64,000 nucleotides of DNA from Lepidostoma basale (Eukaryota; Arthropoda; Insecta; Trichoptera; Lepidostomatidae): positions 1 to 64,000 of the forward strand of contig JAHDVF020000462.1 of NCBI GenBank assembly GCA_022606425.2, given 5' to 3'. Made by a program: the position numbers and the translations under genes. Shown piece after piece: positions 1-64,000 of the stretch. A model generated the notes under the pieces. That model was not told where the DNA came from. It did no database searches and saw only the letters and a list, made by a program, of their open reading frames with translations. Numbering within the stretch: position 1 is the stretch's first letter; the number at the start of each line of letters is the position of its first letter.

Positions 1-112
1 CAAACATTTGAACAGCCCGTGAAAGGTAAAACTTGTCATTTCCATAAAATATAATAAAACTTCTAGAAAACATACGTTTTCATTACTTTATTAAATATTG
101 ATTGTTAAAGTT
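1..112 (+). repeat. Family A palindrome, right arm only
   Basis: This is the right half of the family A palindrome: a decayed GTAAAACTTGTCATT segment followed by the family's conserved AATATAATAAAACTTCTAGA block and ending near ATTGATTGTTAAAG. The left arm would lie before the window starts. From 113 to about 720 I see no gene or recognisable repeat, only AT-rich sequence with a short G-rich patch near 280-300. Confidence 0.6.
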
Positions 113-807
113 GCTGAAAGGAGGTTTGAATGATGAAGATTCGTCTCAGGCTTCTAATAAAGGATTTGTCGTTTATTAACATAACATAAATTATTCGGAA
201 TTCTCCGAGACACATAATGTAATAAAACGTCAGAGTAATTATAAATGAACAATTTTAAATATTCAGTCCTCTGCGTATGGGAGGAAGGGAGGCAGGGGGT
301 GATTATCCCTGAGGGTGGTTTCCAAGACAATTTATTTAACGTGACGTTTATTTAGGATTTCCAGTACTTAATGTAATTTATAAAAGCTGAAATCTGACTC
401 GGCAATTTTTAATTACTCGGTACGACTGCGGAGAGGAAAATTTTAATATGTACGAGCAAGAGCGAGTAGGCGAAATAGCGGGGACAACACTTTTGTATTG
501 TAATTTCGTGTTAAAACACTTCATTTTAAAATAAATGAGATTTTAACTAGTAGTTGGTATATTTATTATTATGGGTTGATTTTCATTATTTTGATTGATG
601 GCACAAAGGCACAGAGTGGCCAGGAATAAGTCGAGAAGGGAGGCTTTTATTCAATGTACGAGTATATTAAACTATATGCTCGTATATTAAAGTATATGCT
701 TTTATTAATATATTTGCTAATCATGTAAAAGGAACAAGTAATAGAGGAAGACCGAGAACGTGTAGTACGATCAAAACAATCAAATATTAAATGTCGGCCA
801 CGTGAGG

Positions 808-1302
808 ATCCGAGTGGTTAGTGCTTTCATTTCCACACCAAAGGTTTCGGGGTTCGATTCCAGGCGATGGCAGTGTAATTGTTACACTATCTTTGGTATG
901 GTAAAGAATTCATGTTTTTATTATTATTTGATTGAATCGCTCTTTACATCATTACAGCGCGAGCTAAATCGATGTAAAGAATATAGCAATCAAATTGATT
1001 CGCGTGACATGTAATAGGTAGGTAATCTATCGCCATTTTTTTGTCAAGTGAATTCTTCACGAGACTAAAGACAATGTGACAATCACACTGCCATCGCCGG
1101 GAATCAAACTTAGGACTTTCAGTGTGGCAGTCAACGCACTTACCACTAGGTCACGAAGGTCGAAATGTGACATTAAAAGGGCCATAGATTAGCTTCCAAT
1201 CACATGTCCCGAGAATTACTATGATAGCTAAACCCTTTACATCGATTTGGGTCGCGCTGTAATGATGTAAAAGAGCTATGCAACAAAATAATAATAACAA
1301 AA
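808..1302 (+). mobile_element. T SINE (tRNA-derived), outer copy, split
   Basis: The head (about 808-914) has an A-box-like CCGAGTGGTTAGTGC and a B box GGTTCGATTCC, the internal RNA polymerase III promoter elements of tRNA-derived SINEs. The body resumes at about 1163-1302 and ends in an AATAATAATAA tail. The continuity of the two parts is seen by comparison with the intact copy at 38962-39200. A reverse-orientation copy separates them. Confidence 0.75.
915..1162 (-). mobile_element. T SINE, inner nested copy
   Basis: Read on the minus strand this is a full SINE: tRNA-like head with B box GGTTTGATTCC-like sequence next to GGCGATGGCAG, the common body, the GTAATGATGTAAAGAGC region and an AATAATAATAA tail at about 915-935. 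It lies inside the outer SINE. Any target duplication is very short (ATG or AATG). Confidence 0.75.
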
Positions 1303-1412
1303 CGACGTGCGTGTATCATACAATGAAAGAAGTATGTTATGAAATAATATTGTGGAATTCCATTATTTCTGTCTACACCTTCGGAGAGTAGGCGCGAAGG
1401 TTAGTCAATTAG

Positions 1413-1924
1413 TTTGTGTATTTTTTTTTGTATATGTGTTAAAAAAGGGGTTTTATTTAAAATTGTGATTTCACATTAAGGCCGGGGTGGTTTCCAGGTA
1501 GCTTTATTTACCCTTCAATGTGTGCGCCTGGGTGTACCCTAGTTCATTATTTGAATAGCAGTTAGCGTGGGCCGCCTTCCAGGGTTCCAGAAAGCCATGG
1601 AAAGCAATTGTAACTTAAAACCTTGCCTCGGTCGTTAGGGAGGGAGTCTGGGCGATGAGATTTGCAGGTCAGGGTCTTTGGGACTTAGGGAGTTTAAGAT
1701 GATAAAGGGCTCTCACTTTACGACCGGCCAAAGTCGTGAGGTGAGATAAATAAACTTACTTAGAGTTGTGTGACATAATTACTCATACCTGATCTTCCCC
1801 CATTAATAACATTTATTCATTCATGCATTGATGACATTTTTCAAACCGTAAAATTTTCAAATAGTTTAACAGCCTAAAAAATAAAACTGTGAAACAATTT
1901 AAAAAATACGTTTAACTGATTTTT
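1413..1924. other. Unassigned intergenic sequence
   Basis: No gene is seen. A moderately GC-rich block at 1470-1760 (GGCCGGGGTGG near the start, GACCGGCCAAAGTCG near the end) differs from the AT-rich surroundings and could be an old repeat, but I saw no second copy in the window. Confidence 0.4.
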
Positions 1925-2165
1925 CTTTTGCTTCTTCTTAGTTTAGGTCTAATGACCTGTTTATGACGGTTAGATGTCCTGGGATGATGTCCATCTCTTC
2001 GGCGGCCTTCCTGGTAATTTCTTGTTGCTCGGGTTTTTTTCATGAACTATTTTGTGATCACTCCAGAAGCGCCTCCTGCTTCTTCTCCATCTTACTAAGT
2101 TCTCAACACCACATATAGACTTTATCGTCTCATTTCCGACCCTATTTGGTCGTAAGATTCGCATA
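1925..2165 (-). pseudogene. Family Q LINE C-terminal fragment
   Basis: The minus-strand frame contains WRRSRRRFWSDH and GRPPKRW, the basic C-terminal motif typical of RTE-type LINE proteins (W..H...GRPPKRW). The 3' side has the GATGTCCTGGGATGATGTCC block (reading on the plus strand) shared with 24905-25035. Only the C-terminal end is present; there is no reverse transcriptase core. Confidence 0.55.
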
Positions 2166-2197
2166 TCTGCTATGTATAATAAAATATAACTAACATA

Positions 2198-2700
2198 CTT
2201 AATTAACTATCATCGTACAGTTTCCCTGTAGTCGTAGACAGAGAGGATGGAACGCCACACTTTTCTATCCTGACATAAATTTCGCGCGGCACCTACATTC
2301 ATACATCGTGACACGCATGCTCGTCGATTGTTCCGACTTCGAACATAGCAAACTTTCAGTAATTTTTTAATTTGGTCATGCCATGTCTACCCTTGCTTTC
2401 CTTAGAATACTTTTTCCATTCACACTACTTGCATACATATTTTACAACATTTTCCCCTTATCCATTCATTCTCTTTGTTTGAACCCTCTTTACCCCCCCT
2501 TTTTTTACAACGGATGTAATCATCTACTTGCAATTCTTCCTTCGGTATTCAATCATAAATTGTTTTTTGCATATTGTTTTTAATGATCTCCTTACTACGT
2601 TATTTATCCTACTTTCATTCTTCTTTTGCTAGCTTCAAACTTCACTTCCAAAGATAACGGTTGGCACTAAAACCATTTCATACTTCTTTCTTCTTTGTAC
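2198..2700 (-). mobile_element. Family L LINE 3' fragment
   Basis: From the tail side it shows a decayed AATTAACTATCATCG, the AGACAGAGAGGATGGAACGCC block, then antisense of the LINE C-terminus (RGRPRKTW region) and of the upstream RT thumb up to about 2700. Several frameshifts and stops make it non-functional. The plus-strand frame at 2383-2583 is its antisense shadow. Confidence 0.75.
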
Positions 2701-2754
2701 TGAAAAAGAAGCACACATTTGATCACATGTTTAAGATGACCAAATTTCTCGTTT

Positions 2755-3165
2755 TCAGTTGGTTCTGAGTCATGAACAATGACTCTTAAACATCAACAAT
2801 GAATCTACTGGTTTGAGAATAGGATCCAAAGAATGATCTTGGAATCCAGACCTGGTGTTGCACCGGAAACTTGGAGGCATATGACCAACCAAAAATTAGT
2901 ACAATAACCCAGAAGCCACTTATAACGAGCACCGTGAGCCGAATAGACCATCATCAAGAATCAAGAATCAAGAGCCAGTACGCGTCAAGACCGGCTGGAG
3001 TAAGACTTCTAGGAAGGTCTAGACCGCGCCTAATGGATAATTTTCTGGCTGATATGACTGCTGATCGAAAGGAATTAGAAGCTTGGAATTACATCATAAA
3101 GGAGGCTAAATCTCTTCAAGAATTGTTCGGCCATCTACAATATGTAAGTAGGAAAGTCATATTTC
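2755..3165 (+). pseudogene. Family M LINE C-terminal fragment
   Basis: The open part encodes GVRLLGRSRPRLMDNFLADM and later IIKEAKSLQELFGH, matching 40206-40590 (ILADLARLEESDCW; EAKTLQELYGH). The upstream block GGTTCTGAGTCATGAACAATG corresponds to the YGSESW segment that follows the RT domain in RTE-type LINEs. It lacks the catalytic core and ends near a weak GTAAGTAGG tail. Confidence 0.7.
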
Positions 3166-3218
3166 TTAATCGTTAGTTTTAATCATAGGGATTAGTTTGC
3201 AGCAAAGTGTAATATTTT

Positions 3219-3330
3219 ACCCAACCAATGACAGGTCATAAGTCCTGTAAACACCTTGATCATCCATGTTCAGTTTCCAGTTTGCGTCTTCGTCTCTATT
3301 GAGATACAATTAAAAATTTGAATTAACCAC
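3219..3330 (+). repeat. Family R repeat, 5'-truncated copy
   Basis: About 105 bp from ACCCAACCAATGACAGGTC to GAGATACAATTAAAAA, essentially identical to the 3' end of the fuller copy at 3343-3832. Loss of the 5' part with a shared 3' end is the pattern expected for retroposition, although the family shows no coding capacity. Confidence 0.7.
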
Positions 3331-3342
3331 CCTTTGGTGTAA

Positions 3343-3832
3343 ATCTAGGATTTGTATACAGGTATAAGTATACATTCACAAATATTTGGTCTTCAAATAT
3401 TCTGGTCAAAATTCTTTGGCATATAGAATGGAATAATACTCCTAGCGGCTTCTAACAATATGTTAGGCGACAGCCTTCGCATTGTGTTTATAAGGTAGTT
3501 TGCTAAATGCCGAAAATCATTCTCCATAGAGTGGGTCGGTTGTATAGGTTAATTCTTGAAATAATTCACAAGTGCAACCAAATCTACATAGATGGCTGAC
3601 TGAAACTGACACGTGAAAATAAATATGGATTTTGAGGTATATATACATCTTCCAAAAAGTTGTCAAGTATGATCACAATAACAAAGGTGGAATGGGGAAT
3701 GTTGTAATTACAAAAAGCGTGCGCTTAACCCAACCAATGACAGGTCATAAGTCCTGTAAACACCTTGATCATCCATGTTCAGTTTCCAGTTTGCGTCTTC
3801 GTCTCTATTGAGATACAATTAAAAAATGTAAT
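3343..3832 (+). repeat. Family R repeat, full-length copy (about 490 bp)
   Basis: It begins near TCTAGGATTTGTATACAGG and ends at CTATTGAGATACAATT. Landmarks shared with the copies at 5098-5575 and 21228-21725 are TTGGCATATAGAATGG, the CCATAGATGGCG-like step, GGTGGAATGGGGAATGTTG and CCAACCAATGACAGG. The family is unclassified; no long open frame is present. Two other R copies also sit next to an A palindrome. Confidence 0.75.
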
Positions 3833-3857
3833 ATTTTTTATGTTTTTTGTTTTTTTT

Positions 3858-4349
3858 TTCCCGTTGCTGTACATATTTTTGTACAGCGGATTATTTGAAC
3901 CCAATTACTGTAAACAACCTTTTAGCTTTTAAATAATTAATATGAATGAAAACGTCAGATTTCTAGAAGTTTTATTATATTTTATGGGAATGACATGTTT
4001 CGTCCTTCTAAGGAAAGTTTGTTTGAAAACATGAGCATATTTGCAACAAAAAATATTTGATAATGCCTTAGAAGGGCGAAACATGTCATTCCTACTTCTA
4101 GAAAACTGACATTTTCATTCGTATTCATTATTTAAATAACGAGTTTTACAACATTGTTCAAGAAACAGTAAGTTTCAGCTATTGATTCTAAAGACATATG
4201 ATATGTAGCTAATCTAATAACAATTTATTGTCACGTGAACTCTACATCAGACCAAAGCCTGTGACAATCAAACTGCAATCGCCGGGAATAAAACACGGGA
4301 CCTTAGGTGTGGCAGTCGTAGCTCTTGCGACTCTGCCAAGAGAACGTCC
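3858..4349 (-). mobile_element. T SINE interrupted by an A palindrome
   Basis: The tRNA-like head lies at about 4230-4349 (minus strand) and the body runs to about 4172. The tail part (GGGTTCAAATAATCCGCTGTA, minus strand) resumes at 3858-3922. The order matches the copy at 38962-39200. The sequences next to the insertion, AGCTGAAAC and AGCTAAAAG (minus strand), look like a duplicated target. The plus-strand frame at 4228-4506 is a chance ORF across it. Confidence 0.7.
3923..4171. repeat. Family A palindrome, full copy
   Basis: The left arm carries TTCTAGAAGTTTTATTATAT and GGGAATGACATGTTTCG; the right arm is its reverse complement and ends with TTCAAGAAACAG. The right arm shows the hammerhead-like layout at 4057-4087: TTGATAA, hairpin GCCTTagaAGGGC, GAAAC, ATGTC. 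Two bases differ from the CUGANGA core consensus, so this copy is probably inactive. It sits inside a T SINE. Confidence 0.75.
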
Positions 4350-4737
4350 TTTTCTAAGGCATTTTAATATTTATATATTTAAAATCCCCGAATTACGTCT
4401 TTCCGAAATAAGCCCCTTATGGAATTTTATCGAAAAAATGGCTACTTTGGAATTCAACAACTTTAATTGGGAAATATTATTTTTTTATGTTATAAAGGTT
4501 AGCTAAAATCATTTGTAGGTACTCGTACCTATCTTTCTTGTTTGTCTCTTTGTCTCATTTCAGTAAATAAAAATCAAATGTTTTCATTTTGAAATACTGT
4601 TACTATTATACGAGTATGTTACGTATCACAATTCAATTTTTGAGATTGTCGCTTTCGTCAAGCCGAGCTGCAATTTAAAAAAAAAATATATGTATCAACG
4701 ACAGTTTTTCAAGCTAAATGTGTAATATATTTAAATA

Positions 4738-4850
4738 GTAATTACGGGTCATAAGAATTAAAACGCTGTTTTCAAGAATTTAATTATATTTTATAAGAGT
4801 GGCATATTTCGTTTTTCTAAGGCTTTATAACATATATGTTTATGCATTAA
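4738..4850. repeat. Family A palindrome, left arm
   Basis: TTTCAAGAATTTAATTATAT then GAGTGGCATATTTCGTTTTTC and CTAAGGC match the left arm of the family. The right arm is missing or unrecognisable. The interval 4350-4737 and 4850-5097 holds no gene; a T-rich stretch with CCACATTTAGATTTTCC near 5040 was not assigned. Confidence 0.5.
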
Positions 4851-5097
4851 ATACAATTTCTGTTTGTTTTTTCATGAGTTGAGCTCTCATAGATTTCATT
4901 TTATTATAGAAGTGGAGAGGTACAGAATATCGTTTCGCTTCGCTAATTTCAATTCAAGGGATTAGTTTCCAGCAACATTTTTTCTGGTTCTTAGGATGCC
5001 ACTTGCGCCTTTATTGTGATAGTTTCCCGTTGCTTTCCACATTTAGATTTTCCGCACAGAAAAAATATTTATATAATTTTAAAAAATATTATAAAAA

Positions 5098-5575
5098 ACA
5101 CATTTGATATTTAATTGTATCTCAATAGAGACGAAGAAGCAAACTGGAAACTGAATATGGATGATCAAGGTGTTTACAGGACTTATGACCTGTCATTGGT
5201 TGGGTTAAGCGCACGCTTTATGTAATTACAACATTCCCCATTCCACCATTGTTATTATGATCATGCATGATAATTTTTGGAAGTTGTATATATACTCCAT
5301 ATATGCCTATCTTCACGTGTCAGTTTTAATTGGCCCTCTATGTAGATTTGATTGTACTAGTCAATCTTTTAAGATTAACCTATACAATCCACCCACTAAC
5401 GCCATCTATGGAGAATGATTTTTAGCATTTTAGCAAACTACTTTATTAACACAATGCGAAGGTTATCAGCCTATTAGCGTATTGTTTAGAAGTCGCCTGG
5501 AGTATTATTCCTATCTTATATGCCAAAGAATTGACCAGAACGATTACAAATAGTTTTGTGAATGTATACTTATTC
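5098..5575 (-). repeat. Family R repeat, full-length copy
   Basis: Same landmarks as 3343-3832 on the opposite strand: AATTGTATCTCAATAGAGAC at the 3' end, CAACATTCCCCATTCCACC in the middle and ATATGCCAAAGAATTGACC toward the 5' end. The two copies are highly similar, suggesting recent spread. It abuts a degraded A palindrome (5576-5700). Confidence 0.75.
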
Positions 5576-5700
5576 TTATTATTTATTGTTTCTTGAACAA
5601 TGACGTTAAACTCTATATACAAAATTTTATATAAATATATATGTTTTGCTTCGGTAAAGCATTTGATAATGCCTCGAAATAAGATTGAATCTGTTTTGTG
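5576..5700. repeat. Family A palindrome, degraded
   Basis: TTATTGTTTCTTGAACAATGACG is the family A terminus; TTTGCTTCGG and TTTGATAATGCC mark the decayed central hairpin. The arms no longer match well. Confidence 0.45.
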
Positions 5701-6445
5701 TAATACAGCTAGTCATAAATATAATAAAATAAAAAAACGCTTACTAAGATAATTATTTATGGAATTAGAAACGTTTTTATAACATATTTTTATCGCTGAA
5801 TGATTAAAAGTTTGAAAACTACAAAATAAGGGTCTTCTCATTACCTCGGGTGTGAGCGGGAATCAAACTATACTTACTCTAAACCTAACGAGCCAAATGC
5901 AAAAAAATAAGAACTTGTTTGCTCTTCAACGTGTCAATAAGGGTTTCCATCAAGTTTACTTTGTCGTTCCGCGATAAACCGAAATGGCGACCGTTTTTCC
6001 GCGGCGTCATCCGAATATAATGAAGTGTAAATATTTCCCGGAAACTTTTATGCGAAAATGTTCCTTTTGCGATCTGAATTCTTTACGTCCTTGCTAGAAT
6101 TTCCTGTGTATACTTAGGGCCCTTTTCCAGTGAACGTGAAACTAGCTACATATTCCATTATTATATCAGGGAAACGACGAAGGCAGTGGCAGCGCGAGAA
6201 ATTTTTATATGAATTTTATTTAGGTAATATTTACATCAGAAAGTCGAACTTCATTGGAAGTCGTGACAGACAATTAATTATGCCATTTTGCTAACGTGCT
6301 TGCCAATATAGGGATGTTTTCTATAAAAAAAAAAATGGACTTTTATTGGGTAAGCGTCACACTTCGCGTGGACTCCATAACATTGCGCCATATCTTATAT
6401 AGGTACATATATTTAAAAAAAAAGGAAATAATAAAAATCCTGTAA
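5701..6445. other. Unassigned, single-copy-looking sequence
   Basis: No gene is seen. The block 5930-6260 is richer in GC than its surroundings (for example AAATGGCGACCGTTTTTCCGCG) and has no other copy in this window, so it may be unique intergenic or intronic DNA. A stretch at 5835-5895 (AGCGGGAATCAAACTATAC) weakly resembles a reversed tRNA B box. Confidence 0.4.
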
Positions 6446-6665
6446 TACATATGGTAGGACATGGTGAGATGGAGCAGAACAAGCAAACGATTCTGGCGAG
6501 ACCATGTAAACCGTATGGACGCTCCCAGAATTTCATACACTGTTGCAAGTAGGATATATTTAGGCCAACGTTCAATTGGCAAGCCACCCAAGAAATGGAG
6601 AGATAGCTGAACTTCCGCGTCGTAAGATAAAGCAAATTCTGAGAAAACCAATCACCCGATGTCAT
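6446..6665 (+). pseudogene. RTE-type LINE C-terminal fragment
   Basis: On the plus strand one frame reads RSKRFWRDHVNRMDAPRI and further on IGKPPKKWRDS, the same basic tail (H..RM...GKPPKKW) found after the RT domain of RTE-like LINEs. The two overlapping minus-strand frames at 6343-6665 are shadows. Only about 70 codons remain. Confidence 0.55.
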
Positions 6666-6772
6666 TGAAGAAGATAACGAAGAAAATATAATGTACGAGC
6701 AATAATCATCAGAAATCTTATTAACTCTGGCTTAGAATTATCTGAAAAGGTGTAAGCAATGTTAACCATATA

Positions 6773-7277
6773 TGGGGTGTTTTTTCAAAGGTTTGGTTTT
6801 AAAACTAGCAACATTGTTTCTACAGACTCTCAATTTCACAGTTGACAGTTGATTTGTAGTCAGTACGTTGCCATTTTACTATGAATAGACTTACGTCAGA
6901 ACAGCGCTTGTAAATTGTGCAAATTTATTTTGAAAATCATTGTTCGGTTCGCCAAACTTGTCGTGCACTACGTCCATTTTACGGTCGACATATCGTCCAT
7001 CCGAGCTAGTTATTCGGAAAACTATTGATCGTTTTTGCACCACGTACACTCTAGTGGATAATACGCATCCACAAAGACGACCATTGTCGAAAATTTGATT
7101 TCACGATTGCGCTTCATTCGAGCTAGCCGTGGCGCTCATATGCCCGAAATCGTATTTAAACAATAACGGCATTAGATTATCTATTAAATAAAGCTTATAT
7201 CATAGACAATAACATTATTTTAATGTATTTTTTTATTATTTTGAATGTGTATTGTGAACCCCTTAAAAAAACACCTT
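6773..7277 (+). mobile_element. Internally deleted Tc1/mariner-type element, copy 1
   Basis: Inverted ends of the form GGGTGTTTTTT...AAAAAACACC are followed inside by transposase remnants: RLTSEQRL at the N-terminus (HTH region), DNTHPQRR, and the C-terminal ASRGAHMPEI stop. Known full-length relatives of about 1.2 kb carry a DD(E/D) catalytic core between these parts. Here it is absent, so the element could only move with help from an intact relative. An early TAA after about 11 codons also breaks the N-terminal frame. Confidence 0.7.
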
Positions 7278-7364
7278 TACATGTTAAGGTCAGCCGATGC
7301 TAGGATTTCTTGGAAGAAATTGACTGCGATAATTTGAATTTTTTTTAATGATGTCTCTAAACTG

Positions 7365-7468
7365 GGAAAAGGGGACTCGTGAGAGCAAAAGGCTAAGGAT
7401 CGAGGAACTTTGAAAAACAATATCAAGGAAGCTAAAGTTTTAAAAGAGTTATATGGCTATCTCCTACT
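7365..7468 (+). pseudogene. Family M LINE 3' fragment
   Basis: AAGGATCGAGGAACTTTG and AAGGAAGCTAAAGTTTT...GAGTTATATGGC correspond to the last 35 codons of family M (DRGAW...EAKTLQELYGH). It ends where family N starts. Confidence 0.55.
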
Positions 7469-7469
7469 T

Positions 7470-7660
7470 CCGTTCTGTCATACCTTGGTGGTGCATAAGT
7501 CCCCAAGGATTCTCCCGTACCCGACTTTATTGTACTCCTGACACTTAATACCATTCCAAGTGAGTTCTGCTCCTCTAACCTCGTCCTACAGGGTTCTTCT
7601 TTAGTTGTCGCTAGATCTGCCTTGCTTCCTCATTCCATGGCTATCTTTGTTCTCTAATTA
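7470..7660 (-). pseudogene. Family N LINE C-terminal fragment
   Basis: Antisense of the same segment seen at 21755-22085 (TGTCATACCTTGGTGGTGCATA at the 3' side; AGATCTGCCTTGCTTCCTC further in). In the better copy the protein reads HTLRRNPAYIAQGALD and RATWRRALQDD, typical of RTE-like LINE C-termini. Heavily decayed. Confidence 0.5.
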
Positions 7661-7754
7661 ATAATAAACTTTCGTATGAAGCACTTGTCGTGTGACATTA
7701 TTGAATAAAATAATAATAGCCTTTTAGTAATTTGTATTAACACCACTTTATTTG

Positions 7755-7810
7755 GTAACACCAACCGGTTTCGCTCCCGCCGGAGCTTCGTCAAGTTGAG
7801 AGAGTAAACT
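7755..7810 (-). ncRNA. Hammerhead-like motif, family E
   Basis: On the minus strand: TTGACGA, extra A, hairpin GCTCC-GGC-GGGAGC, GAAAC, then the self-complementary ACCGGT. Only the first base departs from the CUGANGA core. It is followed by TTGGTGTTACCAAATAAAG, a pLTR-like end. Another copy of the family is at 50580-50760. Ribozyme activity is inferred from layout only. Confidence 0.45.
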
Positions 7811-7840
7811 TAGTTTGTTTAATTAAGATTAGTTACAAAA

Positions 7841-8249
7841 ATCTCTTAGACGAATGTGTGGATATTCTGTGTATGATAGAGTGTCGAATGAAAATATAAG
7901 AAGTGAATGCGGTGCGAATGATGGTGTCATGAACAAATAATGAAAGGATCATTAAGATGGTTTGGACATATGGAAAGAATGAATGAAGAAAGAATGGTAA
8001 AAAAAATTATATGTTAATGATGTAAATGGTACCAGAAATAGAGGAAGACCAAGGAAAACGTGGCACGATCAAATAAATCAAATATTGAATGTCGGCTATG
8101 TGAGGAGTCAGAGAAATCGACGCGCGTGCATGACACGATGTATGAATGTTGAGGAAGCGAGAGAAATATGTCAGGAAAGAAAGGTGTGGCAGTCCATTCT
8201 TTCTGCCTACCCCTTCGGGGAGACGGCGTGATGGTTAGTTAGTTAGTTT
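7841..8249 (+). mobile_element. Family L LINE 3' fragment with intact GTTA tail
   Basis: Covers the segment encoding CGYSVYDRVSNENIRSECG-like residues, then LRWFGHMERMNEERM and RGRPRKTWHDQIN, the end of the protein and a clean (GTTA)3 tail. It is nearly identical to the corresponding part of 26182-27168. A missing base around 7935 (GAACAAATAATG) and an extra A near 8010 shift the frame. Confidence 0.8.
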
Positions 8250-8666
8250 ACAAAAATAAAATAGTCACAGGTATAGATAATACGCATCACGGCATTTAAC
8301 GAGTAAACATGTAGTTTTAACAAACATTTTTAGAGATAATAAGGTTTAATTGAAGTACTCAATCTTAAAAATCAAATAAATGTTGGTTATAAAAAAATCT
8401 AATTTTTATACACAAGAAAGGTTGACCCCTAATATTTCACAAGCCCCCCTTGCGTTTCGGGGCGCTAGATTTTATCAGATCATATCGTCTATCATTTTTA
8501 AAGAGACACTTTCACAATTTCCCGTTTATATGAAAATTGTAAAGGTAGCATTTTTTTTATCCGTTTGACCAGGTAACTCTAAACATTTTTTTTGCTAAAA
8601 TTCTAGAACACATCATCACCATAAGTGAATCTTAAATTTCAACGCGATTGTTTAGCAATCACACTA

Positions 8667-9160
8667 AACAAACAAACAAACTATCACGCCGTTTCCCCAC
8701 AGGGGTAGGCAGAGAGAATGAATCGCCACACTAATCTATCCTGGCAAACCTCTCCAGATTCCTCCACATTCATACAACGAGTCATACACGCACGTCGATT
8801 CCTCCGACTTCTATCATGACCAACTTTTAAAATTTAATTGATTTGGTCATGCCATGTTTTCCTCGGTCTGCCTCGACTCCGTACCGCATTTACATAATAA
8901 ACGTATACTTTCTTAACCATTTTTTCTCCATCCATGCGTTCCATATGTCCGAACATTCATAATTTTGTTCATAATACCTTCTTCCGCTCTATATTCCTTT
9001 CTTATATCAGCATTTGAGATTCTGTCGCATATCGTTCTTTCACACATACGTCTAAGGGACCTCATCTCATTCATTTATTCTGATTTCATCCTTCTTCTGC
9101 CAGTTCCATGCTTCGCTTCCATACATTAGGGATTGGACTAGAACTCCATTAAGCAATCCC
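8667..9160 (-). mobile_element. Family L LINE 3' fragment, TTTG-tail subfamily
   Basis: The 3' end is (CAAA)n on the plus strand, then CTATCACGCCGTTTCCCC and the antisense of the C-terminal coding region (GTACCGCATTTACATAATAAACG), up to the TATGGAAGCG step near 9120. Sequence differences such as GACTCGAGG... and GACCAACTTTTAAAAT set this subfamily apart from the GTTA-tailed copies. Confidence 0.75.
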
Positions 9161-9261
9161 ACTAAATAATTGAAAAGTCCAAGGTTTTTAAGGTTTAGTA
9201 AACAGTACATTTTATACTGGCTTTTTATCATCCGTGTATTGAATATACGAGTATATCATAT

Positions 9262-9520
9262 AACAACAAACCATCACGCCGGTTCCTCGAAAGGATAGGC
9301 AGAGAGAATGGACAGCCACACTATTCTATCCCGACACACCTCTTTAGCTTCCTCCACATTAATACAGCGAGTCGATTCTGATTTTTAACATGGCCAGCCT
9401 TTAAAATTTGATTGATTTGGTAATGCCATGTTTTCCTCGACACCGTACTCATTTCACATCGTTAAAGTATAATTTCTTAACCATCCTTTCTTCATCAATA
9501 CGTTCCATGTGACATAATTT
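9262..9520 (-). mobile_element. Family L LINE 3' fragment, TTG-tail subfamily
   Basis: AACAACAAACCATCACGCCGG marks the 3' end; GGCAGAGAGAATGGACAGCC and GGTAATGCCATGTTTTCC are antisense landmarks. An internal deletion removes part of the protein end (GTCGATTCTGATTTTTAAC). Confidence 0.7.
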
Positions 9521-9599
9521 TTTTTCCTTTCATTATTTATTTTTATACTAAAACTTCGGTGATTTTTTTTTAAATACATTTAATTCTAATTAATGATTT

Positions 9600-9895
9600 T
9601 CCTGTTTTTTGGTATAATTGTACTTTCTAATTACTGGTTTTCCCACTTTTATTATGTTGGTATATAATAAATGGTCTTATTGGTTTATTTTAAATTGTTA
9701 TAAATTACTGGTTTTCCTTTTTTTTTATTGTACTTTCTAATTACTGGTTTTCCCACTTTCATTATGTTGGCTTATAATAACATTATTTGTAGCTTCTTCA
9801 CCCAATTAATTTTAACTGTGACAATACCCTTTCATTTCTTGTATGTTTAATTGTCCCTTCTAATCACTGTTTATTCCCACCTTTGTTATATTTGT
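9600..9895. repeat. Local tandem repeat, about 113-bp unit
   Basis: The block TTGTACTTTCTAATTACTGG followed by TTTTCCCAC and ATTATGTTGG occurs at about 9615 and 9728, with a third, diverged unit near 9850 (TTGTCCCTTCTAATCACTG). The array is AT-rich and has no coding signal. Confidence 0.7.
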
Positions 9896-10008
9896 TTGTA
9901 AAATTGTCGACAGACTTCGCATAGTTAATTTTTACCAACCACACTAATGAGTTTTTTGCCCTAAACATATTAAGTCTTTTCATTTTTAACTTCAGTTTAT
10001 TATAACAC

Positions 10009-10045
10009 CTGTCGATGCCAACATCGGTTGGCAAAACAGCTGTCG
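10009..10045 (+). ncRNA. Hammerhead-like motif, family F (degraded)
   Basis: CTGTCGA, extra T, a perfect hairpin GCCAAC-ATCG-GTTGGC, then AAAAC, ACA-GC-TGT and C. The layout is that of a hammerhead with a 3-bp stem III, but G12 of GAAA is A here and A6 of the core is replaced. The sister copy at 62159-62195 has CTGATAA and CGAAG, so a consensus of the two is closer to the canonical core than either. Confidence 0.4.
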
Positions 10046-10249
10046 CGATACTCAAAGTACGTAAAGTAGTAAGACACAGTAAATAAAAATAAATTGTGAT
10101 ATTATAACAGTGTTATAAATTTTAACAGTAACATTTCATTATTTTTTAACGAACGCGTAAAATTTCTTTATTAAAAAAAAATCTGTTGTAATAGGTACTT
10201 GCAATGCAGCATAATTGGTTTCAGTGATAGATTGTATGAATAGGACTAT

Positions 10250-10545
10250 TGCTATGACATGATCGTTATAAAGATCTTCTGCTTAATGCTTAAATCTAAT
10301 CTTCATAGATGGCGCTGGTTTGTAAATTGAAACTGACATGTGAATTGTGGTGTTGGATATTAACATATATACAACTTCCAAAAATTTGTCAAACATGGTG
10401 GTCATAAGAAAGGTGGAATGGGGAATGTTGTAATTACATAAAGCGTGCGCTTAACCCAACCAATGACAGGTCATATGTCCTGTAAACACTTCGATCACCA
10501 TATTCAGTTTCCAGTTTGCATCTTCGTTTCTATTGAGATAAAATT
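10250..10545 (+). repeat. Family R repeat, 5'-truncated copy
   Basis: Starts near TAAAGATCTTCTGCTTAATG, continues with ATAGATGGCGCTGG, GGTGGAATGGGGAATGTTG and CCAACCAATGACAGGTC, and ends at CTATTGAGATAAAATTAA. Confidence 0.7.
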
Positions 10546-11282
10546 AATTCTTGAAATTATTATATGAATATTTGTATAAAAATCATTTACAATGTATTGC
10601 AAATAAGTCATAATACTTTGTGAAGCGTTGTCGTTGAAGGAGACGTTTAATTTATTTTGTGTACCGTAAATTTAACGATGGCTACGTAAATAATCCAATC
10701 AATCCTCCCTATAAACGTAGGTTTATCACCTTTGACGTATGATTATCGGTAGTTAATCTTGCCTCTAAGTAAATTAATATTTTATACGCAGCCTCCCAGG
10801 AACCGGGATGGGCGAGGTTTATTAGAGGTATCAAAAATTTAAGCGTCACATTCTGTTACACGAGGGCGCAGACTCGCTATTATTAGCCATTTTCATCTCA
10901 GGGCATAATAATTTCATCTAAATCTGAGGTGACTCCTCTGATGACGGCATTGAGCATTAAATTTGTTAAAATAACGACGGGGAGACGAAGACGTTAATCA
11001 AATATCTTATTCCATAAATACGTTATGCGCGCCCGCGGCTTTAAGCTATAAACATTGATGAGACCTTATTTTGCTGACTGTTTTTTGAGAGTTTGATCTA
11101 AAAAAAACATCGAGTTCTACGGGCATGACATTTTGTTGGAAACATTTTAATACAACAATAGAAATAATTAAGAATGAACAGCAGTGTTTTTATTCTACTT
11201 TTATTTATTAAATATTTTTATAGAATAAAAATATCAATCACAAGATGTTTTGGAGGTGACTTCCATCTTTAGGTGTAAATAC
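10546..11282. other. Unassigned intergenic sequence
   Basis: No gene or repeat was recognised. The part 10760-11060 looks single-copy and is less AT-rich (CCTCCCAGGAACCGGGATGG). It could be host intergenic or intronic sequence. Confidence 0.4.
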
Positions 11283-11955
11283 ACAACTAACTAATTATCT
11301 AACTAACCATCAGGGTAGGAAGGGTAGGAAGAGAGAATGGACCGCCATACCGTTCTGTTCTGACATCTCTTTAGCTTTCACCCCGTTCATACATCGTAAC
11401 ATGCACGTTCGACGATTTTGCCACCTTTCAGTATTTGATTAATTTGGACATGCCATGCTTTCCTTGGTCTTCCACGACTTCTCTTTTCCCTTAAACTGCT
11501 TATATACAACATTTTAACAATTCTTCTCTCGTCCATTCGTTCCATATGTCCAAACCATCGGAGGGATATTTTTTTTTACTCATGATGCAAACTTTTGCCT
11601 TACATTTCTTCCTTATTTCGTCGTTCGGTATTCTATCATGTATCGTTTTCCCACTCATTCCTCTCAGTGATCTCATTTCTACAGCACTTATCCTACTTTC
11701 ATCTTTTTTTGACAGCTCTAAGTTTCACTTCCACACATAATGCCACTATAACACCATTGTGTACTGTCATCTTTGATTAAGTTGAAATATTTATATTTGT
11801 TCCCAGCACCGACCCTTCTTTCGATATATTTCTCCATTGTTCCATCTCTTGTAAACATGCTTCCCAGATAGATAAATCCGGTAACTTGCTCAAAGGCCTC
11901 ACCGTTCGCGCTTATGTCTCAAATTGTTATACATTCTTCTTTTTCAAATACCATC
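11283..11955 (-). mobile_element. Family L LINE 3' fragment, longer copy
   Basis: AACTAACTAATTATCTAACTAACC at the 3' end, then antisense of the C-terminus and of the upstream thumb region as far as CTCAAAGGCCTCACCGTTCG (LEQVVEF...NGE in sense) and TTCTTTTTCAAATACCATC (MVFEKEE). The two short plus-strand frames at 11546-11780 are shadows. Stops and indels disable it. Confidence 0.75.
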
Positions 11956-12230
11956 ACTTAAGACATGTAAATATATAACTATTATATATTTACACTTAAC
12001 CCTTATAGTCCGGTTGGCTACAATAGCAGTCCACATATATTCTCCGTGTTTAATGTGTAATATCCCGTAAATTTACAAGGATGGATCAAAAGTAAAAATG
12101 TGTATTATATACATTCATGTATTCTCTGTGATTAAGAGTTAAACATTCATCCTTTTTGTACAAAGATTTAATTAAATTAAATTTTTGTGTATTGCGTGTC
12201 CCATACGGATCACGACTCGGGGCCAATCAT

Positions 12231-12231
<1 letters not shown>

Positions 12232-12282
<51 letters not shown>
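12232..12282. repeat. (AC)n microsatellite
   Basis: About 25 uninterrupted AC units. The reading frames that cross it on both strands (12156-12390) are low-complexity artefacts. Confidence 0.95.
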
Positions 12283-12285
<3 letters not shown>

Positions 12286-12417
12286 GCATAACCGCCGAGA
12301 TACGAAGTTATGGTTTCTTGTTCTGTGTCGGAATCTTTGATTTTGAGTATGTTTACTTAGGGTGACTCTTATATCATCAATTATTATCATTAAAATTTCA
12401 CAATGTTAATGCCTTAA

Positions 12418-12760
12418 TCTTCTATCTTCTTCTTCTTTTAATAGATCTGACGATTTGTGACACAAAAATCGTGTCTCTTGAGATCATAAGGTCTAACGGT
12501 CCGTCTACCCCTAAAGATACGGCCACACCAAAGTGCTAGAGTAGGAGTCAAAAAACACCCGGCGAACCAACGCATGGCGCACTATGGGACCAGTCACACT
12601 ATACGCTCCGCGCCACAGGGCGTGATCACAAGCAAACTGTGTCTTGACTTCTACCCTGGTACTCTGGTGTGGCCGTACCCTAAGGCGGTTTTCCAGGTGG
12701 GCGATGTCAGGAAGGGATCTCGTAAGCGGCTGTATATGCGAGTTTGTCACTTAACTTGAG
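12418..12760 (-). pseudogene. Family Q LINE remnant split by a MITE
   Basis: The left part (12418-12510, TTTTAATAGATCTGACGA and ATCGTGTCTCTTGAGATC) and right part (about 12684-12760, TCGTAAGCGGCTGTATATGCG) line up in order with the uninterrupted copy at 24905-25035. The material between them is the inverted-repeat element at 12511-12683. Confidence 0.55.
12511..12683. mobile_element. MITE with long inverted repeats
   Basis: Left end TACGGCCACACCA...GTGCTAGAGTAGGAGTCAA pairs with the right end (reverse complement TACGGCCACACCAGAGTACC...GTAGAAGTCAA). The element is about 165 bp and has no coding capacity. The flanks CCCTA(A) on both sides may be a target duplication. The superfamily is not clear from the ends. 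Overlapping short frames at 12511-12759 are artefacts. Confidence 0.65.
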
Positions 12761-12934
12761 ACCTCTGGCACGTGACACAAACATGAGACCTTTCAAATCA
12801 ATACACACGACAACAGCTCTCTATTGGATCCGACTCTCTGTAGTACGTTTGCATTACTGACCGTGCGTTCACGCATTATTAGAGCAAGAAAATTTTCAAA
12901 AATGTTATTGGAAACAAAAAAATATCCATAAAAG

Positions 12935-14070
12935 CAAAAATGGCCGTTCACAATGGAGTGTAAGTACCAACCCTGATGTATGGAAATGACACATGGAACT
13001 GGAAGAAGAAGGATGAGAGCAGAATAAATGCATTAGATATGAGATCCCTTAGACGAACGTGTGATAAATGATGTACGATAGAATTTAATATCAAATCAAA
13101 TCAAATCAGTTTATTAACTCAAAAGACATTAAAAACAGCATAAATGTTTAAGGCATCTATTGAGTACAGGTAAAATATTATATACATTCAACATAATACC
13201 AAGAACGAATTAGAGTTGGTTCGACATTAGGAAGACAAGATGCTTTATAATGTCGAGAGTATTTGTCCCCTGAACGTACTTTCACTAATAAGAAAAACGT
13301 CGATCTGCGAGGAGACCGCGTTCAGCAGACTAATTACTCTTTCCACCGGTGTCACCAGAGGCAGAATGGTTCTGGCGGTCGGTAGGTAAAACAATCTGTG
13401 CTGTCGCTGTCGGAGATACCTATCGGGGACAAAAGACCAACATCGTCCAGCACGGCCGAGTTCTCGAAATATCCCCTGCTAAAGAAATGGGTTTTTAGAT
13501 GCCCATCTCTTCGAAACTGTAGAGAATTGGCTCCGAGCATTCCCAAAAGAAATGCCGCGGGATAGGGCCACGGATAACTACCATACTCCCTCATTTAGAG
13601 ATACCTCAGATTTTTTTCTGAACCCTCTCCAGCATAACGGAATATCTCGCCTCGCGAGGACTCCATATTACAGAACCACTTTCGAGTCTGCTCCGAACCA
13701 ACGCGTTGTATAGGACTCTGGAAGAAATGAGAACATTTTTTGAACAAAATTATAAAAGCATTACTGCGTTGGTTTGGACATGGAAAAACGTATGGATAAA
13801 AAATGAATGGTTTAGAAAGTATACGTTAACGATGTGAATGGAGTACGGAGTCGTGGGAGACTGAGGAAAACTTAACAAATTAATCAAATTAACAAATTAA
13901 TCAAAATTCAAATTAACAAAATTTTAAAAGTCGGCTATGTTTGAAGTCGGAATAATCGACATGCGTGTATGACTCGCTGTATGAGTGTAGAGGATGATAA
14001 AGAGGTGTGTCAGGATCATGTAGTGTGGCGGTACATTATCTCTGCCTACTTATCCGGGGAAACGGCGTGA
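12935..14070 (+). mobile_element. Family L LINE fragment interrupted by a CR1-like LINE
   Basis: Part one (12935-13089) encodes the remnant of MAVHNGV..PTLMYG and WNWKKKDESRINA. Part two (13735-14070) encodes LRWFGHGKTYG..., then the terminal region GTGTGGCGGTACATTATCTC and ends TGATAGTTTTTTGTTGTAG, a TTG-type tail. The segment 13090-13734 is foreign. A local reduplication of AATTAACAAATTAATCAAA occurs at about 13875-13920. Confidence 0.7.
13090..13734 (-). mobile_element. CR1/Daphne-like LINE, 5'-truncated
   Basis: On the minus strand the frame reads NALVRSRLESGSVIW, LERVQKK and, after a frameshift near 13613, LRYL, a stop and MREYGSYPWPYPA (13352-13594). This is the conserved C-terminal end of the CR1/Rex1/Daphne-type RT protein (LE.GS..W.P......LE..QK.FLRYL). 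The plus-strand left end is an (AAATC)3 run at 13091-13108, that is a (GATTT)n 3' tail, as expected for this group. About 210 codons remain. Confidence 0.7.
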
Positions 14071-14875
14071 TAGTTTTTTGTTGTAGTTTTTATTTTTCAA
14101 ATTAAATGATTAAACCTTTTATATTGTCAATGTATCGAATAACGTCGTAAAAATTACACAGTCTAAATATAAAACAATAAAAAAAATTTATTATAAGGAA
14201 AATTTTTAGCAACGAAAACATTTGAGCCCAATATAAGAATGTAATAAATTTTTATGGATTACAATATTGAAATAATAATTTATTAAAATACAGTGATAAA
14301 TATTATGTTTTCTTTATTTTATGCCATAATCTGTAATTTTAAAATATAACAAAAAAAAAATAATTCACACAATTAAAAAGCTTTGGTTTAAACAATTTTT
14401 TGTAATATTATTCTTACTTGTTGCGTATCGCATATCTGAGATAATAAAATATGGGAAGTACCTACTGGAAAAATAAATCTCTCAAATAGTTTATGTCCCC
14501 TATAGCCCTTTCCTTATTTGTTTGAAAGAATGTAATCTTTACAAATTTAATAACTAACTAACGTTTTTATTTGAATAAATTACGAGTATTCGTGGATTTT
14601 TATTTAGTATCAGTGTGACGGTGTTCGTCCAAATTATTTTATTTCTAGTCGAAACAGTTTTTTTTTAGAATAATTATTTTTGCGTGGAACAGATTTTTTC
14701 AACTTTCACGAAAACATGTTATAGACTATTCTATACATGCGTTTTAATTTAGAATAATATTAAGTTTACATTTTAATTAAGAGAGAATGTAAGATTTTTT
14801 TTAAATACCTGAAGCACTTTAAACATTTTTTTGTAATTAGTATTGGGTGCATTTGTAATTATAAAAAATAAAGAA
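14071..14875. other. AT-rich sequence without genes
   Basis: Nothing recognisable is present. The stretch is dominated by A and T runs and short frames only. Confidence 0.4.
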
Positions 14876-15045
14876 ACACTAACTAACCATCACGCCGTTT
14901 CCCCGGAGCTTCCGGATCTTCCTTGGCCTTCCTCGACTTCTTTTTCCATTCACACTACTTGTATATGTCATTTTAACAATTCTTCCCTCATCCATTCGTT
15001 ACATATGTCCAAACCATCTCAGTGACCCTTTTTTGATTTTATTTA
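14876..15045 (-). mobile_element. Family L LINE 3' fragment with internal deletion
   Basis: ACTAACTAACCATCACGCCG then a jump from TTTCCCCGGAGC to GATCTTCCTTGGCC removes most of the 3' untranslated part and the protein end; the antisense of LRWFGHM (CAAACCATCTCAGTGACCC) follows. Confidence 0.7.
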
Positions 15046-15093
15046 TTAAGCATTCATACGCTTTAAAGAAACATGTTGTATTTTAACCACGCA

Positions 15094-15208
15094 ATTATAA
15101 CATTTTGAATGTATACAAATACTTGTTGACAAATACTGGATTTAACCCATTGCGGGTTAAATCCAGTATTCGTCTACAAGTATTTGTATACATTCAAAAT
15201 GTTATAAT
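15094..15208. repeat. Near-perfect 115-bp palindrome
   Basis: The arms start TTATAACATTTTGAATG, include TACTGGATTTAACCC next to the centre and differ at only two or three positions; the loop is five bases (ATTGC). No coding sequence. It could be a complete foldback MITE. Confidence 0.8.
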
Positions 15209-15233
15209 ATATAAAAACTGGTCCAAGTTAAAG

Positions 15234-15600
15234 CATAAAAATTGGAGAGCCATCTCCAGGCGTTGTCTAGCAGTATGATAATTGCGTAGCCTTTCACATT
15301 GCACTAATAAAGATTTTCTGCTTAATGCATACACCTAATCTTAATAGATGGCGCTAGTGTAGATTGAACGAAAATATGTGAAGTTTTTCATTTTTCAAAA
15401 ATTTGGCAGACGTGGTGGTCGTAAGAAGGGCGGAATGGGGAATGTTCTATTACTTAAAACGATCGCTTAACCTAATCAATTTCGCATATATCTAAGTTTC
15501 ACCAGGGTATATAAGAACTGATGAAGCTTAGGTACAAGCGAAAATCTTCAATTATAATTACCATTTTGTAGTTATAATAAAAGTGTACCTTTTCTGCTTT
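15234..15600 (+). repeat. Diverged family R relative ending in a hammerhead-like motif
   Basis: The 5' part aligns with family R (ATAGATGGCGCTAG, GTGGTGGTCGTAAGAAGG, GGAATGGGGAATGTT, CGCTTAACC). The 3' part is different: CCAGGGTATATAAGAACTG begins a hammerhead-like core (15518-15543), then TCAATTATAATTACC and AATAAAAGTG. Confidence 0.6.
15512..15550 (+). ncRNA. Hammerhead-like motif with canonical core
   Basis: CTGATGA (15518-15524) is an exact match to the first core segment, followed by one extra A, a hairpin GCTT-AGGTAC-AAGC (15526-15539) and GAAA (15540-15543). The bases after it (ATCTTC) do not give an obvious short stem III or a GUC step, so cleavage is uncertain. A related, more decayed motif is at 37558-37583. 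Confidence 0.45.
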
Positions 15601-15870
15601 ATATAAAATTTATAAATTTAAAATGCCTTACGACAAAGTAACGCCTTTTTCTTTCTTTTTTAAAAATGAGTATCACCAAAGATTTAAATCAATGATATTA
15701 GAATTTATTTAAGAAATTTCAGTATGATTAGAAGCTTTGATGAAGAAGGAAACTGGTCTTGTCTAGGCTGGTAAGTCCCCTGGTTCAGGAGCCAAGCGTT
15801 CTATCCCCTAGATCACCACCCGATTACCCTTAACAAGGCGAATCCTTTCATTCTCATAAAATTTAATAAT

Positions 15871-16384
15871 CACCATCATCATCATCAGCCGTCTGTCATC
15901 CACTGCAGAACGTTGGCCTCTCCCAAAGCACGCCACCGCCCCCTATTGTCCAGCAATCCTCTTCAGATCATCGGTCTAGAGGGCAGGGGGACGTCCAACT
16001 CTGCTGAATCCTGTACGCGGTCTCCACTCCAGAACCCGTCTCCCCCATCGGCCGTCGGTTCTCCCACAAATATGGCCAGCCCATCGCCACTTTAGAGCCA
16101 CCTCAGTCACCTTGGTTTGTTGTCGAATTAATTCGTTTCTAAATCTGTCCCTCAAGGTTATTCCAAGCATGGCTCTTTCCATGGCGCGTTGGGCGATTTC
16201 GAATTTGTAGACTAGACCTTATGTCAGTGTCCGCGTCTCGGCTCCGTACGTCATGACTGTCTAGACGCACTGGTTGAAGACTTTAGTTTTGAGGCATTGT
16301 GGTATTTTAGAGGTGACAACATGATGTAATTTTCCAAAGGCCGCCCAACCCAACTGAATTCTTCGGTCGGCTAAATTTAATATT
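15871..16384 (-). pseudogene. Family P LINE C-terminal region (RTE-like)
   Basis: Minus-strand frames encode, in order, IQLGWAAFGKLHHV, IPQCLKTKVFNQCV, then MERAMLGITLRDR, LKWRWAGHICGR and WGRRVLEWRPRTG. These are the standard steps after the RT domain in RTE-type LINEs (QLGW.AFGKL; CVLPV..YG..TW; AMERAMLG; W.GHI.R; W.PR.G.R..GRPP). A frameshift and stops lie near 16200-16260. The 3' end carries a GAT-repeat tail (15871-15887). The catalytic YADD part is absent. The block 16385-16440 is a right-arm scrap of the family A palindrome. Confidence 0.75.
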
Positions 16385-16440
16385 GCTTCTAGAAAACAAA
16401 GGTTTTCATTCGTATTAATTATCTGATAACAAAGTGAGTC

Positions 16441-16957
16441 ATTCATATGAAAATTGTTGTAGTTTAATACTTAATTAAAAAAGTATTCAACGAATTCACG
16501 ATGGACATATATAACATATAATATATTGCTCTGCTCGCCTTCTCTAGCCAAAATGTTCTGCCTAAATAGTCTCCCGGCCTCCCGTGCGTTTTTTCACCGC
16601 CTCAATCTTTCCTCTTCGAACTAATCAACGTGTTTCCTTTTCATTGCTCCAAGAACATTGCTGCATCCATGTGTCCTCTTTCGACTCCTGGGAGGGGGGG
16701 GGGATGTCTCTCAATGTTCAACCTCAAGCAATCCTGGAACTTTTGATGCAAGGACCGATTCTTAAGCCGATTTTACCCTGCAAGGAAATGTTCACTTCTG
16801 ATAATAATATCAATAAGTTACATTAGAAGAGTGAATAAACAAACTTCAACCATTAAAATAATTTAAAAACTAGTCATTAAAATTAACGGAGTTCTATAAT
16901 TCCTTCTATATAAACCATACTTTGTGTTGTTGTGATGGTTTATTTATATTTTTCTTT
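16441..16957. other. Unassigned sequence
   Basis: A C/T-rich segment at 16530-16800 (with a run of nine or ten G at about 16685) has no recognisable homology. The 80-codon plus-strand frame at 16584-16826 has no supporting feature. Confidence 0.35.
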
Positions 16958-17023
16958 TTTATACACTTTGTAAATACAACAGTTATATTAAAAAAATAAA
17001 AATAATGCTTTAAAATTGTTGTT

Positions 17024-17083
17024 GTTTACATGATCTGACAGATGTTATAAAGATCTTTATAACATCTGTCAGATCATGTAAAC
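17024..17083. repeat. Perfect 60-bp palindrome
   Basis: GTTTACATGATCTGACAG... reads identically on both strands, centred on AGATCT, without a loop. A loop-free perfect palindrome of this length is unusual outside young foldback elements. Confidence 0.9.
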
Positions 17084-17105
17084 GATTTATAAATATGTAT
17101 CTTTA

Positions 17106-17136
17106 CTGAAGAAGGACTGTTTGTCCGAAACATGTC
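17106..17136 (+). ncRNA. Hammerhead-like motif
   Basis: CTGAAGA (17106-17112), extra A, perfect hairpin GGAC-TGTTT-GTCC (17114-17126), GAAAC (17127-17131), ATGTC (17132-17136). ACATGT can form a 2-bp stem III or pair between two molecules; GTC would be the cleavage triplet. Stem I is weak (TTTA against TATA). Confidence 0.55.
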
Positions 17137-17196
17137 TATATAATTTTATTTTTTTAATATAACTGTTGTGTATACAAAGTGCATAAAAAAGATAAA

Positions 17197-17740
17197 TAGG
17201 AATTTTATACGTTTAAAAGATGTGAACTTTTCTATAGTATTAATAATCTTTTGAAAATATCGTAATTAAGAAACGTATAAAAGTGCCACTCGTATAAAAA
17301 TATAGAAAACGTGTTTTTATTCATTACTAAAAATACTTATTTTTATTTATTCAAAAAGTTGTTTAATATCCCAAGTTTATTAAATTTTCCGCAATTTTCG
17401 CGCGTCATCCTTGTTACCCGGAATATACATTTCCGCGTTTGTAAATTTTTGTGACGTTTTAATAAAAACACGTGAAGGTGAGTAATAAAATTCTAGTCTT
17501 TTTTTTTGGAAGAGAGAATTTTATTAAAACAACAACACAATAAGATGGGCCAAAAGTTAATTAGTATACGTTGCTTTGACACGTTTTTTTTGTTCTTTTT
17601 TCGTTATGAAATGTCCCTTTAAAAAATTATTAATGTTCTAGCCGAATGACACGATTTAAAAAAAAAAACACGTATTAGCTTATAAACTAATTCGAATAGT
17701 ATCATCATTTGTCAAATGTTAAATAAAAATATACCATGAA
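17197..17740. other. AT-rich sequence without genes
   Basis: Nothing recognised. A short less AT-rich patch (CGCGCGTCATCCTTG, GTTACCCGG) lies at 17398-17425. Confidence 0.35.
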
Positions 17741-17838
17741 GGCGAAAAGAGAAGGATGGAGTGCCGCATCGGTTAAAGTGTTGCAGTCCATTCATTCTGC
17801 CTAACCCTTCGGTGCGTGATGGTTAGTTAGTTAGTTTT
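17741..17838 (+). mobile_element. K SINE, 5'-truncated copy
   Basis: GGCGAAAAGAGAAGGATGG and AGTGCCGCATCGGTTAAAG are specific to K; CAGTCCATTCATTCTGCC onward and the (GTTA) tail are shared with LINE family L. Fuller copies are at 22868-23042 and 39432-39604. The 3' inset CTTCGGTGCGTGATGG shows a small deletion. The following 17839-18219 is AT-rich and unassigned. Confidence 0.7.
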
Positions 17839-18219
17839 TAATTAAACTAAGTATTTGTCTATTTCATACTAAAAAACAACATGATTTATCTATTTGTAAG
17901 GAAAAAACATACTTATTATGATTTTATACGAATCATTATAAAAAAAATTAAAATGTTGTTATTTGAAATTTCATGATCGCCGTTCGTTTTAAATAATATA
18001 TTGTAATATATATTTAATAAACCTCTATTTTTTATTATTTATATTCGCAATATTTTTATATAATACAATTAATTACTTAATTTTGAAGTGTTATGACAAT
18101 GCTTAAAATTTATTTATTAATTGAATTTCTGAGATATTTTTTAGAAAATAACATATTCCGATATTCAAGAAAAATATTATAACTGTCGAAACTAAATAAT
18201 AGCTAACACAGGCAGACAA

Positions 18220-18750
18220 GATCGGCTGATATATTGCTTTATTCTAAAACATCTTTCGAGATTTCTCTACATTCATGCACGCTCGTCGATTTTTCCGACT
18301 TCGAATGTGGCCGAATTTTAGTAATTGAGTAAATTGGGCACGCCATGTTTTCCTCTGCTCTCCTCGGCTTCTTTTTCCGTTCACATTACTTTTATAACTC
18401 TTCTCTCACCCATTAGTTCCATATCTACAAAACATCACATTTTTATTCATAAGATTTCTCATCCATTATATTTCGAATGTCATGCCATGCTTGCATAGTC
18501 TTCTTCTCTTTCCACTCACACTGATTATATATAATATTTTAACCATTTTTACTGGTCCATTCGTTCCATATGTCCTAACTTAGGGTGACCATAATATAAC
18601 CATTTAAGGGATCTTTATTTAATTTTACTTACGATGTAATCATCTGCCTTTTTTTCTTCCTTATTTCGTCGTTTGTTATTCTATCATATATCGTTTTCCC
18701 ACACATTATTCTTAGTGATTTAAAAGTGATAAGTCAATAGAATAAGCGTA
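18220..18750 (-). mobile_element. Two adjacent family L LINE fragments
   Basis: The first (18220-18455) runs from the terminal region to the antisense of GHM; the second (about 18456-18750) restarts at ATTTCTCATCC...GTCATGCCATGC and reaches TTATTTCGTCGTTTG...CACACATTATTC (RRMCG region). Both are antisense LINE protein ends with many changes. They are probably two separate insertions. Confidence 0.6.
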
Positions 18751-18801
18751 GATTAAAAAACTAAACCATCTAACGAGATTTACATTTATTATATTGTGGT
18801 A

Positions 18802-19048
18802 AAGGAAGTATTAATATGTAAACGATGTAAATGGAAATAGAAACAGAGGAAGACCAAAGAAAAAGTAGCATTAACCAATAAATCAAATATTGAATGTCGG
18901 CTATGTCTGGAGTCTGAGAAATCGAAGTACCTATATGACACGACGTATGAATATTGAGGAAGCGAGAGAAGTATGTCAGGAAAGAACAGTGCCGGAACAT
19001 TATTTCTGGCCATACCTTCGGGGTGACAGCGTAATGGTTAGTTAGAAA
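18802..19048 (+). mobile_element. Family L LINE 3' fragment
   Basis: AACGATGTAAATGGAAATAG (VNDVNGN), AGAGGAAGACCAAAG (RGRPK), TTGAATGTCGGCTATG, GAAGTATGTCAGGAAAG and the 3' step GGTTAGTTAG. Overlapping minus-strand frames at 18770-19013 are shadows. Confidence 0.75.
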
Positions 19049-19057
19049 GTTATCAAG

Positions 19058-19345
19058 ACATCAACAAATTCAAATGATTTTACTGAAATCTCTTGACGGA
19101 AGTTCATTTCAAATAATAATTAGAAAAACGATGTTTTTTTTAACTATTTACACTTTTGCCTTTATTTCGACAACGACCAGTTTCGCCAGGCTCGCTGGCA
19201 TCGGCATACTGGTGGTCTACCAATCCCCTCGTCCACCAGTCTGTCGGTGGACCACTAGTCTGTCGATGCCAGTGAGCCTGGCGAAACCGTTTGCTGTCGA
19301 AATAATGACAAAAGTGGAAGTAGTTAAAATACATCGTTTTACTTA
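19058..19345. repeat. Family D palindrome (hammerhead-like arms)
   Basis: Inverted arms of about 90 bp: ACACTTTTGCCTTTATTTCG...CAGGCTCGCTGGCATCGGC on the left and GATGCCAGTGAGCCTGGCG...AAATAATGACAAAAGTGG on the right. Each contains a GCCAG...CTGGC hairpin followed by GAAAC. The right one (19260-19288) reads CTGTCGA, T, GCCAG-TGAGC-CTGGC, GAAACC. The centre has its own small hairpin (GTCCACC...GGTGGAC). Short frames here are artefacts. Confidence 0.65.
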
Positions 19346-19391
19346 ATTATTATCAAAAAATTAAATATTTAAAAGACATTGCATTTATATA

Positions 19392-19880
19392 GGGTGTTTT
19401 TTTAGAGGTTGGATTTTTAAACTAGCAACATTATTTTTACAGACTGTCAATTTGACAGTTGACAGCTGATTTGTAGTAAATACGTTTTGTCATTTTACCA
19501 TAAATAGACTCACGTCAAAACAGCGCTTGCAAATTGTACAAATTTATTTTGAAAATCATGGTTTGGTTCGCCAAACTTATCGTGCACTATGTCCATTTTA
19601 CGGTCGACGTAATCGTCCATCCGAGTAAGTAATTCGGAAGACCGTGGATCGTTTTCGCACCACGTACACTCTAGTGGATAATACGCATCCACAAAGACGA
19701 CATTTGCCCAAAATTGGACTTCACGATTGCGCTTCATTCGAGCTAGCCGTGGCGCTCATATGCCCGAAATCATATTTAAACAATAATGGCATCAAATTAT
19801 CTATTAAATAAAGCCAATATCATAGATTAATGTTTTTTTTTTCATTTTGAATATGTATTGTAGACCTCTAAAAAACACCC
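19392..19880 (+). mobile_element. Internally deleted Tc1/mariner-type element, copy 2
   Basis: Bounded by TA dinucleotides (19390-19391, 19881-19882) and inverted ends GGGTGTTTTTTTAGAGGT / ACCTCTAAAAAACACCC. The remnant protein has RLTSKQRLQIVQIYFENHG, RALCPFYGRRNRPSE, a stop, VIRKTVDRFRTTYTLVDN, then a jump to ASRGAHMPEIIFKQ and a stop codon. The catalytic core is missing with the same junction as at 6773-7277, so both copies come from one deleted progenitor. A minus-strand frame here (19510-19737) is a shadow. Confidence 0.75.
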
Positions 19881-19882
19881 TA

Positions 19883-20410
19883 TAGTACATATTTCTAGAC
19901 GTTTCGAAGTATGTGTTATGCTTTTTTTAATCTGTATGTATTTACACTTGAATTAAGTTAAATTATTCACGTATATTGAATTAATAAATTTAATTTAATC
20001 GAATTACCTATATTAATTGAATCATATATATAAAAACAAAAACAATTTATGATATGCATATATAATATATTTCGCGGTTTTCCCGTTTGCACCTTTCACT
20101 CCAGGTGGCCGGTCTTGTTTACGAAATCATATTTTAATTTCATCCCCTCCGCCCCCACTAAATGGAATCTTGTTTGTTATGAAGTAAGCTCAAGTCTGCA
20201 TTTTTAGGTTTTTTTAAGTCAGGGCTTAACCCAGACCGGAGGGGTTTCGCGAAAACATAATTAAATTTCAGACTTTCAGACATAATGTTTACGCATGCCG
20301 TATCACTTACAAGGTTTTTTAATTTTTTGAAAAAAATAGAACAGTATTTGAATACCTTTTTGTTTGTATTTTAAGGATATAAGGCTTTTAGAAGGTTTCA
20401 GAAAGCGTAT
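19883..20410. other. Unassigned sequence
   Basis: No gene. The block 20090-20260 (CCAGGTGGCCGGTC, CCAGACCGGAGGGG) is less AT-rich and looks single-copy here. Confidence 0.35.
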
Positions 20411-20414
20411 TAAA

Positions 20415-20960
20415 TCTTCATCAGCTTGTCTCCATCCACTGCTGGACGTAAGCCTCTCCACCCCCACGCCATCTCTCTCGGTCCTTAGCCAGTGTTCTCG
20501 AGGCCCTTCCTGCTGTTCGCAAAATATCTTCGATCCACTTGGTAGACTTTCTCCCGATACTTCTTCAGCCCAACCTTGGCCTCAAATATGGAATCCTCTG
20601 GCTGCATTTCCATTCCGTCGGCAGACATGCCCAGCCTATTGCCATTTACTTGCAATGCGTAACCTATATCTATACTCAACATGGCCCGTTGTGCAGCTTT
20701 AAGTTTGTGCATAGCTTCTTTAGTTAACGTCCATGTCTCGCAACCATAGGCCATCAAAGGTAACACACACTGCTCCAGCAATTTTTTTTTACATTTTGTG
20801 GCATGTCCGACTTAAAGATGTTGCCCAGCCTTCCAAATGCAGACCAATCGAGTTGTATTCTCTTATCAATCTCCTTGACTTGACCCCCTCTTCCAAAGCC
20901 AGCAGATCACCAAGGTACACATATTCATTAACCACTTCTACATTTTTATTGCGTTTTAAA
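20415..20960 (-). pseudogene. Family P LINE C-terminal region
   Basis: Frames on the minus strand encode NEYVYLGDLLALEEG, LIREYNSIGLHLEGWA, then CVLPLMAYGCETWTLTKEA and KLKAAQRAMLSI. These are the post-RT steps of an RTE-type LINE (EYVYLG.L; RI...W..FG; CVLP...YG.ETW; Q.AMER). Its 3' end reads GTCCAGCAGTGGATGG on the minus strand. Frameshifts separate the pieces. Confidence 0.75.
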
Positions 20961-21004
20961 TGTTTGGTGTTAAATAAGGTGTATCGTAATTTATGAAATG
21001 TTAA

Positions 21005-21215
21005 ATATATTTTTTATTGTTCCTTTAACAATGATGTAAAACTCCATATTAAATAATTAATAAGAATAAAAATGCGTCTATTTTATACAAATTTTATTAT
21101 AAGTAATTAGAATGATATGCTTCGCTATTCTATTATAACATTTGGTAATGCCATAGAAAAGCAATTCATATAATTCCCATAAATTATAATAAAACTTCTA
21201 GCCAAAAGAGTTTTT
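21005..21215. repeat. Family A palindrome, full but degraded
   Basis: Left terminus TTGTTCCTTTAACAATGATG, arm with AAATTTTATTATAA, centre GATATGCTTCGC and TTGGTAATGCCATAG, right arm TCCCATAAATTATAATAAAA. The hammerhead-like core is eroded. It lies directly beside an R copy. Confidence 0.65.
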
Positions 21216-21227
21216 TTTTAAATTTTT

Positions 21228-21725
21228 AATTGTATCTCAATAGAGACGAAGAAACAAACTGGAAACTGAATATGGATGATCAAGGTGTTTACAGGACTTA
21301 TGACCTGTCATTGGTTGGGTTAAGCGCACGCTTTGTGTAATTACAACATTCCCCATTCCACCATTGTTATTATGATCATGCATGATACATTTTTGGAAGT
21401 TGTATATATACTCCAAATCCATACATATCTTCACGTGTCAGTTCCAGTTAGCCATCTATGTAGATTTGATTGTACTAATTAATTTTTTAAGATTAATCTA
21501 TACAATCCACCCACTAACGCCATCTATGAAGAATGATTGTTTAGCATTTAGCAAACTACTTTATTAACACAATGCGAAGAGGCTACCGCCTCCTAGCGCA
21601 CTGTTTAGAAGTCGCCTGGAGTATCCACTCCTATTTTATACGCCAAATAATTGACCAGAATATTTACAAATATTTGTGAAATGTATACTTATATCTGTAT
21701 ACGAATCCTGGATTTTCATCCTGGA
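21228..21725 (-). repeat. Family R repeat, full-length copy
   Basis: Minus-strand counterpart of 3343-3832 with the same ends (AATTGTATCTCAATAGAGAC at 21228; CTGTATACGAATCCTGGATT near 21710). Very close to the copy at 5098-5575, which indicates recent spread. Confidence 0.75.
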
Positions 21726-21754
21726 GTTCATCCAGGATCCTGGAGTTTTTTTTT

Positions 21755-22085
21755 TCTTATTCTTTTTGTCCTGTCACACCTCCGTGGTGTATAGGGCCTC
21801 AAAGAACCTTCTCCACCCGAGTCTATCGCATGCCTGATGCCTAACATCATCTCAAGTTAGGCCTGCTGCCTTAATCGTCCTGCAAAGCTCTTCTCCAGGT
21901 GGCTCTAGATCTGCCTCGCTTGCTCTTTCCCCCCACAGGGGACTAGTCTAGTGCGCCCTGAGCGATGTAGGCTGGGTTCCGTCTCAGAGTGTGACCGATT
22001 CACTGCCATTTGCGTCTAGCGACTTGTTCTCTAATTGGCTTTCGCCTGCCATGGTCTAGAGAACGGCATTTGACACTATTTGGGG
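21755..22085 (-). pseudogene. Family N LINE C-terminal fragment
   Basis: On the minus strand: HTLRRNPAYIAQGALD, SPVGGK, RATWRRALQDD, the typical RTE-like LINE end (GHTLRR...IA..AL.W.P.G...RGRP..TWRR.L). The segment ends near the plus-strand CCTGTCACACCTCCGTGG. Confidence 0.65.
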
Positions 22086-22867
22086 CCAATAGATTTTGAA
22101 TATTGAGCGAAGGCACCTATTTATAAACACCTGAAGTTTACCAATAACGTCCGCGGTAGATTTCCGAGTATTTAATTCGTATCAATTAAATATGAAAAGT
22201 TTTGCGGCAATTTATAATTGGAAATTCTATTAGATAATATATTTAAAAAAATAAACTATTATTAGAAAATACTAGAATAATAAGCGCAGAGCGAAACCTA
22301 TTTTTATGATCATAATATTTAGTAAATTAACAGCGTTAAAATTTTAACAGTTAATAAAATAATTTAAAATAATTGTTAAGAAGTGGGAAATATGATGATA
22401 ATATAATATCAGGAGAAATGGCCTTTTATGTCATAGATATAATGGTTCTCTCCTGAATTTGTGATATTAAATTTAGTAAGATGTAATATAACTCCAATAG
22501 GAAAACGTGATTGATTCATTTGATGTCAATTTGGCTTTTATTCGAAACGTCAAATTAGACGTTCGACTGAAAAGTTTTCAGCGTTTTTTGTAACATACTG
22601 AGTTGTCATTCAACACGCGCCCTGCAAGAGAGTAGAGGATTTGGTTAGTGCGGGGTCTTGAGCCGAGGTTGGCAACCTTTTGCGGATTAATTTATATGCT
22701 GACAAGGTGATCAAAATATTAAGAGTACCTATATGTTGTATGAAATATGTGTTTAATACAATTCGATAGATTTCTATGGCGCAGTTTAAAAATAAAAATT
22801 CAAAATATATAAACATGTTTTAAGATGTTATATAATTTTTATAAATTAAATCTAAGTAAAACCACTA
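22086..22867. other. AT-rich sequence without genes
   Basis: No feature recognised; short frames such as that at 22610-22816 have no support. Confidence 0.35.
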
Positions 22868-23042
22868 AACAAACTAACTAAGTAACTAACCATCACGTCG
22901 TCTCCCCGAAAGGGTAGGCAGAAAGAATGGACTGTCACACTTTTACTGATGCGGCACTCCATCCTTCTCTTTTCGCCCCGCGGGAGACGCGGTGTGATGG
23001 GTTGCGAACCTCATCGCCACCAATAGGCATCTCCCGCTCTAC
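22868..23042 (-). mobile_element. K SINE, near full-length copy
   Basis: ACTAAGTAACTAACCATCACG...AGAATGGACTGTCACAC is the L-type tail; ACTGATGCGGCACTCCATCC, GCCCCGCGGGAGACGCGG and TTGCGAACCTCATCGCCACC form the K body. The body sequence is not found in any L copy here. Length about 165-175 bp plus tail, in the size range of SINEs. Confidence 0.75.
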
Positions 23043-23141
23043 TTTAAAGAATCATGTTTACTATTGTAAATTAATAATGGAGTTTCACAAAACTAATACC
23101 TCAACCATCAAAAATGATATTGTATGATCAAGTTCGGCTTT

Positions 23142-23665
23142 CACAACAACAACAACAAAAACAACAAACCATCGCGCCGTTTTCCAATAGGGATGGGCAG
23201 GGAGAATGGACCGCCACACTACTCTATCCTGGCACACCTCTATAGCTTCCTTTACTTTCATACACGCACGTTGATTCTTCCGACTACTAACATGACCAAC
23301 CTTTAAAATCTGATTAATTTGGTCATGCCATGTTTTCCTCGGTCTGCCTCGACTCTGTACTCCGTTTACATCATTAACGTATACTTTCGTAACCATTCTT
23401 TCTCCATCCACGTGCTCCATATGTCCGAACCAACGCAGCGATCCTTTCATAATTTTGTTCATAATACCTTCTTCCGCTCTACATTCCTTTCTTATACGTA
23501 TTTGAGATTCTGTATCGATATCGTTCTACCACACATACGTCTTAGGGACCTCATCTCTAAGTACTACATTTAATCTTCTCTCATCCTTCATCTGCCAGTT
23601 TCATGCTGCGCTTCCATACATTGGGGACTAGAACTCCATCGTGAACGGCCATTTTCGCTTTCATT
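23142..23665 (-). pseudogene. Family L LINE C-terminal region, TTG-tail subfamily
   Basis: The minus frame 23085-23462 is open for about 110 relevant residues: MKGSLRWFGHMEHVDGERM, YVNDVNG, RGRPRKTWHDQINQILKVGH, ACMKVKEAIEVCQD and WRSILPAHPYWKTA. Further upstream (to 23665) frames are broken but still align with the RT thumb of 26182-27168. The tail is (CAA)n on the plus strand. No catalytic RT residues are present. Confidence 0.75.
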
Positions 23666-24097
23666 AGGCTTTCACAGAGAAATAAATCTTTAGGATGGTC
23701 GAATCTAAGATAAATATAATATTTAGATTGGTTAATCTGGGGTTGCAGATCCCTGCAGTAGTTTGTGATTCTCCCGGCTTGTGTGAATATTCATACCCCT
23801 GTGATCTTCCACTCGAAGTAGTAGCTTTGTTCCGGAGAGACAGAGCGAGACAGACAGACGCCTGTTACTTCCAACAATTAGACCGAAGATGGATGATCGA
23901 GCGTGTTACGCTATCCAAAATCTAATGTCGAGATAGAATAGCGTATAATGGAGTCAGGAGAAGACTAATCGAATGTAATCATCTAGAAAACAGACTATAT
24001 GAAAATTACGTATTTGATACGTTCATCACAAGGTCATACTTACTTATTGCATAGGTACTTCGTACATTATTGACACTAGGACTTGTAGATCGAGTCT

Positions 24098-24686
24098 ATA
24101 GTTATGGTATTTGAAAAGGAAGAATGTATGATGGATGCCGACATAAGTGCGAACGGTGAGAAATTAGAGCAAGTTAACGAATTTTGTCTACCTGGGAAAC
24201 ATGTTTATATGAGATAGAATTATGGAGAAAGATATCGGAAGAAAGGTTGGAGCTGGAAACAAAATAAATAGTGCACTCAAAATCACTACCGCAAATATAA
24301 ATATATCGACTGATGCAAAGATGGCAGTGCACAATGGAGTTCTAGTGCCGACCCTTATGTATGAAAGTGAAGCTTGGAGTTGCTAAAATAAAGAAAGGAT
24401 TACTAAGATGGTTTCGACATATGGAACAAATGGATGAGGGCAGAATGGTTAAAAAGATATATACAAGTAGTGTAAAGGGAAAAATAATTAGAAGAAGACC
24501 AAGGAAAACGTGGCAGGACCAAATTATTCAATTACTGTAAGGCGGCCATGTTCGAAGTAGAAACAATCGACGAGCGTGTATGTCACGATGTGTGAATGTA
24601 GAAGAGGCGCGAGGGTTATGTCAGTATATCCATCCTCTCTGCCTACCCCTCCGGGGAAACGGCGTGATGGTTAGTTAGTTAGTTAC
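24098..24686 (+). mobile_element. Family L LINE 3' fragment, longer copy
   Basis: Starts within MVFEKEECMMDADISANGEKLEQV-type sequence (TATGGTATTTGAAAAGG) and continues through VGAGNKINSALKI, MAVHNGVLVPTLMYES, LRWFRHMEQMDEGRM and RGRPRKTW-like sequence to a clean (GTTA)3 tail. A deletion joins EAWSC directly to the LRWF region. Several stops. Confidence 0.75.
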
Positions 24687-24904
24687 GTATTTGATAAAAC
24701 TAAATGCAACTCTTTAGGAAATATATGTAGCATGAACACATATAAATTTAAATTTTTTAAAATTCATATAAAGATATCTTTTTTTTCTAAGTGTTTACCG
24801 TCTTAGAAAATTTTACTCTAACTGTCGTCACTACATGGCGTATTTATCGTGAATGAATTTTTAATAAAATAACACTTTAAAAATTATATTTTCTTACAAT
24901 CATA

Positions 24905-25035
24905 ATCATCATCTTCTTTTAATAGATTTGACGATCTGTGGCGCAGAAATCATGTCTCCTGGGATGATGATGTCCAGCTTTTCCAGCCAGGAAATTCGTA
25001 AGCGGCCGTATACGAGTATGTGAGTCTGTCACTTT
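24905..25035 (-). pseudogene. Family Q LINE fragment
   Basis: TTTTAATAGATTTGACGATC, GCGCAGAAATCATGTCTCC and CGTAAGCGGCCGTATACG. It serves as the uninterrupted reference for 12418-12760. The 3' side (plus-strand left) begins with CATCATCTTCTTTT, an AAG-type tail on the minus strand. Confidence 0.5.
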
Positions 25036-25039
25036 CCAT

Positions 25040-25980
25040 TATTTTTTTATTGCTGAGGTCGAAGCTTAGCCGATCCTTAATTTTAATCATAAGTAGTTTT
25101 ATTTTGTTCGTTCACTTTTTTTGTTTTTGTTACCTCTGGGGCTGCTTCTCCTTGTCCGTGTTTATTTTTATTATTAATATCACTGTTTTGATTTGTTAAT
25201 TATTTTTTGTTTTTAACCTCGGCCAACCGTCTCGACGGATGTCGCAGTTTTTTTTTTGTGAAGTCACTCACCCCTTTGAGGGGGTGACGATTGTCTTGAT
25301 GGGGGGACGGGAGACTGACCCGCAGTGCCGGGCCTCGTCCTCCTCCTCCTTGGTTGAATAATATTATTTTTTAATCTTTTCTTAAACACATTTACTGTTA
25401 ACATCCTTCTTCCCTCCCTCCTGCATTTTGGCTCCTCACTTCTTCCTGTGCCTCCTGCTGTACATGTTTTTCTTTCTGTAACATACTTTCTATTGTATCT
25501 ATCATTACCTTGTCTTTTCTCTGGTTGTTGTATTATAATGTTTGTACGGTGGGACATCGAAAGATAATAGCGTAGTTTAAAGATGGCCTGGGTCCCCCTT
25601 GGTTGCACAAATATACATATATTATAATTATATTTTTTTTAACGTAAGTCCCGCATCGGGGACGGGGGACGGGTCAAGGGAGTGCATAAGCGAAGCTGAC
25701 GAAAGGCCCCGCTGCGCCTATAACAGCTTCGGGTAAGCGGAGGGAGCCCTCTATGGCTCTGCCAATATTATCCATTTTAGCTGCATGATCCCTTCAGTAT
25801 CTTCTTTTGGATCTACTCCACCGAAAGATATTTTGTATTTCGCAAGTTTTTCTTATGTCTGTGTTCCGGACACGATATTGAAGAGTTTTTCCAGTAATTG
25901 ATCATAGGACCTTCATCTCAAATATTCTTAGTAGACCCTTGGTTCGCACGGTCTCAGACCGCGTCTGTAGAGAGGTAGAA
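25040..25980. other. Unassigned GC-variable block with an Arg/Pro-rich frame
   Basis: A 114-residue minus-strand frame (25264-25608) ends in an Arg/Pro/Ser-rich segment but has no recognisable domain. The part at 25640-25760 is GC-rich (CATCGGGGACGGGGGACGGG). This could be the 5' or ORF1 region of a retroelement, but I cannot support a specific call. Confidence 0.3.
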
Positions 25981-25982
25981 AT

Positions 25983-26059
25983 TATAAGACATGCGTTCGA
26001 CTTATCATGACGTGCGCTCTACAGCGTACGTCATGATAGGTTGCACGCATGTCTTATTA
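25983..26059. repeat. Imperfect palindrome of 77 bp
   Basis: ATAAGACATGCGT...CTATCATGACGT type arms around a loop that includes GCGCTCTACAGCG. Three or four mismatches per arm. No coding capacity. Confidence 0.75.
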
Positions 26060-26181
26060 TTTCTGACATTGCTGTCCCAGACCAGATTCTTCAGACACCC
26101 TGATCCGGCAGAGGCTTTATTGATTTGTTCTCGTACTTCGGTATAAGTCTAAATTATAATAGCACTAATTAATTATAACAG

Positions 26182-27168
26182 TAACTAACTAACTAACTAA
26201 CCATCACGCCGTCTCCCCGAAGGGGTAGGCAGAAAGAATGGACTGCCACACCTTTCTTTCCTGACATATTTCTCTCGCTTCCTCAACATTCATACATCGT
26301 GTCATGCACGCGCGTCGATTTCTCTGACTCCTCACATGGCCGACAATCAATATTTAATTTATTTGATCGTGCCACGTTTTCCTTGGTCTTCCTCTATTTC
26401 TGGTACCATTAACATCATTAACATATAATTTTTTTACCATTCTTTCTTCATTCATTCTTTCCATATGTCCAAACCATCTTAATGATCCTTTCATTATTTT
26501 GTTCATGACACCATCATTCGCACCGCATTCACTTCTTATATTTTCATTCGACACTCTATCATACACAGAATATCCACACATTCGTCTAAGAGATCTCATT
26601 TCTACTGCATTTATTCTACTTTCATCCTTCTTTTGCCAGTTCCATGCTTCGCTTCCATACATAAGGGTCGGTAGAAGAACACCATTGTGCACTGCCATTC
26701 TAGCTTTTTTTGATAGGTTTTTGTTTGCGATGACAACTTTAAGTGCACCATTCACTTTGTTGCCTGCCCCAACCCTTCTTTCAATATCCCTCTCCACTCT
26801 CCCATCTCTTGTAAACATACTACCTAAATACACAAACTCAACTACTTGCTCCAAGTTTTCACCATTCACGCTAATGTTGCAGACTGTCGTGGTTTCTTCC
26901 TTTTCAAAAATCATTACCTTGGACTTATTAACATTCATCATCAGATCATTTCGCATGCATACCTCATACATACAATTCACCAGGACTTGTAGTTCATGCT
27001 CGTTGTCAACAAGTAGGACAGCGTCATCCGCATACAAGAGACAGCTTACTGACACTCCGCTCATTTTGGCACCTACATCCAACCCTTTCAGCTCTCTCAT
27101 ACAATTGTCCATATACAGATTAAATAACCACGGAGACATTACGCAACCTTGTTTATATCTTTCCCCAA
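26182..27168 (-). mobile_element. Family L LINE, best-preserved copy (5'-truncated)
   Basis: The longest member of family L. It ends in (AACT/GTTA)3 at 26182-26200 and its 5' truncation lies just before the RT motif QGCVMSP, where the similarity stops (about 27168). It retains the RT palm end, thumb and C-terminal domain plus the short 3' untranslated part with GGCAGAAAGAATGGACTGCC. It is the reference for naming the other fragments. Confidence 0.85.
26204..27168 (-). pseudogene. LINE reverse transcriptase, C-terminal two-thirds of the RT
   Basis: Reverse transcriptase of a non-LTR retrotransposon (RTE-like by its layout; clade not certain). Visible in order: QGCVMSPWLFNLYMD (RT block with the conserved P.LFN), YADDAVLL (two catalytic aspartates), a thumb with EFVYLGSMFTRDG and RRVGAGNKVNGAL, YGSEAWNW, then the C-terminal LRWFGHMERMNEERM and RGRPRKTWHDQIN. 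A TAA at 26354-26356 replaces the glutamine seen in other copies; reading on, the frame continues (VGHVRSQRNRRACM, QERKVWQSILSAYPFGETA) to a TGA at 26204-26206. The N-terminal endonuclease and first RT blocks are missing, so the protein is inactive. The plus-strand frame 26499-27182 is its shadow. The ORF start upstream (to 27226) is foreign sequence. Confidence 0.85.
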
Positions 27169-27301
27169 TTATGATGGTGTAAAGACTTCGATAAATGTGG
27201 AGATAAATAAACTCTAAAGTGGACAAAACAGTGTTTTAATCCATATAAAATGTCGTTGTTATTATTTCAGTTAAATCATTAGATTATCTAAATATAGTAA
27301 C

Positions 27302-27437
27302 TAACTTACCATCACGCCGTCTCCCCGAAGAGATAGGCAGAGAAAATGGACTGCTATACTTTTCTTTCTTGAAATATTTCTCTCGGTTCCTCAACATTCA
27401 TACAACGTGTCGTGCACGCGCGTCGATTTTTCTCATC
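27302..27437 (-). mobile_element. Family L LINE, short 3' end
   Basis: ACTAACTTACCATCACGCCG to CACGCGCGTCGATTTTTCTC: the terminal 135 bp only. The following 27438-27950 is AT-rich and holds nothing I recognise. Confidence 0.75.
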
Positions 27438-27951
27438 TTTATTATAAGTCTGACACTTACCATAATTTTGTATAGATTGCTGGCACATTGCTTATGGCTA
27501 TTTATTTAATACTTACAAAATGAAATAAAACTGCATCTTCTTAAACACACTGTACTGATCTCTGCAAGTTGAACGAGAAGCGCAACCTGGATGCAGAAAT
27601 ATTCACGATCAAATTCAGAGTTATAAATACGATACTTTGCAAAATATTTAAATCGTGTTAAAGAGAAATTCTCCGTACAATTCTTCTGAACTGCAAAGTT
27701 TTAATCAAAGTTCAATATCTATAAATTTCAGATTACTGAGTTTCAAATTAGTGCAGTAATATTCTTAATCTAATTGGACATAGATATCTAGTGCCGAAAG
27801 CTAAAACTAATTTTAATCTTTCTGTTAATTGTGGCGATAAAGTTAACTATCCAATTCGTATATTAAAAAGCAACAGTTTATATCAAAACACGTTTCCTGT
27901 TAACCGTTCATTAAAGAATAAAAAATATTATATTAAATACGTAAAATAAAA

Positions 27952-28390
27952 CTTACTAACCATCAGATCATCTCTCCGAAGAGGTAAACAGAAATAATAG
28001 TTATTTCTGACACAATTCTCTCGCTCTATCAACATTCATACATCGTGTAATGCACGCATGTCGATTTCTCCAACTTTTAAAGTGGCCGGCATTTTTTATT
28101 TGATTGATTTGATCGTGTCACCTTTATTATTTTCGTGTGTCCAAATGATCCTTTCGTTATTTTGTTAACATAAGACTTTCATTTGCACTGCATTTACTTC
28201 TTATATTTGCATTTGACACTCTATCACATACATGTTTACAATACATTCGTTTAAGAGAACTCATTTCAACTGCGTTTATTCTACTTTCATCCTTGTTTTG
28301 CCAGTTCTATGCTTCACTTACATTCATAATGGTCGGTACAAGAACACTTTTGTGCACTGCCATCTTAGTTTTTTTAGATATGCTTTACAA
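27952..28390 (-). mobile_element. Family L LINE 3' fragment
   Basis: CTTACTAACCATCAGATCATC, then antisense of the protein end with a deletion between GATCGTGTCACC and TTCGTGTGTCC; upstream part includes TTTGCCAGTTCTATGCTTC (EAWNWQ). Decayed. Confidence 0.7.
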
Positions 28391-28417
28391 CAATAAATTG
28401 TATTTTTTTTTTAAATA

Positions 28418-28740
28418 CGAAACAAACAAAACAAACAAACCATCAAATTGTTTCCCCGCAGGGGTAGGCAGAGAAAATTGACCGCCACACTACACTATCC
28501 TGGCACACCTCTCTAGTTTCTTCCACATTCATACAGCGAGTCATACACGCACGTCGATTCTTCCAACTTCTAATATGACCAACCTATAAAATTTGATTAA
28601 TTTGGTCATTCCATGTTTTCCTCAGTCTGCCTCGACTCTGTACAACATTTACATCATTAACATATACTTTTTTAACCATTTTTTCTCCATCCATGCGCTT
28701 CATATGTCCGAACCAACGCAGCGATCCTATCATAATTTTT
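28418..28740 (-). mobile_element. Family L LINE 3' fragment, TTTG-tail subfamily
   Basis: AACAAACAAACCATCAAATTG...ACTCTGTACAACATTTACATC. The frame at 28584-28799 (minus) still reads MIGSLRWFGHMKRMDGEKM and RGRLRKTWNDQINQIL. The sequence next to it (28741-28929) is unassigned. Confidence 0.75.
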
Positions 28741-28929
28741 AAATACTTATTTTTGTTTACTTGATTTTCCATTTCGAAAACGCGGCAAAGTAGAAACAAT
28801 TTTTAAAAGACGGTCACGTAAGGAAACGAATGTGTATGAATGTTGAGGAAACGTTAAGAATATGAATGATTTTTTTTTTATATTTCGTGAAATTTGTGTG
28901 ATTGTATGTTATCTCGTGTGTAAAATAAT

Positions 28930-29190
28930 AAGATTGAAAACTTCAGTTTTCTAGAAGTTTTATTATATTATAGTTTATGGGATTAACAAGTTTAGCAGTA
29001 CTAAGAAATTAGGATAGTTTGATAATGCCTTAGGAACGTGAAACATTTGATAATGGCTGAGAAAGGCGAAACGTGTCATTCCCATAAAGTTTAATAAAAC
29101 TTATATAAAACAAACGTTTTCAATCGTATTAATTATTTTAAAAGTGAAGTTTTACATCATTGTTCACGAAACAATAAATAATAGTTAGTG
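28930..29190. repeat. Family A palindrome, full copy
   Basis: Left arm TTTTCTAGAAGTTTTATTAT, right arm TAATAAAACTTATATAAAAC and terminus TTGTTCACGAAACAATAA. It has two copies of the central motif: ATTTGATAATGGCTGAG with AAAGGCGAAACGTGTC (29047-29077) and, just before, TTTGATAATGCCTTAGG with ACGTGAAAC. The duplicated centre is unusual for the family. Confidence 0.7.
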
Positions 29191-29599
29191 TATATTAGTG
29201 CGCTGATAATTGTATACTGTAATATGTATGTAAATGTGATAAACCTTGGAAAATAATTAATTCACACCCATTGTTAGTCTTATAGTACCCACAACGTAAA
29301 CGTGAAATGGTATATTTCTTTTTTGACAAAGTAATTTCTCGTTGGCAGGATAAGTGTTAGTTGGGATACAAGTGACAAATTAATAATGGTTTGAATGTTT
29401 TTAAATCTGCAGAATAATGTATTGTATCATTATAGTTCCATTATAATTAATTATTTAAAGTATACGTAGGTACCTGTACTTTATGATCGTCATATACATT
29501 ACTTCATATTTTATTGCTTCTTGTTATATTTTTGTTTATTTCTAATATTTCTAGAGTCACTACACCCTTGCATTTTATCAGGACTTACTATAAGTGCGT
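29191..29599. other. AT-rich sequence without genes
   Basis: No feature recognised. Confidence 0.3.
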
Positions 29600-29760
29600 A
29601 GATTTTCACGGTTGGTTGCAATATATATTTCGGGGATATTAGGTTTATCCGTGTATCTTGTTATTTTCCTTGACCGACGTTTTGAATATATAACAACCCT
29701 CAAGATAGAAATTCCATTGATCTCCGAAACGTCGATCAATGAAGATAGAAAAAATAGGAT
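29600..29760. repeat. Family G repeat, inverted arms
   Basis: TATATTTCGGGGATATTAGG and TTATCCGTGTATC are the reverse of the end of the copy at 31600-31735. The right half reads CCTCAAGATAGAAATTCC then GATCTCCGAAACGTC, a degraded form of the hammerhead-like layout; the left half has GACCGACGTTTTG, its inverse. Confidence 0.5.
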
Positions 29761-29819
29761 ATAAAATTACAAGGTAAATATTTTTATCTTACACATTTTT
29801 TTAAATAACAAAATATAAC

Positions 29820-30005
29820 GATGTTTTCTTACTCTTTCTACTTTTGTATTTATTTCGACGGCGACCGATTTTGCCAGACTCTAGCAGAGACTGGCAAAAG
29901 CGGTCATTGTCGAAATGAAGAAAAAAGTGGAGGCAGTTAAAAACATCGTTTTATTTCATTATTATTTAAAATGAACACCCATCAAAAGATTTCATTAAAT
30001 CATTT
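29820..30005. repeat. Family D palindrome
   Basis: ACTTTTGTATTTATTTCGACG and AATGAAGAAAAAAGTGGAGG arms; the centre is a short GCCAGACTCTAGCAGAGACTGGC-like hairpin bordered by TTTCG/CGGTC. Right flank AAAACATCGTTTTATTTC and CATCAAAAGATTTCATTAAA match 36228-36385. Confidence 0.6.
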
Positions 30006-30431
30006 GGTTATCTTATATTTTTTCATTACAAATATTTTCTCTTAGACGAATTATTAAAAAAAATCATTCATGAAGGATATGACAAGTAAAAGATCGCCAC
30101 TTTTATAAATACTGTTATACTCATAATGTTTCTATCACATATAATATTCATTAATTGAATGATTTGTAAAACGCATTTTTAATTAACTCATCTCAAGGCA
30201 ATTGTTGAAATTCTCCATTTTACAATCTACGTATAAACATTTTAAATAGAACCAAGTCAGTATTTTTAAAATGGACATTCTTATTCGCCAAAATATATAT
30301 ATATTTTTAAATATACCTAATATCTTATATTTTGTTTAGTTTTTTGGATCAACTTTGAAGTCACATATAGGTATAAAGTATTACCTCATTATAAGCAACA
30401 TGTCAACGAGAGAATTCTAGTTTAAAACTTA

Positions 30432-30493
30432 TAAAATAATGATAAAGTTTATTAATATAATAATATATTTATAAACTTTATCATTATTTTATT
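30432..30493. repeat. 62-bp AT-rich palindrome
   Basis: AAAATAATGATAAAGTTTA and its exact reverse complement flank a 20-base AT loop. Possibly a small MITE core or a chance-prone AT palindrome. Confidence 0.6.
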
Positions 30494-30894
30494 GGAAGAA
30501 TTTTGAATGTTATTTTGCATGATGGGATTTATTTGCATTTATTAAAAGTGTTTATTTTTTCTGAATAAATTAAATATCACTTTTATTTTTTAAGGGAGTG
30601 CAAAATTAATTTGAATGCAGAGTTGAATTAAAGTGAATTTCAATTCCGCATTCAAAACTATTGTGAATACTTAACATAAAAATATGAGAACCTACGAAAC
30701 CCGGCGTATTTTTTTCTAAAAAAAGCTCTTGAAGATATTTATAGTACAGAAGTAAAATCTCTATTTGATGACTTCAGACTTGAAAGTAAAATCCATTTCG
30801 TCTTCCTATTCCTTTTATAGACTGTTAGCACGCTACGTTCTCGGGGATGATCAATTCACGTATTTATATATTATTCTTATAACGATTTATTTAC

Positions 30895-31370
30895 TCAGTG
30901 GTCCGAAAAAACTTTTATAAATATATTACGTTTCATAAATTATGAAATATTTTAAACCCCAAATAATACATAAAAAATGGTGAATGTATCATCAATTCAG
31001 TGCTCTCCTTCGATTTTTCAATAAAATCGAATATCCTCAAAGGTATAATAAAAAGTTTTTTTTTCAAAATGCGTAAATTAAATGTCAATCTCATTAGATT
31101 GAGAATAATTTATCTCATTATAAAACAATAAGTCATTATTGAATGGAAAAAAACTGTTTTACAAATTATGATATATTCAAATCCCAAATAATTTAGAAAA
31201 AAATGTTATTGTATCAATTCAGTGCTCTATTTCAATAAAATCGAATATCCTCAGATAACACAAAAAAGTTTTTTTTCCAAATTGGTTAAGTCAATCTCAA
31301 ACTCATTGGATTGATAATTTTTAAATACTCATAATTACAAAACCATAAGTCGTATTTAAATGGACCGAAA
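30895..31370. repeat. Tandem duplication, 222-bp period
   Basis: TCAATTCAGTGCTCT recurs at about 30993 and 31215; ATAAAATCGAATATCCTCA, AAGTTTTTTTTTC/CCAAAT, CAATCTCA and ACAATAAGTC/ACCATAAGTC follow in the same order in both units. The second unit shows scattered substitutions, so the duplication is not very recent. No coding sequence. Confidence 0.7.
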
Positions 31371-31599
31371 TGATATATGTAGAGATATGTTTTATATTAC
31401 AATGTTATTTTAAAAGATTTTGACTCTTATAAATATTTTAAATATTTAACAAATTTATTGTGCGTATATTTAAATAAAATTGATATCTTAAAAATACATT
31501 TTAGAATGACGGTACGCCGTGTGCAAACTAACTCGAATAACAAAGCGCGAATGTCTACTTTGTTCTCACACTGTCGGCGACACGGCACAGCGTAGAGGA

Positions 31600-31735
31600 A
31601 GTTAAGTATATATACCAGCCATACGTTTACATTCTGAAGATGGAAACTGCAACGATCTCCGAAATGTCTCTCCAGAAATACCAGTTACACGGATTTTCCT
31701 AATATCCCAAAAATATAACATACATTGATAAAATA
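31600..31735 (+). repeat. Family G repeat with hammerhead-like motif
   Basis: CTGAAGA at 31634-31640, extra T, a weak hairpin GGA...TCC, then GAAA and TGTC (31661-31668), followed by ACACGGATTTTCCTAATATCCC, shared inversely with 29600-29760. Stem II is only 3 bp here, so a functional ribozyme is doubtful. Confidence 0.4.
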
Positions 31736-32064
31736 CTTATATTATGAAATATTATAATTATTTTTCTTTCCTTTTAATATCTGTTTCTAACGATTCGAAC
31801 TGTTCATATCGAAGATGATAAACTAAAAATAAGAAATAAAAGTCATCATTATGGAATTGGAGCGGTGTCTGTAATTAAATGAATACGTTTTTTACATTTT
31901 TATATATCTATCTTATGTTACGTTTTAAAAGTTTTTTATTGTTATCTTATTATGTTTAACCTCAATACAATGTATCAAAAATATATACTTAAATTGCAAA
32001 ACGTACCGTAGTAAAGTAGACAAAGGTATATAAGCTTTTGCTCTAGTACAAATCACGTATAATA
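31736..32064. other. AT-rich sequence without genes
   Basis: No feature recognised. Confidence 0.3.
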
Positions 32065-32280
32065 AATTATTTATTGTTTCTTGAAAAATGGTGCTAAAAT
32101 CCATATTAAATAAATAATACGAATGAATAATCTAGAAGTGTTATTATATTTAATGGGAATGACATGTTTCGTCCTTCTTAGTCATTATGTCTATCATACT
32201 ATACATGTCATTCCCATAAAATATAATATAACTTCTATAAAACTGACATTTTCATTCGTTTTAATTACTTATAATAAATG
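32065..32280. repeat. Family A palindrome, full copy with short centre
   Basis: TTTATTGTTTCTTGAAAAATG terminus, arm ATGGGAATGACATGTTTCG, centre shortened to about 35 bp, then ACATGTCATTCCCATAAAAT and ATTTTCATTCGTTTTAAT. The central hairpin of the right arm is deleted. Confidence 0.7.
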
Positions 32281-33066
32281 TTTTCAACGATTTTGAATCG
32301 TATCGTCATATCGAGTTTTGCCTTATTCTGTATTTCATTATTATTCCTGAACTACCTGCATAAAGAAATGACATATTCCTGAATATATTGATAAATTACA
32401 GTTCTCGTAGCAACGCATTCCTTTTTCAAACATACAACGCATAACTCTTGTAATTTTGAAAAAGATTTATAGCGAACAATTGAGCGAGAAGGTTGCGTGA
32501 TCTCGAGGACACAGTTTGGGGTTATTTGTTAGTAATATGGCGGCGGCGAGGGCCGGAATACCCTTTGTCGGAGCTCGTCGGGGGTGAGCTGTGACGATGT
32601 ACGAACGTTTTTAATTTAATTCACGACCTTTGCAGTTCATAGGCAATAGTCATGAACCTCCGGAGTGCGTTATTTAGTCTCCTCAAATATCGCGTCAAAA
32701 AAGTGTCGCGGGTTTTATATTACCCGGGCAGTTTTATCGCTAGAACACGATACTCCTTCAAGTAGTTGGGCGCCATAAACTTTTTGTATTCTTTATTTAA
32801 CCCTTTTTATTGTTCTTTAGCTTTGTTTACACGTCAGCAAACACTTATGCCCCGCTACTGCCAACTTCTTCAAGATGTATCCACCCAAAACCTTTTTCAA
32901 GTGAATCTTGAAACAAGAAAATGCGCATATTCTTATTTTAACAATGATGTAAAACTCCACATAAATTATTAATATGAATGAAAATGTCCGATTTTACGAC
33001 TATATATTTTTAAATAAGTTATAATTATTTTTTCCAGTATTTGTTCTGAACAAATATTATGACTAT
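32281..33066. other. Unassigned, partly single-copy-looking sequence
   Basis: A GC-richer block at 32500-32760 (GGCGGCGGCGAGGGCCGG, GAGCTCGTCGGGGGTGAGC, TTACCCGGGC) has no other copy in the window and could be a host regulatory or exonic region, but no splice-bounded reading frame is supported. A family A terminus scrap (TTTTAACAATGATGTAAAAC) lies at 32936-32997. Confidence 0.4.
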
Positions 33067-33632
33067 CTAATAATCACACCGTCTCTCCGAAGGGGTAGGC
33101 AGAAAGAATGGACGGCCACACTTTTATTTCCTGACATACTCCTCTAGATTTCCCATCATTCATACTTCGTTTCATGCAACACGTCGATTTCACATTCTCC
33201 TCACTTGGCCGACATCTAATATAAATTTAATAATTATGAATAAGATTGTTTCACGTTTTCTCCAGTCTGCCTCTACATATTGTTCTGTTTACGTCGTTAA
33301 CATACATTGTGTTTTATTTATCATTCTTTATGTGCACGTGTCAATTTCATCTTAATGACCCTTTCACTATTTTGTTAAAAACACTTTGATTCGTACTGCA
33401 TTCACTTCTTAAATTTACACTTGAAAGTATGATGTAAACTTTTACTACACATTTGTCTAAAAGATCTAATCTCTACTGCATTTATTATACTTTCATTCTT
33501 CTTTTGCCAGTTTCTCATTATAAGGGTCGTTTACGATGAAAACTTTAAGTGCCCCATTCACTTTGTTTCCCGTCCCAACCCTTCTTTCAATATCATTCTA
33601 CACTCGCCCATTCTCGTAAATATACTCCCATA
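33067..33632 (-). mobile_element. Family L LINE 3' fragment, longer copy
   Basis: AATCACACCGTCTCTCCGAAG at the 3' side; runs upstream to GTTTCCCGTCCCAACCC and CTCGTAAATATACTCCC (thumb region RRVGTGNK..., MFTR). It stops at the tail of the neighbouring copy at 33634, which has inserted into it or replaced its continuation. Confidence 0.7.
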
Positions 33633-33633
33633 A

Positions 33634-33845
33634 AACTAACTAACCATCACGCCATTTCCCCGGAGAGGTAGGCAGAGAGGATTGATCGCCACAATGCTCT
33701 GTCCTGGCATGCCTGTCGGGCTTCCTCTATATTCATACATCGTACCATGTACGCACGTTGATTATTCCGACATTGAATGTGACCGCCTTTTAGTAATTGA
33801 TTAATTTGGTCATGTCATAATTTTCTCGGTCGTCCTTCTCCCATA
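33634..33845 (-). mobile_element. Family L LINE 3' fragment, adjacent copy
   Basis: AAAACTAACTAACCATCACGC through AGGTAGGCAGAGAGGATTG to TTTCTCGGTCGTCCTTC. Belongs to a diverged L subfamily (GCCTGTCGGGCTTCC, TTGATTAATTTGG). Confidence 0.7.
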
Positions 33846-34277
33846 ATATAAAAGTAATTACTTCAAAGTTAATAAAAACAAATATAAAAATTGAAATATG
33901 CAATAAAAGCAGTTTCTTGTACTCGGCTTGTTGTTGTAAAATCTAATTCCTCATTATTAATTTCAGAGGACTGTCGTTATTGGGTGCGTGCGTAGTTCCG
34001 ATGGCCGGCCATATAAAACGCTCGGCGGGAAGTGTGAGGGGTTTTCCAATAAAGCTGTAATAATTAACTGATAACCCGATAGTGATCCGAAAAAGAAGAT
34101 TGGATTTCACGAAGGCACAACCGTTATTTATATGTTACACGCTATATTGCTTTACTCACCCATTAAGGGAATAGTTTATTAAATATGTTATTCAAGACGT
34201 AACAATCTCAATCAAATACGTTTTATTTATCTTTTTTTATTATTTAAATAGATTTTTTTTTTTTTTTTTTAGATTTT
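33846..34277. other. Unassigned sequence
   Basis: The block 33965-34135 (GGTGCGTGCGTAGTTCCG, GGCCGGCCATATAAAACG, GGCGGGAAG) looks single-copy. TATAAAA within GGCCATATAAAACGCTCGG resembles a TATA box but no downstream gene is visible. Confidence 0.35.
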
Positions 34278-34720
34278 ATTTATTGTTTCTTAAACAATGA
34301 TGCAACACTCCATATAAATAATTATTAGGAATGAAACTTCTAGTCTATTGAAGTTTTATTATATTTTATGGTATGACATCTTTCTCCTGTTTAGGGCATA
34401 ATCAAAAGTTTTAAATCACATATGATAATGCTTTAGAGAGTCGAAGCATGTATTCACATACAATGTAATAAAATGTCTAGAAAACTAAAGGTTTTAATTC
34501 ATTGAAAATTAAAGTAATAATGTAAGAGTTAATATTATTTTCTTAATTTCATGAACGAAATCGTCTGTTTTATAGTTGTTTTATTACAGTTTATGGTTGT
34601 GAAAAGTTTCGCCTTTCTTAAGCATTATCCGATATCTCTAAAGGCAAAATGTTTACCATTAATTAGAACAAAACTTTTAGGAAAGGGACGTTTTCATTCA
34701 TGTAACACTCGTTACACAAA
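34278..34720. repeat. Two family A palindromes in tandem
   Basis: Copy one (34278-34510): TTATTGTTTCTTAAACAATG, TTGAAGTTTTATTATATTTT, centre TATGATAATGCTTTAGAG with GTCGAAGCATGT, right arm AATAAAATGTCTAGAAAAC. Copy two (34535-34720): TTTTATTACAGTTTATGG, AAGTTTCGCCTTTC and AAAGGCAAAATG, ACGTTTTCATTCATG. Both are degraded. Confidence 0.65.
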
Positions 34721-34825
34721 TTAATTCGTTAACTCTAACTCTATACCACTCGTTTCATTTTTCATTTATTTAATAAATGCGTTATTTGAATACAAGATAT
34801 TTTTGAATTAACAACTCAAAAACAA

Positions 34826-34925
34826 TAACAAACCATCACGTAGTTTTGTTACAAAATGGTAAGCAGAGATGGACCACTACACTTTTTTATCCCGATACAC
34901 CTTTCCTCATACAATTATACGAAAT
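34826..34925 (-). mobile_element. Family L LINE, short 3' end, TTG-tail type
   Basis: AACAATAACAAACCATCACG and AAGCAGAGATGGACCACTAC mark the terminal 100 bp; decayed. Confidence 0.6.
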
Positions 34926-34989
34926 TGAAAATATTTTCCAAATCGTTGAAGTTTTATTTTTATACATGAATGGAAAAGATTATCATAGT

Positions 34990-35195
34990 GTTTAGAATGT
35001 GTAGATATGAGTGTCATAATATGTAAAACTGTGTGTCAAATAGCGTAGAAATGTGTATCAAAATATGTAAAAATGTGTTTCTAAAAGTGTATCAAAAAGT
35101 GTAGAAATGTTTATTAAAAAGCGTAGAAATGTATAGAAAATGTCTGTCAAAAATTACAGAAATGTATGTCAAATAGTATAAAAATGTTTGTGTTA
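34990..35195. repeat. Minisatellite, period about 21-23 bp
   Basis: Roughly nine degenerate units of the type GTGTATCAAAAAGTGTAGAAA. Units differ in length and sequence, so the array is old. Confidence 0.75.
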
Positions 35196-36227
35196 TTAAA
35201 TTTATATTATCTGACAGGAAAAGAGAGTGATTTTTATTTAGCAATTTATATTTTCGATGCAAGTACGTCTAACAAATAATAAATGGTCGTAGTTTTTAAA
35301 ACGTACTGAAAAGATGCAAATTTTCTAATGATTTTAATTCCCGGTAATGACACTGGAGCCGGCGGTTTGTAAGAGATTAAATGTAGTTCCTTGGTGCCTA
35401 CGTATACTGCAGTGTATAACGAAGTTTTATCTCTACACGCAGAACGAGAAACACTGAATATTCATCAGCAGACTTGCCGAATACACGCAGAAATCCAAAT
35501 GGAAAACATTAAAAAGCAATCCAAAATAAATTATTGTACATCGTTAAGTAAAGAACTTAAATATTTCAATTTCTTTGATCCACTTTATTTCGCAAAGAGG
35601 CCACTAGCACCAGCTTTGGGGCGATAGAACAACCGATAGATGGCGCCAGTGGCGGTGGTCATCCCCCTTTAATTTAGAACATTTTAATATTCAAATTAAT
35701 TAATTAAAACGAAGTAAAACGTCAGTTTTATATAAAAAAGAATATATTAACACAATTTTACTAATAATGAAATAAAACTATGTTTTTTATTTTTTATTAT
35801 TTTTTTTTATAGAATTTTCGGAAAAAATTGGCTAAAATACAACACCCCTGACAAAGTAGTTCTTAATGACCAACTACTGTTTGTTCACTCCCCGTTGTTA
35901 TACCCAATTTAAACAAATAAAAAATATTCCCGGAATAGATTACTGCCCAAAATGTATTTTTTTTTATTCCAGACCGTAGCAGCTATATGGATGGGGAAAA
36001 CCGAATAAGGCGATGCCAACCTTACGGACCAAGAACTATAAAGTATAATATTTAAATTCAGTAATAATAAAAACAAAATTACCACTTTTTTAAAACATTA
36101 TATATGAATATGTTAGCTATAATAAAATTTTAAATCTATTGTATTAAATACGAACCTGTAATACCAGTATTTAAATTCAGTAAATTTTACATAAATATTT
36201 GAAGACTCTTTTTGTATAGAATCATGT
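35196..36227. other. Unassigned sequence
   Basis: Contains a 78-residue plus-strand frame (35391-35627) with no recognised domain, signal peptide or splice context; I do not call it a gene. GATAGATGGCGCCAGTGG at about 35635 resembles the AGATGGCG step in family R. The remainder is AT-rich. Confidence 0.3.
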
Positions 36228-36385
36228 TTACCACCCCTGATCTGTCTGTCAGCGAGCCTGGCGAAACCGGTTGCTGTCTAAATAAAGACAAAAGTGGAAG
36301 TAGTTCAAAAAAATATCGTTTTATTTAATTATTATTTAAAATAAACTTCCATCAAGAGATTTCAGTAAAATCATTTGACAATAGT
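36228..36385 (+). repeat. Family D repeat, single arm
   Basis: AGCGAGCCTGGCGAAACCGG, CTAAATAAAGACAAAAGTGG, TTTATTTAATTATTATTTAA and CATCAAGAGATTTCAGTAAA. Only one arm of the palindrome seen at 19058-19345 is present. Confidence 0.65.
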
Positions 36386-36477
36386 TGACTATTGACTAGC
36401 CTGTATGGGATTTTTTTTTGTAAAACTAATAGGTTTTACTTCCGCGGAAGCTACGTCAAAGTTAACAAAAAAAATGT

Positions 36478-36718
36478 ATGTATTGTTTCGTCAACAATAA
36501 TATAAAACTCTATATTAAATAATCAATGTGAATGAAAACGCCTTTTTCTAGAAGTTTATAATGGTTTGTGAAAATGACGTGATTCGCTTATCTAAGGCAT
36601 TATCAAATTCGAAACATGTCTTTCCCATAAACTTCAAAAAAAAATTCTTGAAAACAGACGTTGTCATTAGTATGAATAATTAAGTATGGAGTTTTACATC
36701 ATTGTTCAAGAAACAATT
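36478..36718. repeat. Family A palindrome, full copy
   Basis: TATTGTTTCGTCAACAATAA, TTTCTAGAAGTTTATAATGG, centre ATTCGCTTATCTAAGGCATT / TTCGAAACATGTCTTTCCC, right terminus CATCATTGTTCAAGAAACAA. The central stem II of the right arm is lost. Confidence 0.7.
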
Positions 36719-36744
36719 AACTTGAAAATTGTATACAATAATAA

Positions 36745-37115
36745 GCCTATTCAAAAATGCTAAGAATGCAATGCAAGATGGTATTATTTTACATGGAACT
36801 GGCAAAGAAGGATGAAAGTAGAATAAATGTAGTATAAATGAGATTTCTTTGACGAATATGCAGTTAATCTATATATATGATACAGGGTCAAATGCAAAAA
36901 TAATAAATAAATGTAGTGCGAATGAAAGTGTCTCGAACAAAATTATGATAGGATTATTAAGGTGGTTTGAATACATTAAAATAATGGTAAATAAAGAATA
37001 TGTAAACGAAACTGGAAATAGGGGAAGAACAAGGAAAATGTGACACAATCATTTCAATCAAATAAATAATAATTGGTCAGAGAATTCAATGTGCGTGCTT
37101 GACACGATACAGTTA
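36745..37115 (+). mobile_element. Family L LINE 3' fragment
   Basis: Open for a stretch at 36849-37043 with SNKIMIGLLRWFEYIKIM and NRGRTRKM, the LRWFGHM...RGRPRKTW module. Upstream it has AGAAGGATGAAAGTAGAATA (KKDESRI). It ends within CATGCTTGACACGATAC-like sequence and lacks the tail. Confidence 0.7.
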
Positions 37116-38244
37116 ATAATTTAAATATTCGAAAAAAATCTAAACGCAACATAATGATTTTATACTTTTTTAACTGCTTAACTTGCATGTAGGATAGTAA
37201 TTATGTTTTTACGCATCTGGTTAAATCAGGTATGAAAGAAATGAAAAAATTACAATTAAAAGGTGTGATATTAAAGGTATTTACTCTAAACTCATCCATA
37301 TTTATCTATTTTTAGTGATTATTTAAAAGGATCGTAATAAAATATTTATATTAAAAAATACATATTATCCAAGTTTACAGAAATGACTTAAAATTCAGAA
37401 ATATTAAAGAATTCCATAAAAGTGTACAAAATAGGGCAATGAATTTCGAATTTTTATTTATCCAATTTCCAATCATTTTGTGGTTAGACATTTTAAATTT
37501 ATTACAAAATTATCACTGTTTTTTTTCCGAAAATAGAAAAACTGTTTTTATATTGCTCTGATGAAGCTTGAGTTCAAGAAAAGAGAATTAGTGACTTCAA
37601 ATCTAACTACCATCTCCTGGTTAAAATACAAGGTGTCTATTTTATTTTATTATATAACATACTAACAAATTTAAGAATAAAAAAGATACTAGTATGACTG
37701 GATCATTCGGAAAGTGTCCATTCATTTTGGTAATTCGGGCTGCATTTATGATACCGTCGCTCGAATTAACTCGAGTGTGGGATTTGCGCCATAATTAGCC
37801 GCTCGAGTTAATTCGAGGGCACGCATAAAGCGGTTAAACATAAATAATTAACAGTACTTGTGTATAGCGATGAGAAACGCGCATACAGAGTAAGGGAGAT
37901 TCTCTCATAGATACTTCACAATTTGACTCTGATTCAAATAGGAATAATTATTATATCTTATAGTAATGAAGACTCAAATGGCGTGCTGTTACCAGAAGTT
38001 CCAATGCAAACTAATGGAAAGATTTAAAAATACTGTTGTGAGATCAACCATACTCTACTGTTGGGAATTCTAAGCTGGTAGATGCTAGGAAAAACAGAAG
38101 CTGCATGTGGCATAGATGAGTAACAAAGGTGGATTGAATTGGAAATGAGTATATTCAAGAACTCAAAAAGGAAAGTATCCAATGACTGTGTTCTGTCAGT
38201 GTTCACATGTTATATTGAGACAGTCAATGTCACAAAAAAGTTAC
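37116..38244. other. Unassigned sequence with a short inverted repeat
   Basis: CTCGAATTAACTCGAG (37760-37775) and its reverse complement (37802-37817) are separated by 26 bp. A degraded hammerhead-like motif (CTGATGA, A, GCTT, GAGTTC, AAG, AAAA) is at 37558-37583. No gene is supported. Confidence 0.4.
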
Positions 38245-38600
38245 ACACAGAGCGTTGGAGAGAGCCATGTTGGGTATTGACTTGCGGGACAGAGTCAGGA
38301 ATGAGGACATACGAGACAGAACAAAAGTCTCCGACTTCATCAAGTTGGCCGAAACCTTTAAGTGGCGTTGGGCGCGTCACGTCGCTTCACGTCACGACCC
38401 AGATGAAAAGTTGACAAGGCGACTACTGTGCTGGCGCCCGAGAACGGCAAAGCGTGGAATTGGGCGTCTACAGTTGCGTTGGCGAGACGATATCTGAAAG
38501 AGTGCGGGAAGTCCTTGGATGCGGATTGCTCAGGATAGAAGGGAGTGTAAAATTCAAGAAGGATTGGACGGTCAAAACAGGCTTAATAATAAGATATTTG
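38245..38600 (+). pseudogene. Family P LINE C-terminal end
   Basis: Open at 38255-38497: ERAMLGIDLRDRVRNEDIR, TKVSDFIKLAETFKWRWARH, DEKLTRRLLCWRPRTAKR, LRWRDDI. This is the RTE-type LINE end (AMERAMLG...RTKV.D......W.WAGH...RR...W.PR...R..GR...RW.DD). The stop after DDI and a following segment SPWMRIAQDR in the next frame show at least one frameshift. Ends near AATAATAAGATATTTG. Confidence 0.75.
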
Positions 38601-38961
38601 AGAAAGCTTTAAATTGCAGAACCATGCTTCTCGGTCTTGGGCCATCCTTTAAACCTTCATTGTAATTTGCTACAAACCGAAAAATCTACTGATATAGGTA
38701 CGAGTATATAGAATGTTTTAATTTCATACATATTCTTATTGTAACCTACACTCAGCGTTTAGGTGAACAAGACTTCTCTAGTGGCGATAATTAAAAAAAA
38801 ATAGTTGGATATTTTATTAATGGTTGGTGTGACCTTACTGGTAGTTTATTAGACGCATTCGGAGTTTAAAAAATAACGTTCCTTTCAAATAAAAAAAATG
38901 ATTGCCAGATGAGTAAATTTGCTACAAACACATTTTTACCGATAAAAGTATATGTAATTGT

Positions 38962-39200
38962 CGACCTTCGTGGCAGAGTGGTAAGAGCTCTGACTTCCAT
39001 ACCGAAGGTCCTGGGTTCGATTCCTGGCGATGGCAGTGTGATTGTCACACTGTCTTTGGTCTGGTGTAGAATTCTCGTGATAATAAAATGGCGGTAGATT
39101 GGCTACTTATCACATGTCATAAGAATCAATATAATAGCTAAAACAAATTGTATGCAGAAATTGGGTTCAAACGACCTGCTGTATACAAGGAAAAAAATAT
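38962..39200 (+). mobile_element. T SINE, reference copy
   Basis: Best T copy. Head starts CGACCTTCGTGGCAGAGTGG with an A box (TGGCAGAGTGGT) and B box GGTTCGATTCC (39014-39024), separated by the usual 30-40 bp. Body: GTGTGATTGTCACACTGTC, GGCGGTAGATTGGC, then CAATATAATAGCTAAAACAA, and the end GGGTTCAAACGACCTGCTG followed by an A-rich tail. A tRNA gene is unlikely because no acceptor stem closes the head and several copies share the long body. The minus frame 38866-39048 is a shadow. Confidence 0.8.
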
Positions 39201-39431
39201 AAAATATATACATATTAACAAAATTTATTTTTTAAATTATTTTTCCCGTATTCTATTTTGAAATAGATACATTAAAAAAACACATTAAAAATACATTAAA
39301 AATTTAATAGACAATATGTGCACGATCTAAAAAGAACATTATGTGTTAAATTATTTTTATTTTGTTATTTTATTTATATCATTGAATTTTAACTTTTTGT
39401 TTTAGATTTATTATGTGGATGTTGGACGATC

Positions 39432-39604
39432 GAAGCGCGGGAGATGCCTATTGGTGGCGATAAGGTTCGCAATCCATCACACCGCGTCTCCCACGGGGCG
39501 AAAAGAGAAGGATGGAGTGCCGCATCGGTTAAAGTGTGACAGTCCATTCTTTCTGCCTACCCTTTCGGGTAGACGGCGTGATGGTAAGTTAGTTAGTTAG
39601 TTAA
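39432..39604 (+). mobile_element. K SINE, best copy with L-type tail
   Basis: Body: GCGGGAGATGCCTATTGGTG, a B-box-like GGTTCGCAATCC (39464-39475), CACCGCGTCTCCCACGGGGC, AGGATGGAGTGCCGCATCGG. Tail: CAGTCCATTCTTTCTGCC, CGGCGTGATGG and GTTAGTTAGTTAGTT, the same as family L LINEs. This head-plus-LINE-tail structure is how LINE-dependent SINEs are built. The B box has one extra base, so the polymerase III origin is uncertain. The frame 39415-39600 is a chance ORF. Confidence 0.75.
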
Positions 39605-40205
39605 ACAATTGTTAAAATTAAATAATCATGCAATAAAGGGATAAGAGAGTCTACCTCAAATAAAAAAAAAGAACGCGGCTTATTAACTTAAAGCGTGAAA
39701 AAATATCTCCAAGTGGAGAGCAGGGTAAAGTTTCGCCGTCCGCCCATGATGTGGCCCTACCCAAACGTGGAGGGTGGGGGGCGGGTAACATGAAAGCAAT
39801 CAATCTAAGGGCGACCTGAGACGCTCGATCGGTTACGGATCCCGGGACTTTCCGCGTCTACTGCCGATGAAATCACCGAATCCATATGCGGCCAAAAACG
39901 AAATATAAAACCGAAAAACCCTCGCCCAGATACAATTTTACATTCAAAGGAAAAATTTACACAGTATTGCTTTGTTTATTTTGTAAGTTCTTTTTAATGT
40001 TTTCCCGTATCAACATATATATTGGTCTTGTAGGCATTAACAATAAAAGGATTTTTGAAATATTTCAACAAGATAATAAACATGTTCCATATATTATACA
40101 TTATAACCCCTTGCCCTCCTGAAGTACGAGTAGTTCACAAAATAAATAAGTGAATGCTTAATGTATAATATTATATAACTAACTAACTAACCATCATATT
40201 TATAA
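39605..40205. other. Unassigned, partly GC-rich single-copy-looking sequence
   Basis: 39710-39900 has CGCCGTCCGCCCATGATG and GGAGGGTGGGGGGCGGG and has no second copy here. The frame 39886-40122 is not supported. A bare L tail (AACTAACTAACTAACC) lies at 40176-40192. Confidence 0.35.
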
Positions 40206-40590
40206 CACCACCATCAAGCCAGTGGTGACATATGGTTCTGAGTCATGGACAATGACTCTTAAAGAACAAAAAAGAATCTACTGGTTTGAGAATACGATAC
40301 TTAGAATGATCCTGGGACCCAGACCCGGTGTTGCAGTGGGATTGGGCACGTATGCCGAGCCAAAGAGACCAGAGCAATCAAGACATTGTACGCGTCTAGA
40401 CCGACTGGAGTAAGACCTCTAGGAAGGCCTAGACAGCGCTTAATGAACGATATTCTGGCTGACCTGGCTAGGTTGGAAGAATCGGACTGCTGGGAGCAAA
40501 AAGCGCAGGATCGAGGAGCTTGGCGAGAAATCATCAAGGAGGCTAAAACTCTTCAAGAGTTGTATGGCCATAGGAAGTAAGTAAGTAAGT
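40206..40590 (+). pseudogene. Family M LINE C-terminal region, best copy
   Basis: Encodes VTYGSESWTMTLKEQKR (post-RT step), ILRMILGPRPGV, then after a frameshift GVRPLGRPRQRLMNDILADL, CWEQKAQDRGAWREIIKEAK and LQELYGHRK with a stop, followed by a (TAAG)4 tail. It is an RTE-type LINE protein end. The overlapping opposite frame at 40301-40537 is a shadow. Confidence 0.75.
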
Positions 40591-40591
40591 A

Positions 40592-40752
40592 AATAACTAT
40601 CCCGCCGTCTCCCAGAAGGGCTAGACAGAAATAATAGACTGCCACACTTTTCATTTCTGACATCTTAATATGTCAGGAAAGAAAAGTGTGGCAGTCCATT
40701 CTTTCTGCCTACCCCTTGGGTGAGACGGCGTGAAGGTTAGTTAGTTAGTTTT
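40592..40752. mobile_element. Inverted pair of family L 3' ends
   Basis: 40592-40663 is a minus-strand tail (CCCGCCGTCTCCCAGAAGG...CACACTTTTCATTTC), 40672-40752 a plus-strand tail (GTGTGGCAGTCCATTC...GAGACGGCGTGAAGG, GTTAGTTAGTT). They form a foldback of about 70-bp arms directly after the M tail. Confidence 0.75.
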
Positions 40753-41432
40753 ATAATTCGCACCGTGAGTGTAAAACCGACGTAAGTGCAAATATACAGT
40801 TTGGGGATATGGGAGTTTAAAGATTTCATATTGTTTGGAAAAACTGTTTTGTTTTTTTAAATCGGTTTTGCACTCACGGTGCGAATTGTAGTCGTTATAA
40901 TTGTTGTGAATGAATTGCATTTTTATTTATTTATATAGAGATATATTCATTGTGGTTAAAAAGCGAAAGTAAACAAAAAGACTCCCCGCCTACTTCACGA
41001 AACACAAATAGTATTCATTTCTCCCAAAACAGTCCCCGAGCTCGGAACAAAGTTTTCCGAAAAAGATAAATCCACAACGTGTTTCGTCGCCAAAGTTACC
41101 AGAAATCTTTTAAGTGAACATCATTTACCTGCTGAACATCACTTCCTAACATTCACCAAAGTCCCATTTAACCGCGTTTTTTCATCCTAAATTTGAGCTA
41201 AAGGATGAGCGCGGATAAAGGAAAACATTCATCAAATCACGACACCGCAGAATTATGAAGAAAAATATTAACTGTTCCATTTGAAAAACTGTTATCATAT
41301 CAAAGTGTTTTTATTTAAATTCTATGAAAATATCACTACAACTGTTTCGCCTACCAATGTTGGAATCATCAGTTGTTATGTCCAAGCAAGGCGAAAAATG
41401 TTACTTCAACATATAATTATTATTATGGAGAT
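40753..41432. other. Unassigned sequence with small inverted repeats
   Basis: TTCGCACCGTGAGTG (about 40758) and CACTCACGGTGCGAATT (about 40870) form an inverted repeat with arms of about 20 bp, 90 bp apart. 40980-41230 looks single-copy. A minus-strand hammerhead-like motif is at 41342-41372 (CTGATGA, then CCAA-CA-TTGG, GGCGAAAC), whose second stem does not fit the canonical fold cleanly. Confidence 0.4.
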
Positions 41433-41856
41433 AACTATCTGACCATCACGACGTTTCCCCCGGAGGGTTAAGCAGGGAAGATGGACTCCCATACTGTTCT
41501 GTAGGCAATTCTTTTATGTAAAGTCTATCCGAAGGAGTACGCAAAAATAATGGATTGCCACACTTTTCTTTCCTGTCATATATCTCTAGTTCCTCGACAT
41601 TCATACATCATAACATGCACGCTCGTTGATTTTTTCGTTTTAAGTGGCCGCCTTTTAATATTTGATTAATTTGGTCAAGCCAAGCGTTCCTTGGTCTTCC
41701 ACGGGTTTTCTTTCCACTCACACTAAATGTATACAACATTTTAGCTATTCTTCTCTTATCCATTCGTTTTATATATCTAAACCATCTCAGAGACCCATTT
41801 TTAATTTTACTATTGATGCTATAATCTCCCTTTATTTTTTCGTTCGGATTCAATTT
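41433..41856 (-). mobile_element. Family L LINE fragments, host of the mariner insertion
   Basis: Two L pieces: a short one (41433-41502) and one from about 41520 to the mariner at 41858. The second covers the minus-strand protein end (frame 41608-41853: KNGSLRWFRYIKRMDKRRIA, RGRPRNAWLDQINQILKGGH, RACML). It stops at the TA where the mariner begins. Confidence 0.7.
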
Positions 41857-41857
41857 A

Positions 41858-43140
41858 GGTCCTTACATATGAAATTGGCGTTTTGTATTGGAGGAACATA
41901 AAGTTGATTTTTTTTAAATAAAATATATTTATTTAATCAAAGTATGTACCATTGCTATCTATAAACTTTTGCCATTTCATTGGTAGTTCATCGATCCCTT
42001 TACTAAAAAAACCATTCGGACGGGAATCAATAAAATCTTTGAAGTCGGTTTGGACTGCCCCTTCAGAGTTGAATTTTTTCCCTTGCAAGAAGTTATCCAA
42101 ATTTCGAAAAAAAATAGTAATCTGTTGGGGCAAGGTCCGAAGAGTACGGTGGATGTCTTAGACATTCCAATTGAAGCTCTTCTAATTTGGTAGCTGTCTG
42201 TTGTGCAGTGTGTGGTCTAGCGTTATCATGAAGCAGCAGTGGCCTAGAGCGATTAACCAGCCTCGGTTGTTTAGCAGCTAGCTTTTCCATCATGGTTTGC
42301 AGTTGCTGACAATAGACATCTGCCGTAATCGTCTGGCCAGATTTAAGAAAGCTGTAGTGAACGACACCAGCACTAGTCCACCAAACACTCACAAGTAACT
42401 TTTTTGGAGTCAATTTTCGCTTGGGGCATGGTTTGGCTGGTTCGGCAGGGTTCAGCCATTGCGATGAGCGCTTCCGATTATCATACAGGATCCACTTTTC
42501 ATCACAGGTAATGATTCGATTCAAAATCCCTTCATGATTGTGCCGGTTGAGTAATGCAACGCAGCAGTCAACGCGCGTTTGTTGATTTGCTTCACTCAAT
42601 TCGTGAGGTACCCACCTTTCAAGCTTTTTCAACTTCCCAATTTGCTTCAAGTGGATTAAAACAGTTTTATCACTAACACCACAGCGTGCAGCTAACTCGG
42701 ACGTGGTTTTCGATGGATCCGCTTCCACAATAGCCTTCAATTCTTCATTATCAACTTTGGTATCCGGCCGTCCACGGGGCTTGTTCTGCAGGTCGAAATT
42801 TCCAGAACGAAAACGTTGGAACCGAAAACGCACTGTGTTTTCTTTTGCGGCACCATCGCCATACACATCATGAATCCTTCGAGCCGTTTTTGCAGCACTG
42901 GTGCCACGGTGGATTTCTTACTCGTAAATAACGCGATATTTCAAGTTTTCCATTTTGTAAACTGAGTGACGCAAAGAAAAAAAAACAACTGAGGAAAAAA
43001 CAAATGAATTATAATTTCCAAAACAATAATACTTGAGTAAATAGCTGTATAAATTTGAATTTGAAATTCCTAACCAAAGAGAAGATATTTGAGTTTAAAG
43101 TTGCCAGTACGGCAAAACGCCAATTTCATATGTAAGGACC
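41858..43140 (-). mobile_element. Mariner transposon, near-complete (1283 bp)
   Basis: Both ends carry a perfect 28-bp terminal inverted repeat starting GGTCCTTACATATGA and ending ATTGGCGTTTTG. The TA target dinucleotide is duplicated at 41856-41857 and 43141-43142. Size and ends fit the mariner family. The identical ends and a mostly intact transposase suggest a young insertion, even though the gene is broken. It lies in a family L remnant. Confidence 0.92.
41933..42953 (-). pseudogene. Mariner transposase, disrupted (cecropia/Hsmar1-like)
   Basis: Cut-and-paste transposase of about 339 residues if uninterrupted, close to the usual 345. ATG at 42953; codon 12 is TAA (42918-42920), in frame with the rest. 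The main open frame is 42093-42866. Visible: HTH segment TTSELAARCGVSDKTVLIHL, the linker WVPHEL, first catalytic Asp in TCDEKW, second in LLHDNARPH and third in APTDYY, with 34 residues between the last two (DD34D). YSSDLAP replaces the usual YSPDLAP. A run of eight A (42107-42114, plus strand) shifts the frame after DYYFF; the C-terminus continues in the next frame (NLDNFLQGKKFNS to DSNGTYFD) to the stop at 41933-41935. With one nonsense codon and one frameshift it should not make active protein. Confidence 0.9.
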
Positions 43141-43142
43141 TA

Positions 43143-43944
43143 ATATTATATTATCTATTTAGCTTACATTATGACAGTTAGTGAGTGTGGTCTCGTAAAA
43201 TAAAAAGATTTTATTTTATCGTTTTGTTGATTTGCTTTTTTAATTTAATCAACGTAAAACGGTGAAAGCTCACGATTTTGTGGTTTGAGTTGTTTATCAA
43301 AATACTTTGTTATAATTAGTATTTATTTTATTGCAAAGTTTAGTTCATAAAGTTTGCATGAGTTTTAGTACTCCGCAATATTGGTGTTAAAATTTATTCC
43401 ACACCTATTCTCTTTATACTAAAAGTATGTTAATGCTTCAAAAACCTAGTTAGCGTGAAACTGGAATTAAAAATAGTATAAAAGCATACTCTCAACTTTA
43501 GCAATTAAGCCTTTAAAAATGTTTCAGTAAGAAAATTGGAAATAACCGAATCGTTGAGTATTTGCGCTCTTCATATTCCGGACAACGGTATAGGCTACCG
43601 ACACGATTTACACTTTGACACATAACCCCGAGAATTTATCGGAACTGGATTGCCAAAATGTAATGGCCCCTTTAATCTCAATTGATCATGATTGCCAGGG
43701 TAGGAGGAAAGGTTACCAAACGGTTTTGTATTCAGACCTAACCCCCGTAACATATGTGCTTGTTTACATTTTGTAAAATCAATTCCATTGTAATAACGAT
43801 AATTTATTAAAGGCCCCTTTGTGTGTAGAAATGCAATAAAAATATTTATTAGATTTTAACTATTTGAAATATTTTAAATCTTTAACAAATGGTTTCTATG
43901 CTGAATAGTATATTTATTCTTTTTCTTCTTCCTTTTTTTTTCAC
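43143..43944. other. Unassigned sequence
   Basis: No gene. 43540-43800 is less AT-rich and looks single-copy (CGACACGATTTACACTTTG, GGTAGGAGGAAAGG). Confidence 0.35.
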
Positions 43945-44480
43945 TGCAGGATATTGGCGGCATCTTCTAAACTCTTCCAACATTTTATGCCTTGGGCTAT
44001 CTGTTGCCACCTACGAGCCCCGAGTTAAATACTCTCATTTGTCCACCTTTTATGGGGTTTTCTCAGATATTTACTTCACTGCTGGATAAATACCTCTTCT
44101 AAACTCTTCCAACAGTTTATGTCTTGGGCTATCCGTTACCACATCTGACCCACAAGTGGAATCATATCATCCGTCCACCTTTTATATGGGCTTCTGATAC
44201 ATTTTCACTCCACTGTTGGATAAAGACCTCTTCCAAACTCTTCCAACAGTTTACATTTTGGGTTATCTGTTACCACCCAAGACCCGCAAGTTGAATAATA
44301 TCATCCGTCCACCTTTTATGTAGTCTTCAGATACATTTCACTCCACCGTTGGACATAGACCTCTTCTAAATTCTTCTAACAATTTATATCTTGGGCTATC
44401 TGTTACAACATTCGACCCACAAGTGGAATCATATCATCCGTCAACCTTTTATGTGATCTTTCTATATATCTTCTGTTGTT
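43945..44480 (-). repeat. Tandem array of a LINE C-terminal segment, about 133-bp unit
   Basis: Four units start near 43971, 44102, 44237 and 44370 at ACTCTTCCAACA-type sequence. On the minus strand each unit resembles an RTE-type LINE end: KRWTDDM, IAQDINCWKSLEE and FIQQW-like residues. The units differ by about 10-20 per cent by eye, so the array is old. Past the last unit, the minus frame 44403-44591 continues with AVMPVGRAFGKTGC of unknown nature. Confidence 0.7.
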
Positions 44481-44852
44481 CGAAGGCCTCAGCTCATAAG
44501 GAGCACATCCTGTCTTGCCAAATGCCCTCCCCACTGGCATTACAGCTTTGCTGTTCTTTCTGCGATGTCGGTAACCTTTGTTCGACGTCATATAATATCT
44601 CCTCTATGTATCTTTACGGAATAGATAAAGAGTTAAGAATATTTTTGTAAACCGTCAAGTGCATAGCTTTTCAACGTGGGTTTGTCGGTTTCCCCTGGGA
44701 GTACTGGAGGGAACTAAACTGAGCTTCAAGAGGCAAAATGGGAGCCATAAATTACAATTTTTAACCTTATATAATATGCTTCAACCCTTTATTACAAAGT
44801 ACACATACGTACATAATTTGTTACATGTCAAAATTAACGACGAACTAGCCAT

Positions 44853-45145
44853 ATAAAAAAATATCTACCATTTTGTGATGTTTCACATTAGGTATGAACC
44901 TCTTCCTTATTCGCCTTCACTTTGTATAGTGGATTCATATTTAAATAAATATAATTACACTTGGTATTACAATACTTTATTTCACTTAACACAGACATGT
45001 TTCGGTTATAAAATAACCTTTAACAATGTACCCTATTAAAAATTAATTACACGAGTTAAAATTGTGTACATTGATAAAAGTTATATTGTAACCGAAACAT
45101 GTTTGTGTTAATTGAAATAAAAAGCTGTTATACCAAGTGTTATTA
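44853..45145. repeat. Family C palindrome (Penelope-terminal-repeat-like)
   Basis: Inverted arms ACTTTATTTCACTTAACACAG/ACATGTTTCGGTTATA and TTGTAACCGAAACATG/TTTGTGTTAATTGAAATAA. The right arm has TTGATAA, A, a GTTA...TAAC hairpin, CGAAAC, ATGT, the degraded hammerhead-like layout. The 5' extension (ATCTACCATTTTGTGATG, TTCGCCTTCACTTTG) is shared with 63612-63875 and, inversely, with the sequence just after the Penelope-like element (GGCGAATATAGAAGAA). Confidence 0.65.
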
Positions 45146-45196
45146 TATAATATGTATTCTAATAGGTAGGCCTTCATACAGACTAAAAATCTAGTA

Positions 45197-45351
45197 ACCT
45201 TTATACGTAGTAGAAATCGACGTGCGAGCATGACACAATGTATGAATGTTAAGGAAGCGAGAGAAATATGTCAAGAAATAAAAGTGTGCCAGTTCGTTAT
45301 TTCTGCCAATTCCTTAGGGAGAGGGCGTGATGGTTAGTTAATTAGTTGGTT
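45197..45351 (+). mobile_element. Family L LINE, short 3' end
   Basis: GTAGAAATCGACGTGCGAGC through GAAGCGAGAGAAATATGTC to GGGCGTGATGGTTAGTTAATTAG. Terminal 155 bp only. The following 45352-45961 holds no recognised feature. Confidence 0.75.
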
Positions 45352-45961
45352 AACAATCTTCATGTATGCCTAGATTATTTTAATAAATTGCATCTTTTTT
45401 TAAAATATTATTCAAATAACTGCGTAGCTTATTTAACAATATTTCTTTAAATTCTTTTCCATTTATTTAAAAAAAATATGAATTTTCAAATGGGCCTGTG
45501 CATTTTTTTTCTCAAAATGGGGACCGTATTCAAATAATTTTATATTAATTGTTTTGGCCGAAACACTATGATACTTTTAAATTATAAACATTATTAAAAT
45601 ATAATAAAATTGTTTACAAATATGGTCAGTTTGGACAGATGTTATAAAGAAAGATTTTTTTGCAAAACAATTTTTTTTTTTTAAATGTACAATGTATTAA
45701 TTTGTCCATAAGAAGCCATCGACTTCTAGACCTCCTTAACGCTTTCTAAATGTTTCTGAACCCACTCTCACCACCCTAGAAGGCCTTATCGCCTACTAGG
45801 GGAAGGCGTAACCACCTACTTTGGAAATCTATGGTCTAGAGGCATTAGAGTTGTGGAAACACCCAATATTGCTTTAAGAACATTCTGCGGACTTGGTGAG
45901 CAATTCTGAGAACAATTAATAGAAAAGGTGGCATACTTGCTTCGTGTACAAAATAGTTCAA

Positions 45962-46184
45962 AAACTAACTAACTAACCATCACGCCGTAGACAGAAATAA
46001 TAGACCGCCCCAATGTTAATTCCTGATACACTTTTCCTGCTATTTCTACATTCATACATCGTGTCATGCCATGACGACTTTTTCTCGGACTCCTCACGTG
46101 GCCGACATTCAATAATTGATTTATTTGATCGTGCCACGATTTCTTCGGTCTTCTACCTTATTTATCTTCTTTCTTCATTCATTC
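45962..46184 (-). mobile_element. Family L LINE 3' fragment, host of a TTAA insertion
   Basis: AACTAACTAACTAACCATCACG, then antisense of the protein end to CTTTCTTCATTCATTCTT, where the similarity is cut exactly at a TTAA. Confidence 0.75.
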
Positions 46185-46979
46185 TTAACCCTTAACGTAC
46201 CGTGTTCAAAACAAAACGCTTGCTCCCATGTGGTAAGTTCAGTTTACCGCTAACTTTATCTAAATATCAAGCATATGACTAGATGAATCAAAATTTAATT
46301 TATGTCATCTTGTAGGGAATTTCATTAGGAATAGATCGATATCTATAACATACATGGATTATTTGAAAAACATATCATTATTAATTTTTTTCTGGAACCA
46401 TGCGATTTCTGATATGGAATGCGTCACAGCATACGATCGACTAGACATCAGGTATAAACTTGTCTGCGCGCCGCAGCCGGCGAGGCGAGACATTACGAGA
46501 TTTTACGTATGATAAAGGCACCTAGGCAAAATGTATAGTACGTTCAAGACAACGAGTACGTATTAATATTTGTCCCTTTTGGTAAAGTGTTAATATTTTC
46601 ACAGTTCTGATATTATTAAGTTGCGTTCTGCGTTTCCATCAACAGTCGGTATTATTACGTACCTATTGAAAAAGCCAAAGATATAATTTATAATACGTTC
46701 AAAACAGCGAGTAAGTATTTGTCACTTTTGATAAAGTTGTAAATATTAGCAAAACAAATTCTACCTTAACACGAATGAAGGTGAGGGCAGTCTTAGAAAA
46801 TATTTTTTTTTGGGATGAAGGAAGAAATTTTTTGCTTTTTTTTTTATTACGAAATATTGAGAACACTTCAATGGAGGATTATAATTTTTTTTATAATATT
46901 AGGGTTCATAGGTTTTAAGAAAATCAACTTTAAATTGGCAGTGGAAACTCAATTGACCACATGGCAACGCGACGGTTAA
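46185..46979. mobile_element. piggyBac-like non-autonomous element
   Basis: TTAA at 46185-46188 and 46976-46979 border the unit, as expected from the TTAA target specificity of piggyBac transposases. The ends are TTAACCCTTAACG and, on the other strand, TTAACCGTCGCGTTGCC; both ends share a subterminal CCATGTGGT followed by AGTTCAGTTT or ATTGAGTTT. Inside, two imperfect direct repeats (about 46515-46605 and 46665-46760) contain TACGTTCAA and CGAGTA. There is no transposase frame, so it would depend on an external enzyme. Other TTAA-targeting elements are possible. Confidence 0.6.
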
Positions 46980-47291
46980 CCATCTGAATAATAAGTTTTT
47001 TAAACTTATAATTAGAGTAACTTAAACTTTATGAAGTAAATTCAAGCATTATCAAGTTATTGATCCGTCGACATAGTTGGAAAAGGGAAAACTTAAAAGT
47101 TGGGTTTTTAAGAGTTTACTTTCTATGTCATGTATAGCCTTAAGATACATTTATTTTATGTTATCGAAATGCTTCGAAAACATTACACAAATTCTAAACA
47201 CGATAGAAAATAACGCTTCGAAACCAGCACTTCTCAAAAAAATTATAAATCGAGCTTAATATCGTTGTTAAAGTAAAATTATTGGATTAAA
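46980..47291. other. AT-rich sequence without genes
   Basis: A 60-codon plus-strand frame (47077-47259) has no support. Confidence 0.3.
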
Positions 47292-47390
47292 TATCGCCGA
47301 AGAGATGGAGAGATAGTTGGGGGTCAACCTCCCAAGAGAGGCCAGCCTGATTTCAGGAACAGACTAAAGGTCTATAAGAAGAAGAAGAAT
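47292..47390 (+). pseudogene. LINE C-terminal scrap with AAG tail
   Basis: One plus frame reads YRRRDGEIVGGQPPKRGQPD, then FRNRLKVYKKKKN. The G.PPKRG.P step and AAG-repeat end match the P-type LINE tails elsewhere in the window. Confidence 0.45.
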
Positions 47391-47824
47391 TAGATGACAA
47401 TATGAAATACTTATTGGTAAGAAATTTGGTTTTGAATAAAAAATTTCAGATATATTACCAATACAACAAAGTAACAAGTTTAATACACTTCAATACGCAA
47501 ATCGGAAATTTTCATGTTATAGTGTTAATAGAAAAAATATACCACAGTCACTCTTTGCGTCGCTCTCTCGCCTTTTTAGCATTAAAGTGTGCAAGAGAGA
47601 AAAGTTACTAGTCGTGCGCCCAGAAACCATGTCGAATCGGTAGTCCGTTTCGGCCCTTTCACATGAGTGGTCGGCTTGTTCGATCGATTTTCAAATATTG
47701 TAAGCATTGCCAATTTTTTTATAATATTTGTAATGTAAAGATTTTATATATTCTTATTCAGATTATAACTGTTAGTAATGGAAGCAATATCGTATAAATA
47801 TTCCATTTATTAACATCAAACTCT

Positions 47825-48020
47825 CATTTTAATATCGAGCCTTAGCCTCCCATATCGAGCCATAGCCTCCAGTATTCTTCGCCTCCAACTCCTTCTGTCC
47901 TCCGCTTCGACCCTTCAATCTGACAATCGTAACAATTTCGCCCCATCTCTCCCAGCTTCATCCTCCCATCGCAACCTGGGTCATCCAATTGGACTTCTAC
48001 CACCTGGGTGCCACTCCAGC
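47825..48020 (-). pseudogene. LINE C-terminal scrap
   Basis: Minus frames include PRLRWEDEAGRDG-like, then RLSD and RSWRRRILEA, the usual RTE-type end (GRP.LRWEDE...DR..WR). The plus-strand left end (TTTTAATATCGAGCC) closes it. 47391-47824 has no recognised feature. Confidence 0.5.
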
Positions 48021-48667
48021 AAGCAAAAAAACAAATTATGTGTTTTTAAAACAAATTACAAAAATGTTTTAATTAATTTTTATTCTATTTTTAAATAATA
48101 TATCGTATTATTATTTCATCCTAAGCGATCTTTTGATTTGTAATGATTTTAAATAATACAAAAAAACGGATAAAAGGTATGTTATATAAGGAAGTCCTAT
48201 ACGTAAATAAGTTTAAAAAAATGTTATGTAAGGTTCAAATAACAAAAAAATGTAGAGGATTTATACAAATCTCATTTATCGCGTTTTCCCTTTATACTTT
48301 ATACACATAACACTATTCCTATAATAGAATCATCTTTATTTTCGTGATGCGAAACATCTTTCACTCCAATCGCAAAACGTGACGAGTGTTGCTAATATTA
48401 CTCGAATAATATGGTTTTCCGCGGCCAACCTTTGCGGAATTCTTCCGGTGATAAATCTCATTCGCCATGTTATACTCTTATTTAGTTGTTAGCCAGATAG
48501 AAATGCTGGCTATGTAATAAGTTTACAAATATATTAATTCTTAAATAATGGGCACTCGAACAAAATAGAAAACATTGTATGTTTGTTATAACAATTGTGT
48601 ATTTGTTCAGTGCCCTAAAAGAGTCCCAAAGACAATGAAATTCTTAACTACAGATTCCCAGCCATTT

Positions 48668-48880
48668 TGGCCTGCCGCCCCCTTTTCAAAAAAAAAATTA
48701 ACCACCCTTCAAAAATATTCACCGCTCTCTTCAAAACAGTCACATCACCTTTAAAAATATTCACTGACATTTAAAATTATTCTAACCCCCCCCCCTCGAA
48801 AAACATTTTACCACCCCGTTAAAAAAATATCACCGCCCCCAATTACAAATGAAAACAATCGCCCTCTTGCAGAAAATAAC
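48668..48880. repeat. Degenerate low-complexity repeat, CACC(G)CCC plus A/T runs
   Basis: Units of about 25-30 bp such as TTCAAAAATATTCACC and CACCCCGTTAAAAAAATATC alternate C-rich and A-rich blocks. The flanks 48021-48667 and 48881-49139 hold no recognised gene. Confidence 0.6.
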
Positions 48881-49139
48881 ATCCTGAATGCCATTCTTAA
48901 AATCAATACTATATCCAAATTTTCTATTTTTTTTTTGCCATGGCCAACTTTCTCAAACAGTATCTCGATTACACCCCCTCTTAGCTAAAATATATCTATA
49001 CACATATTTAAGAATTCATCAAACTTTGTGCATTCTTACGAGAATTTACCAAGGGGGCGCAATTGCTCATCAGCCCTCTATTAGACTAAACTTGCCCCCT
49101 TAAAAGCAATGTGGAATTTCTTATTGTTTTTATTCATAG

Positions 49140-49480
49140 GTAACTAAGGAATTGCCAGTGACCGACATTTAATATTTGATTGATTTGATCGTGCTACGTT
49201 TTCCTCGGCCTTCCTCTTTTTCTAGTTCCGTTCACGTCGTTTACAAATACCTTCTTCACCATTCTCTCGCTACTCATTATTTCCATGTGTCTTAACCATC
49301 TTAACGAGCCTTTCATTATTTTGTTGATAATTCTTTCATTCGCACCGCATTAACTTCTTATATTTGCATTTGAGACTGTTATATACAGATTTTTCACTTA
49401 AAGATCACATTTCTACTGTATTTATTCTACTTTCATCCTTCTTTTGCCAGTTCCATGCTTCACTTCCATAGACAAAATAT
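49140..49480 (-). mobile_element. Family L LINE 3' fragment lacking the terminal part
   Basis: Starts inside the protein end (GACCGACATTTAATATTTG) and runs to TTTTGCCAGTTCCATGCTTC (EAWNWQ). The untranslated tail is missing except for a TAGGTAACTAAGG scrap. Confidence 0.7.
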
Positions 49481-49484
49481 ACTC

Positions 49485-50309
49485 TCAATTATGGAATTTT
49501 ACGTCTTAATTTTATTGAAATTTGATATTATTAATGTGTCATTATGTAAAAAATCCTACGATTAATTATTTCACGGGGATTGCAGGGTAATAAAGGAGTA
49601 CAGCTACATTCGTGCGAGGGGTTGGCGGTGTAAGTTTCACGTTAGTGGGGCAAGATTCCCGCCAAAATAATATGTGATTTATTTTATTGGCGTTAGTTAG
49701 TAGTTAGTACCTAAACCGTTCTTCGGAGAACATTTATTTCCGTTGAGAACAAATCCTCTTATTGGTGTGAAAAAAGATAAAAGGAATCTCCGAAATCTCT
49801 ACAGGCCGCACGGCGTATTGTTATGTGGTTAGGCTTGTTTCTTTAATGTTTCAGTTCCCTTTGTTCTTGAATCGATTTGTTAGCAATGATAATACTGTCC
49901 ACCTTGGGATGACAAAATGGGAACGGTCCCCGAAGAGCGGCTCTGAGGAAATAAACTTATTTCTGTGATAACGCAAATGAATTTGGGGTACGTGATGTTT
50001 ACACTAGCCTGTTTTATTTGTTTTCCTTTGTAAAATCGAATCCGAAAGAGCTTTCTGGAGCTAATACTTCTATACACCCGCAAACTAGGTTTTGGGGGTG
50101 AGATCAGGAAGGGGATGGAAATGGGTCCATGTTTTATGGATCCGGCCGGGATAGCGCAACAATCAGATTTTAAATTAAATCTACAGATTGTATTCCTTTA
50201 ACTGGAGGCTTGTGTATCGTTCTACTCCATGATAATAAGTATGCCTAATATTTGGTACATAATTTAATACAGTTGTAATAAAAATATATATTTATAAATG
50301 AAAACATGT
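49485..50309. other. Unassigned, largely single-copy-looking sequence
   Basis: Mixed composition with GC-richer patches (CGTGCGAGGGGTTGGCGG; GGTTTTGGGGGTGAGATCAGG; GATCCGGCCGGGATAGCGC). No supported reading frame or splice structure. Confidence 0.35.
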
Positions 50310-50550
50310 TTAGTTTCTTGAATAATGATGTAAATCTCCATATTAAATAAATCATACCAATGAAAACTGATCTGTTTTCTAGAAGTTTAATTATATTTTT
50401 TGAGAATAAAATGTTTCGTCTTGCTAAAGCACTATCATTTTTTGGCTAACATTTGATAATATCTTAGCAAGGTGATACTTGTCATTCCCATAAAATCCAA
50501 TCAAACTTCTTGAATACACATTTTTTTCATTCGTATTAAGGGAAACATGT
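50310..50550. repeat. Family A palindrome, full copy
   Basis: TAGTTTCTTGAATAATGATG, TTTTCTAGAAGTTTAATTAT, ATAAAATGTTTCGTCTTGC, then ACATTTGATAATATCTTAGC, AAGGTGATACTTGTCATTCC and TTTTTTTCATTCGTATTAAG. The core GAAAC is mutated to GATAC on the right arm. Confidence 0.7.
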
Positions 50551-50579
50551 TTATTTTATTCCAGCTTTACAGTATTTTA

Positions 50580-50760
50580 TTATTTATTGGTGCATACATC
50601 CGTTATCAACACTAAAAATCAAAAACGAACCGGCTAATGCTAGCAGGTTAACAATGGTATAGTGTCTTTTGAAACCCTGACGTAGCTCTGGCGGGAGCGA
50701 AACCGGTTGGTTGTTAAAAAATAAAGTGGTATAAAACAAAATTAAAAGTTATTCTTCTAT
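50580..50760 (+). repeat. Family E repeat with hammerhead-like motif
   Basis: At 50676-50710: CTGACGT, A, GCTC-TGGCGG-GAGC, GAAAC, ACCGGT. Only the seventh core base (A to T) departs from CUGANGA. Downstream TTGTTAAAAAATAAAGTGG resembles the end of the copy at 7755-7810. ACCGGT is fully self-complementary. Confidence 0.5.
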
Positions 50761-50814
50761 TTGAATTAATATAATATTTTAATTCATATCATATTTGAAT
50801 TAATATAATAACAC

Positions 50815-50985
50815 TTATTATAACAACACTTTTTTTACCGTAACACAGAAATGTTTCGGTTATACCTAACATCATTTATCAATTTACCAAATTTTAAACA
50901 TTGATAAAGGTTTTGTTGTAACCGAAACATTACTCGTTGTTAAGTGAAAATCAGTGTTGTTGTACAAATTAGAATTGTATTAATT
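50815..50985. repeat. Family C palindrome
   Basis: Arms TTACCGTAACACAGAAATG/TTTCGGTTATAC and TTGTTGTAACCGAAACATT/ACTCGTTGTTAAGTG. Right arm: TTGATAA, A, GGTT...AACC, GAAAC, ATT. Confidence 0.65.
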
Positions 50986-51198
50986 CAAATTAAAAGTGAA
51001 TTAATATTTTATTCAATAATGCCACACCACAAATTAAATGCTTCAGAAGAAAATATGATAATTTTTTTATGAAAAAACAATGGTTGTGATATTAATTATG
51101 TATAACTCCATTTTTATTTTATAGTAGTAAACACGATTGTTAAGTGATTTTACATGGATTTAATTGACATGAATAGTGACAATAAAGGTCACTGACAT

Positions 51199-51476
51199 CA
51201 TCCACCAGGTAGCGACTCAAAAATGGCAATGGGCAGGTCACATAGCCAGAAGCTCAGACGAAAAGTGGACAAGAAGACTGCTGACTTGGAGACCGTAGAC
51301 GGCAAAGAGAAGTGCAGAGCGACCGCAACTACGGTCGGAGGACGATCTGAACAGACATGTCGGAATAACTTGGATGCAGTCTGCACAGGACAGAGCGACA
51401 TGGAAGCGAATAGAGGAGGCCTTTGTTCAGGAGTGGACGGGAATAGGCTGAGCAAGAAGAAGAAGAAATACTGACA
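51199..51476 (+). pseudogene. Family P LINE C-terminal end with AAG tail
   Basis: Protein steps on the plus strand: KWQWAGHIARSSDEKWTRR, LLTWRP, TAKRSAERPQLR, then ITWMQSAQDRATWKRIEEAF and VQEWTGIG, followed by (AAG)4 at 51459-51470. Frameshifts split it. It matches the end of 38245-38600. Confidence 0.75.
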
Positions 51477-52479
51477 AATTTGTTTCGCGTTGCGAGAGCA
51501 TTCTTAAACTCGAGTTTGAAAATGCTATCGCAAAGTGAAACGAATTTGTGACTATTTATATAATTTATACAAATTAAATCTAAGTAAAACCACTAAACAA
51601 TCGTGATTATTATTATAAATAAATATTATTTCATATTTTAAAAAAATAATAATCAAACTAAATATTTACGGTTATTTTAAATACATATTATGTATGTAGG
51701 TTAGTTTGGGTTATGTGAGGTTAGTGTAAGATAAGCTACCTACATAAGTTTGAAAGTTGGGTAAAGTTAAGATTGGTTAGCCCACTTGGAGTTAGTAGCG
51801 ACTCCGGATACGTGACAATTAATTTATTCTCTCTGCGTTTCCCTTTCAGCTCTAGGCGTGGAGGTATAGGCCTAAGCATGTTTGTTTAAATTATAAAATG
51901 TGCTTAAAATGCATGAAATGACAATTTAGCGACCCGAACCCGAATAATGGTCCTAAAACTCTGAAAGTAAAATATAAGCGGGATTGTAATCCTCCGTCAT
52001 TTGTCTTTGAACCCACTCTATTTCTTTAATAGCTGCAATCAGTAACGCCGAGCGTCCCCGAACTTTTTATAGGGGTTCCTACATGTGAGAAAAACGCTTT
52101 ATTTTTTAAAAATATATTATATAAAATATATTAAAAAACTATCTACGGATCTATCTTCTCCTAAAAAATAGATTAAAATTCAAACTTTTTAAAAAATTTT
52201 ATGAGTAATTTAATAAAATTGAATAAATTGTTTTTTTTTTGGATTGGGTATTATCAACTCTTACTTATATAGAGATGTCAAAAGAATGTGGAAATATCAT
52301 CAAGGCATAAACAACTATTGTTCTGAGGATTGATTGAATCTCAATAGAGACGAAGATGTAAATTGTTTTTTGAAAACAGAATATGGTGGACCTATTGTTC
52401 TAGCCATACACAGTGTTAGACAAGCTTTTGAAGGTTATAAAACTAAAGGGATCAGTGCAACATATTATTTTTTTAAATT
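51477..52479. other. Unassigned AT-rich sequence with a family R scrap
   Basis: 52330-52395 (TGAATCTCAATAGAGACGAAG ... GAAAACAGAATATGGTGG) is a decayed minus-strand R 3' end. Sequence at 51700-51790 has several GGTTAG/GGTTAT steps that are too irregular to be telomeric. Confidence 0.45.
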
Positions 52480-52693
52480 ATTTAGTTGAATCGCTCTTTA
52501 CATGTTAAGGGCATATCTATCATTTTGATTCTCGTGACATGTGATTAGTAGCTAATCTATTGGCATTTTATTGTCACGTGAATTCTTTACCAGACCAAAG
52601 ACAGTATGCCAATCACACTGCCATCGCCGGGAAATCGAACCCAGTATCTACGGTATGGCAATAAAACCACTTACCACTTGTCCACAAAGGTTG
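52480..52693 (-). mobile_element. T SINE
   Basis: Minus strand: head AACCTTTGTGGACAAGTGG, B-box-like GGGTTCGATTTCC, then GGCGATGGCAGTGTGATTGG, the body with GATTAGCTACTAATCACATG and the end GTAAAGAGCGATTCAAC. Near full length; head has extra bases between the boxes. Confidence 0.75.
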
Positions 52694-53239
52694 TAGATAC
52701 GTCTATTGGTCTTGATTTTTTGCCATTCTTTAGATACGCTAGTTCGAATATCTGGATTTCTAACAAATCAGGTCGAAGCAAAACAGAATTTTCATTGAAT
52801 CATATACGACGATGGTTAGCCTCAAATTAAGACAAAATGTTGACCTATAAGTCTCCATGAATGACTCCACGCAATTATGCTTGATGGTGTCCTGCGACCA
52901 ACTCTCCAAGCTTCCGAGGCACAGAAAAATATGTTGCAACTAATTTTAGTAAAGCAGGGAGGTATTTACAATGTAATGTTTATTCAATCTAATGTGATTT
53001 CAAGTAGGTTCAATATCTAAAAATTCGTAAAAGCATACGTTTGTTTAAAAGACGATGTTTGATAATCCATCAAAGGCTTTATATAAAATTCCAAGGTGAT
53101 AATTTAAACAGAGGTGTGTACTTAATATTTTAAATAGTTCTGGATCCAAGCAATGTTTTACTATTATGTGGGCCATATCAAATAATAGATTTATCAGAGA
53201 AATAGTTGGTAAATGCATGGTATCACGTTGAATCGTAAC

Positions 53240-53523
53240 CTAGACTATATGTATGTCCGTAAAATGCAATCGACGAGTTTCTGGCCATCTTTCTCCATTC
53301 CCTAGCTCCTTCAATTTTCTCCCAATCTTCTTCCACGCAATCCGCTCATATTTTTCTCGGTCTGCCTCTTGGTGTTCTACCCTCTGGCATTCTTCCCACA
53401 TGGCCAGCCCACCGTAGGCGTTGCGACTTATAGAATCTCACTACTTTTTCCTGGTTAATCAGTTCTTTAAGTTCAAGATTTTTTTTAATTCTGTAAGTCA
53501 CATCCTCCAACGTGGGTCCAAAT
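53240..53523 (-). pseudogene. RTE-type LINE C-terminal fragment
   Basis: Minus frame (53346-53543): EDVTYRIKKNLELKELIN, VVRFYKSQRLRWAGHVGRM, EGRTPRGRPRK. The LRWAGHV.RM...RGRPRK module marks the LINE end; the following part (53240-53345) contains WKKIGRKLKEL-like sequence in another frame. 52694-53239 and 53524-54254 hold nothing further that I recognise. Confidence 0.65.
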
Positions 53524-54254
53524 AAGATAATAAAATTACACAAATAAATAAATTATAAATGCTCTTCAGTTATACGTAGTAAATGGCAATAAACTTGAAA
53601 GAGCGTTTAGTTTCTATTAAATTATCGAATCTATTACCAACGTCAACATCCACTTGCTACTTTTAGAACACAGTTTTGATAATTGTCTGTTTGTGTATAT
53701 TGTTTATTATACATTCTCAGACTAATATTTGTTCAAAGCGTAAAATTATATTCACTCAACTGTGTATGGTTATTCAAATTGCTTATTTGTTTGCACAATC
53801 ATTACTCTACTTTTAACTTGTTGAACCTTTAATGTCAACACTAATTTACAAAATAAATTAATTATGAAAATATCAATAAACCGTTAATTAAAATATCAAT
53901 TTAATTTTATTACTTGAGCATGCACAATTAAAATTTATACATTATTACAATTTAGTTGGCTAACGTTCTAACGATGAATTTATGTTTATTGAATTACGTT
54001 TTAAAAGAAACAAAAAATAACATTAAAATTTACGTTTTCATTATGTATGATACCATAGTTTTTGAGTATGAATTATTATATGCTGCTTTAATAAAATATT
54101 TTGAGATATATGTGAAACCGTGTTTCCAAAATGGTCTTATTTATGTTATTACTGTTGGCACATTAGAACTAAACATTTCTATAAATTCCAATAATATTTT
54201 TTTAAATAAAACTCTTTGAAAAATAATCTGAAATAATTTTATCATTAAATTAAT

Positions 54255-54615
54255 CCATATTAAATGAAAACATCGTTTTCTAGAAATTTTTGTTACATTT
54301 TATAGGAGTGAAACGCTTTACCTCACTAAGGCATTTTCAAATGTAATTAGATCACAGCTTAGCAAGGCGAAATATATTTTGTTCCCAAAAAAACGATAAT
54401 TAATATGACTGAAAGCATCGGTTTTCTAAATCTCTTATCATATTTTATGGGAAAAATATATTTTGCTTTGATAGAGCATTATCTAATGTTACATAACATC
54501 GTACATTTGAATGCCTTAGTATGGTAAAACATGTAATTAACAAAACTTCTAGAAAACAGTATTCTGCATTCGTATTATTTATTTAAAATGTAGTTTTACA
54601 CTATCTTTCAAGAAA
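54255..54615. repeat. Two degraded family A palindromes in tandem
   Basis: First (54255-54400): CGTTTTCTAGAAATTTTTG, TTACCTCACTAAGGC, TTAGCAAGGCGAAATAT. Second (54400-54615): GGTTTTCTAAATCTC, TTTTATGGG, GAATGCCTTAGTATGG, TAAAACATGT, AACTTCTAGAAAAC and a terminus CTTTCAAGAAATAA. Confidence 0.6.
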
Positions 54616-54699
54616 TAAAAATATATAAAAATAAAACCATCGATAATTAAATCATCGTTCAATTTATTTTAAAATATCTTGAATTTAAACGTATGCTAA

Positions 54700-55247
54700 C
54701 TATTTCTTATAGCTGTCAGAATTTTTTAAATTTTATGGTAATAAACGCTCTTTGTTTGGGATAATTACAAGGAGTATAGAGGTTAACATTTCTAGACGAA
54801 ATTTGCACAGACTTCTTATAAGTTTTAAGATTTTATCTCAAAATATTAGTACCCTTTCCTCCGCATCCCGTTTAACTAAGCATGCCTTAATCGCAGCGGT
54901 TCGGTGCAGACTGAAAGAGAAACATACTCAAAATTACAAAATACGAAGAACTAAACATTTTTGCGATAATGAGTACATTTACATCAAATCCGATACCTCT
55001 TGACGATGATTTGTGAAATATTTTAACCTGTATTATTTAGTTGGCTTTATTTGCAGTTGAAAAAAATGTTTCCAAATGAGACTGTCTATATTTGCAGCTC
55101 ATGAGGAGTGTCTCAGTTAATTTTAATATTGATCATAGCTTAATACTAAAAAACTTAAGTAAAAAGAATTCATTCATTTGTGAGCTACAATTGGGGACCA
55201 CAACTCATTGGGTAAATAATTTTATAATATTTTAAATAATTATATTT
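54700..55247. other. Unassigned sequence upstream of the Penelope-like element
   Basis: An 83-residue plus frame (54752-55003) has basic, serine-rich sequence but no motif; it could be a decayed N-terminal part of a Penelope-type ORF or chance. No other feature. Confidence 0.3.
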
Positions 55248-55373
55248 ATATTTGAATTACTTTTTGATAACTTTGTATCACAACACTTTATTACACTTTT
55301 CACAGACATGTTTCGGGACACAGAAGCCCCTTCTTCAGTGTGTACAAATTTAACAGCTAAATGAGACAAAATC
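55248..55373 (-). repeat. Left inverted arm of the Penelope-like element
   Basis: Reverse complement of 56653-56778 with one single-base length difference in the AAATTT(T)AACAG step. It contains the hammerhead-like motif on the minus strand at 55301-55342. Confidence 0.9.
55301..55342 (-). ncRNA. Hammerhead-like motif in the left arm
   Basis: Inverted copy of the motif at 56684-56725, with the same core, hairpin and stem I bases. Confidence 0.55.
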
Positions 55374-55374
55374 A

Positions 55375-56574
55375 AAAAATGTTTCAAATAATGCAATTTT
55401 AAGTAATGCAAGTTTAAGCGATGACGTCAAAAAAGATTTAATTTCCTTGTATAATGTCTGCATTAATCAAAATTATTTCCAATTTAATAACAAAAACTAT
55501 AAACAGACTGAAGGATTGCCCATGGGTGCACCCACAAGCCCTTTATTTGCCGATATTTTTGTAAACGATTTAGAAAATAATTTTTTTAAATGTGATTCCA
55601 ATTTAATAAAAAATGTTTTCATTTGGAAAAGATACGTAGACGATATTTTTTGTATTTGGACAGGCACGGATAGGCAGTTAACTTCTTTCCTCACCCTTAT
55701 CAACTCCTTCCATGAACATATCAAATTCACATTAGAAATTGGACATAATAATAAACTTAACTTCCTAGATTTAACCTTAAATATAATAGACAACAAAATC
55801 AAATTTAAGATATTTCGAAAACCCACGTATACAGATAATGTAATTCATAATATGTCCAATCATCCGAGGTCACATAAACATTCAGCTTTCCATGCCATGT
55901 TGACTCGTTTAATTAATATACCTCTTTCACTAGAAAATTATAATAAAGAACTAACTACAATAAAACATATTGCTTAAAATAATGGTTACAGTGATTATCT
56001 AATCGATAATATTTTAAATAAAAAAAACAAAAATAAGTTTACTAAAACAATTTTGTATACTCCACCTAACTATAATCAGAAAAATAATCAATGGCGTAGA
56101 ATTTTATATATTAATAATCTAACAAATATAGTTTCTAAAGATCTTCCGTTAGACATTAGACCCGCGTTCTATACCAATAATAATCTAGGTAAATTGTTAA
56201 TAAATAATAAAGACAAAGAAGACAAACTAATCCAATCGGGAGTATACAAACTTAAATGCGACGATTGCCCATCTTATTATATAGGAAAAACAACGCGTAA
56301 CATTAATTTAAGAATGAAGGAGCACATTAGGTGTCTCTCAAATAATAATTTTTCCGAATTCGCGAATCATCTCATAGAAAAAGATCACTCCTTCGATAAA
56401 AATAACGGCGTTGAAGTTTTGCATATCAGTAATAGAAAAGTAACATTAAATAACCTTGAAATCCTAGAAATAAAAAAGTCGATAAAAAATAAAGAAGAAA
56501 TTATAAATAATCAAATTAATTTAACTTCCAGTCCGATACTAGATTTATTTCCCCTGTCCCATTATTCTGGCTAA
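55375..56574 (+). pseudogene. Penelope-type reverse transcriptase / GIY-YIG endonuclease
   Basis: One reading frame runs from the left arm to 56574, broken by a single TAA at 55975-55977 after KHIA; the part beyond (NNGYSDYLIDNIL...) is in the same frame. RT portion: EGLPMGAPTSPLFADIF, catalytic YVDDIF, NFLDLTLNI and FRKPTYTDNVIH with HPRSHK, characteristic of Penelope-like RTs and related to telomerase rather than to LINE RTs. GIY-YIG portion: GVYKLKCDDC, YYIGKTTRNINLRMKEHI and FANHLIEKDH, then a C-terminal EILEI..SI segment. The first conserved RT blocks and linker are missing, so about 400 codons remain of an ORF usually twice that size. No ATG fits the start. With the stop, it cannot yield a full protein. 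Confidence 0.88.
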
Positions 56575-56652
56575 AATGTAATTAACACTATTTCTTGGAA
56601 CCACCCCCACTCCTCTTTTACCGTTTTAATTTTATTTAGTATATAAGTAACG

Positions 56653-56778
56653 ATTTTGTCTCATTTAGCTGTTAAAATTTGTACACACTGAAGAAGGGGC
56701 TTCTGTGTCCCGAAACATGTCTGTGAAAAGTATAATAAAGTGTTGTGATACAAAGTTATCAAAAAGTAATTCAAATAT
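56653..56778 (+). repeat. Right inverted arm of the Penelope-like element
   Basis: CGATTTTGTCTCATTTAGC to TCAAATAT. It contains the best hammerhead-like motif (56684-56725) and the pLTR-type end AATAAAGTGTTGTG. Confidence 0.9.
56684..56725 (+). ncRNA. Hammerhead ribozyme candidate (best in window)
   Basis: Stem I CACA (56684-56687) with TGTG (56722-56725). Core CTGAAGA (56688-56694), one extra A (56695), stem II GGGGC-TTCTGT-GTCCC (56696-56711; four Watson-Crick pairs and one G-T), GAAAC (56712-56716), minimal stem III AC-AT-GT and cleavage triplet GTC (56719-56721). All universally required hammerhead core bases are present; the only departure is the unpaired A before stem II, which is shared by the other families here. 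Hammerhead ribozymes are known from Penelope-like terminal repeats. Self-cleavage is inferred. Confidence 0.6.
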
Positions 56779-56945
56779 GAATCCGCAACACAAAGTAATG
56801 GCGAATATAGAAGAAATTATATTTATATTTTATTTATATTTATCACGGATGAAGGGCTGGTTAGTCCGAAACATGTTTGGTAATTAATTTTCATTTTTTA
56901 ATAAAGAGAGTGTTGTATACAAAGTTATGGCGAACATAGAAGAAA
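56779..56945 (+). repeat. Second, diverged arm-like unit (family C)
   Basis: Starts ATGAATCCGCAACACAAAG, includes GGCGAATATAGAAGAA (as in family C) and a motif at 56846-56873: CGGATGA, A, GGGCT-GGTT-AGTCC, GAAAC, ATG. It ends TTAATAAAGAGAGTGTTGT and then repeats ATGGCGAACATAGAAG. Together with the right arm it looks like a tandem of terminal repeats. Confidence 0.6.
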
Positions 56946-56964
56946 TTAAGTGTTATTCAAATAG

Positions 56965-57155
56965 TTAATTAATACGAATGAAAAAGTCAGCTTTTTAGCA
57001 TTTTCTTTATAGTTTATGGGAATGACATGTTTCGCCTTTCAAATGAATTATCAAATTTGCGTATGATAGGCAAAACATGTTATTACCATAAACTGCTATA
57101 AAAGTTTTTAAGAACAAACGTTTTCATTCGTTTTAATTATTTAATATAGAGATAA
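56965..57155. repeat. Family A palindrome, full copy
   Basis: AATACGAATGAAAAAGTCAG, TTTATGGGAATGACATG/TTTCGCCTTTC, then GTATGATAGGCAAAACATG and TTTTCATTCGTTTTAATTA. Arms are 60-70 bp; the central hairpin is shortened. Confidence 0.7.
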
Positions 57156-59792
57156 AAGCTATGTTTTGTTTCATTTGTTCTACATTTTTGGAATTTTTTT
57201 TCTAATGTAATTATACAGAGTGCTGAAAATGCCTCCCCAGAAAGGGTTATCTATGTTGGGAGATATAAAAACCTTGTACTTGGTAAATGATCAGTAAATA
57301 AATAAATTGTAGACAGTTGCAGTTCAAAACCATTTTATGGACTCCAGATGTAGCCAACCGGACATTCAGAGTTAAATACTTTAATATTTTACAAAATATG
57401 TAGAAATTGTCAGAATATTTCACAAATAACTCCATTCTTCATCGCTGTACTTGACCGAGTGTGTGACATTACAAAAAAAACATTTATAAAATTTAAGCTC
57501 CATTGTTTTTTTTTACTCTTATTCTATTTCCTATTATCACATTGGAGTCAACGATAATAACATATTTTTATAACCTCCAATAATAATATTGTTAACTCGA
57601 TTACCTTATTCTCGTCGTTTATGATTTATACCTAACGGCCCGGATCCAGAAATGAGCCCTTTATTATTTATAAATATATGGTGAGACCTTCTAAACGCCC
57701 TATTTTGAATCCGTGCAGTTCATTTGAGTCGACATACATGCGTCAACATGCGGGGCAATCAAAGTTTGCAATAATACCGTAAACATTTTGCGAAGGTTAT
57801 TTATCACTCTTTTCATTATATTATAATTAATCAAAGGAATTCTTCCAAAATTAATCAAACAAATTGATAATTATGTCATAAAAGTATAAACGGAAGCATG
57901 ATTATAAATATATAAGACTCATTAAGGTATTATTGCAAAAACTACAATGAAATCGAAAATAAAAAAAGAGATATTTTCAATATGTAAATTTTCTTTACAC
58001 AATTTTAAACGGCCGACCGGTTCCTTTGTCATTGAAAACTGTGCAAAATCAAAAATATTCTCTAACCTTTATTTTCGATTTTTTACAGCGACACATAAAT
58101 TCTACGAAATACACATTTAAAACACATATATTCTAATATGATTGCCCATACACAAATCATTCACGACACCTTTATAAAAAAAATTAAAATTTTAACCCAT
58201 TAATATTGATTTCTTTATGAAATAACTTCATTTGGTACAAAGGTATTTTATTTCTCTCGAAAACACACATTTCAGGTAAGATATTTTAATTCTTAATATA
58301 TTTGATAAGCAGTAAGCGTTTGGTGTATCCACACACACACTCATGCATTTGTAGACTGTGGTACACCGAGAAAGCGTCAATTACGTCAGCCGAGTATCAA
58401 TAACATATTCAAATAACACACTGAGAAAGAATTTAAAACACACAATATCTTCACAATTGTCGTTGTTTATAAACAAACTTAAAAACAACAACGGATTCAG
58501 ATTAGAATGTTATTTAAAAAAAGTTCAATTTTATTGAAAATATTAAGATTTAAAAAAATACTTAACAATATCTTCATAAATCTAAATCCGTTCCGTTCAA
58601 TTTGCAATATATGGTTTTTGTAAAATTTACAAAAATATTCAAAACTACTAACACATATTATAATCGACAATTTCTATAAGCTGTTCTTGAGACTCTTAAT
58701 GGCTTTTAATTGTAATGTAATACTGTCTTATCCTTAGTTTTAAAATTATTTAAAACATATCATAGTACCTTATTTTCACCCAAAAATATTCTGTATTTTA
58801 ATTAAAACAAAGTTATTAAAAAACCTATTGTTTTTTTTAATAAATTTTTGTAATGTCACCCTCGTAGACAATATCAAATTCTGTTTTATCATTGGAAAAG
58901 AAGGATTCCAGTTTAAACGAAAATGATTTTGTTTTCAACGCAATACAATCTTGAAACGTTTACGGGAGCATTCTCACACATCAAATCAATAAAGATAGCA
59001 CACTGTAATACCACCTTACAAAAACAAAAAAGAATGTGTACATCATAAAATAAAATCACAAAAAACTCACAACACGAACAACCACAAAACAAACAACATA
59101 AATTTCACATGATATTATATATGTCGCACCTGTAGATACCTTGTAATTTTCCCAAACAACCTTCTGATTTGTAATTTTTTAATAAACATGCAATTATAGC
59201 AATCATGGCTTACATATAAAATATTAATTAACCGTTTTCTACTTAGATATTACTTGAATTATAAATTATTTAAGTCAAAATCGATAAAACTTTGCCTTTT
59301 TGATAATTAAATACTAAACTCGGCAAACAATCACAGCGGTCACAAAATTATCAAGCGAGAGGTCGAAAGATACGGTAATAATAGTAAAAACAAATTCATT
59401 TGAGTCGTCCAGCCTTCCTCGCGTTCCGAATATTACAGAAGCGAAAGTGCGACATAAATAGTTTGGTGGTTCGCTTACTTTTTAAACGATGAAACTCGGC
59501 AAACAACTGTATTTCTCGTTCTCACAAAAACATATAATGTTTACGTAAGAAGCGTTTTTTTCCGCTCCAGTGTTCAAGTGTAGAAATATCTATGTAAAGA
59601 AAAAATCATCCTGTACAAGACTATCATCAGAATAGTGTATCGAATGGGTGTGAGATGTGAAGTCTGCTAAGATGTTGTTTATCAATGAGAGGAGAGAGCT
59701 GCGTAAGATCTGGTCCCGTGAATAATGAAGGATTTAACAACAACATTTATAAAGCTCTTTGTACACATCAAACCTAACAGGTTGATCTAGGC
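57156..59792. other. Long unassigned, AT-rich sequence
   Basis: No open frame above 62 codons and no repeat shared with the rest of the window. The part 59280-59600 has a locally repeated AAACTCGGCAAACAA (about 59312 and 59489). The stretch could be host intergenic or intronic DNA. A (CA)5 run lies at 58332-58342. Confidence 0.35.
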
Positions 59793-60016
59793 CGGATATG
59801 TGCAGAGAACGTCATCATCGCGGACACCAAAGAGTCTTAGATTCAGGATAAGACCCAGGATTAGAATATAGGTCGGCAGACCGAGGCTACGATGGGAAGA
59901 TGAAATTATAATGATGCATTCCAATTACTTAAAGTGTTTAACTGAAGGGTTGCAGCGGGTTACGGAGGGAGTTGGAGGCGAAATTTAATGAAGTCACAGT
60001 AAAGAAGAAGAAGATG
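59793..60016 (+). pseudogene. RTE-type LINE C-terminal end with AAG tail
   Basis: Plus frames: AGYVQRTSSSRTPKSL, then GRPRLRWEDEI and, after changes, GLQRVTEGVGGEI, followed by an AAGAAGAAGAAG tail (60003-60014). This is the usual W.G.V.RM......GRPRLRWEDE end. Confidence 0.6.
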
Positions 60017-60127
60017 CGTAGACGTATAAAAGAGTGAGCTAAGGGTGACACTATTGAAAGTGAGTGATTTATCATAGATTTTAGATAAACATAAATTATC
60101 ATGACAATTACGTTTGATAAAGAAAGA

Positions 60128-61300
60128 TTTTTTTAAATTATGTCCTTTGTGTGATTTCAAACCACTTTTACATTTGAACTTTTCTTGATATAACTGGTAA
60201 TTTCCAAGAAAAAAAATGTTATTGTTTTTTTGTATGAAGCAAAACTGATTTTTTCAATTATTTCGGAATCAGGTGGATACGTCAAAACCAAACTTAGTAA
60301 TGATTATAGAGGGCATAATCTTCTACATTACTTGTTACGACATCTACTTCATATTTCTGCCCGTTTAAAAGCAGAAGACATTATAAATTTAAATTAATTG
60401 TTACGAGTATAAAGTGGTTTCGGATTTTTTGTTAGATGCATTAATATGCTAAAATCACTCCATTCTTTTGTAAAGGAGCGCGATGATCATTTATGCATCT
60501 AACATAAAATCCAAAACCACTCATAATAATTAATTAAGATTTATAATGTCTGCTGCTTTTAAACGGGCAGATATATGAAGTAGATGTCGTAACAAGTAAT
60601 GTAGAAGATTATGTCCTCTATAATACCTACTAAGTTTGATTTTGATGTATCTAACTGATTCCGAAATAATTGCAAAAATCAGTTTTGCTTCATACAAAAA
60701 AACAACAACATTTTTTTTCTTCGAAATTACCAGTTATATCCAAAAAAATTTAAATGTAAAAGGGGTTTGGAATCACACAAAGGACCTGATTTCAAAAAAT
60801 CAGGACAAAATTCGGAGTTTGACCCCTAAGTCCATATTTTTGCCAAATGGGACCAGTGTCCGCCGGTACTTATTTTTTCGCGTTCGAGCGTTCCTTTACA
60901 AAAGAATGGAGTGATTTTAGCATAATTGTGATCATTTATGCATCTAACAAAAATTCCGAAACCACTCGTAAGAATTAATTTAAAATTATAATGTCTGCTG
61001 CTTTTAAACGGGCAAAGATATGAAGTAGATGTCCGAACAAGTAATGTAGAGGATTATGTCTTTCATAATCTCTACTAAGTTTGGTTTTGACGTATCCACC
61101 TGATTCCGAAATAATTGCAAAAATCAGTTTTGCTTCATACAAAAAAAACAAAAACATTTTTTTTCTTGGAAAATAGCTTTTATATCAAGAAAAGTTCAAA
61201 TGTAAAAGTGGTTTGGAATCACACAAAGGACCTAATTTTAAAAAACAGGGCAAAATTCGGAGTTCGACCCCTAAGTCCCTGTTTTTGCCAAATGGATCCA
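60128..61300. repeat. Family S foldback cluster, three copies
   Basis: S1 (60128-60445, minus), S2 (60482-60887, plus) and S3 (60924-61300, plus) share TTTAAACGGGCA, GAAGTAGATGTC, CTGATTCCGAAATAATTG, CAGTTTTGCTTCATACAAAA and GGAATCACACAAAGGACC. S2 is flanked by a 36-bp inverted repeat (60446-60481 and 60888-60923, one mismatch) containing ACAAAAGAATGGAGTG. S2 and S3 both end with CCCCTAAGTCC...TTTTTGCCAAATGG. No coding capacity; the family is not identified. Confidence 0.7.
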
Positions 61301-61335
61301 GTGTGCGGCGTAATGGTTAGTTAGTTTGTTAATTT
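61301..61335 (+). mobile_element. Bare L-type 3' tail fused to S3
   Basis: GTGTGCGGCGTAATGG followed by TTAGTTAGTTTGTTAA. Only the last bases of an L-type tail are present, directly after the S3 end GGATCCA. Confidence 0.55.
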
Positions 61336-61394
61336 TGTTAACTACCCCTGTATGTACTCGTATAAAAATGAGTAGTGAATAACAGTTTCAACAG

Positions 61395-61450
61395 TGTATT
61401 AATGCCAGCTAGCCTGTCGAAACCGGTCGCTGCCGAAATAAAGAAACAAA
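61395..61450 (+). repeat. Family D scrap
   Basis: GCCAGCTAGCCTGTCGAAACC, GGTCGCTGCCGAAATAAAG. Contains the GAAACCGGT step of the family with a degraded hairpin. Confidence 0.5.
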
Positions 61451-61809
61451 TTTAAAATGTTAATAATTTATATTGACAGCAGGATATCAATGGGACTCAC
61501 TTAAACCGAGAATCAATCGTAGGTAACTAAGGACGGTTGGTTTCTCGTATATATAGGATAAGTGGTAATGTGATCGAAAGATCGAATCGAGTTTTATTGT
61601 TTGAACTATCGTAAAATTATCTGGACGTATACCTTCTTATCAAATTGGACCTTTTATGTGAGGATAAGACGAGATTCTGTCATTGTGTTTGATAGAAGCC
61701 ATTGTAAAATCAAATCAAATAAAAATCACATTGTAAAAAAATTACAGTAATTACAATCAAACGATGTAACACAGAATTTCAAATTTTGATATCGGAAAGG
61801 AATATAACA

Positions 61810-61865
61810 CTGGGTTGGTTTGGACATATGAAACGCATGGATGAAGAAAGAATGGTTAAAAAAGT
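61810..61865 (+). mobile_element. Family L LINE scrap
   Basis: GGTTGGTTTGGACATATGAA, CGCATGGATGAAGAAAGAATG, GGTTAAAAAAGTA: the LGWFGHMKRMDEERMVKKV segment only. It stops where the T SINE begins (about 61890). An AAATCAAATCAAAT run at 61709-61722 resembles a CR1-type tail. Confidence 0.6.
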
Positions 61866-61889
61866 AAACATTTATGTTGTGAATTTAAT

Positions 61890-62066
61890 TTTTTTTTTCC
61901 TATAACAAGTCGTTTCAACCTACTGTATACAATTTATTTTAGCTATTATATTGATTCTCATTACATGTGATAGGTAGCCAATCTATTGCCATTTTATTGT
62001 CCTGTGTAATCTACACCAGAATCGAACCCGGGACCTTCGGTCAGAGCTCTTACCACGAAGGTCGAC
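61890..62066 (-). mobile_element. T SINE with internal deletion in the head
   Basis: Minus strand: TCGACCTTCGTGGTAAGAGC, CCGAAGGTCCCGGGTTCGAT (B box intact), then directly into TCTGGTGTAGATTAC; the GGCGATGGCAG...CACTGTC part is missing and the A box is shortened. The body and the GTTGAAACGACTTG end are present. Confidence 0.7.
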
Positions 62067-62158
62067 AAATGTCGATAATTGTCGATAATTCGCCCCCGAT
62101 GATACGATGTAATATTTTTATACGTATTTCTAATTATCGGATTTTTTGTTCATAACAC

Positions 62159-62195
62159 CTGATAATGCCAACATCGGTTGACGAAGTAGCTGTCG
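62159..62195 (+). ncRNA. Hammerhead-like motif, family F (degraded)
   Basis: CTGATAA, T, GCCAAC-ATCG-GTTGAC, GAAGT, AGC, TGTC. Compared with 10009-10045, the first core is closer to CUGAUGA and the second has kept GAA, but each copy has its own losses. Flanks ATAACAC and GCGA...CTCAAA are shared. Confidence 0.4.
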
Positions 62196-62414
62196 CGACT
62201 CTCAAAAAGTTAATAATAAAAATGGTGCTATCATAAAACAATATTATATATTTTAACAGTTATTTATTTTAACAGTTATATAATATTGAAGTATCATAGT
62301 GTTCGGCCAAAAGATTCGACTAATAAATTATAAGGTTTTGTTTTGATACTATAATATTTATATTTGCTTAAAACGTCATGACTTTCTCCTTCTTGCGCAT
62401 GACCAAATGAATCT

Positions 62415-62572
62415 ATTACTAAAAGGCGGCCACATACCAAGTCGGGAAAATAAACGAGCGTGCTTGTTACGATATATAAATGTATAGGAATCTCGATATG
62501 TGTGTCAGAACAGAGCAGTGTAGAGGTCCATCTACTCTGCTCAAATCTCCGGAGAAACGGCGTGATGGTTAG
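62415..62572 (+). mobile_element. Family L LINE, short 3' end
   Basis: AAAGGCGGCCACATACCAAG, AACGAGCGTGCTTGTTACG, then CGGAGAAACGGCGTGATGG and TTAGTTAATTAA. Diverged subfamily. Confidence 0.7.
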
Positions 62573-63611
62573 TTAATTAAATGTTTCCTTCTTTGCAATC
62601 TGCTTATATCAGATATCAATTTTGGTCCTGTGATGAAGACGTTCAATTTTACATCTCTCATTAACTTTCCATCTTTTTGGTGGTTAGTTAACTACAAAAG
62701 TATATCCAAGAACATAATATATTAAAATTTATATTCTCATGTTATAGGTAGGGTAATAATAATGAAATAAGTCATAACGCAATTATAAATCCGCTATTCA
62801 TTCGCTCAATATATTGCGAAACTCGTGTTGTACGTGATTGTATAGAACATAATACCTTTGTCTACTTTGCATTCGCTGTTAATCCTACGAACCTTGAATA
62901 AGTCGTATTTCCGAACGTAGAATTCGTAGCTATAACGAATTTATTGGCTTATACAAAATTTTGCTTGACTACATACTATTAGAAGTTTACTTCTGTTTCT
63001 AAATGTGGTTTTAAAATATTGCTTTTATGTTAAGTTGATAAACGTGTTAAATACTCAACATAATTTTACAGAAAATATCAATAAGAATGTTTTTAATTGT
63101 AGTGTTTGATAAAATTGTATTCGTTTTTAAGCACTTTTAAAATATATAATATATAAGTACATAAAATGTCTGCTTTATCGAGCAAGATAATATAAAGATT
63201 AAGCTTCTGAATTAAAACGCATTTACAAAACAACAATATCTTTTTGATCCACACCGTTACGGTTATGTGATTGTAAGGGCATTAAGAAATAAATGAAAAA
63301 GCTACCAGAGAGCTCCGACTCAATTATCTTTTATTCTCTTTTTATCGCGAGGAGAGATAATAGTGAAGTCTCTGAGGAAACTTTGAAAAATCACTTGTTC
63401 CAAGCCCGTATCTAGACGTTTGGGCAGCTCATTAAATGCGAATTAAATCTCATCGTAAAATAAGCCTTTGATTGTCTTGAATATTCTCAAGTTTTTTTAA
63501 GCATGAAAATCTAAAAAAAATAATCTCATTTATATGAGAAATACGTTAAAATTAATGGTAACACACTTCAATACAAAATTTTAAATCCATATTTTTTTAA
63601 TAATTTAATAA
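62573..63611. other. Unassigned, largely single-copy-looking sequence
   Basis: No gene is supported. 63290-63470 (GAGAGCTCCGACTC; ATCGCGAGGAGAGATAA; GTATCTAGACGTTTGGGC) is less AT-rich and has no second copy in the window. Confidence 0.35.
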
Positions 63612-63990
63612 TATTTAAAAAAATATCTACCATTTTGTAATGTTAGAAATAAGGTATGAAGCTCTTCTATATTCGCCTTCACTTTGTGGTGTAAATTCAT
63701 ATTTGAATATACTCGTATATAACTGCACTTAGCATTACAACAGTATATTTGTATATTTCACTTAACACAGATATGTTTCAGTTATAACATAATTTTTTTA
63801 AAGTACTAAATTTTAATAACCAAAACATGTGTGTGATAATAGAAATAGAGTGTTGTCATACCAAGTGCAATTTTATTTATTCAAAATTTAAACACATGGT
63901 ATATTTACAACACTGTTTTGCATTTTTCGCAACATTTTATTACAAAAAAGTGTTGTGAATATACAATGCTTTCAAAAAATGTTTCAAATG
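63612..63990. repeat. Family C palindrome plus a second inverted repeat
   Basis: 63612-63875 matches 44853-45145 including the 5' extension (ATCTACCATTTTGTAATG, TTCGCCTTCACTTTG) and the arms TTTCACTTAACACAG/ATATGTTTCAG and CCAAAACATGTGTGTG. The hairpin region of the right arm is lost. At 63899-63965 TATATTTACAACACT and AGTGTTGTGAATATA form another inverted pair, probably the start of a further C-like unit cut by the window end. Confidence 0.6.
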
Positions 63991-64000
63991 TGAATGCATA

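Follow-up and report, generated by a model that had tools for sequence, protein, structure and literature searches.

The hammerhead ribozyme has a consensus core of C3 U4 G5 A6 N7 G8 A9 and G12 A13 A14, in which C3 pairs with G8. Hammerheads of Penelope-like elements (PLEs) have already been published (Cervera and de la Pena 2014; Lunse, Weinberg and Breaker 2017), and according to the descriptions in citing papers they are minimal, of type I, with little or no stem III, occur in thousands of copies in many genomes, and form double hammerheads, dimers joined via a palindromic stem III loop. A PLE hammerhead has been reported as protein-assisted, and in a PLE assay insertion did not depend on the ribozyme, nor did any reads end at the cut site (PMC11167929). 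In Adineta vaga and other animals, Penelope families are described as having inverted head-to-head terminal repeats with an optional one-sided tail, target duplications, 5' truncation and an endonuclease ORF (PMC3846280). The non-LTR retrozymes of metazoans are described as ORF-less tandem repeats with a type I hammerhead, for which mobilisation by PLEs has been proposed (PMC7229834). In the chrysanthemum chlorotic mottle viroid (CChMVd), the hammerhead of the plus strand has one additional A (A10) after A9 and before G10.1, a position where A and U were tolerated in experiments and C and G were harmful (PMC3705267), and a swap of the core pair to U3-A8 is described as natural covariation in several examples and as active in vitro (PMC3088659).

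The window analysed here is a stretch of 64,000 nucleotides of Lepidostoma basale DNA (contig JAHDVF020000462.1, positions 1 to 64,000), for which an initial annotation had claimed one hammerhead-like layout in about seven repeat families. A strict descriptor with YTGANRA, one unpaired base, stem II and GAAA was run on both strands and gave seven matches (4057+, 15518+, 17106+, 50901+, 56688+, 55311- and 7769-), compared to 0.10 per dinucleotide-shuffled window (30 shuffles). Without an unpaired base there was one match in the window (0.13 expected), and with two such bases there was none on either strand (0.10 expected). Genome-wide, the pattern CTGANGA-N14-GAAAC is found at 17,369 places and its reversed form at 143, and TTGANAA-N14-GAAACNTGTC at 18,175 places and its reversed form at 4, which for these two non-overlapping patterns makes 35,544 places and shows that the recurring layout is real; among 100 genome matches listed, 16 have neither the one extra base nor a canonical stem. 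All five sites that had been put forward as examples (15518-15543, 17106-17136, 56684-56725, 7755-7810 on the minus strand and 50676-50710) are present. The last of them is skipped by the strict scan because A9 is changed to T, and is recovered by a covariance model built on 57 copies, seven of them from the window; the copy at 15518 is without the C after GAAA. The model has 16 matches in the window at E <= 0.01 (Table 1). None of the hammerhead families of Rfam 15 matches the window at gathering score, and even at E <= 10 they match neither the window nor six loci. The GCCAAC/GTTGGC type of hairpin, also listed in the initial annotation, does occur in the window (10017 and 62167), with both copies decayed. 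The second of these spans 62147-62215 on the plus strand (model E 0.99), has the hairpin GCCAAC/GTTGAC and reads GAAG in place of GAAA.

Table 1. Hammerhead-like motifs and their carriers in the window. Motif E-values outside the F2 and ORF rows are from the covariance model and are rough; "training" marks members of its training set.
Feature	Position	Strand	E-value	Remarks
F2 head-to-head element	3901..4158	.		plus-strand motif TTGATAA T GCCTTAGAAGGGC GAAACATGTC at 4057; tail on right arm
GCTCC/GGAGC family motif	7747..7806	-	3.7e-5	training; palindromic step ACCGGT; hairpin type as in PLE lineage 2
GCCAAC/GTTGGC family copy, decayed	9997..10058	+	0.47	at 10017: core CTGTCGA, AAAA for GAAA
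Further hammerhead-like copy	11226..11284	-	0.00026	model match alone
GCTT/AAGC family motif	15507..15565	+	4.8e-6	training; decayed after GAAA; hairpin as in PLE lineage 3 (L064)
GGAC/GTCC family motif	17095..17149	+	3e-12	training; PLE lineage of L080; within inverted repeat 16942-17203
F2 copy	29043..29165	+	6e-14	
F2 copy	32085..32188	-	3.3e-10	
F2 copy	34293..34409	-	1e-8	
F2 head-to-head element	36490..36706	.		tail on both arms; duplication of at least 9 nt not found
Weak hammerhead-like copy	41323..41384	-	0.0045	model match alone
GGTT-family head-to-head pair	44978..45119	.	1.2e-5; 5.1e-5	44978-45038 minus and 45059-45119 plus; in inverted repeat 44949-45148
F2 head-to-head element, 230 nt	50313..50542	.		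tail on left arm only; target duplication AAACATGTTTA at 50302 and 50543
GCTCT/GGAGC motif	50665..50724	+	1.6e-6	step ACCGGT; core A9 to T
GGTT/AACC family motif	50889..50949	+	9e-8	training; U3-A8 core; as PLE lineage 4; in inverted repeat 50771-51012
Weak hammerhead-like copy	54294..54352	-	0.0051	model match alone
F2 copy (weak)	54504..54605	+	5e-6	
Penelope-like element, 5'-truncated	55244..56782	+		between inverted arms 55244-55351 and 56675-56782 (108 nt, 98% complementary)
Lineage 1 motif in inverted 5' arm	55289..55350	-	2.3e-10	training
PLE reverse transcriptase piece (RVT_1)	55354..55974	+	1.3e-7	PF00078
PLE C-terminal ORF piece, GIY-YIG endonuclease	55978..56571	+	7.7e-5	PF01541; 150 scored genome matches, many 97-99% identical
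Lineage 1 hammerhead-like motif	56676..56737	+	6.6e-11	training; CTGAAGA, extra A, stem II GGGGC/GTCCC, GAAACATGTC, stem I CACA/TGTG
Second hammerhead-like copy, decayed	56834..56893	+	1.5e-9	downstream; core CGGATGA
F2 copy	56963..57056	-	3.7e-10	

In the motif, stem I is short, stem II carries a single unpaired A or U after A9 and before G10.1, and stem III amounts to no more than a self-complementary step (ACATGT, ACCGGT, ACTAGT or ACAGCTGT). The invariant letters of the core hold by construction, because the rows were chosen on YTGANRA and GAAA. The pair between positions 3 and 8 is CG in 41 of the 56 distinct rows, UA in 10, UG in two and unpaired in three, so that 51 rows have the C3-G8 pair of the hammerhead class or the covarying U3-A8; genome counts with the same step are 18,175 for U3-A8, 765 for C3-A8 and 801 for U3-G8. 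Covariation had been claimed for the hairpins, and in the 57 aligned copies it is seen in stem I, in stem II and in the core 3-8 pair, which changes from C-G to U-A, with 82.8% of the cells paired in the distinct rows compared to 59.8% after shuffling. Stem I has changes on both sides at all four pairs with only 68% of its cells paired, and its mean of 2.99 pairs out of 5 exceeds the permuted mean of 1.94 (maximum 2.38 of 2000 permutations); overall the stem is present, and in the GCCAAC family and F2 it is weak. By two weak measures of covariation, eight pairs changed on both sides against 7.0 in shuffles (56 of 500 shuffles reach eight) and there were 28 further pair types against 23.9 (5 of 500). 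RNA folding programs did not always give the hammerhead fold.

As had been suggested, stem II is regularly preceded by one extra base (68 of 71 copies), which is A in 38 copies, T in 29 and C in one; with the step NTGTC, an extra C or G is found at 635 places in the genome. Stem II thus does not follow directly on A9 with G10.1-C11.1 as in the hammerhead class, and since CChMVd tolerates the same exception we regard the motif as a hammerhead variant and not as a consensus hammerhead. In stem III, A15.1-U16.1 is A-U in 49 of the 56 rows and the second pair is formed in 39, and the whole step is self-complementary in only 43 of 68 copies and not fully so in the single copy read of lineage 4. Position 17 is C in 54, T in 7, A in 4 and G in 3 of 68 copies, and in both respects the motif agrees with the hammerhead class, where stem III has A15.1-U16.1 and a base other than G is found at position 17. 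The likeness to the CChMVd hammerhead lies in the same extra base with A and U favoured, but CChMVd is a viroid, whereas here we have a retroelement with stem III reduced to a step. Minimal type I structure, PLE terminal repeats, abundance and a palindromic stem III are shared with the published PLE hammerheads, from which, as the citing papers describe them, the motif may be set apart by a regular extra base and a U3-A8 core, both family-wide here. Compared to the several natural U3-A8 examples described, a single family here has that core in its thousands of strict matches, together with the extra base. Relative to the same citing descriptions, what seems to be new, as a variation on the published kind, is that the extra base is regular, that the U3-A8 core is abundant and that there are tiny inverted elements.

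The lineage 1 element in the window has both a reverse transcriptase and an endonuclease piece, and the lineage has inverted terminal repeats; a copy of lineage 2 (L074) has an inverted motif at its 5' side, and truncated copies occur as well, in keeping with the terminal repeats and 5' truncation of PLEs. Lineages 2-4 are assigned to the PLEs through homology of the GIY-YIG end. Between the lineages the GIY-YIG domains are 45-73% identical, and in 12 of 15 flanks a hammerhead lies downstream of the GIY-YIG ORF, eight of them strict and from four PLE lineages and four decayed, with no motif in the other three flanks. No ORF parent was found for the GGAGG family, the GCCAAC family or F2. The initial annotation had read much of the palindromic repeat content as ribozyme-bearing retroelement DNA of possibly several lineages. 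The carriers that could be identified are indeed Penelope-type DNA of several lineages, but "much" was too wide, as the motif lies in or between the arms of five (I8, I13, I17, I18 and I19) of the longest 25 of 213 inverted repeats in the window. At one junction that was read closely (L076), the cDNA passed through the cleavage site, and that template was therefore uncut.

F2 is the largest family, with a U3-A8 core and an extra U, often as a head-to-head inverted pair, and has tens of thousands of copies in the genome (18,175 strict matches). We found no recognised ORF, no autonomous parent and, in the copies examined by tblastn, no GIY-YIG homology, and lacking a reverse transcriptase and GIY-YIG ORF it is at most a non-autonomous PLE derivative. 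Target duplications of 9-12 nt flank six of 13 F2 pairs compared to none of 150 mismatched controls, and none of at least 9 nt was found in the other seven pairs. A tail is present on exactly one arm in ten pairs, among them all six with duplications, on both arms in one and on neither in two; by the precedent described in PMC3846280 the one-arm tail is a PLE signature, and the variable duplication fits PLEs as well. The gap between the two motifs is 3 to 577 nt in eight pairs. F2 also forms direct tandem arrays with units of 134 nt (L049, 5.8 copies) and about 103 nt (L013, four successive matches), some with an inverted end and with a hammerhead in each unit as in retrozymes; no arrays were seen at the other F2 copies examined. 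The F2 heads adjoin CATTTGATAATG, which can fold back on itself. From the metazoan retrozymes as described in PMC7229834, F2 differs in its units of 103-135 nt compared to circles of about 170-400 nt, in its many head-to-head inverted pairs, and in a minimal hammerhead with extra U and U3-A8. Compared to the Penelope families of Adineta vaga and the other animals, as far as these are described, the repeats here have identified hammerhead motifs, and one family is without a found ORF.

The motifs are very probably self-cleaving RNAs of the hammerhead type and of the Penelope-like kind, situated in PLE terminal repeats, at the ends of 5'-truncated inverted copies and in F2, which has no recognised ORF. 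Since stem III is a mere self-complementary step, the putative ribozyme would most likely act as a dimer, formed by tandem copies or by copies on separate RNAs. We hypothesize that the repeat is transcribed, that hammerhead dimers would cleave the multimeric RNA after GUC, and that the PLE protein could then use an AT-rich cut to start cDNA synthesis from a point within the RNA close to the tail. If the 3' end of the cDNA halts in or before the hammerhead, it may snap back and prime the second strand, and the outcome would be head-to-head inverted inserts with a one-arm tail and a 9-12-nt target duplication. More tentatively, F2 could be a self-standing "head-to-head retrozyme", an RNA of about 100-135 nt with hammerhead (extra U, U3-A8) and tail that is cut to monomers or circles and inserted by the PLE protein via snap-back second-strand priming, maybe in the order of 10^5 copies; we hold this as one possibility, and a doubtful one.

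It could be argued that ribozyme function has been lost and that the motif is kept for a role in DNA or cDNA, as a snap-back hairpin, a protein binding site or a start signal for the reverse transcriptase. The ribozyme is dispensable for PLE insertion in vitro (PMC11167929), head-to-head copies place an antisense arm beside the hammerhead that should mask it, and the F2 heads have the foldable CATTTGATAATG next to them. A DNA hairpin would however leave unexplained the covariation of the core 3-8 pair, the prevalence of C at position 17 (54 of 68 copies), and the extra base that is nearly always A or U, as in the active viroid hammerhead as described, and we find such a role rather unlikely. 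It is very unlikely that DNA transposons of the MITE type with a captured hammerhead-like sequence account for F2 and similar palindromes. F2 is short, inverted, without a found ORF, has very many copies and makes target duplications, but the duplications vary from 9 to 12 nt, 10 of 13 pairs have a tail on just one arm, the gaps between motifs span 3 to 577 nt in eight pairs, and there are direct tandem arrays that have an inverted end, all of which are habits of PLEs, going by their description in PMC3846280, rather than of elements with terminal inverted repeats.

That the hammerhead originated several times in unrelated repeats, which was how the initial annotation saw these families, is most unlikely even if the letters of stem II, step and stem I differ between them. 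The parents that were read prove to be sister lineages of PLEs. Their GIY-YIG ORFs are homologous and the hammerhead always has the same position 3' of the ORF where it is present, which makes inheritance the simplest explanation, and they share the same unusual extra base, the repeat of which would be unexpected from independent origins. The motif is short, but the shuffled and reversed-pattern controls and the covariation speak so clearly against chance or low-complexity similarity that this can practically be disregarded.

Counts of such ribozymes in genomes may be too low, since no Rfam 15 model matches here and searches that require stem II directly after A9 would miss the class. In this set, sister lineages have rewritten stems, the core pair has been swapped naturally on a large scale, and the letters of the extra base agree with the mutants described for CChMVd, which makes the set an experiment by nature on the core of the hammerhead. 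F2 unites two questions, what moves the retrozymes of animals and what causes the inverted inserts of PLEs, in an element that is small enough to test.

Both strands of the window were scanned with a descriptor made up of YTGANRA, zero to two unpaired bases, a stem of 4 or more pairs, and GAAA. With exactly one unpaired base it gave 7 matches, against 0.10 per dinucleotide-shuffled window, and with none it gave 1, against 0.13 expected. The five example sites named in the initial annotation were all found in the window; in the one at 50676-50710, which was recovered by a covariance model, T replaces A9. In the assembly around the window (769 Mb, 1572 contigs), CTGANGA-N14-GAAAC occurs at 17,369 places versus 143 for the reversed pattern, and TTGANAA-N14-GAAACNTGTC at 18,175 versus 4 for its control. 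A chance origin of the motif is thus ruled out by the shuffle and reversed-pattern controls. A covariance model run over loci sampled elsewhere in the genome (L009-L028) gave 70 matches at E <= 0.01 in 198 kb, which is not a density, since these loci were picked around CTGANGA-N14-GAAAC matches. Membership of a known Rfam family was considered and rejected: in the window or six selected loci the Rfam 15 hammerhead models gave no match at gathering score and none at E <= 10; matches there to miRNA and snoRNA families lay below gathering scores, those displayed as alignments being mostly long hairpins. Other repeats were noticed in the window. A Mariner/Mos1-type transposase ORF occupies 42096-42917 on the minus strand (Transposase_1, E 1.7e-26; HTH_48), and the RVT_1 domain of another retroelement occupies 26357-27235, also minus, with several inverted relatives close by and related repeats at 22875-26925. 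In the long inverted repeats at 60126-60801, 8001-8914 and 15094-15208 no hammerhead layout was found when the covariance model was run over the window.

Positions 3 and 8 of the core are mainly C-G or U-A, because the mixed forms with the step GAAACNTGTC, CTGANAA at 765 places (control 0) and TTGANGA at 801 (control 1), are few beside the 18,175 of U3-A8; C3-G8 with this step is bounded only by the looser-step count of 17,369. Among the 100 matches listed for each mixed form, the majority resemble single-letter decay of the same families. The available text of an earlier study describes U3-A8 as a natural covariation that is active in vitro (PMC3088659).

One extra base before stem II is a regular departure from the canonical hammerhead. 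We sampled 20 stretches of 9.9 kb and 20 of 1.2 kb, picked around CTGANGA-N14-GAAAC matches, and these stretches and the window together gave 71 copies that passed the descriptor; 68 of them had one extra base, two had none and one had two. Among 100 listed CTGANGA-N14-GAAAC matches, 82 had one extra base and a stem of at least 3 pairs, 2 had such a stem without it, and 16 fitted neither. Canonical spacing, with stem II following directly, therefore fits just 2 of the 71 copies and 2 of the 100 listed matches. The extra base was A in 38, T in 29 and C in 1 of the 68, counts to be taken with caution since members of one family are not independent of each other. It is A in the four sister lineages of Penelope-like elements (PLEs) and mostly A in the GGAC family, T in most copies of F2, the largest family, and T nearly always in the GGAGG and GCCAAC families; C or G is found at 635 genome places with an NTGTC step (control 5). 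An extra A stands at the same place in the plus-strand hammerhead of chrysanthemum chlorotic mottle viroid, where, in the available text of PMC3705267, replacement by U raises the rate and replacement by C or G is strongly deleterious; the family-wide A or U seen here agrees with that constraint. Some CTGANGA-N14-GAAAC matches, a family of the CTGATGATAACATTGGTTATCGAAAC form, depart from the layout. A CTGATGATAACATNNGTTANCGAAAC family (G000:C2:1428687-1428712 and G000:C1:316412-316437) keeps the core letters, but one unpaired base before stem II does not fit.

Covariation was assessed in an alignment of 57 copies, 56 of them distinct, after 11 of the 68 had been dropped by hand, most being close relatives of retained rows. 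In the named structure 82.8% of cells were paired versus 59.8% when shuffled (23.8 to 45.0% in slid controls), and 128 cells versus 52 had changes on both sides. Two of the five measures were weaker: pairs with both-side changes (8 versus 7.0, with 56 of 500 shuffles reaching 8) and further pair types (28 versus 23.9, with 5 of 500 reaching 28). Stem II is paired in 100% of cells, but the rows were selected for it, and what is informative there is how varied the pair types are. Stem I was not a selection criterion, and it covaries (TATCA/TGATA, TACAC/GTGTA, CACA/TGTG, AACC/GGTT), with 68% of its cells paired and 2.99 of 5 pairs versus 1.94 permuted (maximum 2.38 in 2000 permutations). Of 68 copies, 43 have full self-complementarity in the step that follows GAA, with letters that vary (ACATGT, ACCGGT, ACTAGT, ACAGCTGT); this property is what a stem III common to two molecules requires. 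According to the available text of PMC6466107, double hammerheads in eukaryotes depend on a palindromic terminal loop in stem III and on a tandem arrangement. Thermodynamic folding of monomers and dimers gave no clean hammerhead, and the folds were left out of the analysis.

In the window, ORF pieces of a PLE lie between two arms of 108 nt, 98% complementary, each with an outward-pointing motif. Searching the genome with this GIY-YIG piece gave 9633 candidates, of which 150 were scored; many were 97-99% identical and others down to 56%. Fifteen of the scored matches were picked across the identity range and the sequence downstream of the ORF was read, which gave a strict motif in 8, a decayed one in 4 and none in 3. 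The copies fall into lineages with their own versions of the motif and a GIY-YIG identity among them of 45-73%; a second copy of lineage 3 (L071) had no motif downstream of its ORF. The initial annotation took the motif families for unrelated repeats, a view that gives way here: since the layout occupies the same place, 3' of the ORF, in sister PLE lineages, the families are better read as the product of shared descent with rewritten stems. At four of the sampled loci (L043, L027, L010, L034) GIY-YIG fragments adjoin the motifs, so that this arrangement is also seen on copies with strong 5' truncation. No ORF parent was found for the GGAGG and GCCAAC families.

Carriers of the motif: ORF pieces in the window, PLE lineages at loci from the GIY-YIG search, and the F2 array
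Feature	Location	Stem II and step, or context
RVT_1 ORF piece	55354-55974	between 108-nt arms
GIY-YIG ORF piece	55978-56571	between 108-nt arms
Lineage 1	L058, L059	GGGGC/GTCCC, step ACATGT
Lineage 2	L060-L063	GCTC/GAGC, step ACCGGT
Lineage 3	L064	GCTTGG/CCAAGC, step ACTAGT
Lineage 4	L069 (decayed ORF)	U3-A8 core, GGTTAC/GTAACC, step ACATAT, not fully self-complementary
Decayed motifs	L065-L068	mostly GGAC type
L049 array	324-1108	134/135-nt units, U3-A8 hammerhead-like motif in each, alternating with 269-nt period

The F2 family has the U3-A8 core, an extra T and the hairpin GCCTTAGAAGGGC, and no GIY-YIG homology was found at the copies examined. At L049 a 134-nt unit is present in 5.8 direct copies plus an inverted one, and L013 has four successive matches about 103 nt apart and one inverted. 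Many of the copies read are head-to-head pairs. Among 15 adjacent F2 pairs less than 1500 nt apart, picked by eye from the matches listed, 8 were minus-plus, 3 minus-minus, 2 plus-plus and 2 plus-minus; for motif pairs of all families in the sample (n=25) the numbers were 15, 4, 3 and 3. We tested 13 head-to-head elements, 3 from the window, 3 from sampled loci and 7 chosen for two nearby listed motifs; the L012 and L049 pairs and the L013 array stood outside this test. Direct repeats of 9-12 nt flanked the outer ends of 6 of the 13, compared with none of 150 mismatched end pairs. A tail of about 40 nt (GAGTTTTACAACATTG, in most cases continuing to GTTCAAGAAACAAT) was scored at a cut-off of 12 of 16 letters, a level reached by 7 of 500 random stretches of the window. 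Exactly one arm carried this tail in 10 elements and both arms did in 1 (window 36490-36706), while 2 elements (L010, L050) lacked it on either arm. The six elements with duplications all belong to the ten with a one-arm tail. For Penelope, the available text of PMC3846280 describes target duplications and inverted repeats of which one carries a tail. The unit search gave 11 distinct F2 matches in the 64-kb window, and extrapolation from this one window would put the genome total on the order of 10^5. At L082 (G000:C2:1179450-1180250) an F2 pair has about 100 nt of further inverted sequence upstream of each motif; these longer arms hold no recognised ORF, and the extra sequence may come from a longer F2 parent.

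How these elements insert can be compared with other PLEs. In the available part of an Anolis study, reverse transcription begins internally in the PLE RNA, with a start that matches the genomic tail, the hammerhead cuts only with protein, and insertion is reported to occur without need of the ribozyme, with no reads ending at the cut site (PMC11167929). For Penelope, self-priming has been proposed, with palindromes at head-to-head joints, in the text available of PMC3846280. The L076 joint reads as a cDNA end within the hammerhead hairpin, primed on its own ACA/TGT, and its template would therefore have been uncut. One lineage 2 copy, whose reading frame is open over a long stretch, has its 5' end about 7 nt past the predicted cut site (L073 compared with L061; G000:C916), a start that would fit a cut template. 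These are two cases and they decide nothing on template cutting. Transcripts of head-to-head copies carry an antisense arm that should hide the ribozyme; if active, the ribozyme would act in tandem or single-sense RNA.

A literature search found no description of an extra base in PLE hammerheads, or of inverted retrozymes; the two likeliest earlier reports and the Terminon paper lay outside its coverage. The motif is most probably a hammerhead variant carried in PLE terminal repeats and in offshoots that lack a recognised ORF. PLE hammerheads as a kind are already known, and what look new are the regular extra A or U, the abundance of the U3-A8 core, and the F2 elements, which are tiny and inverted.
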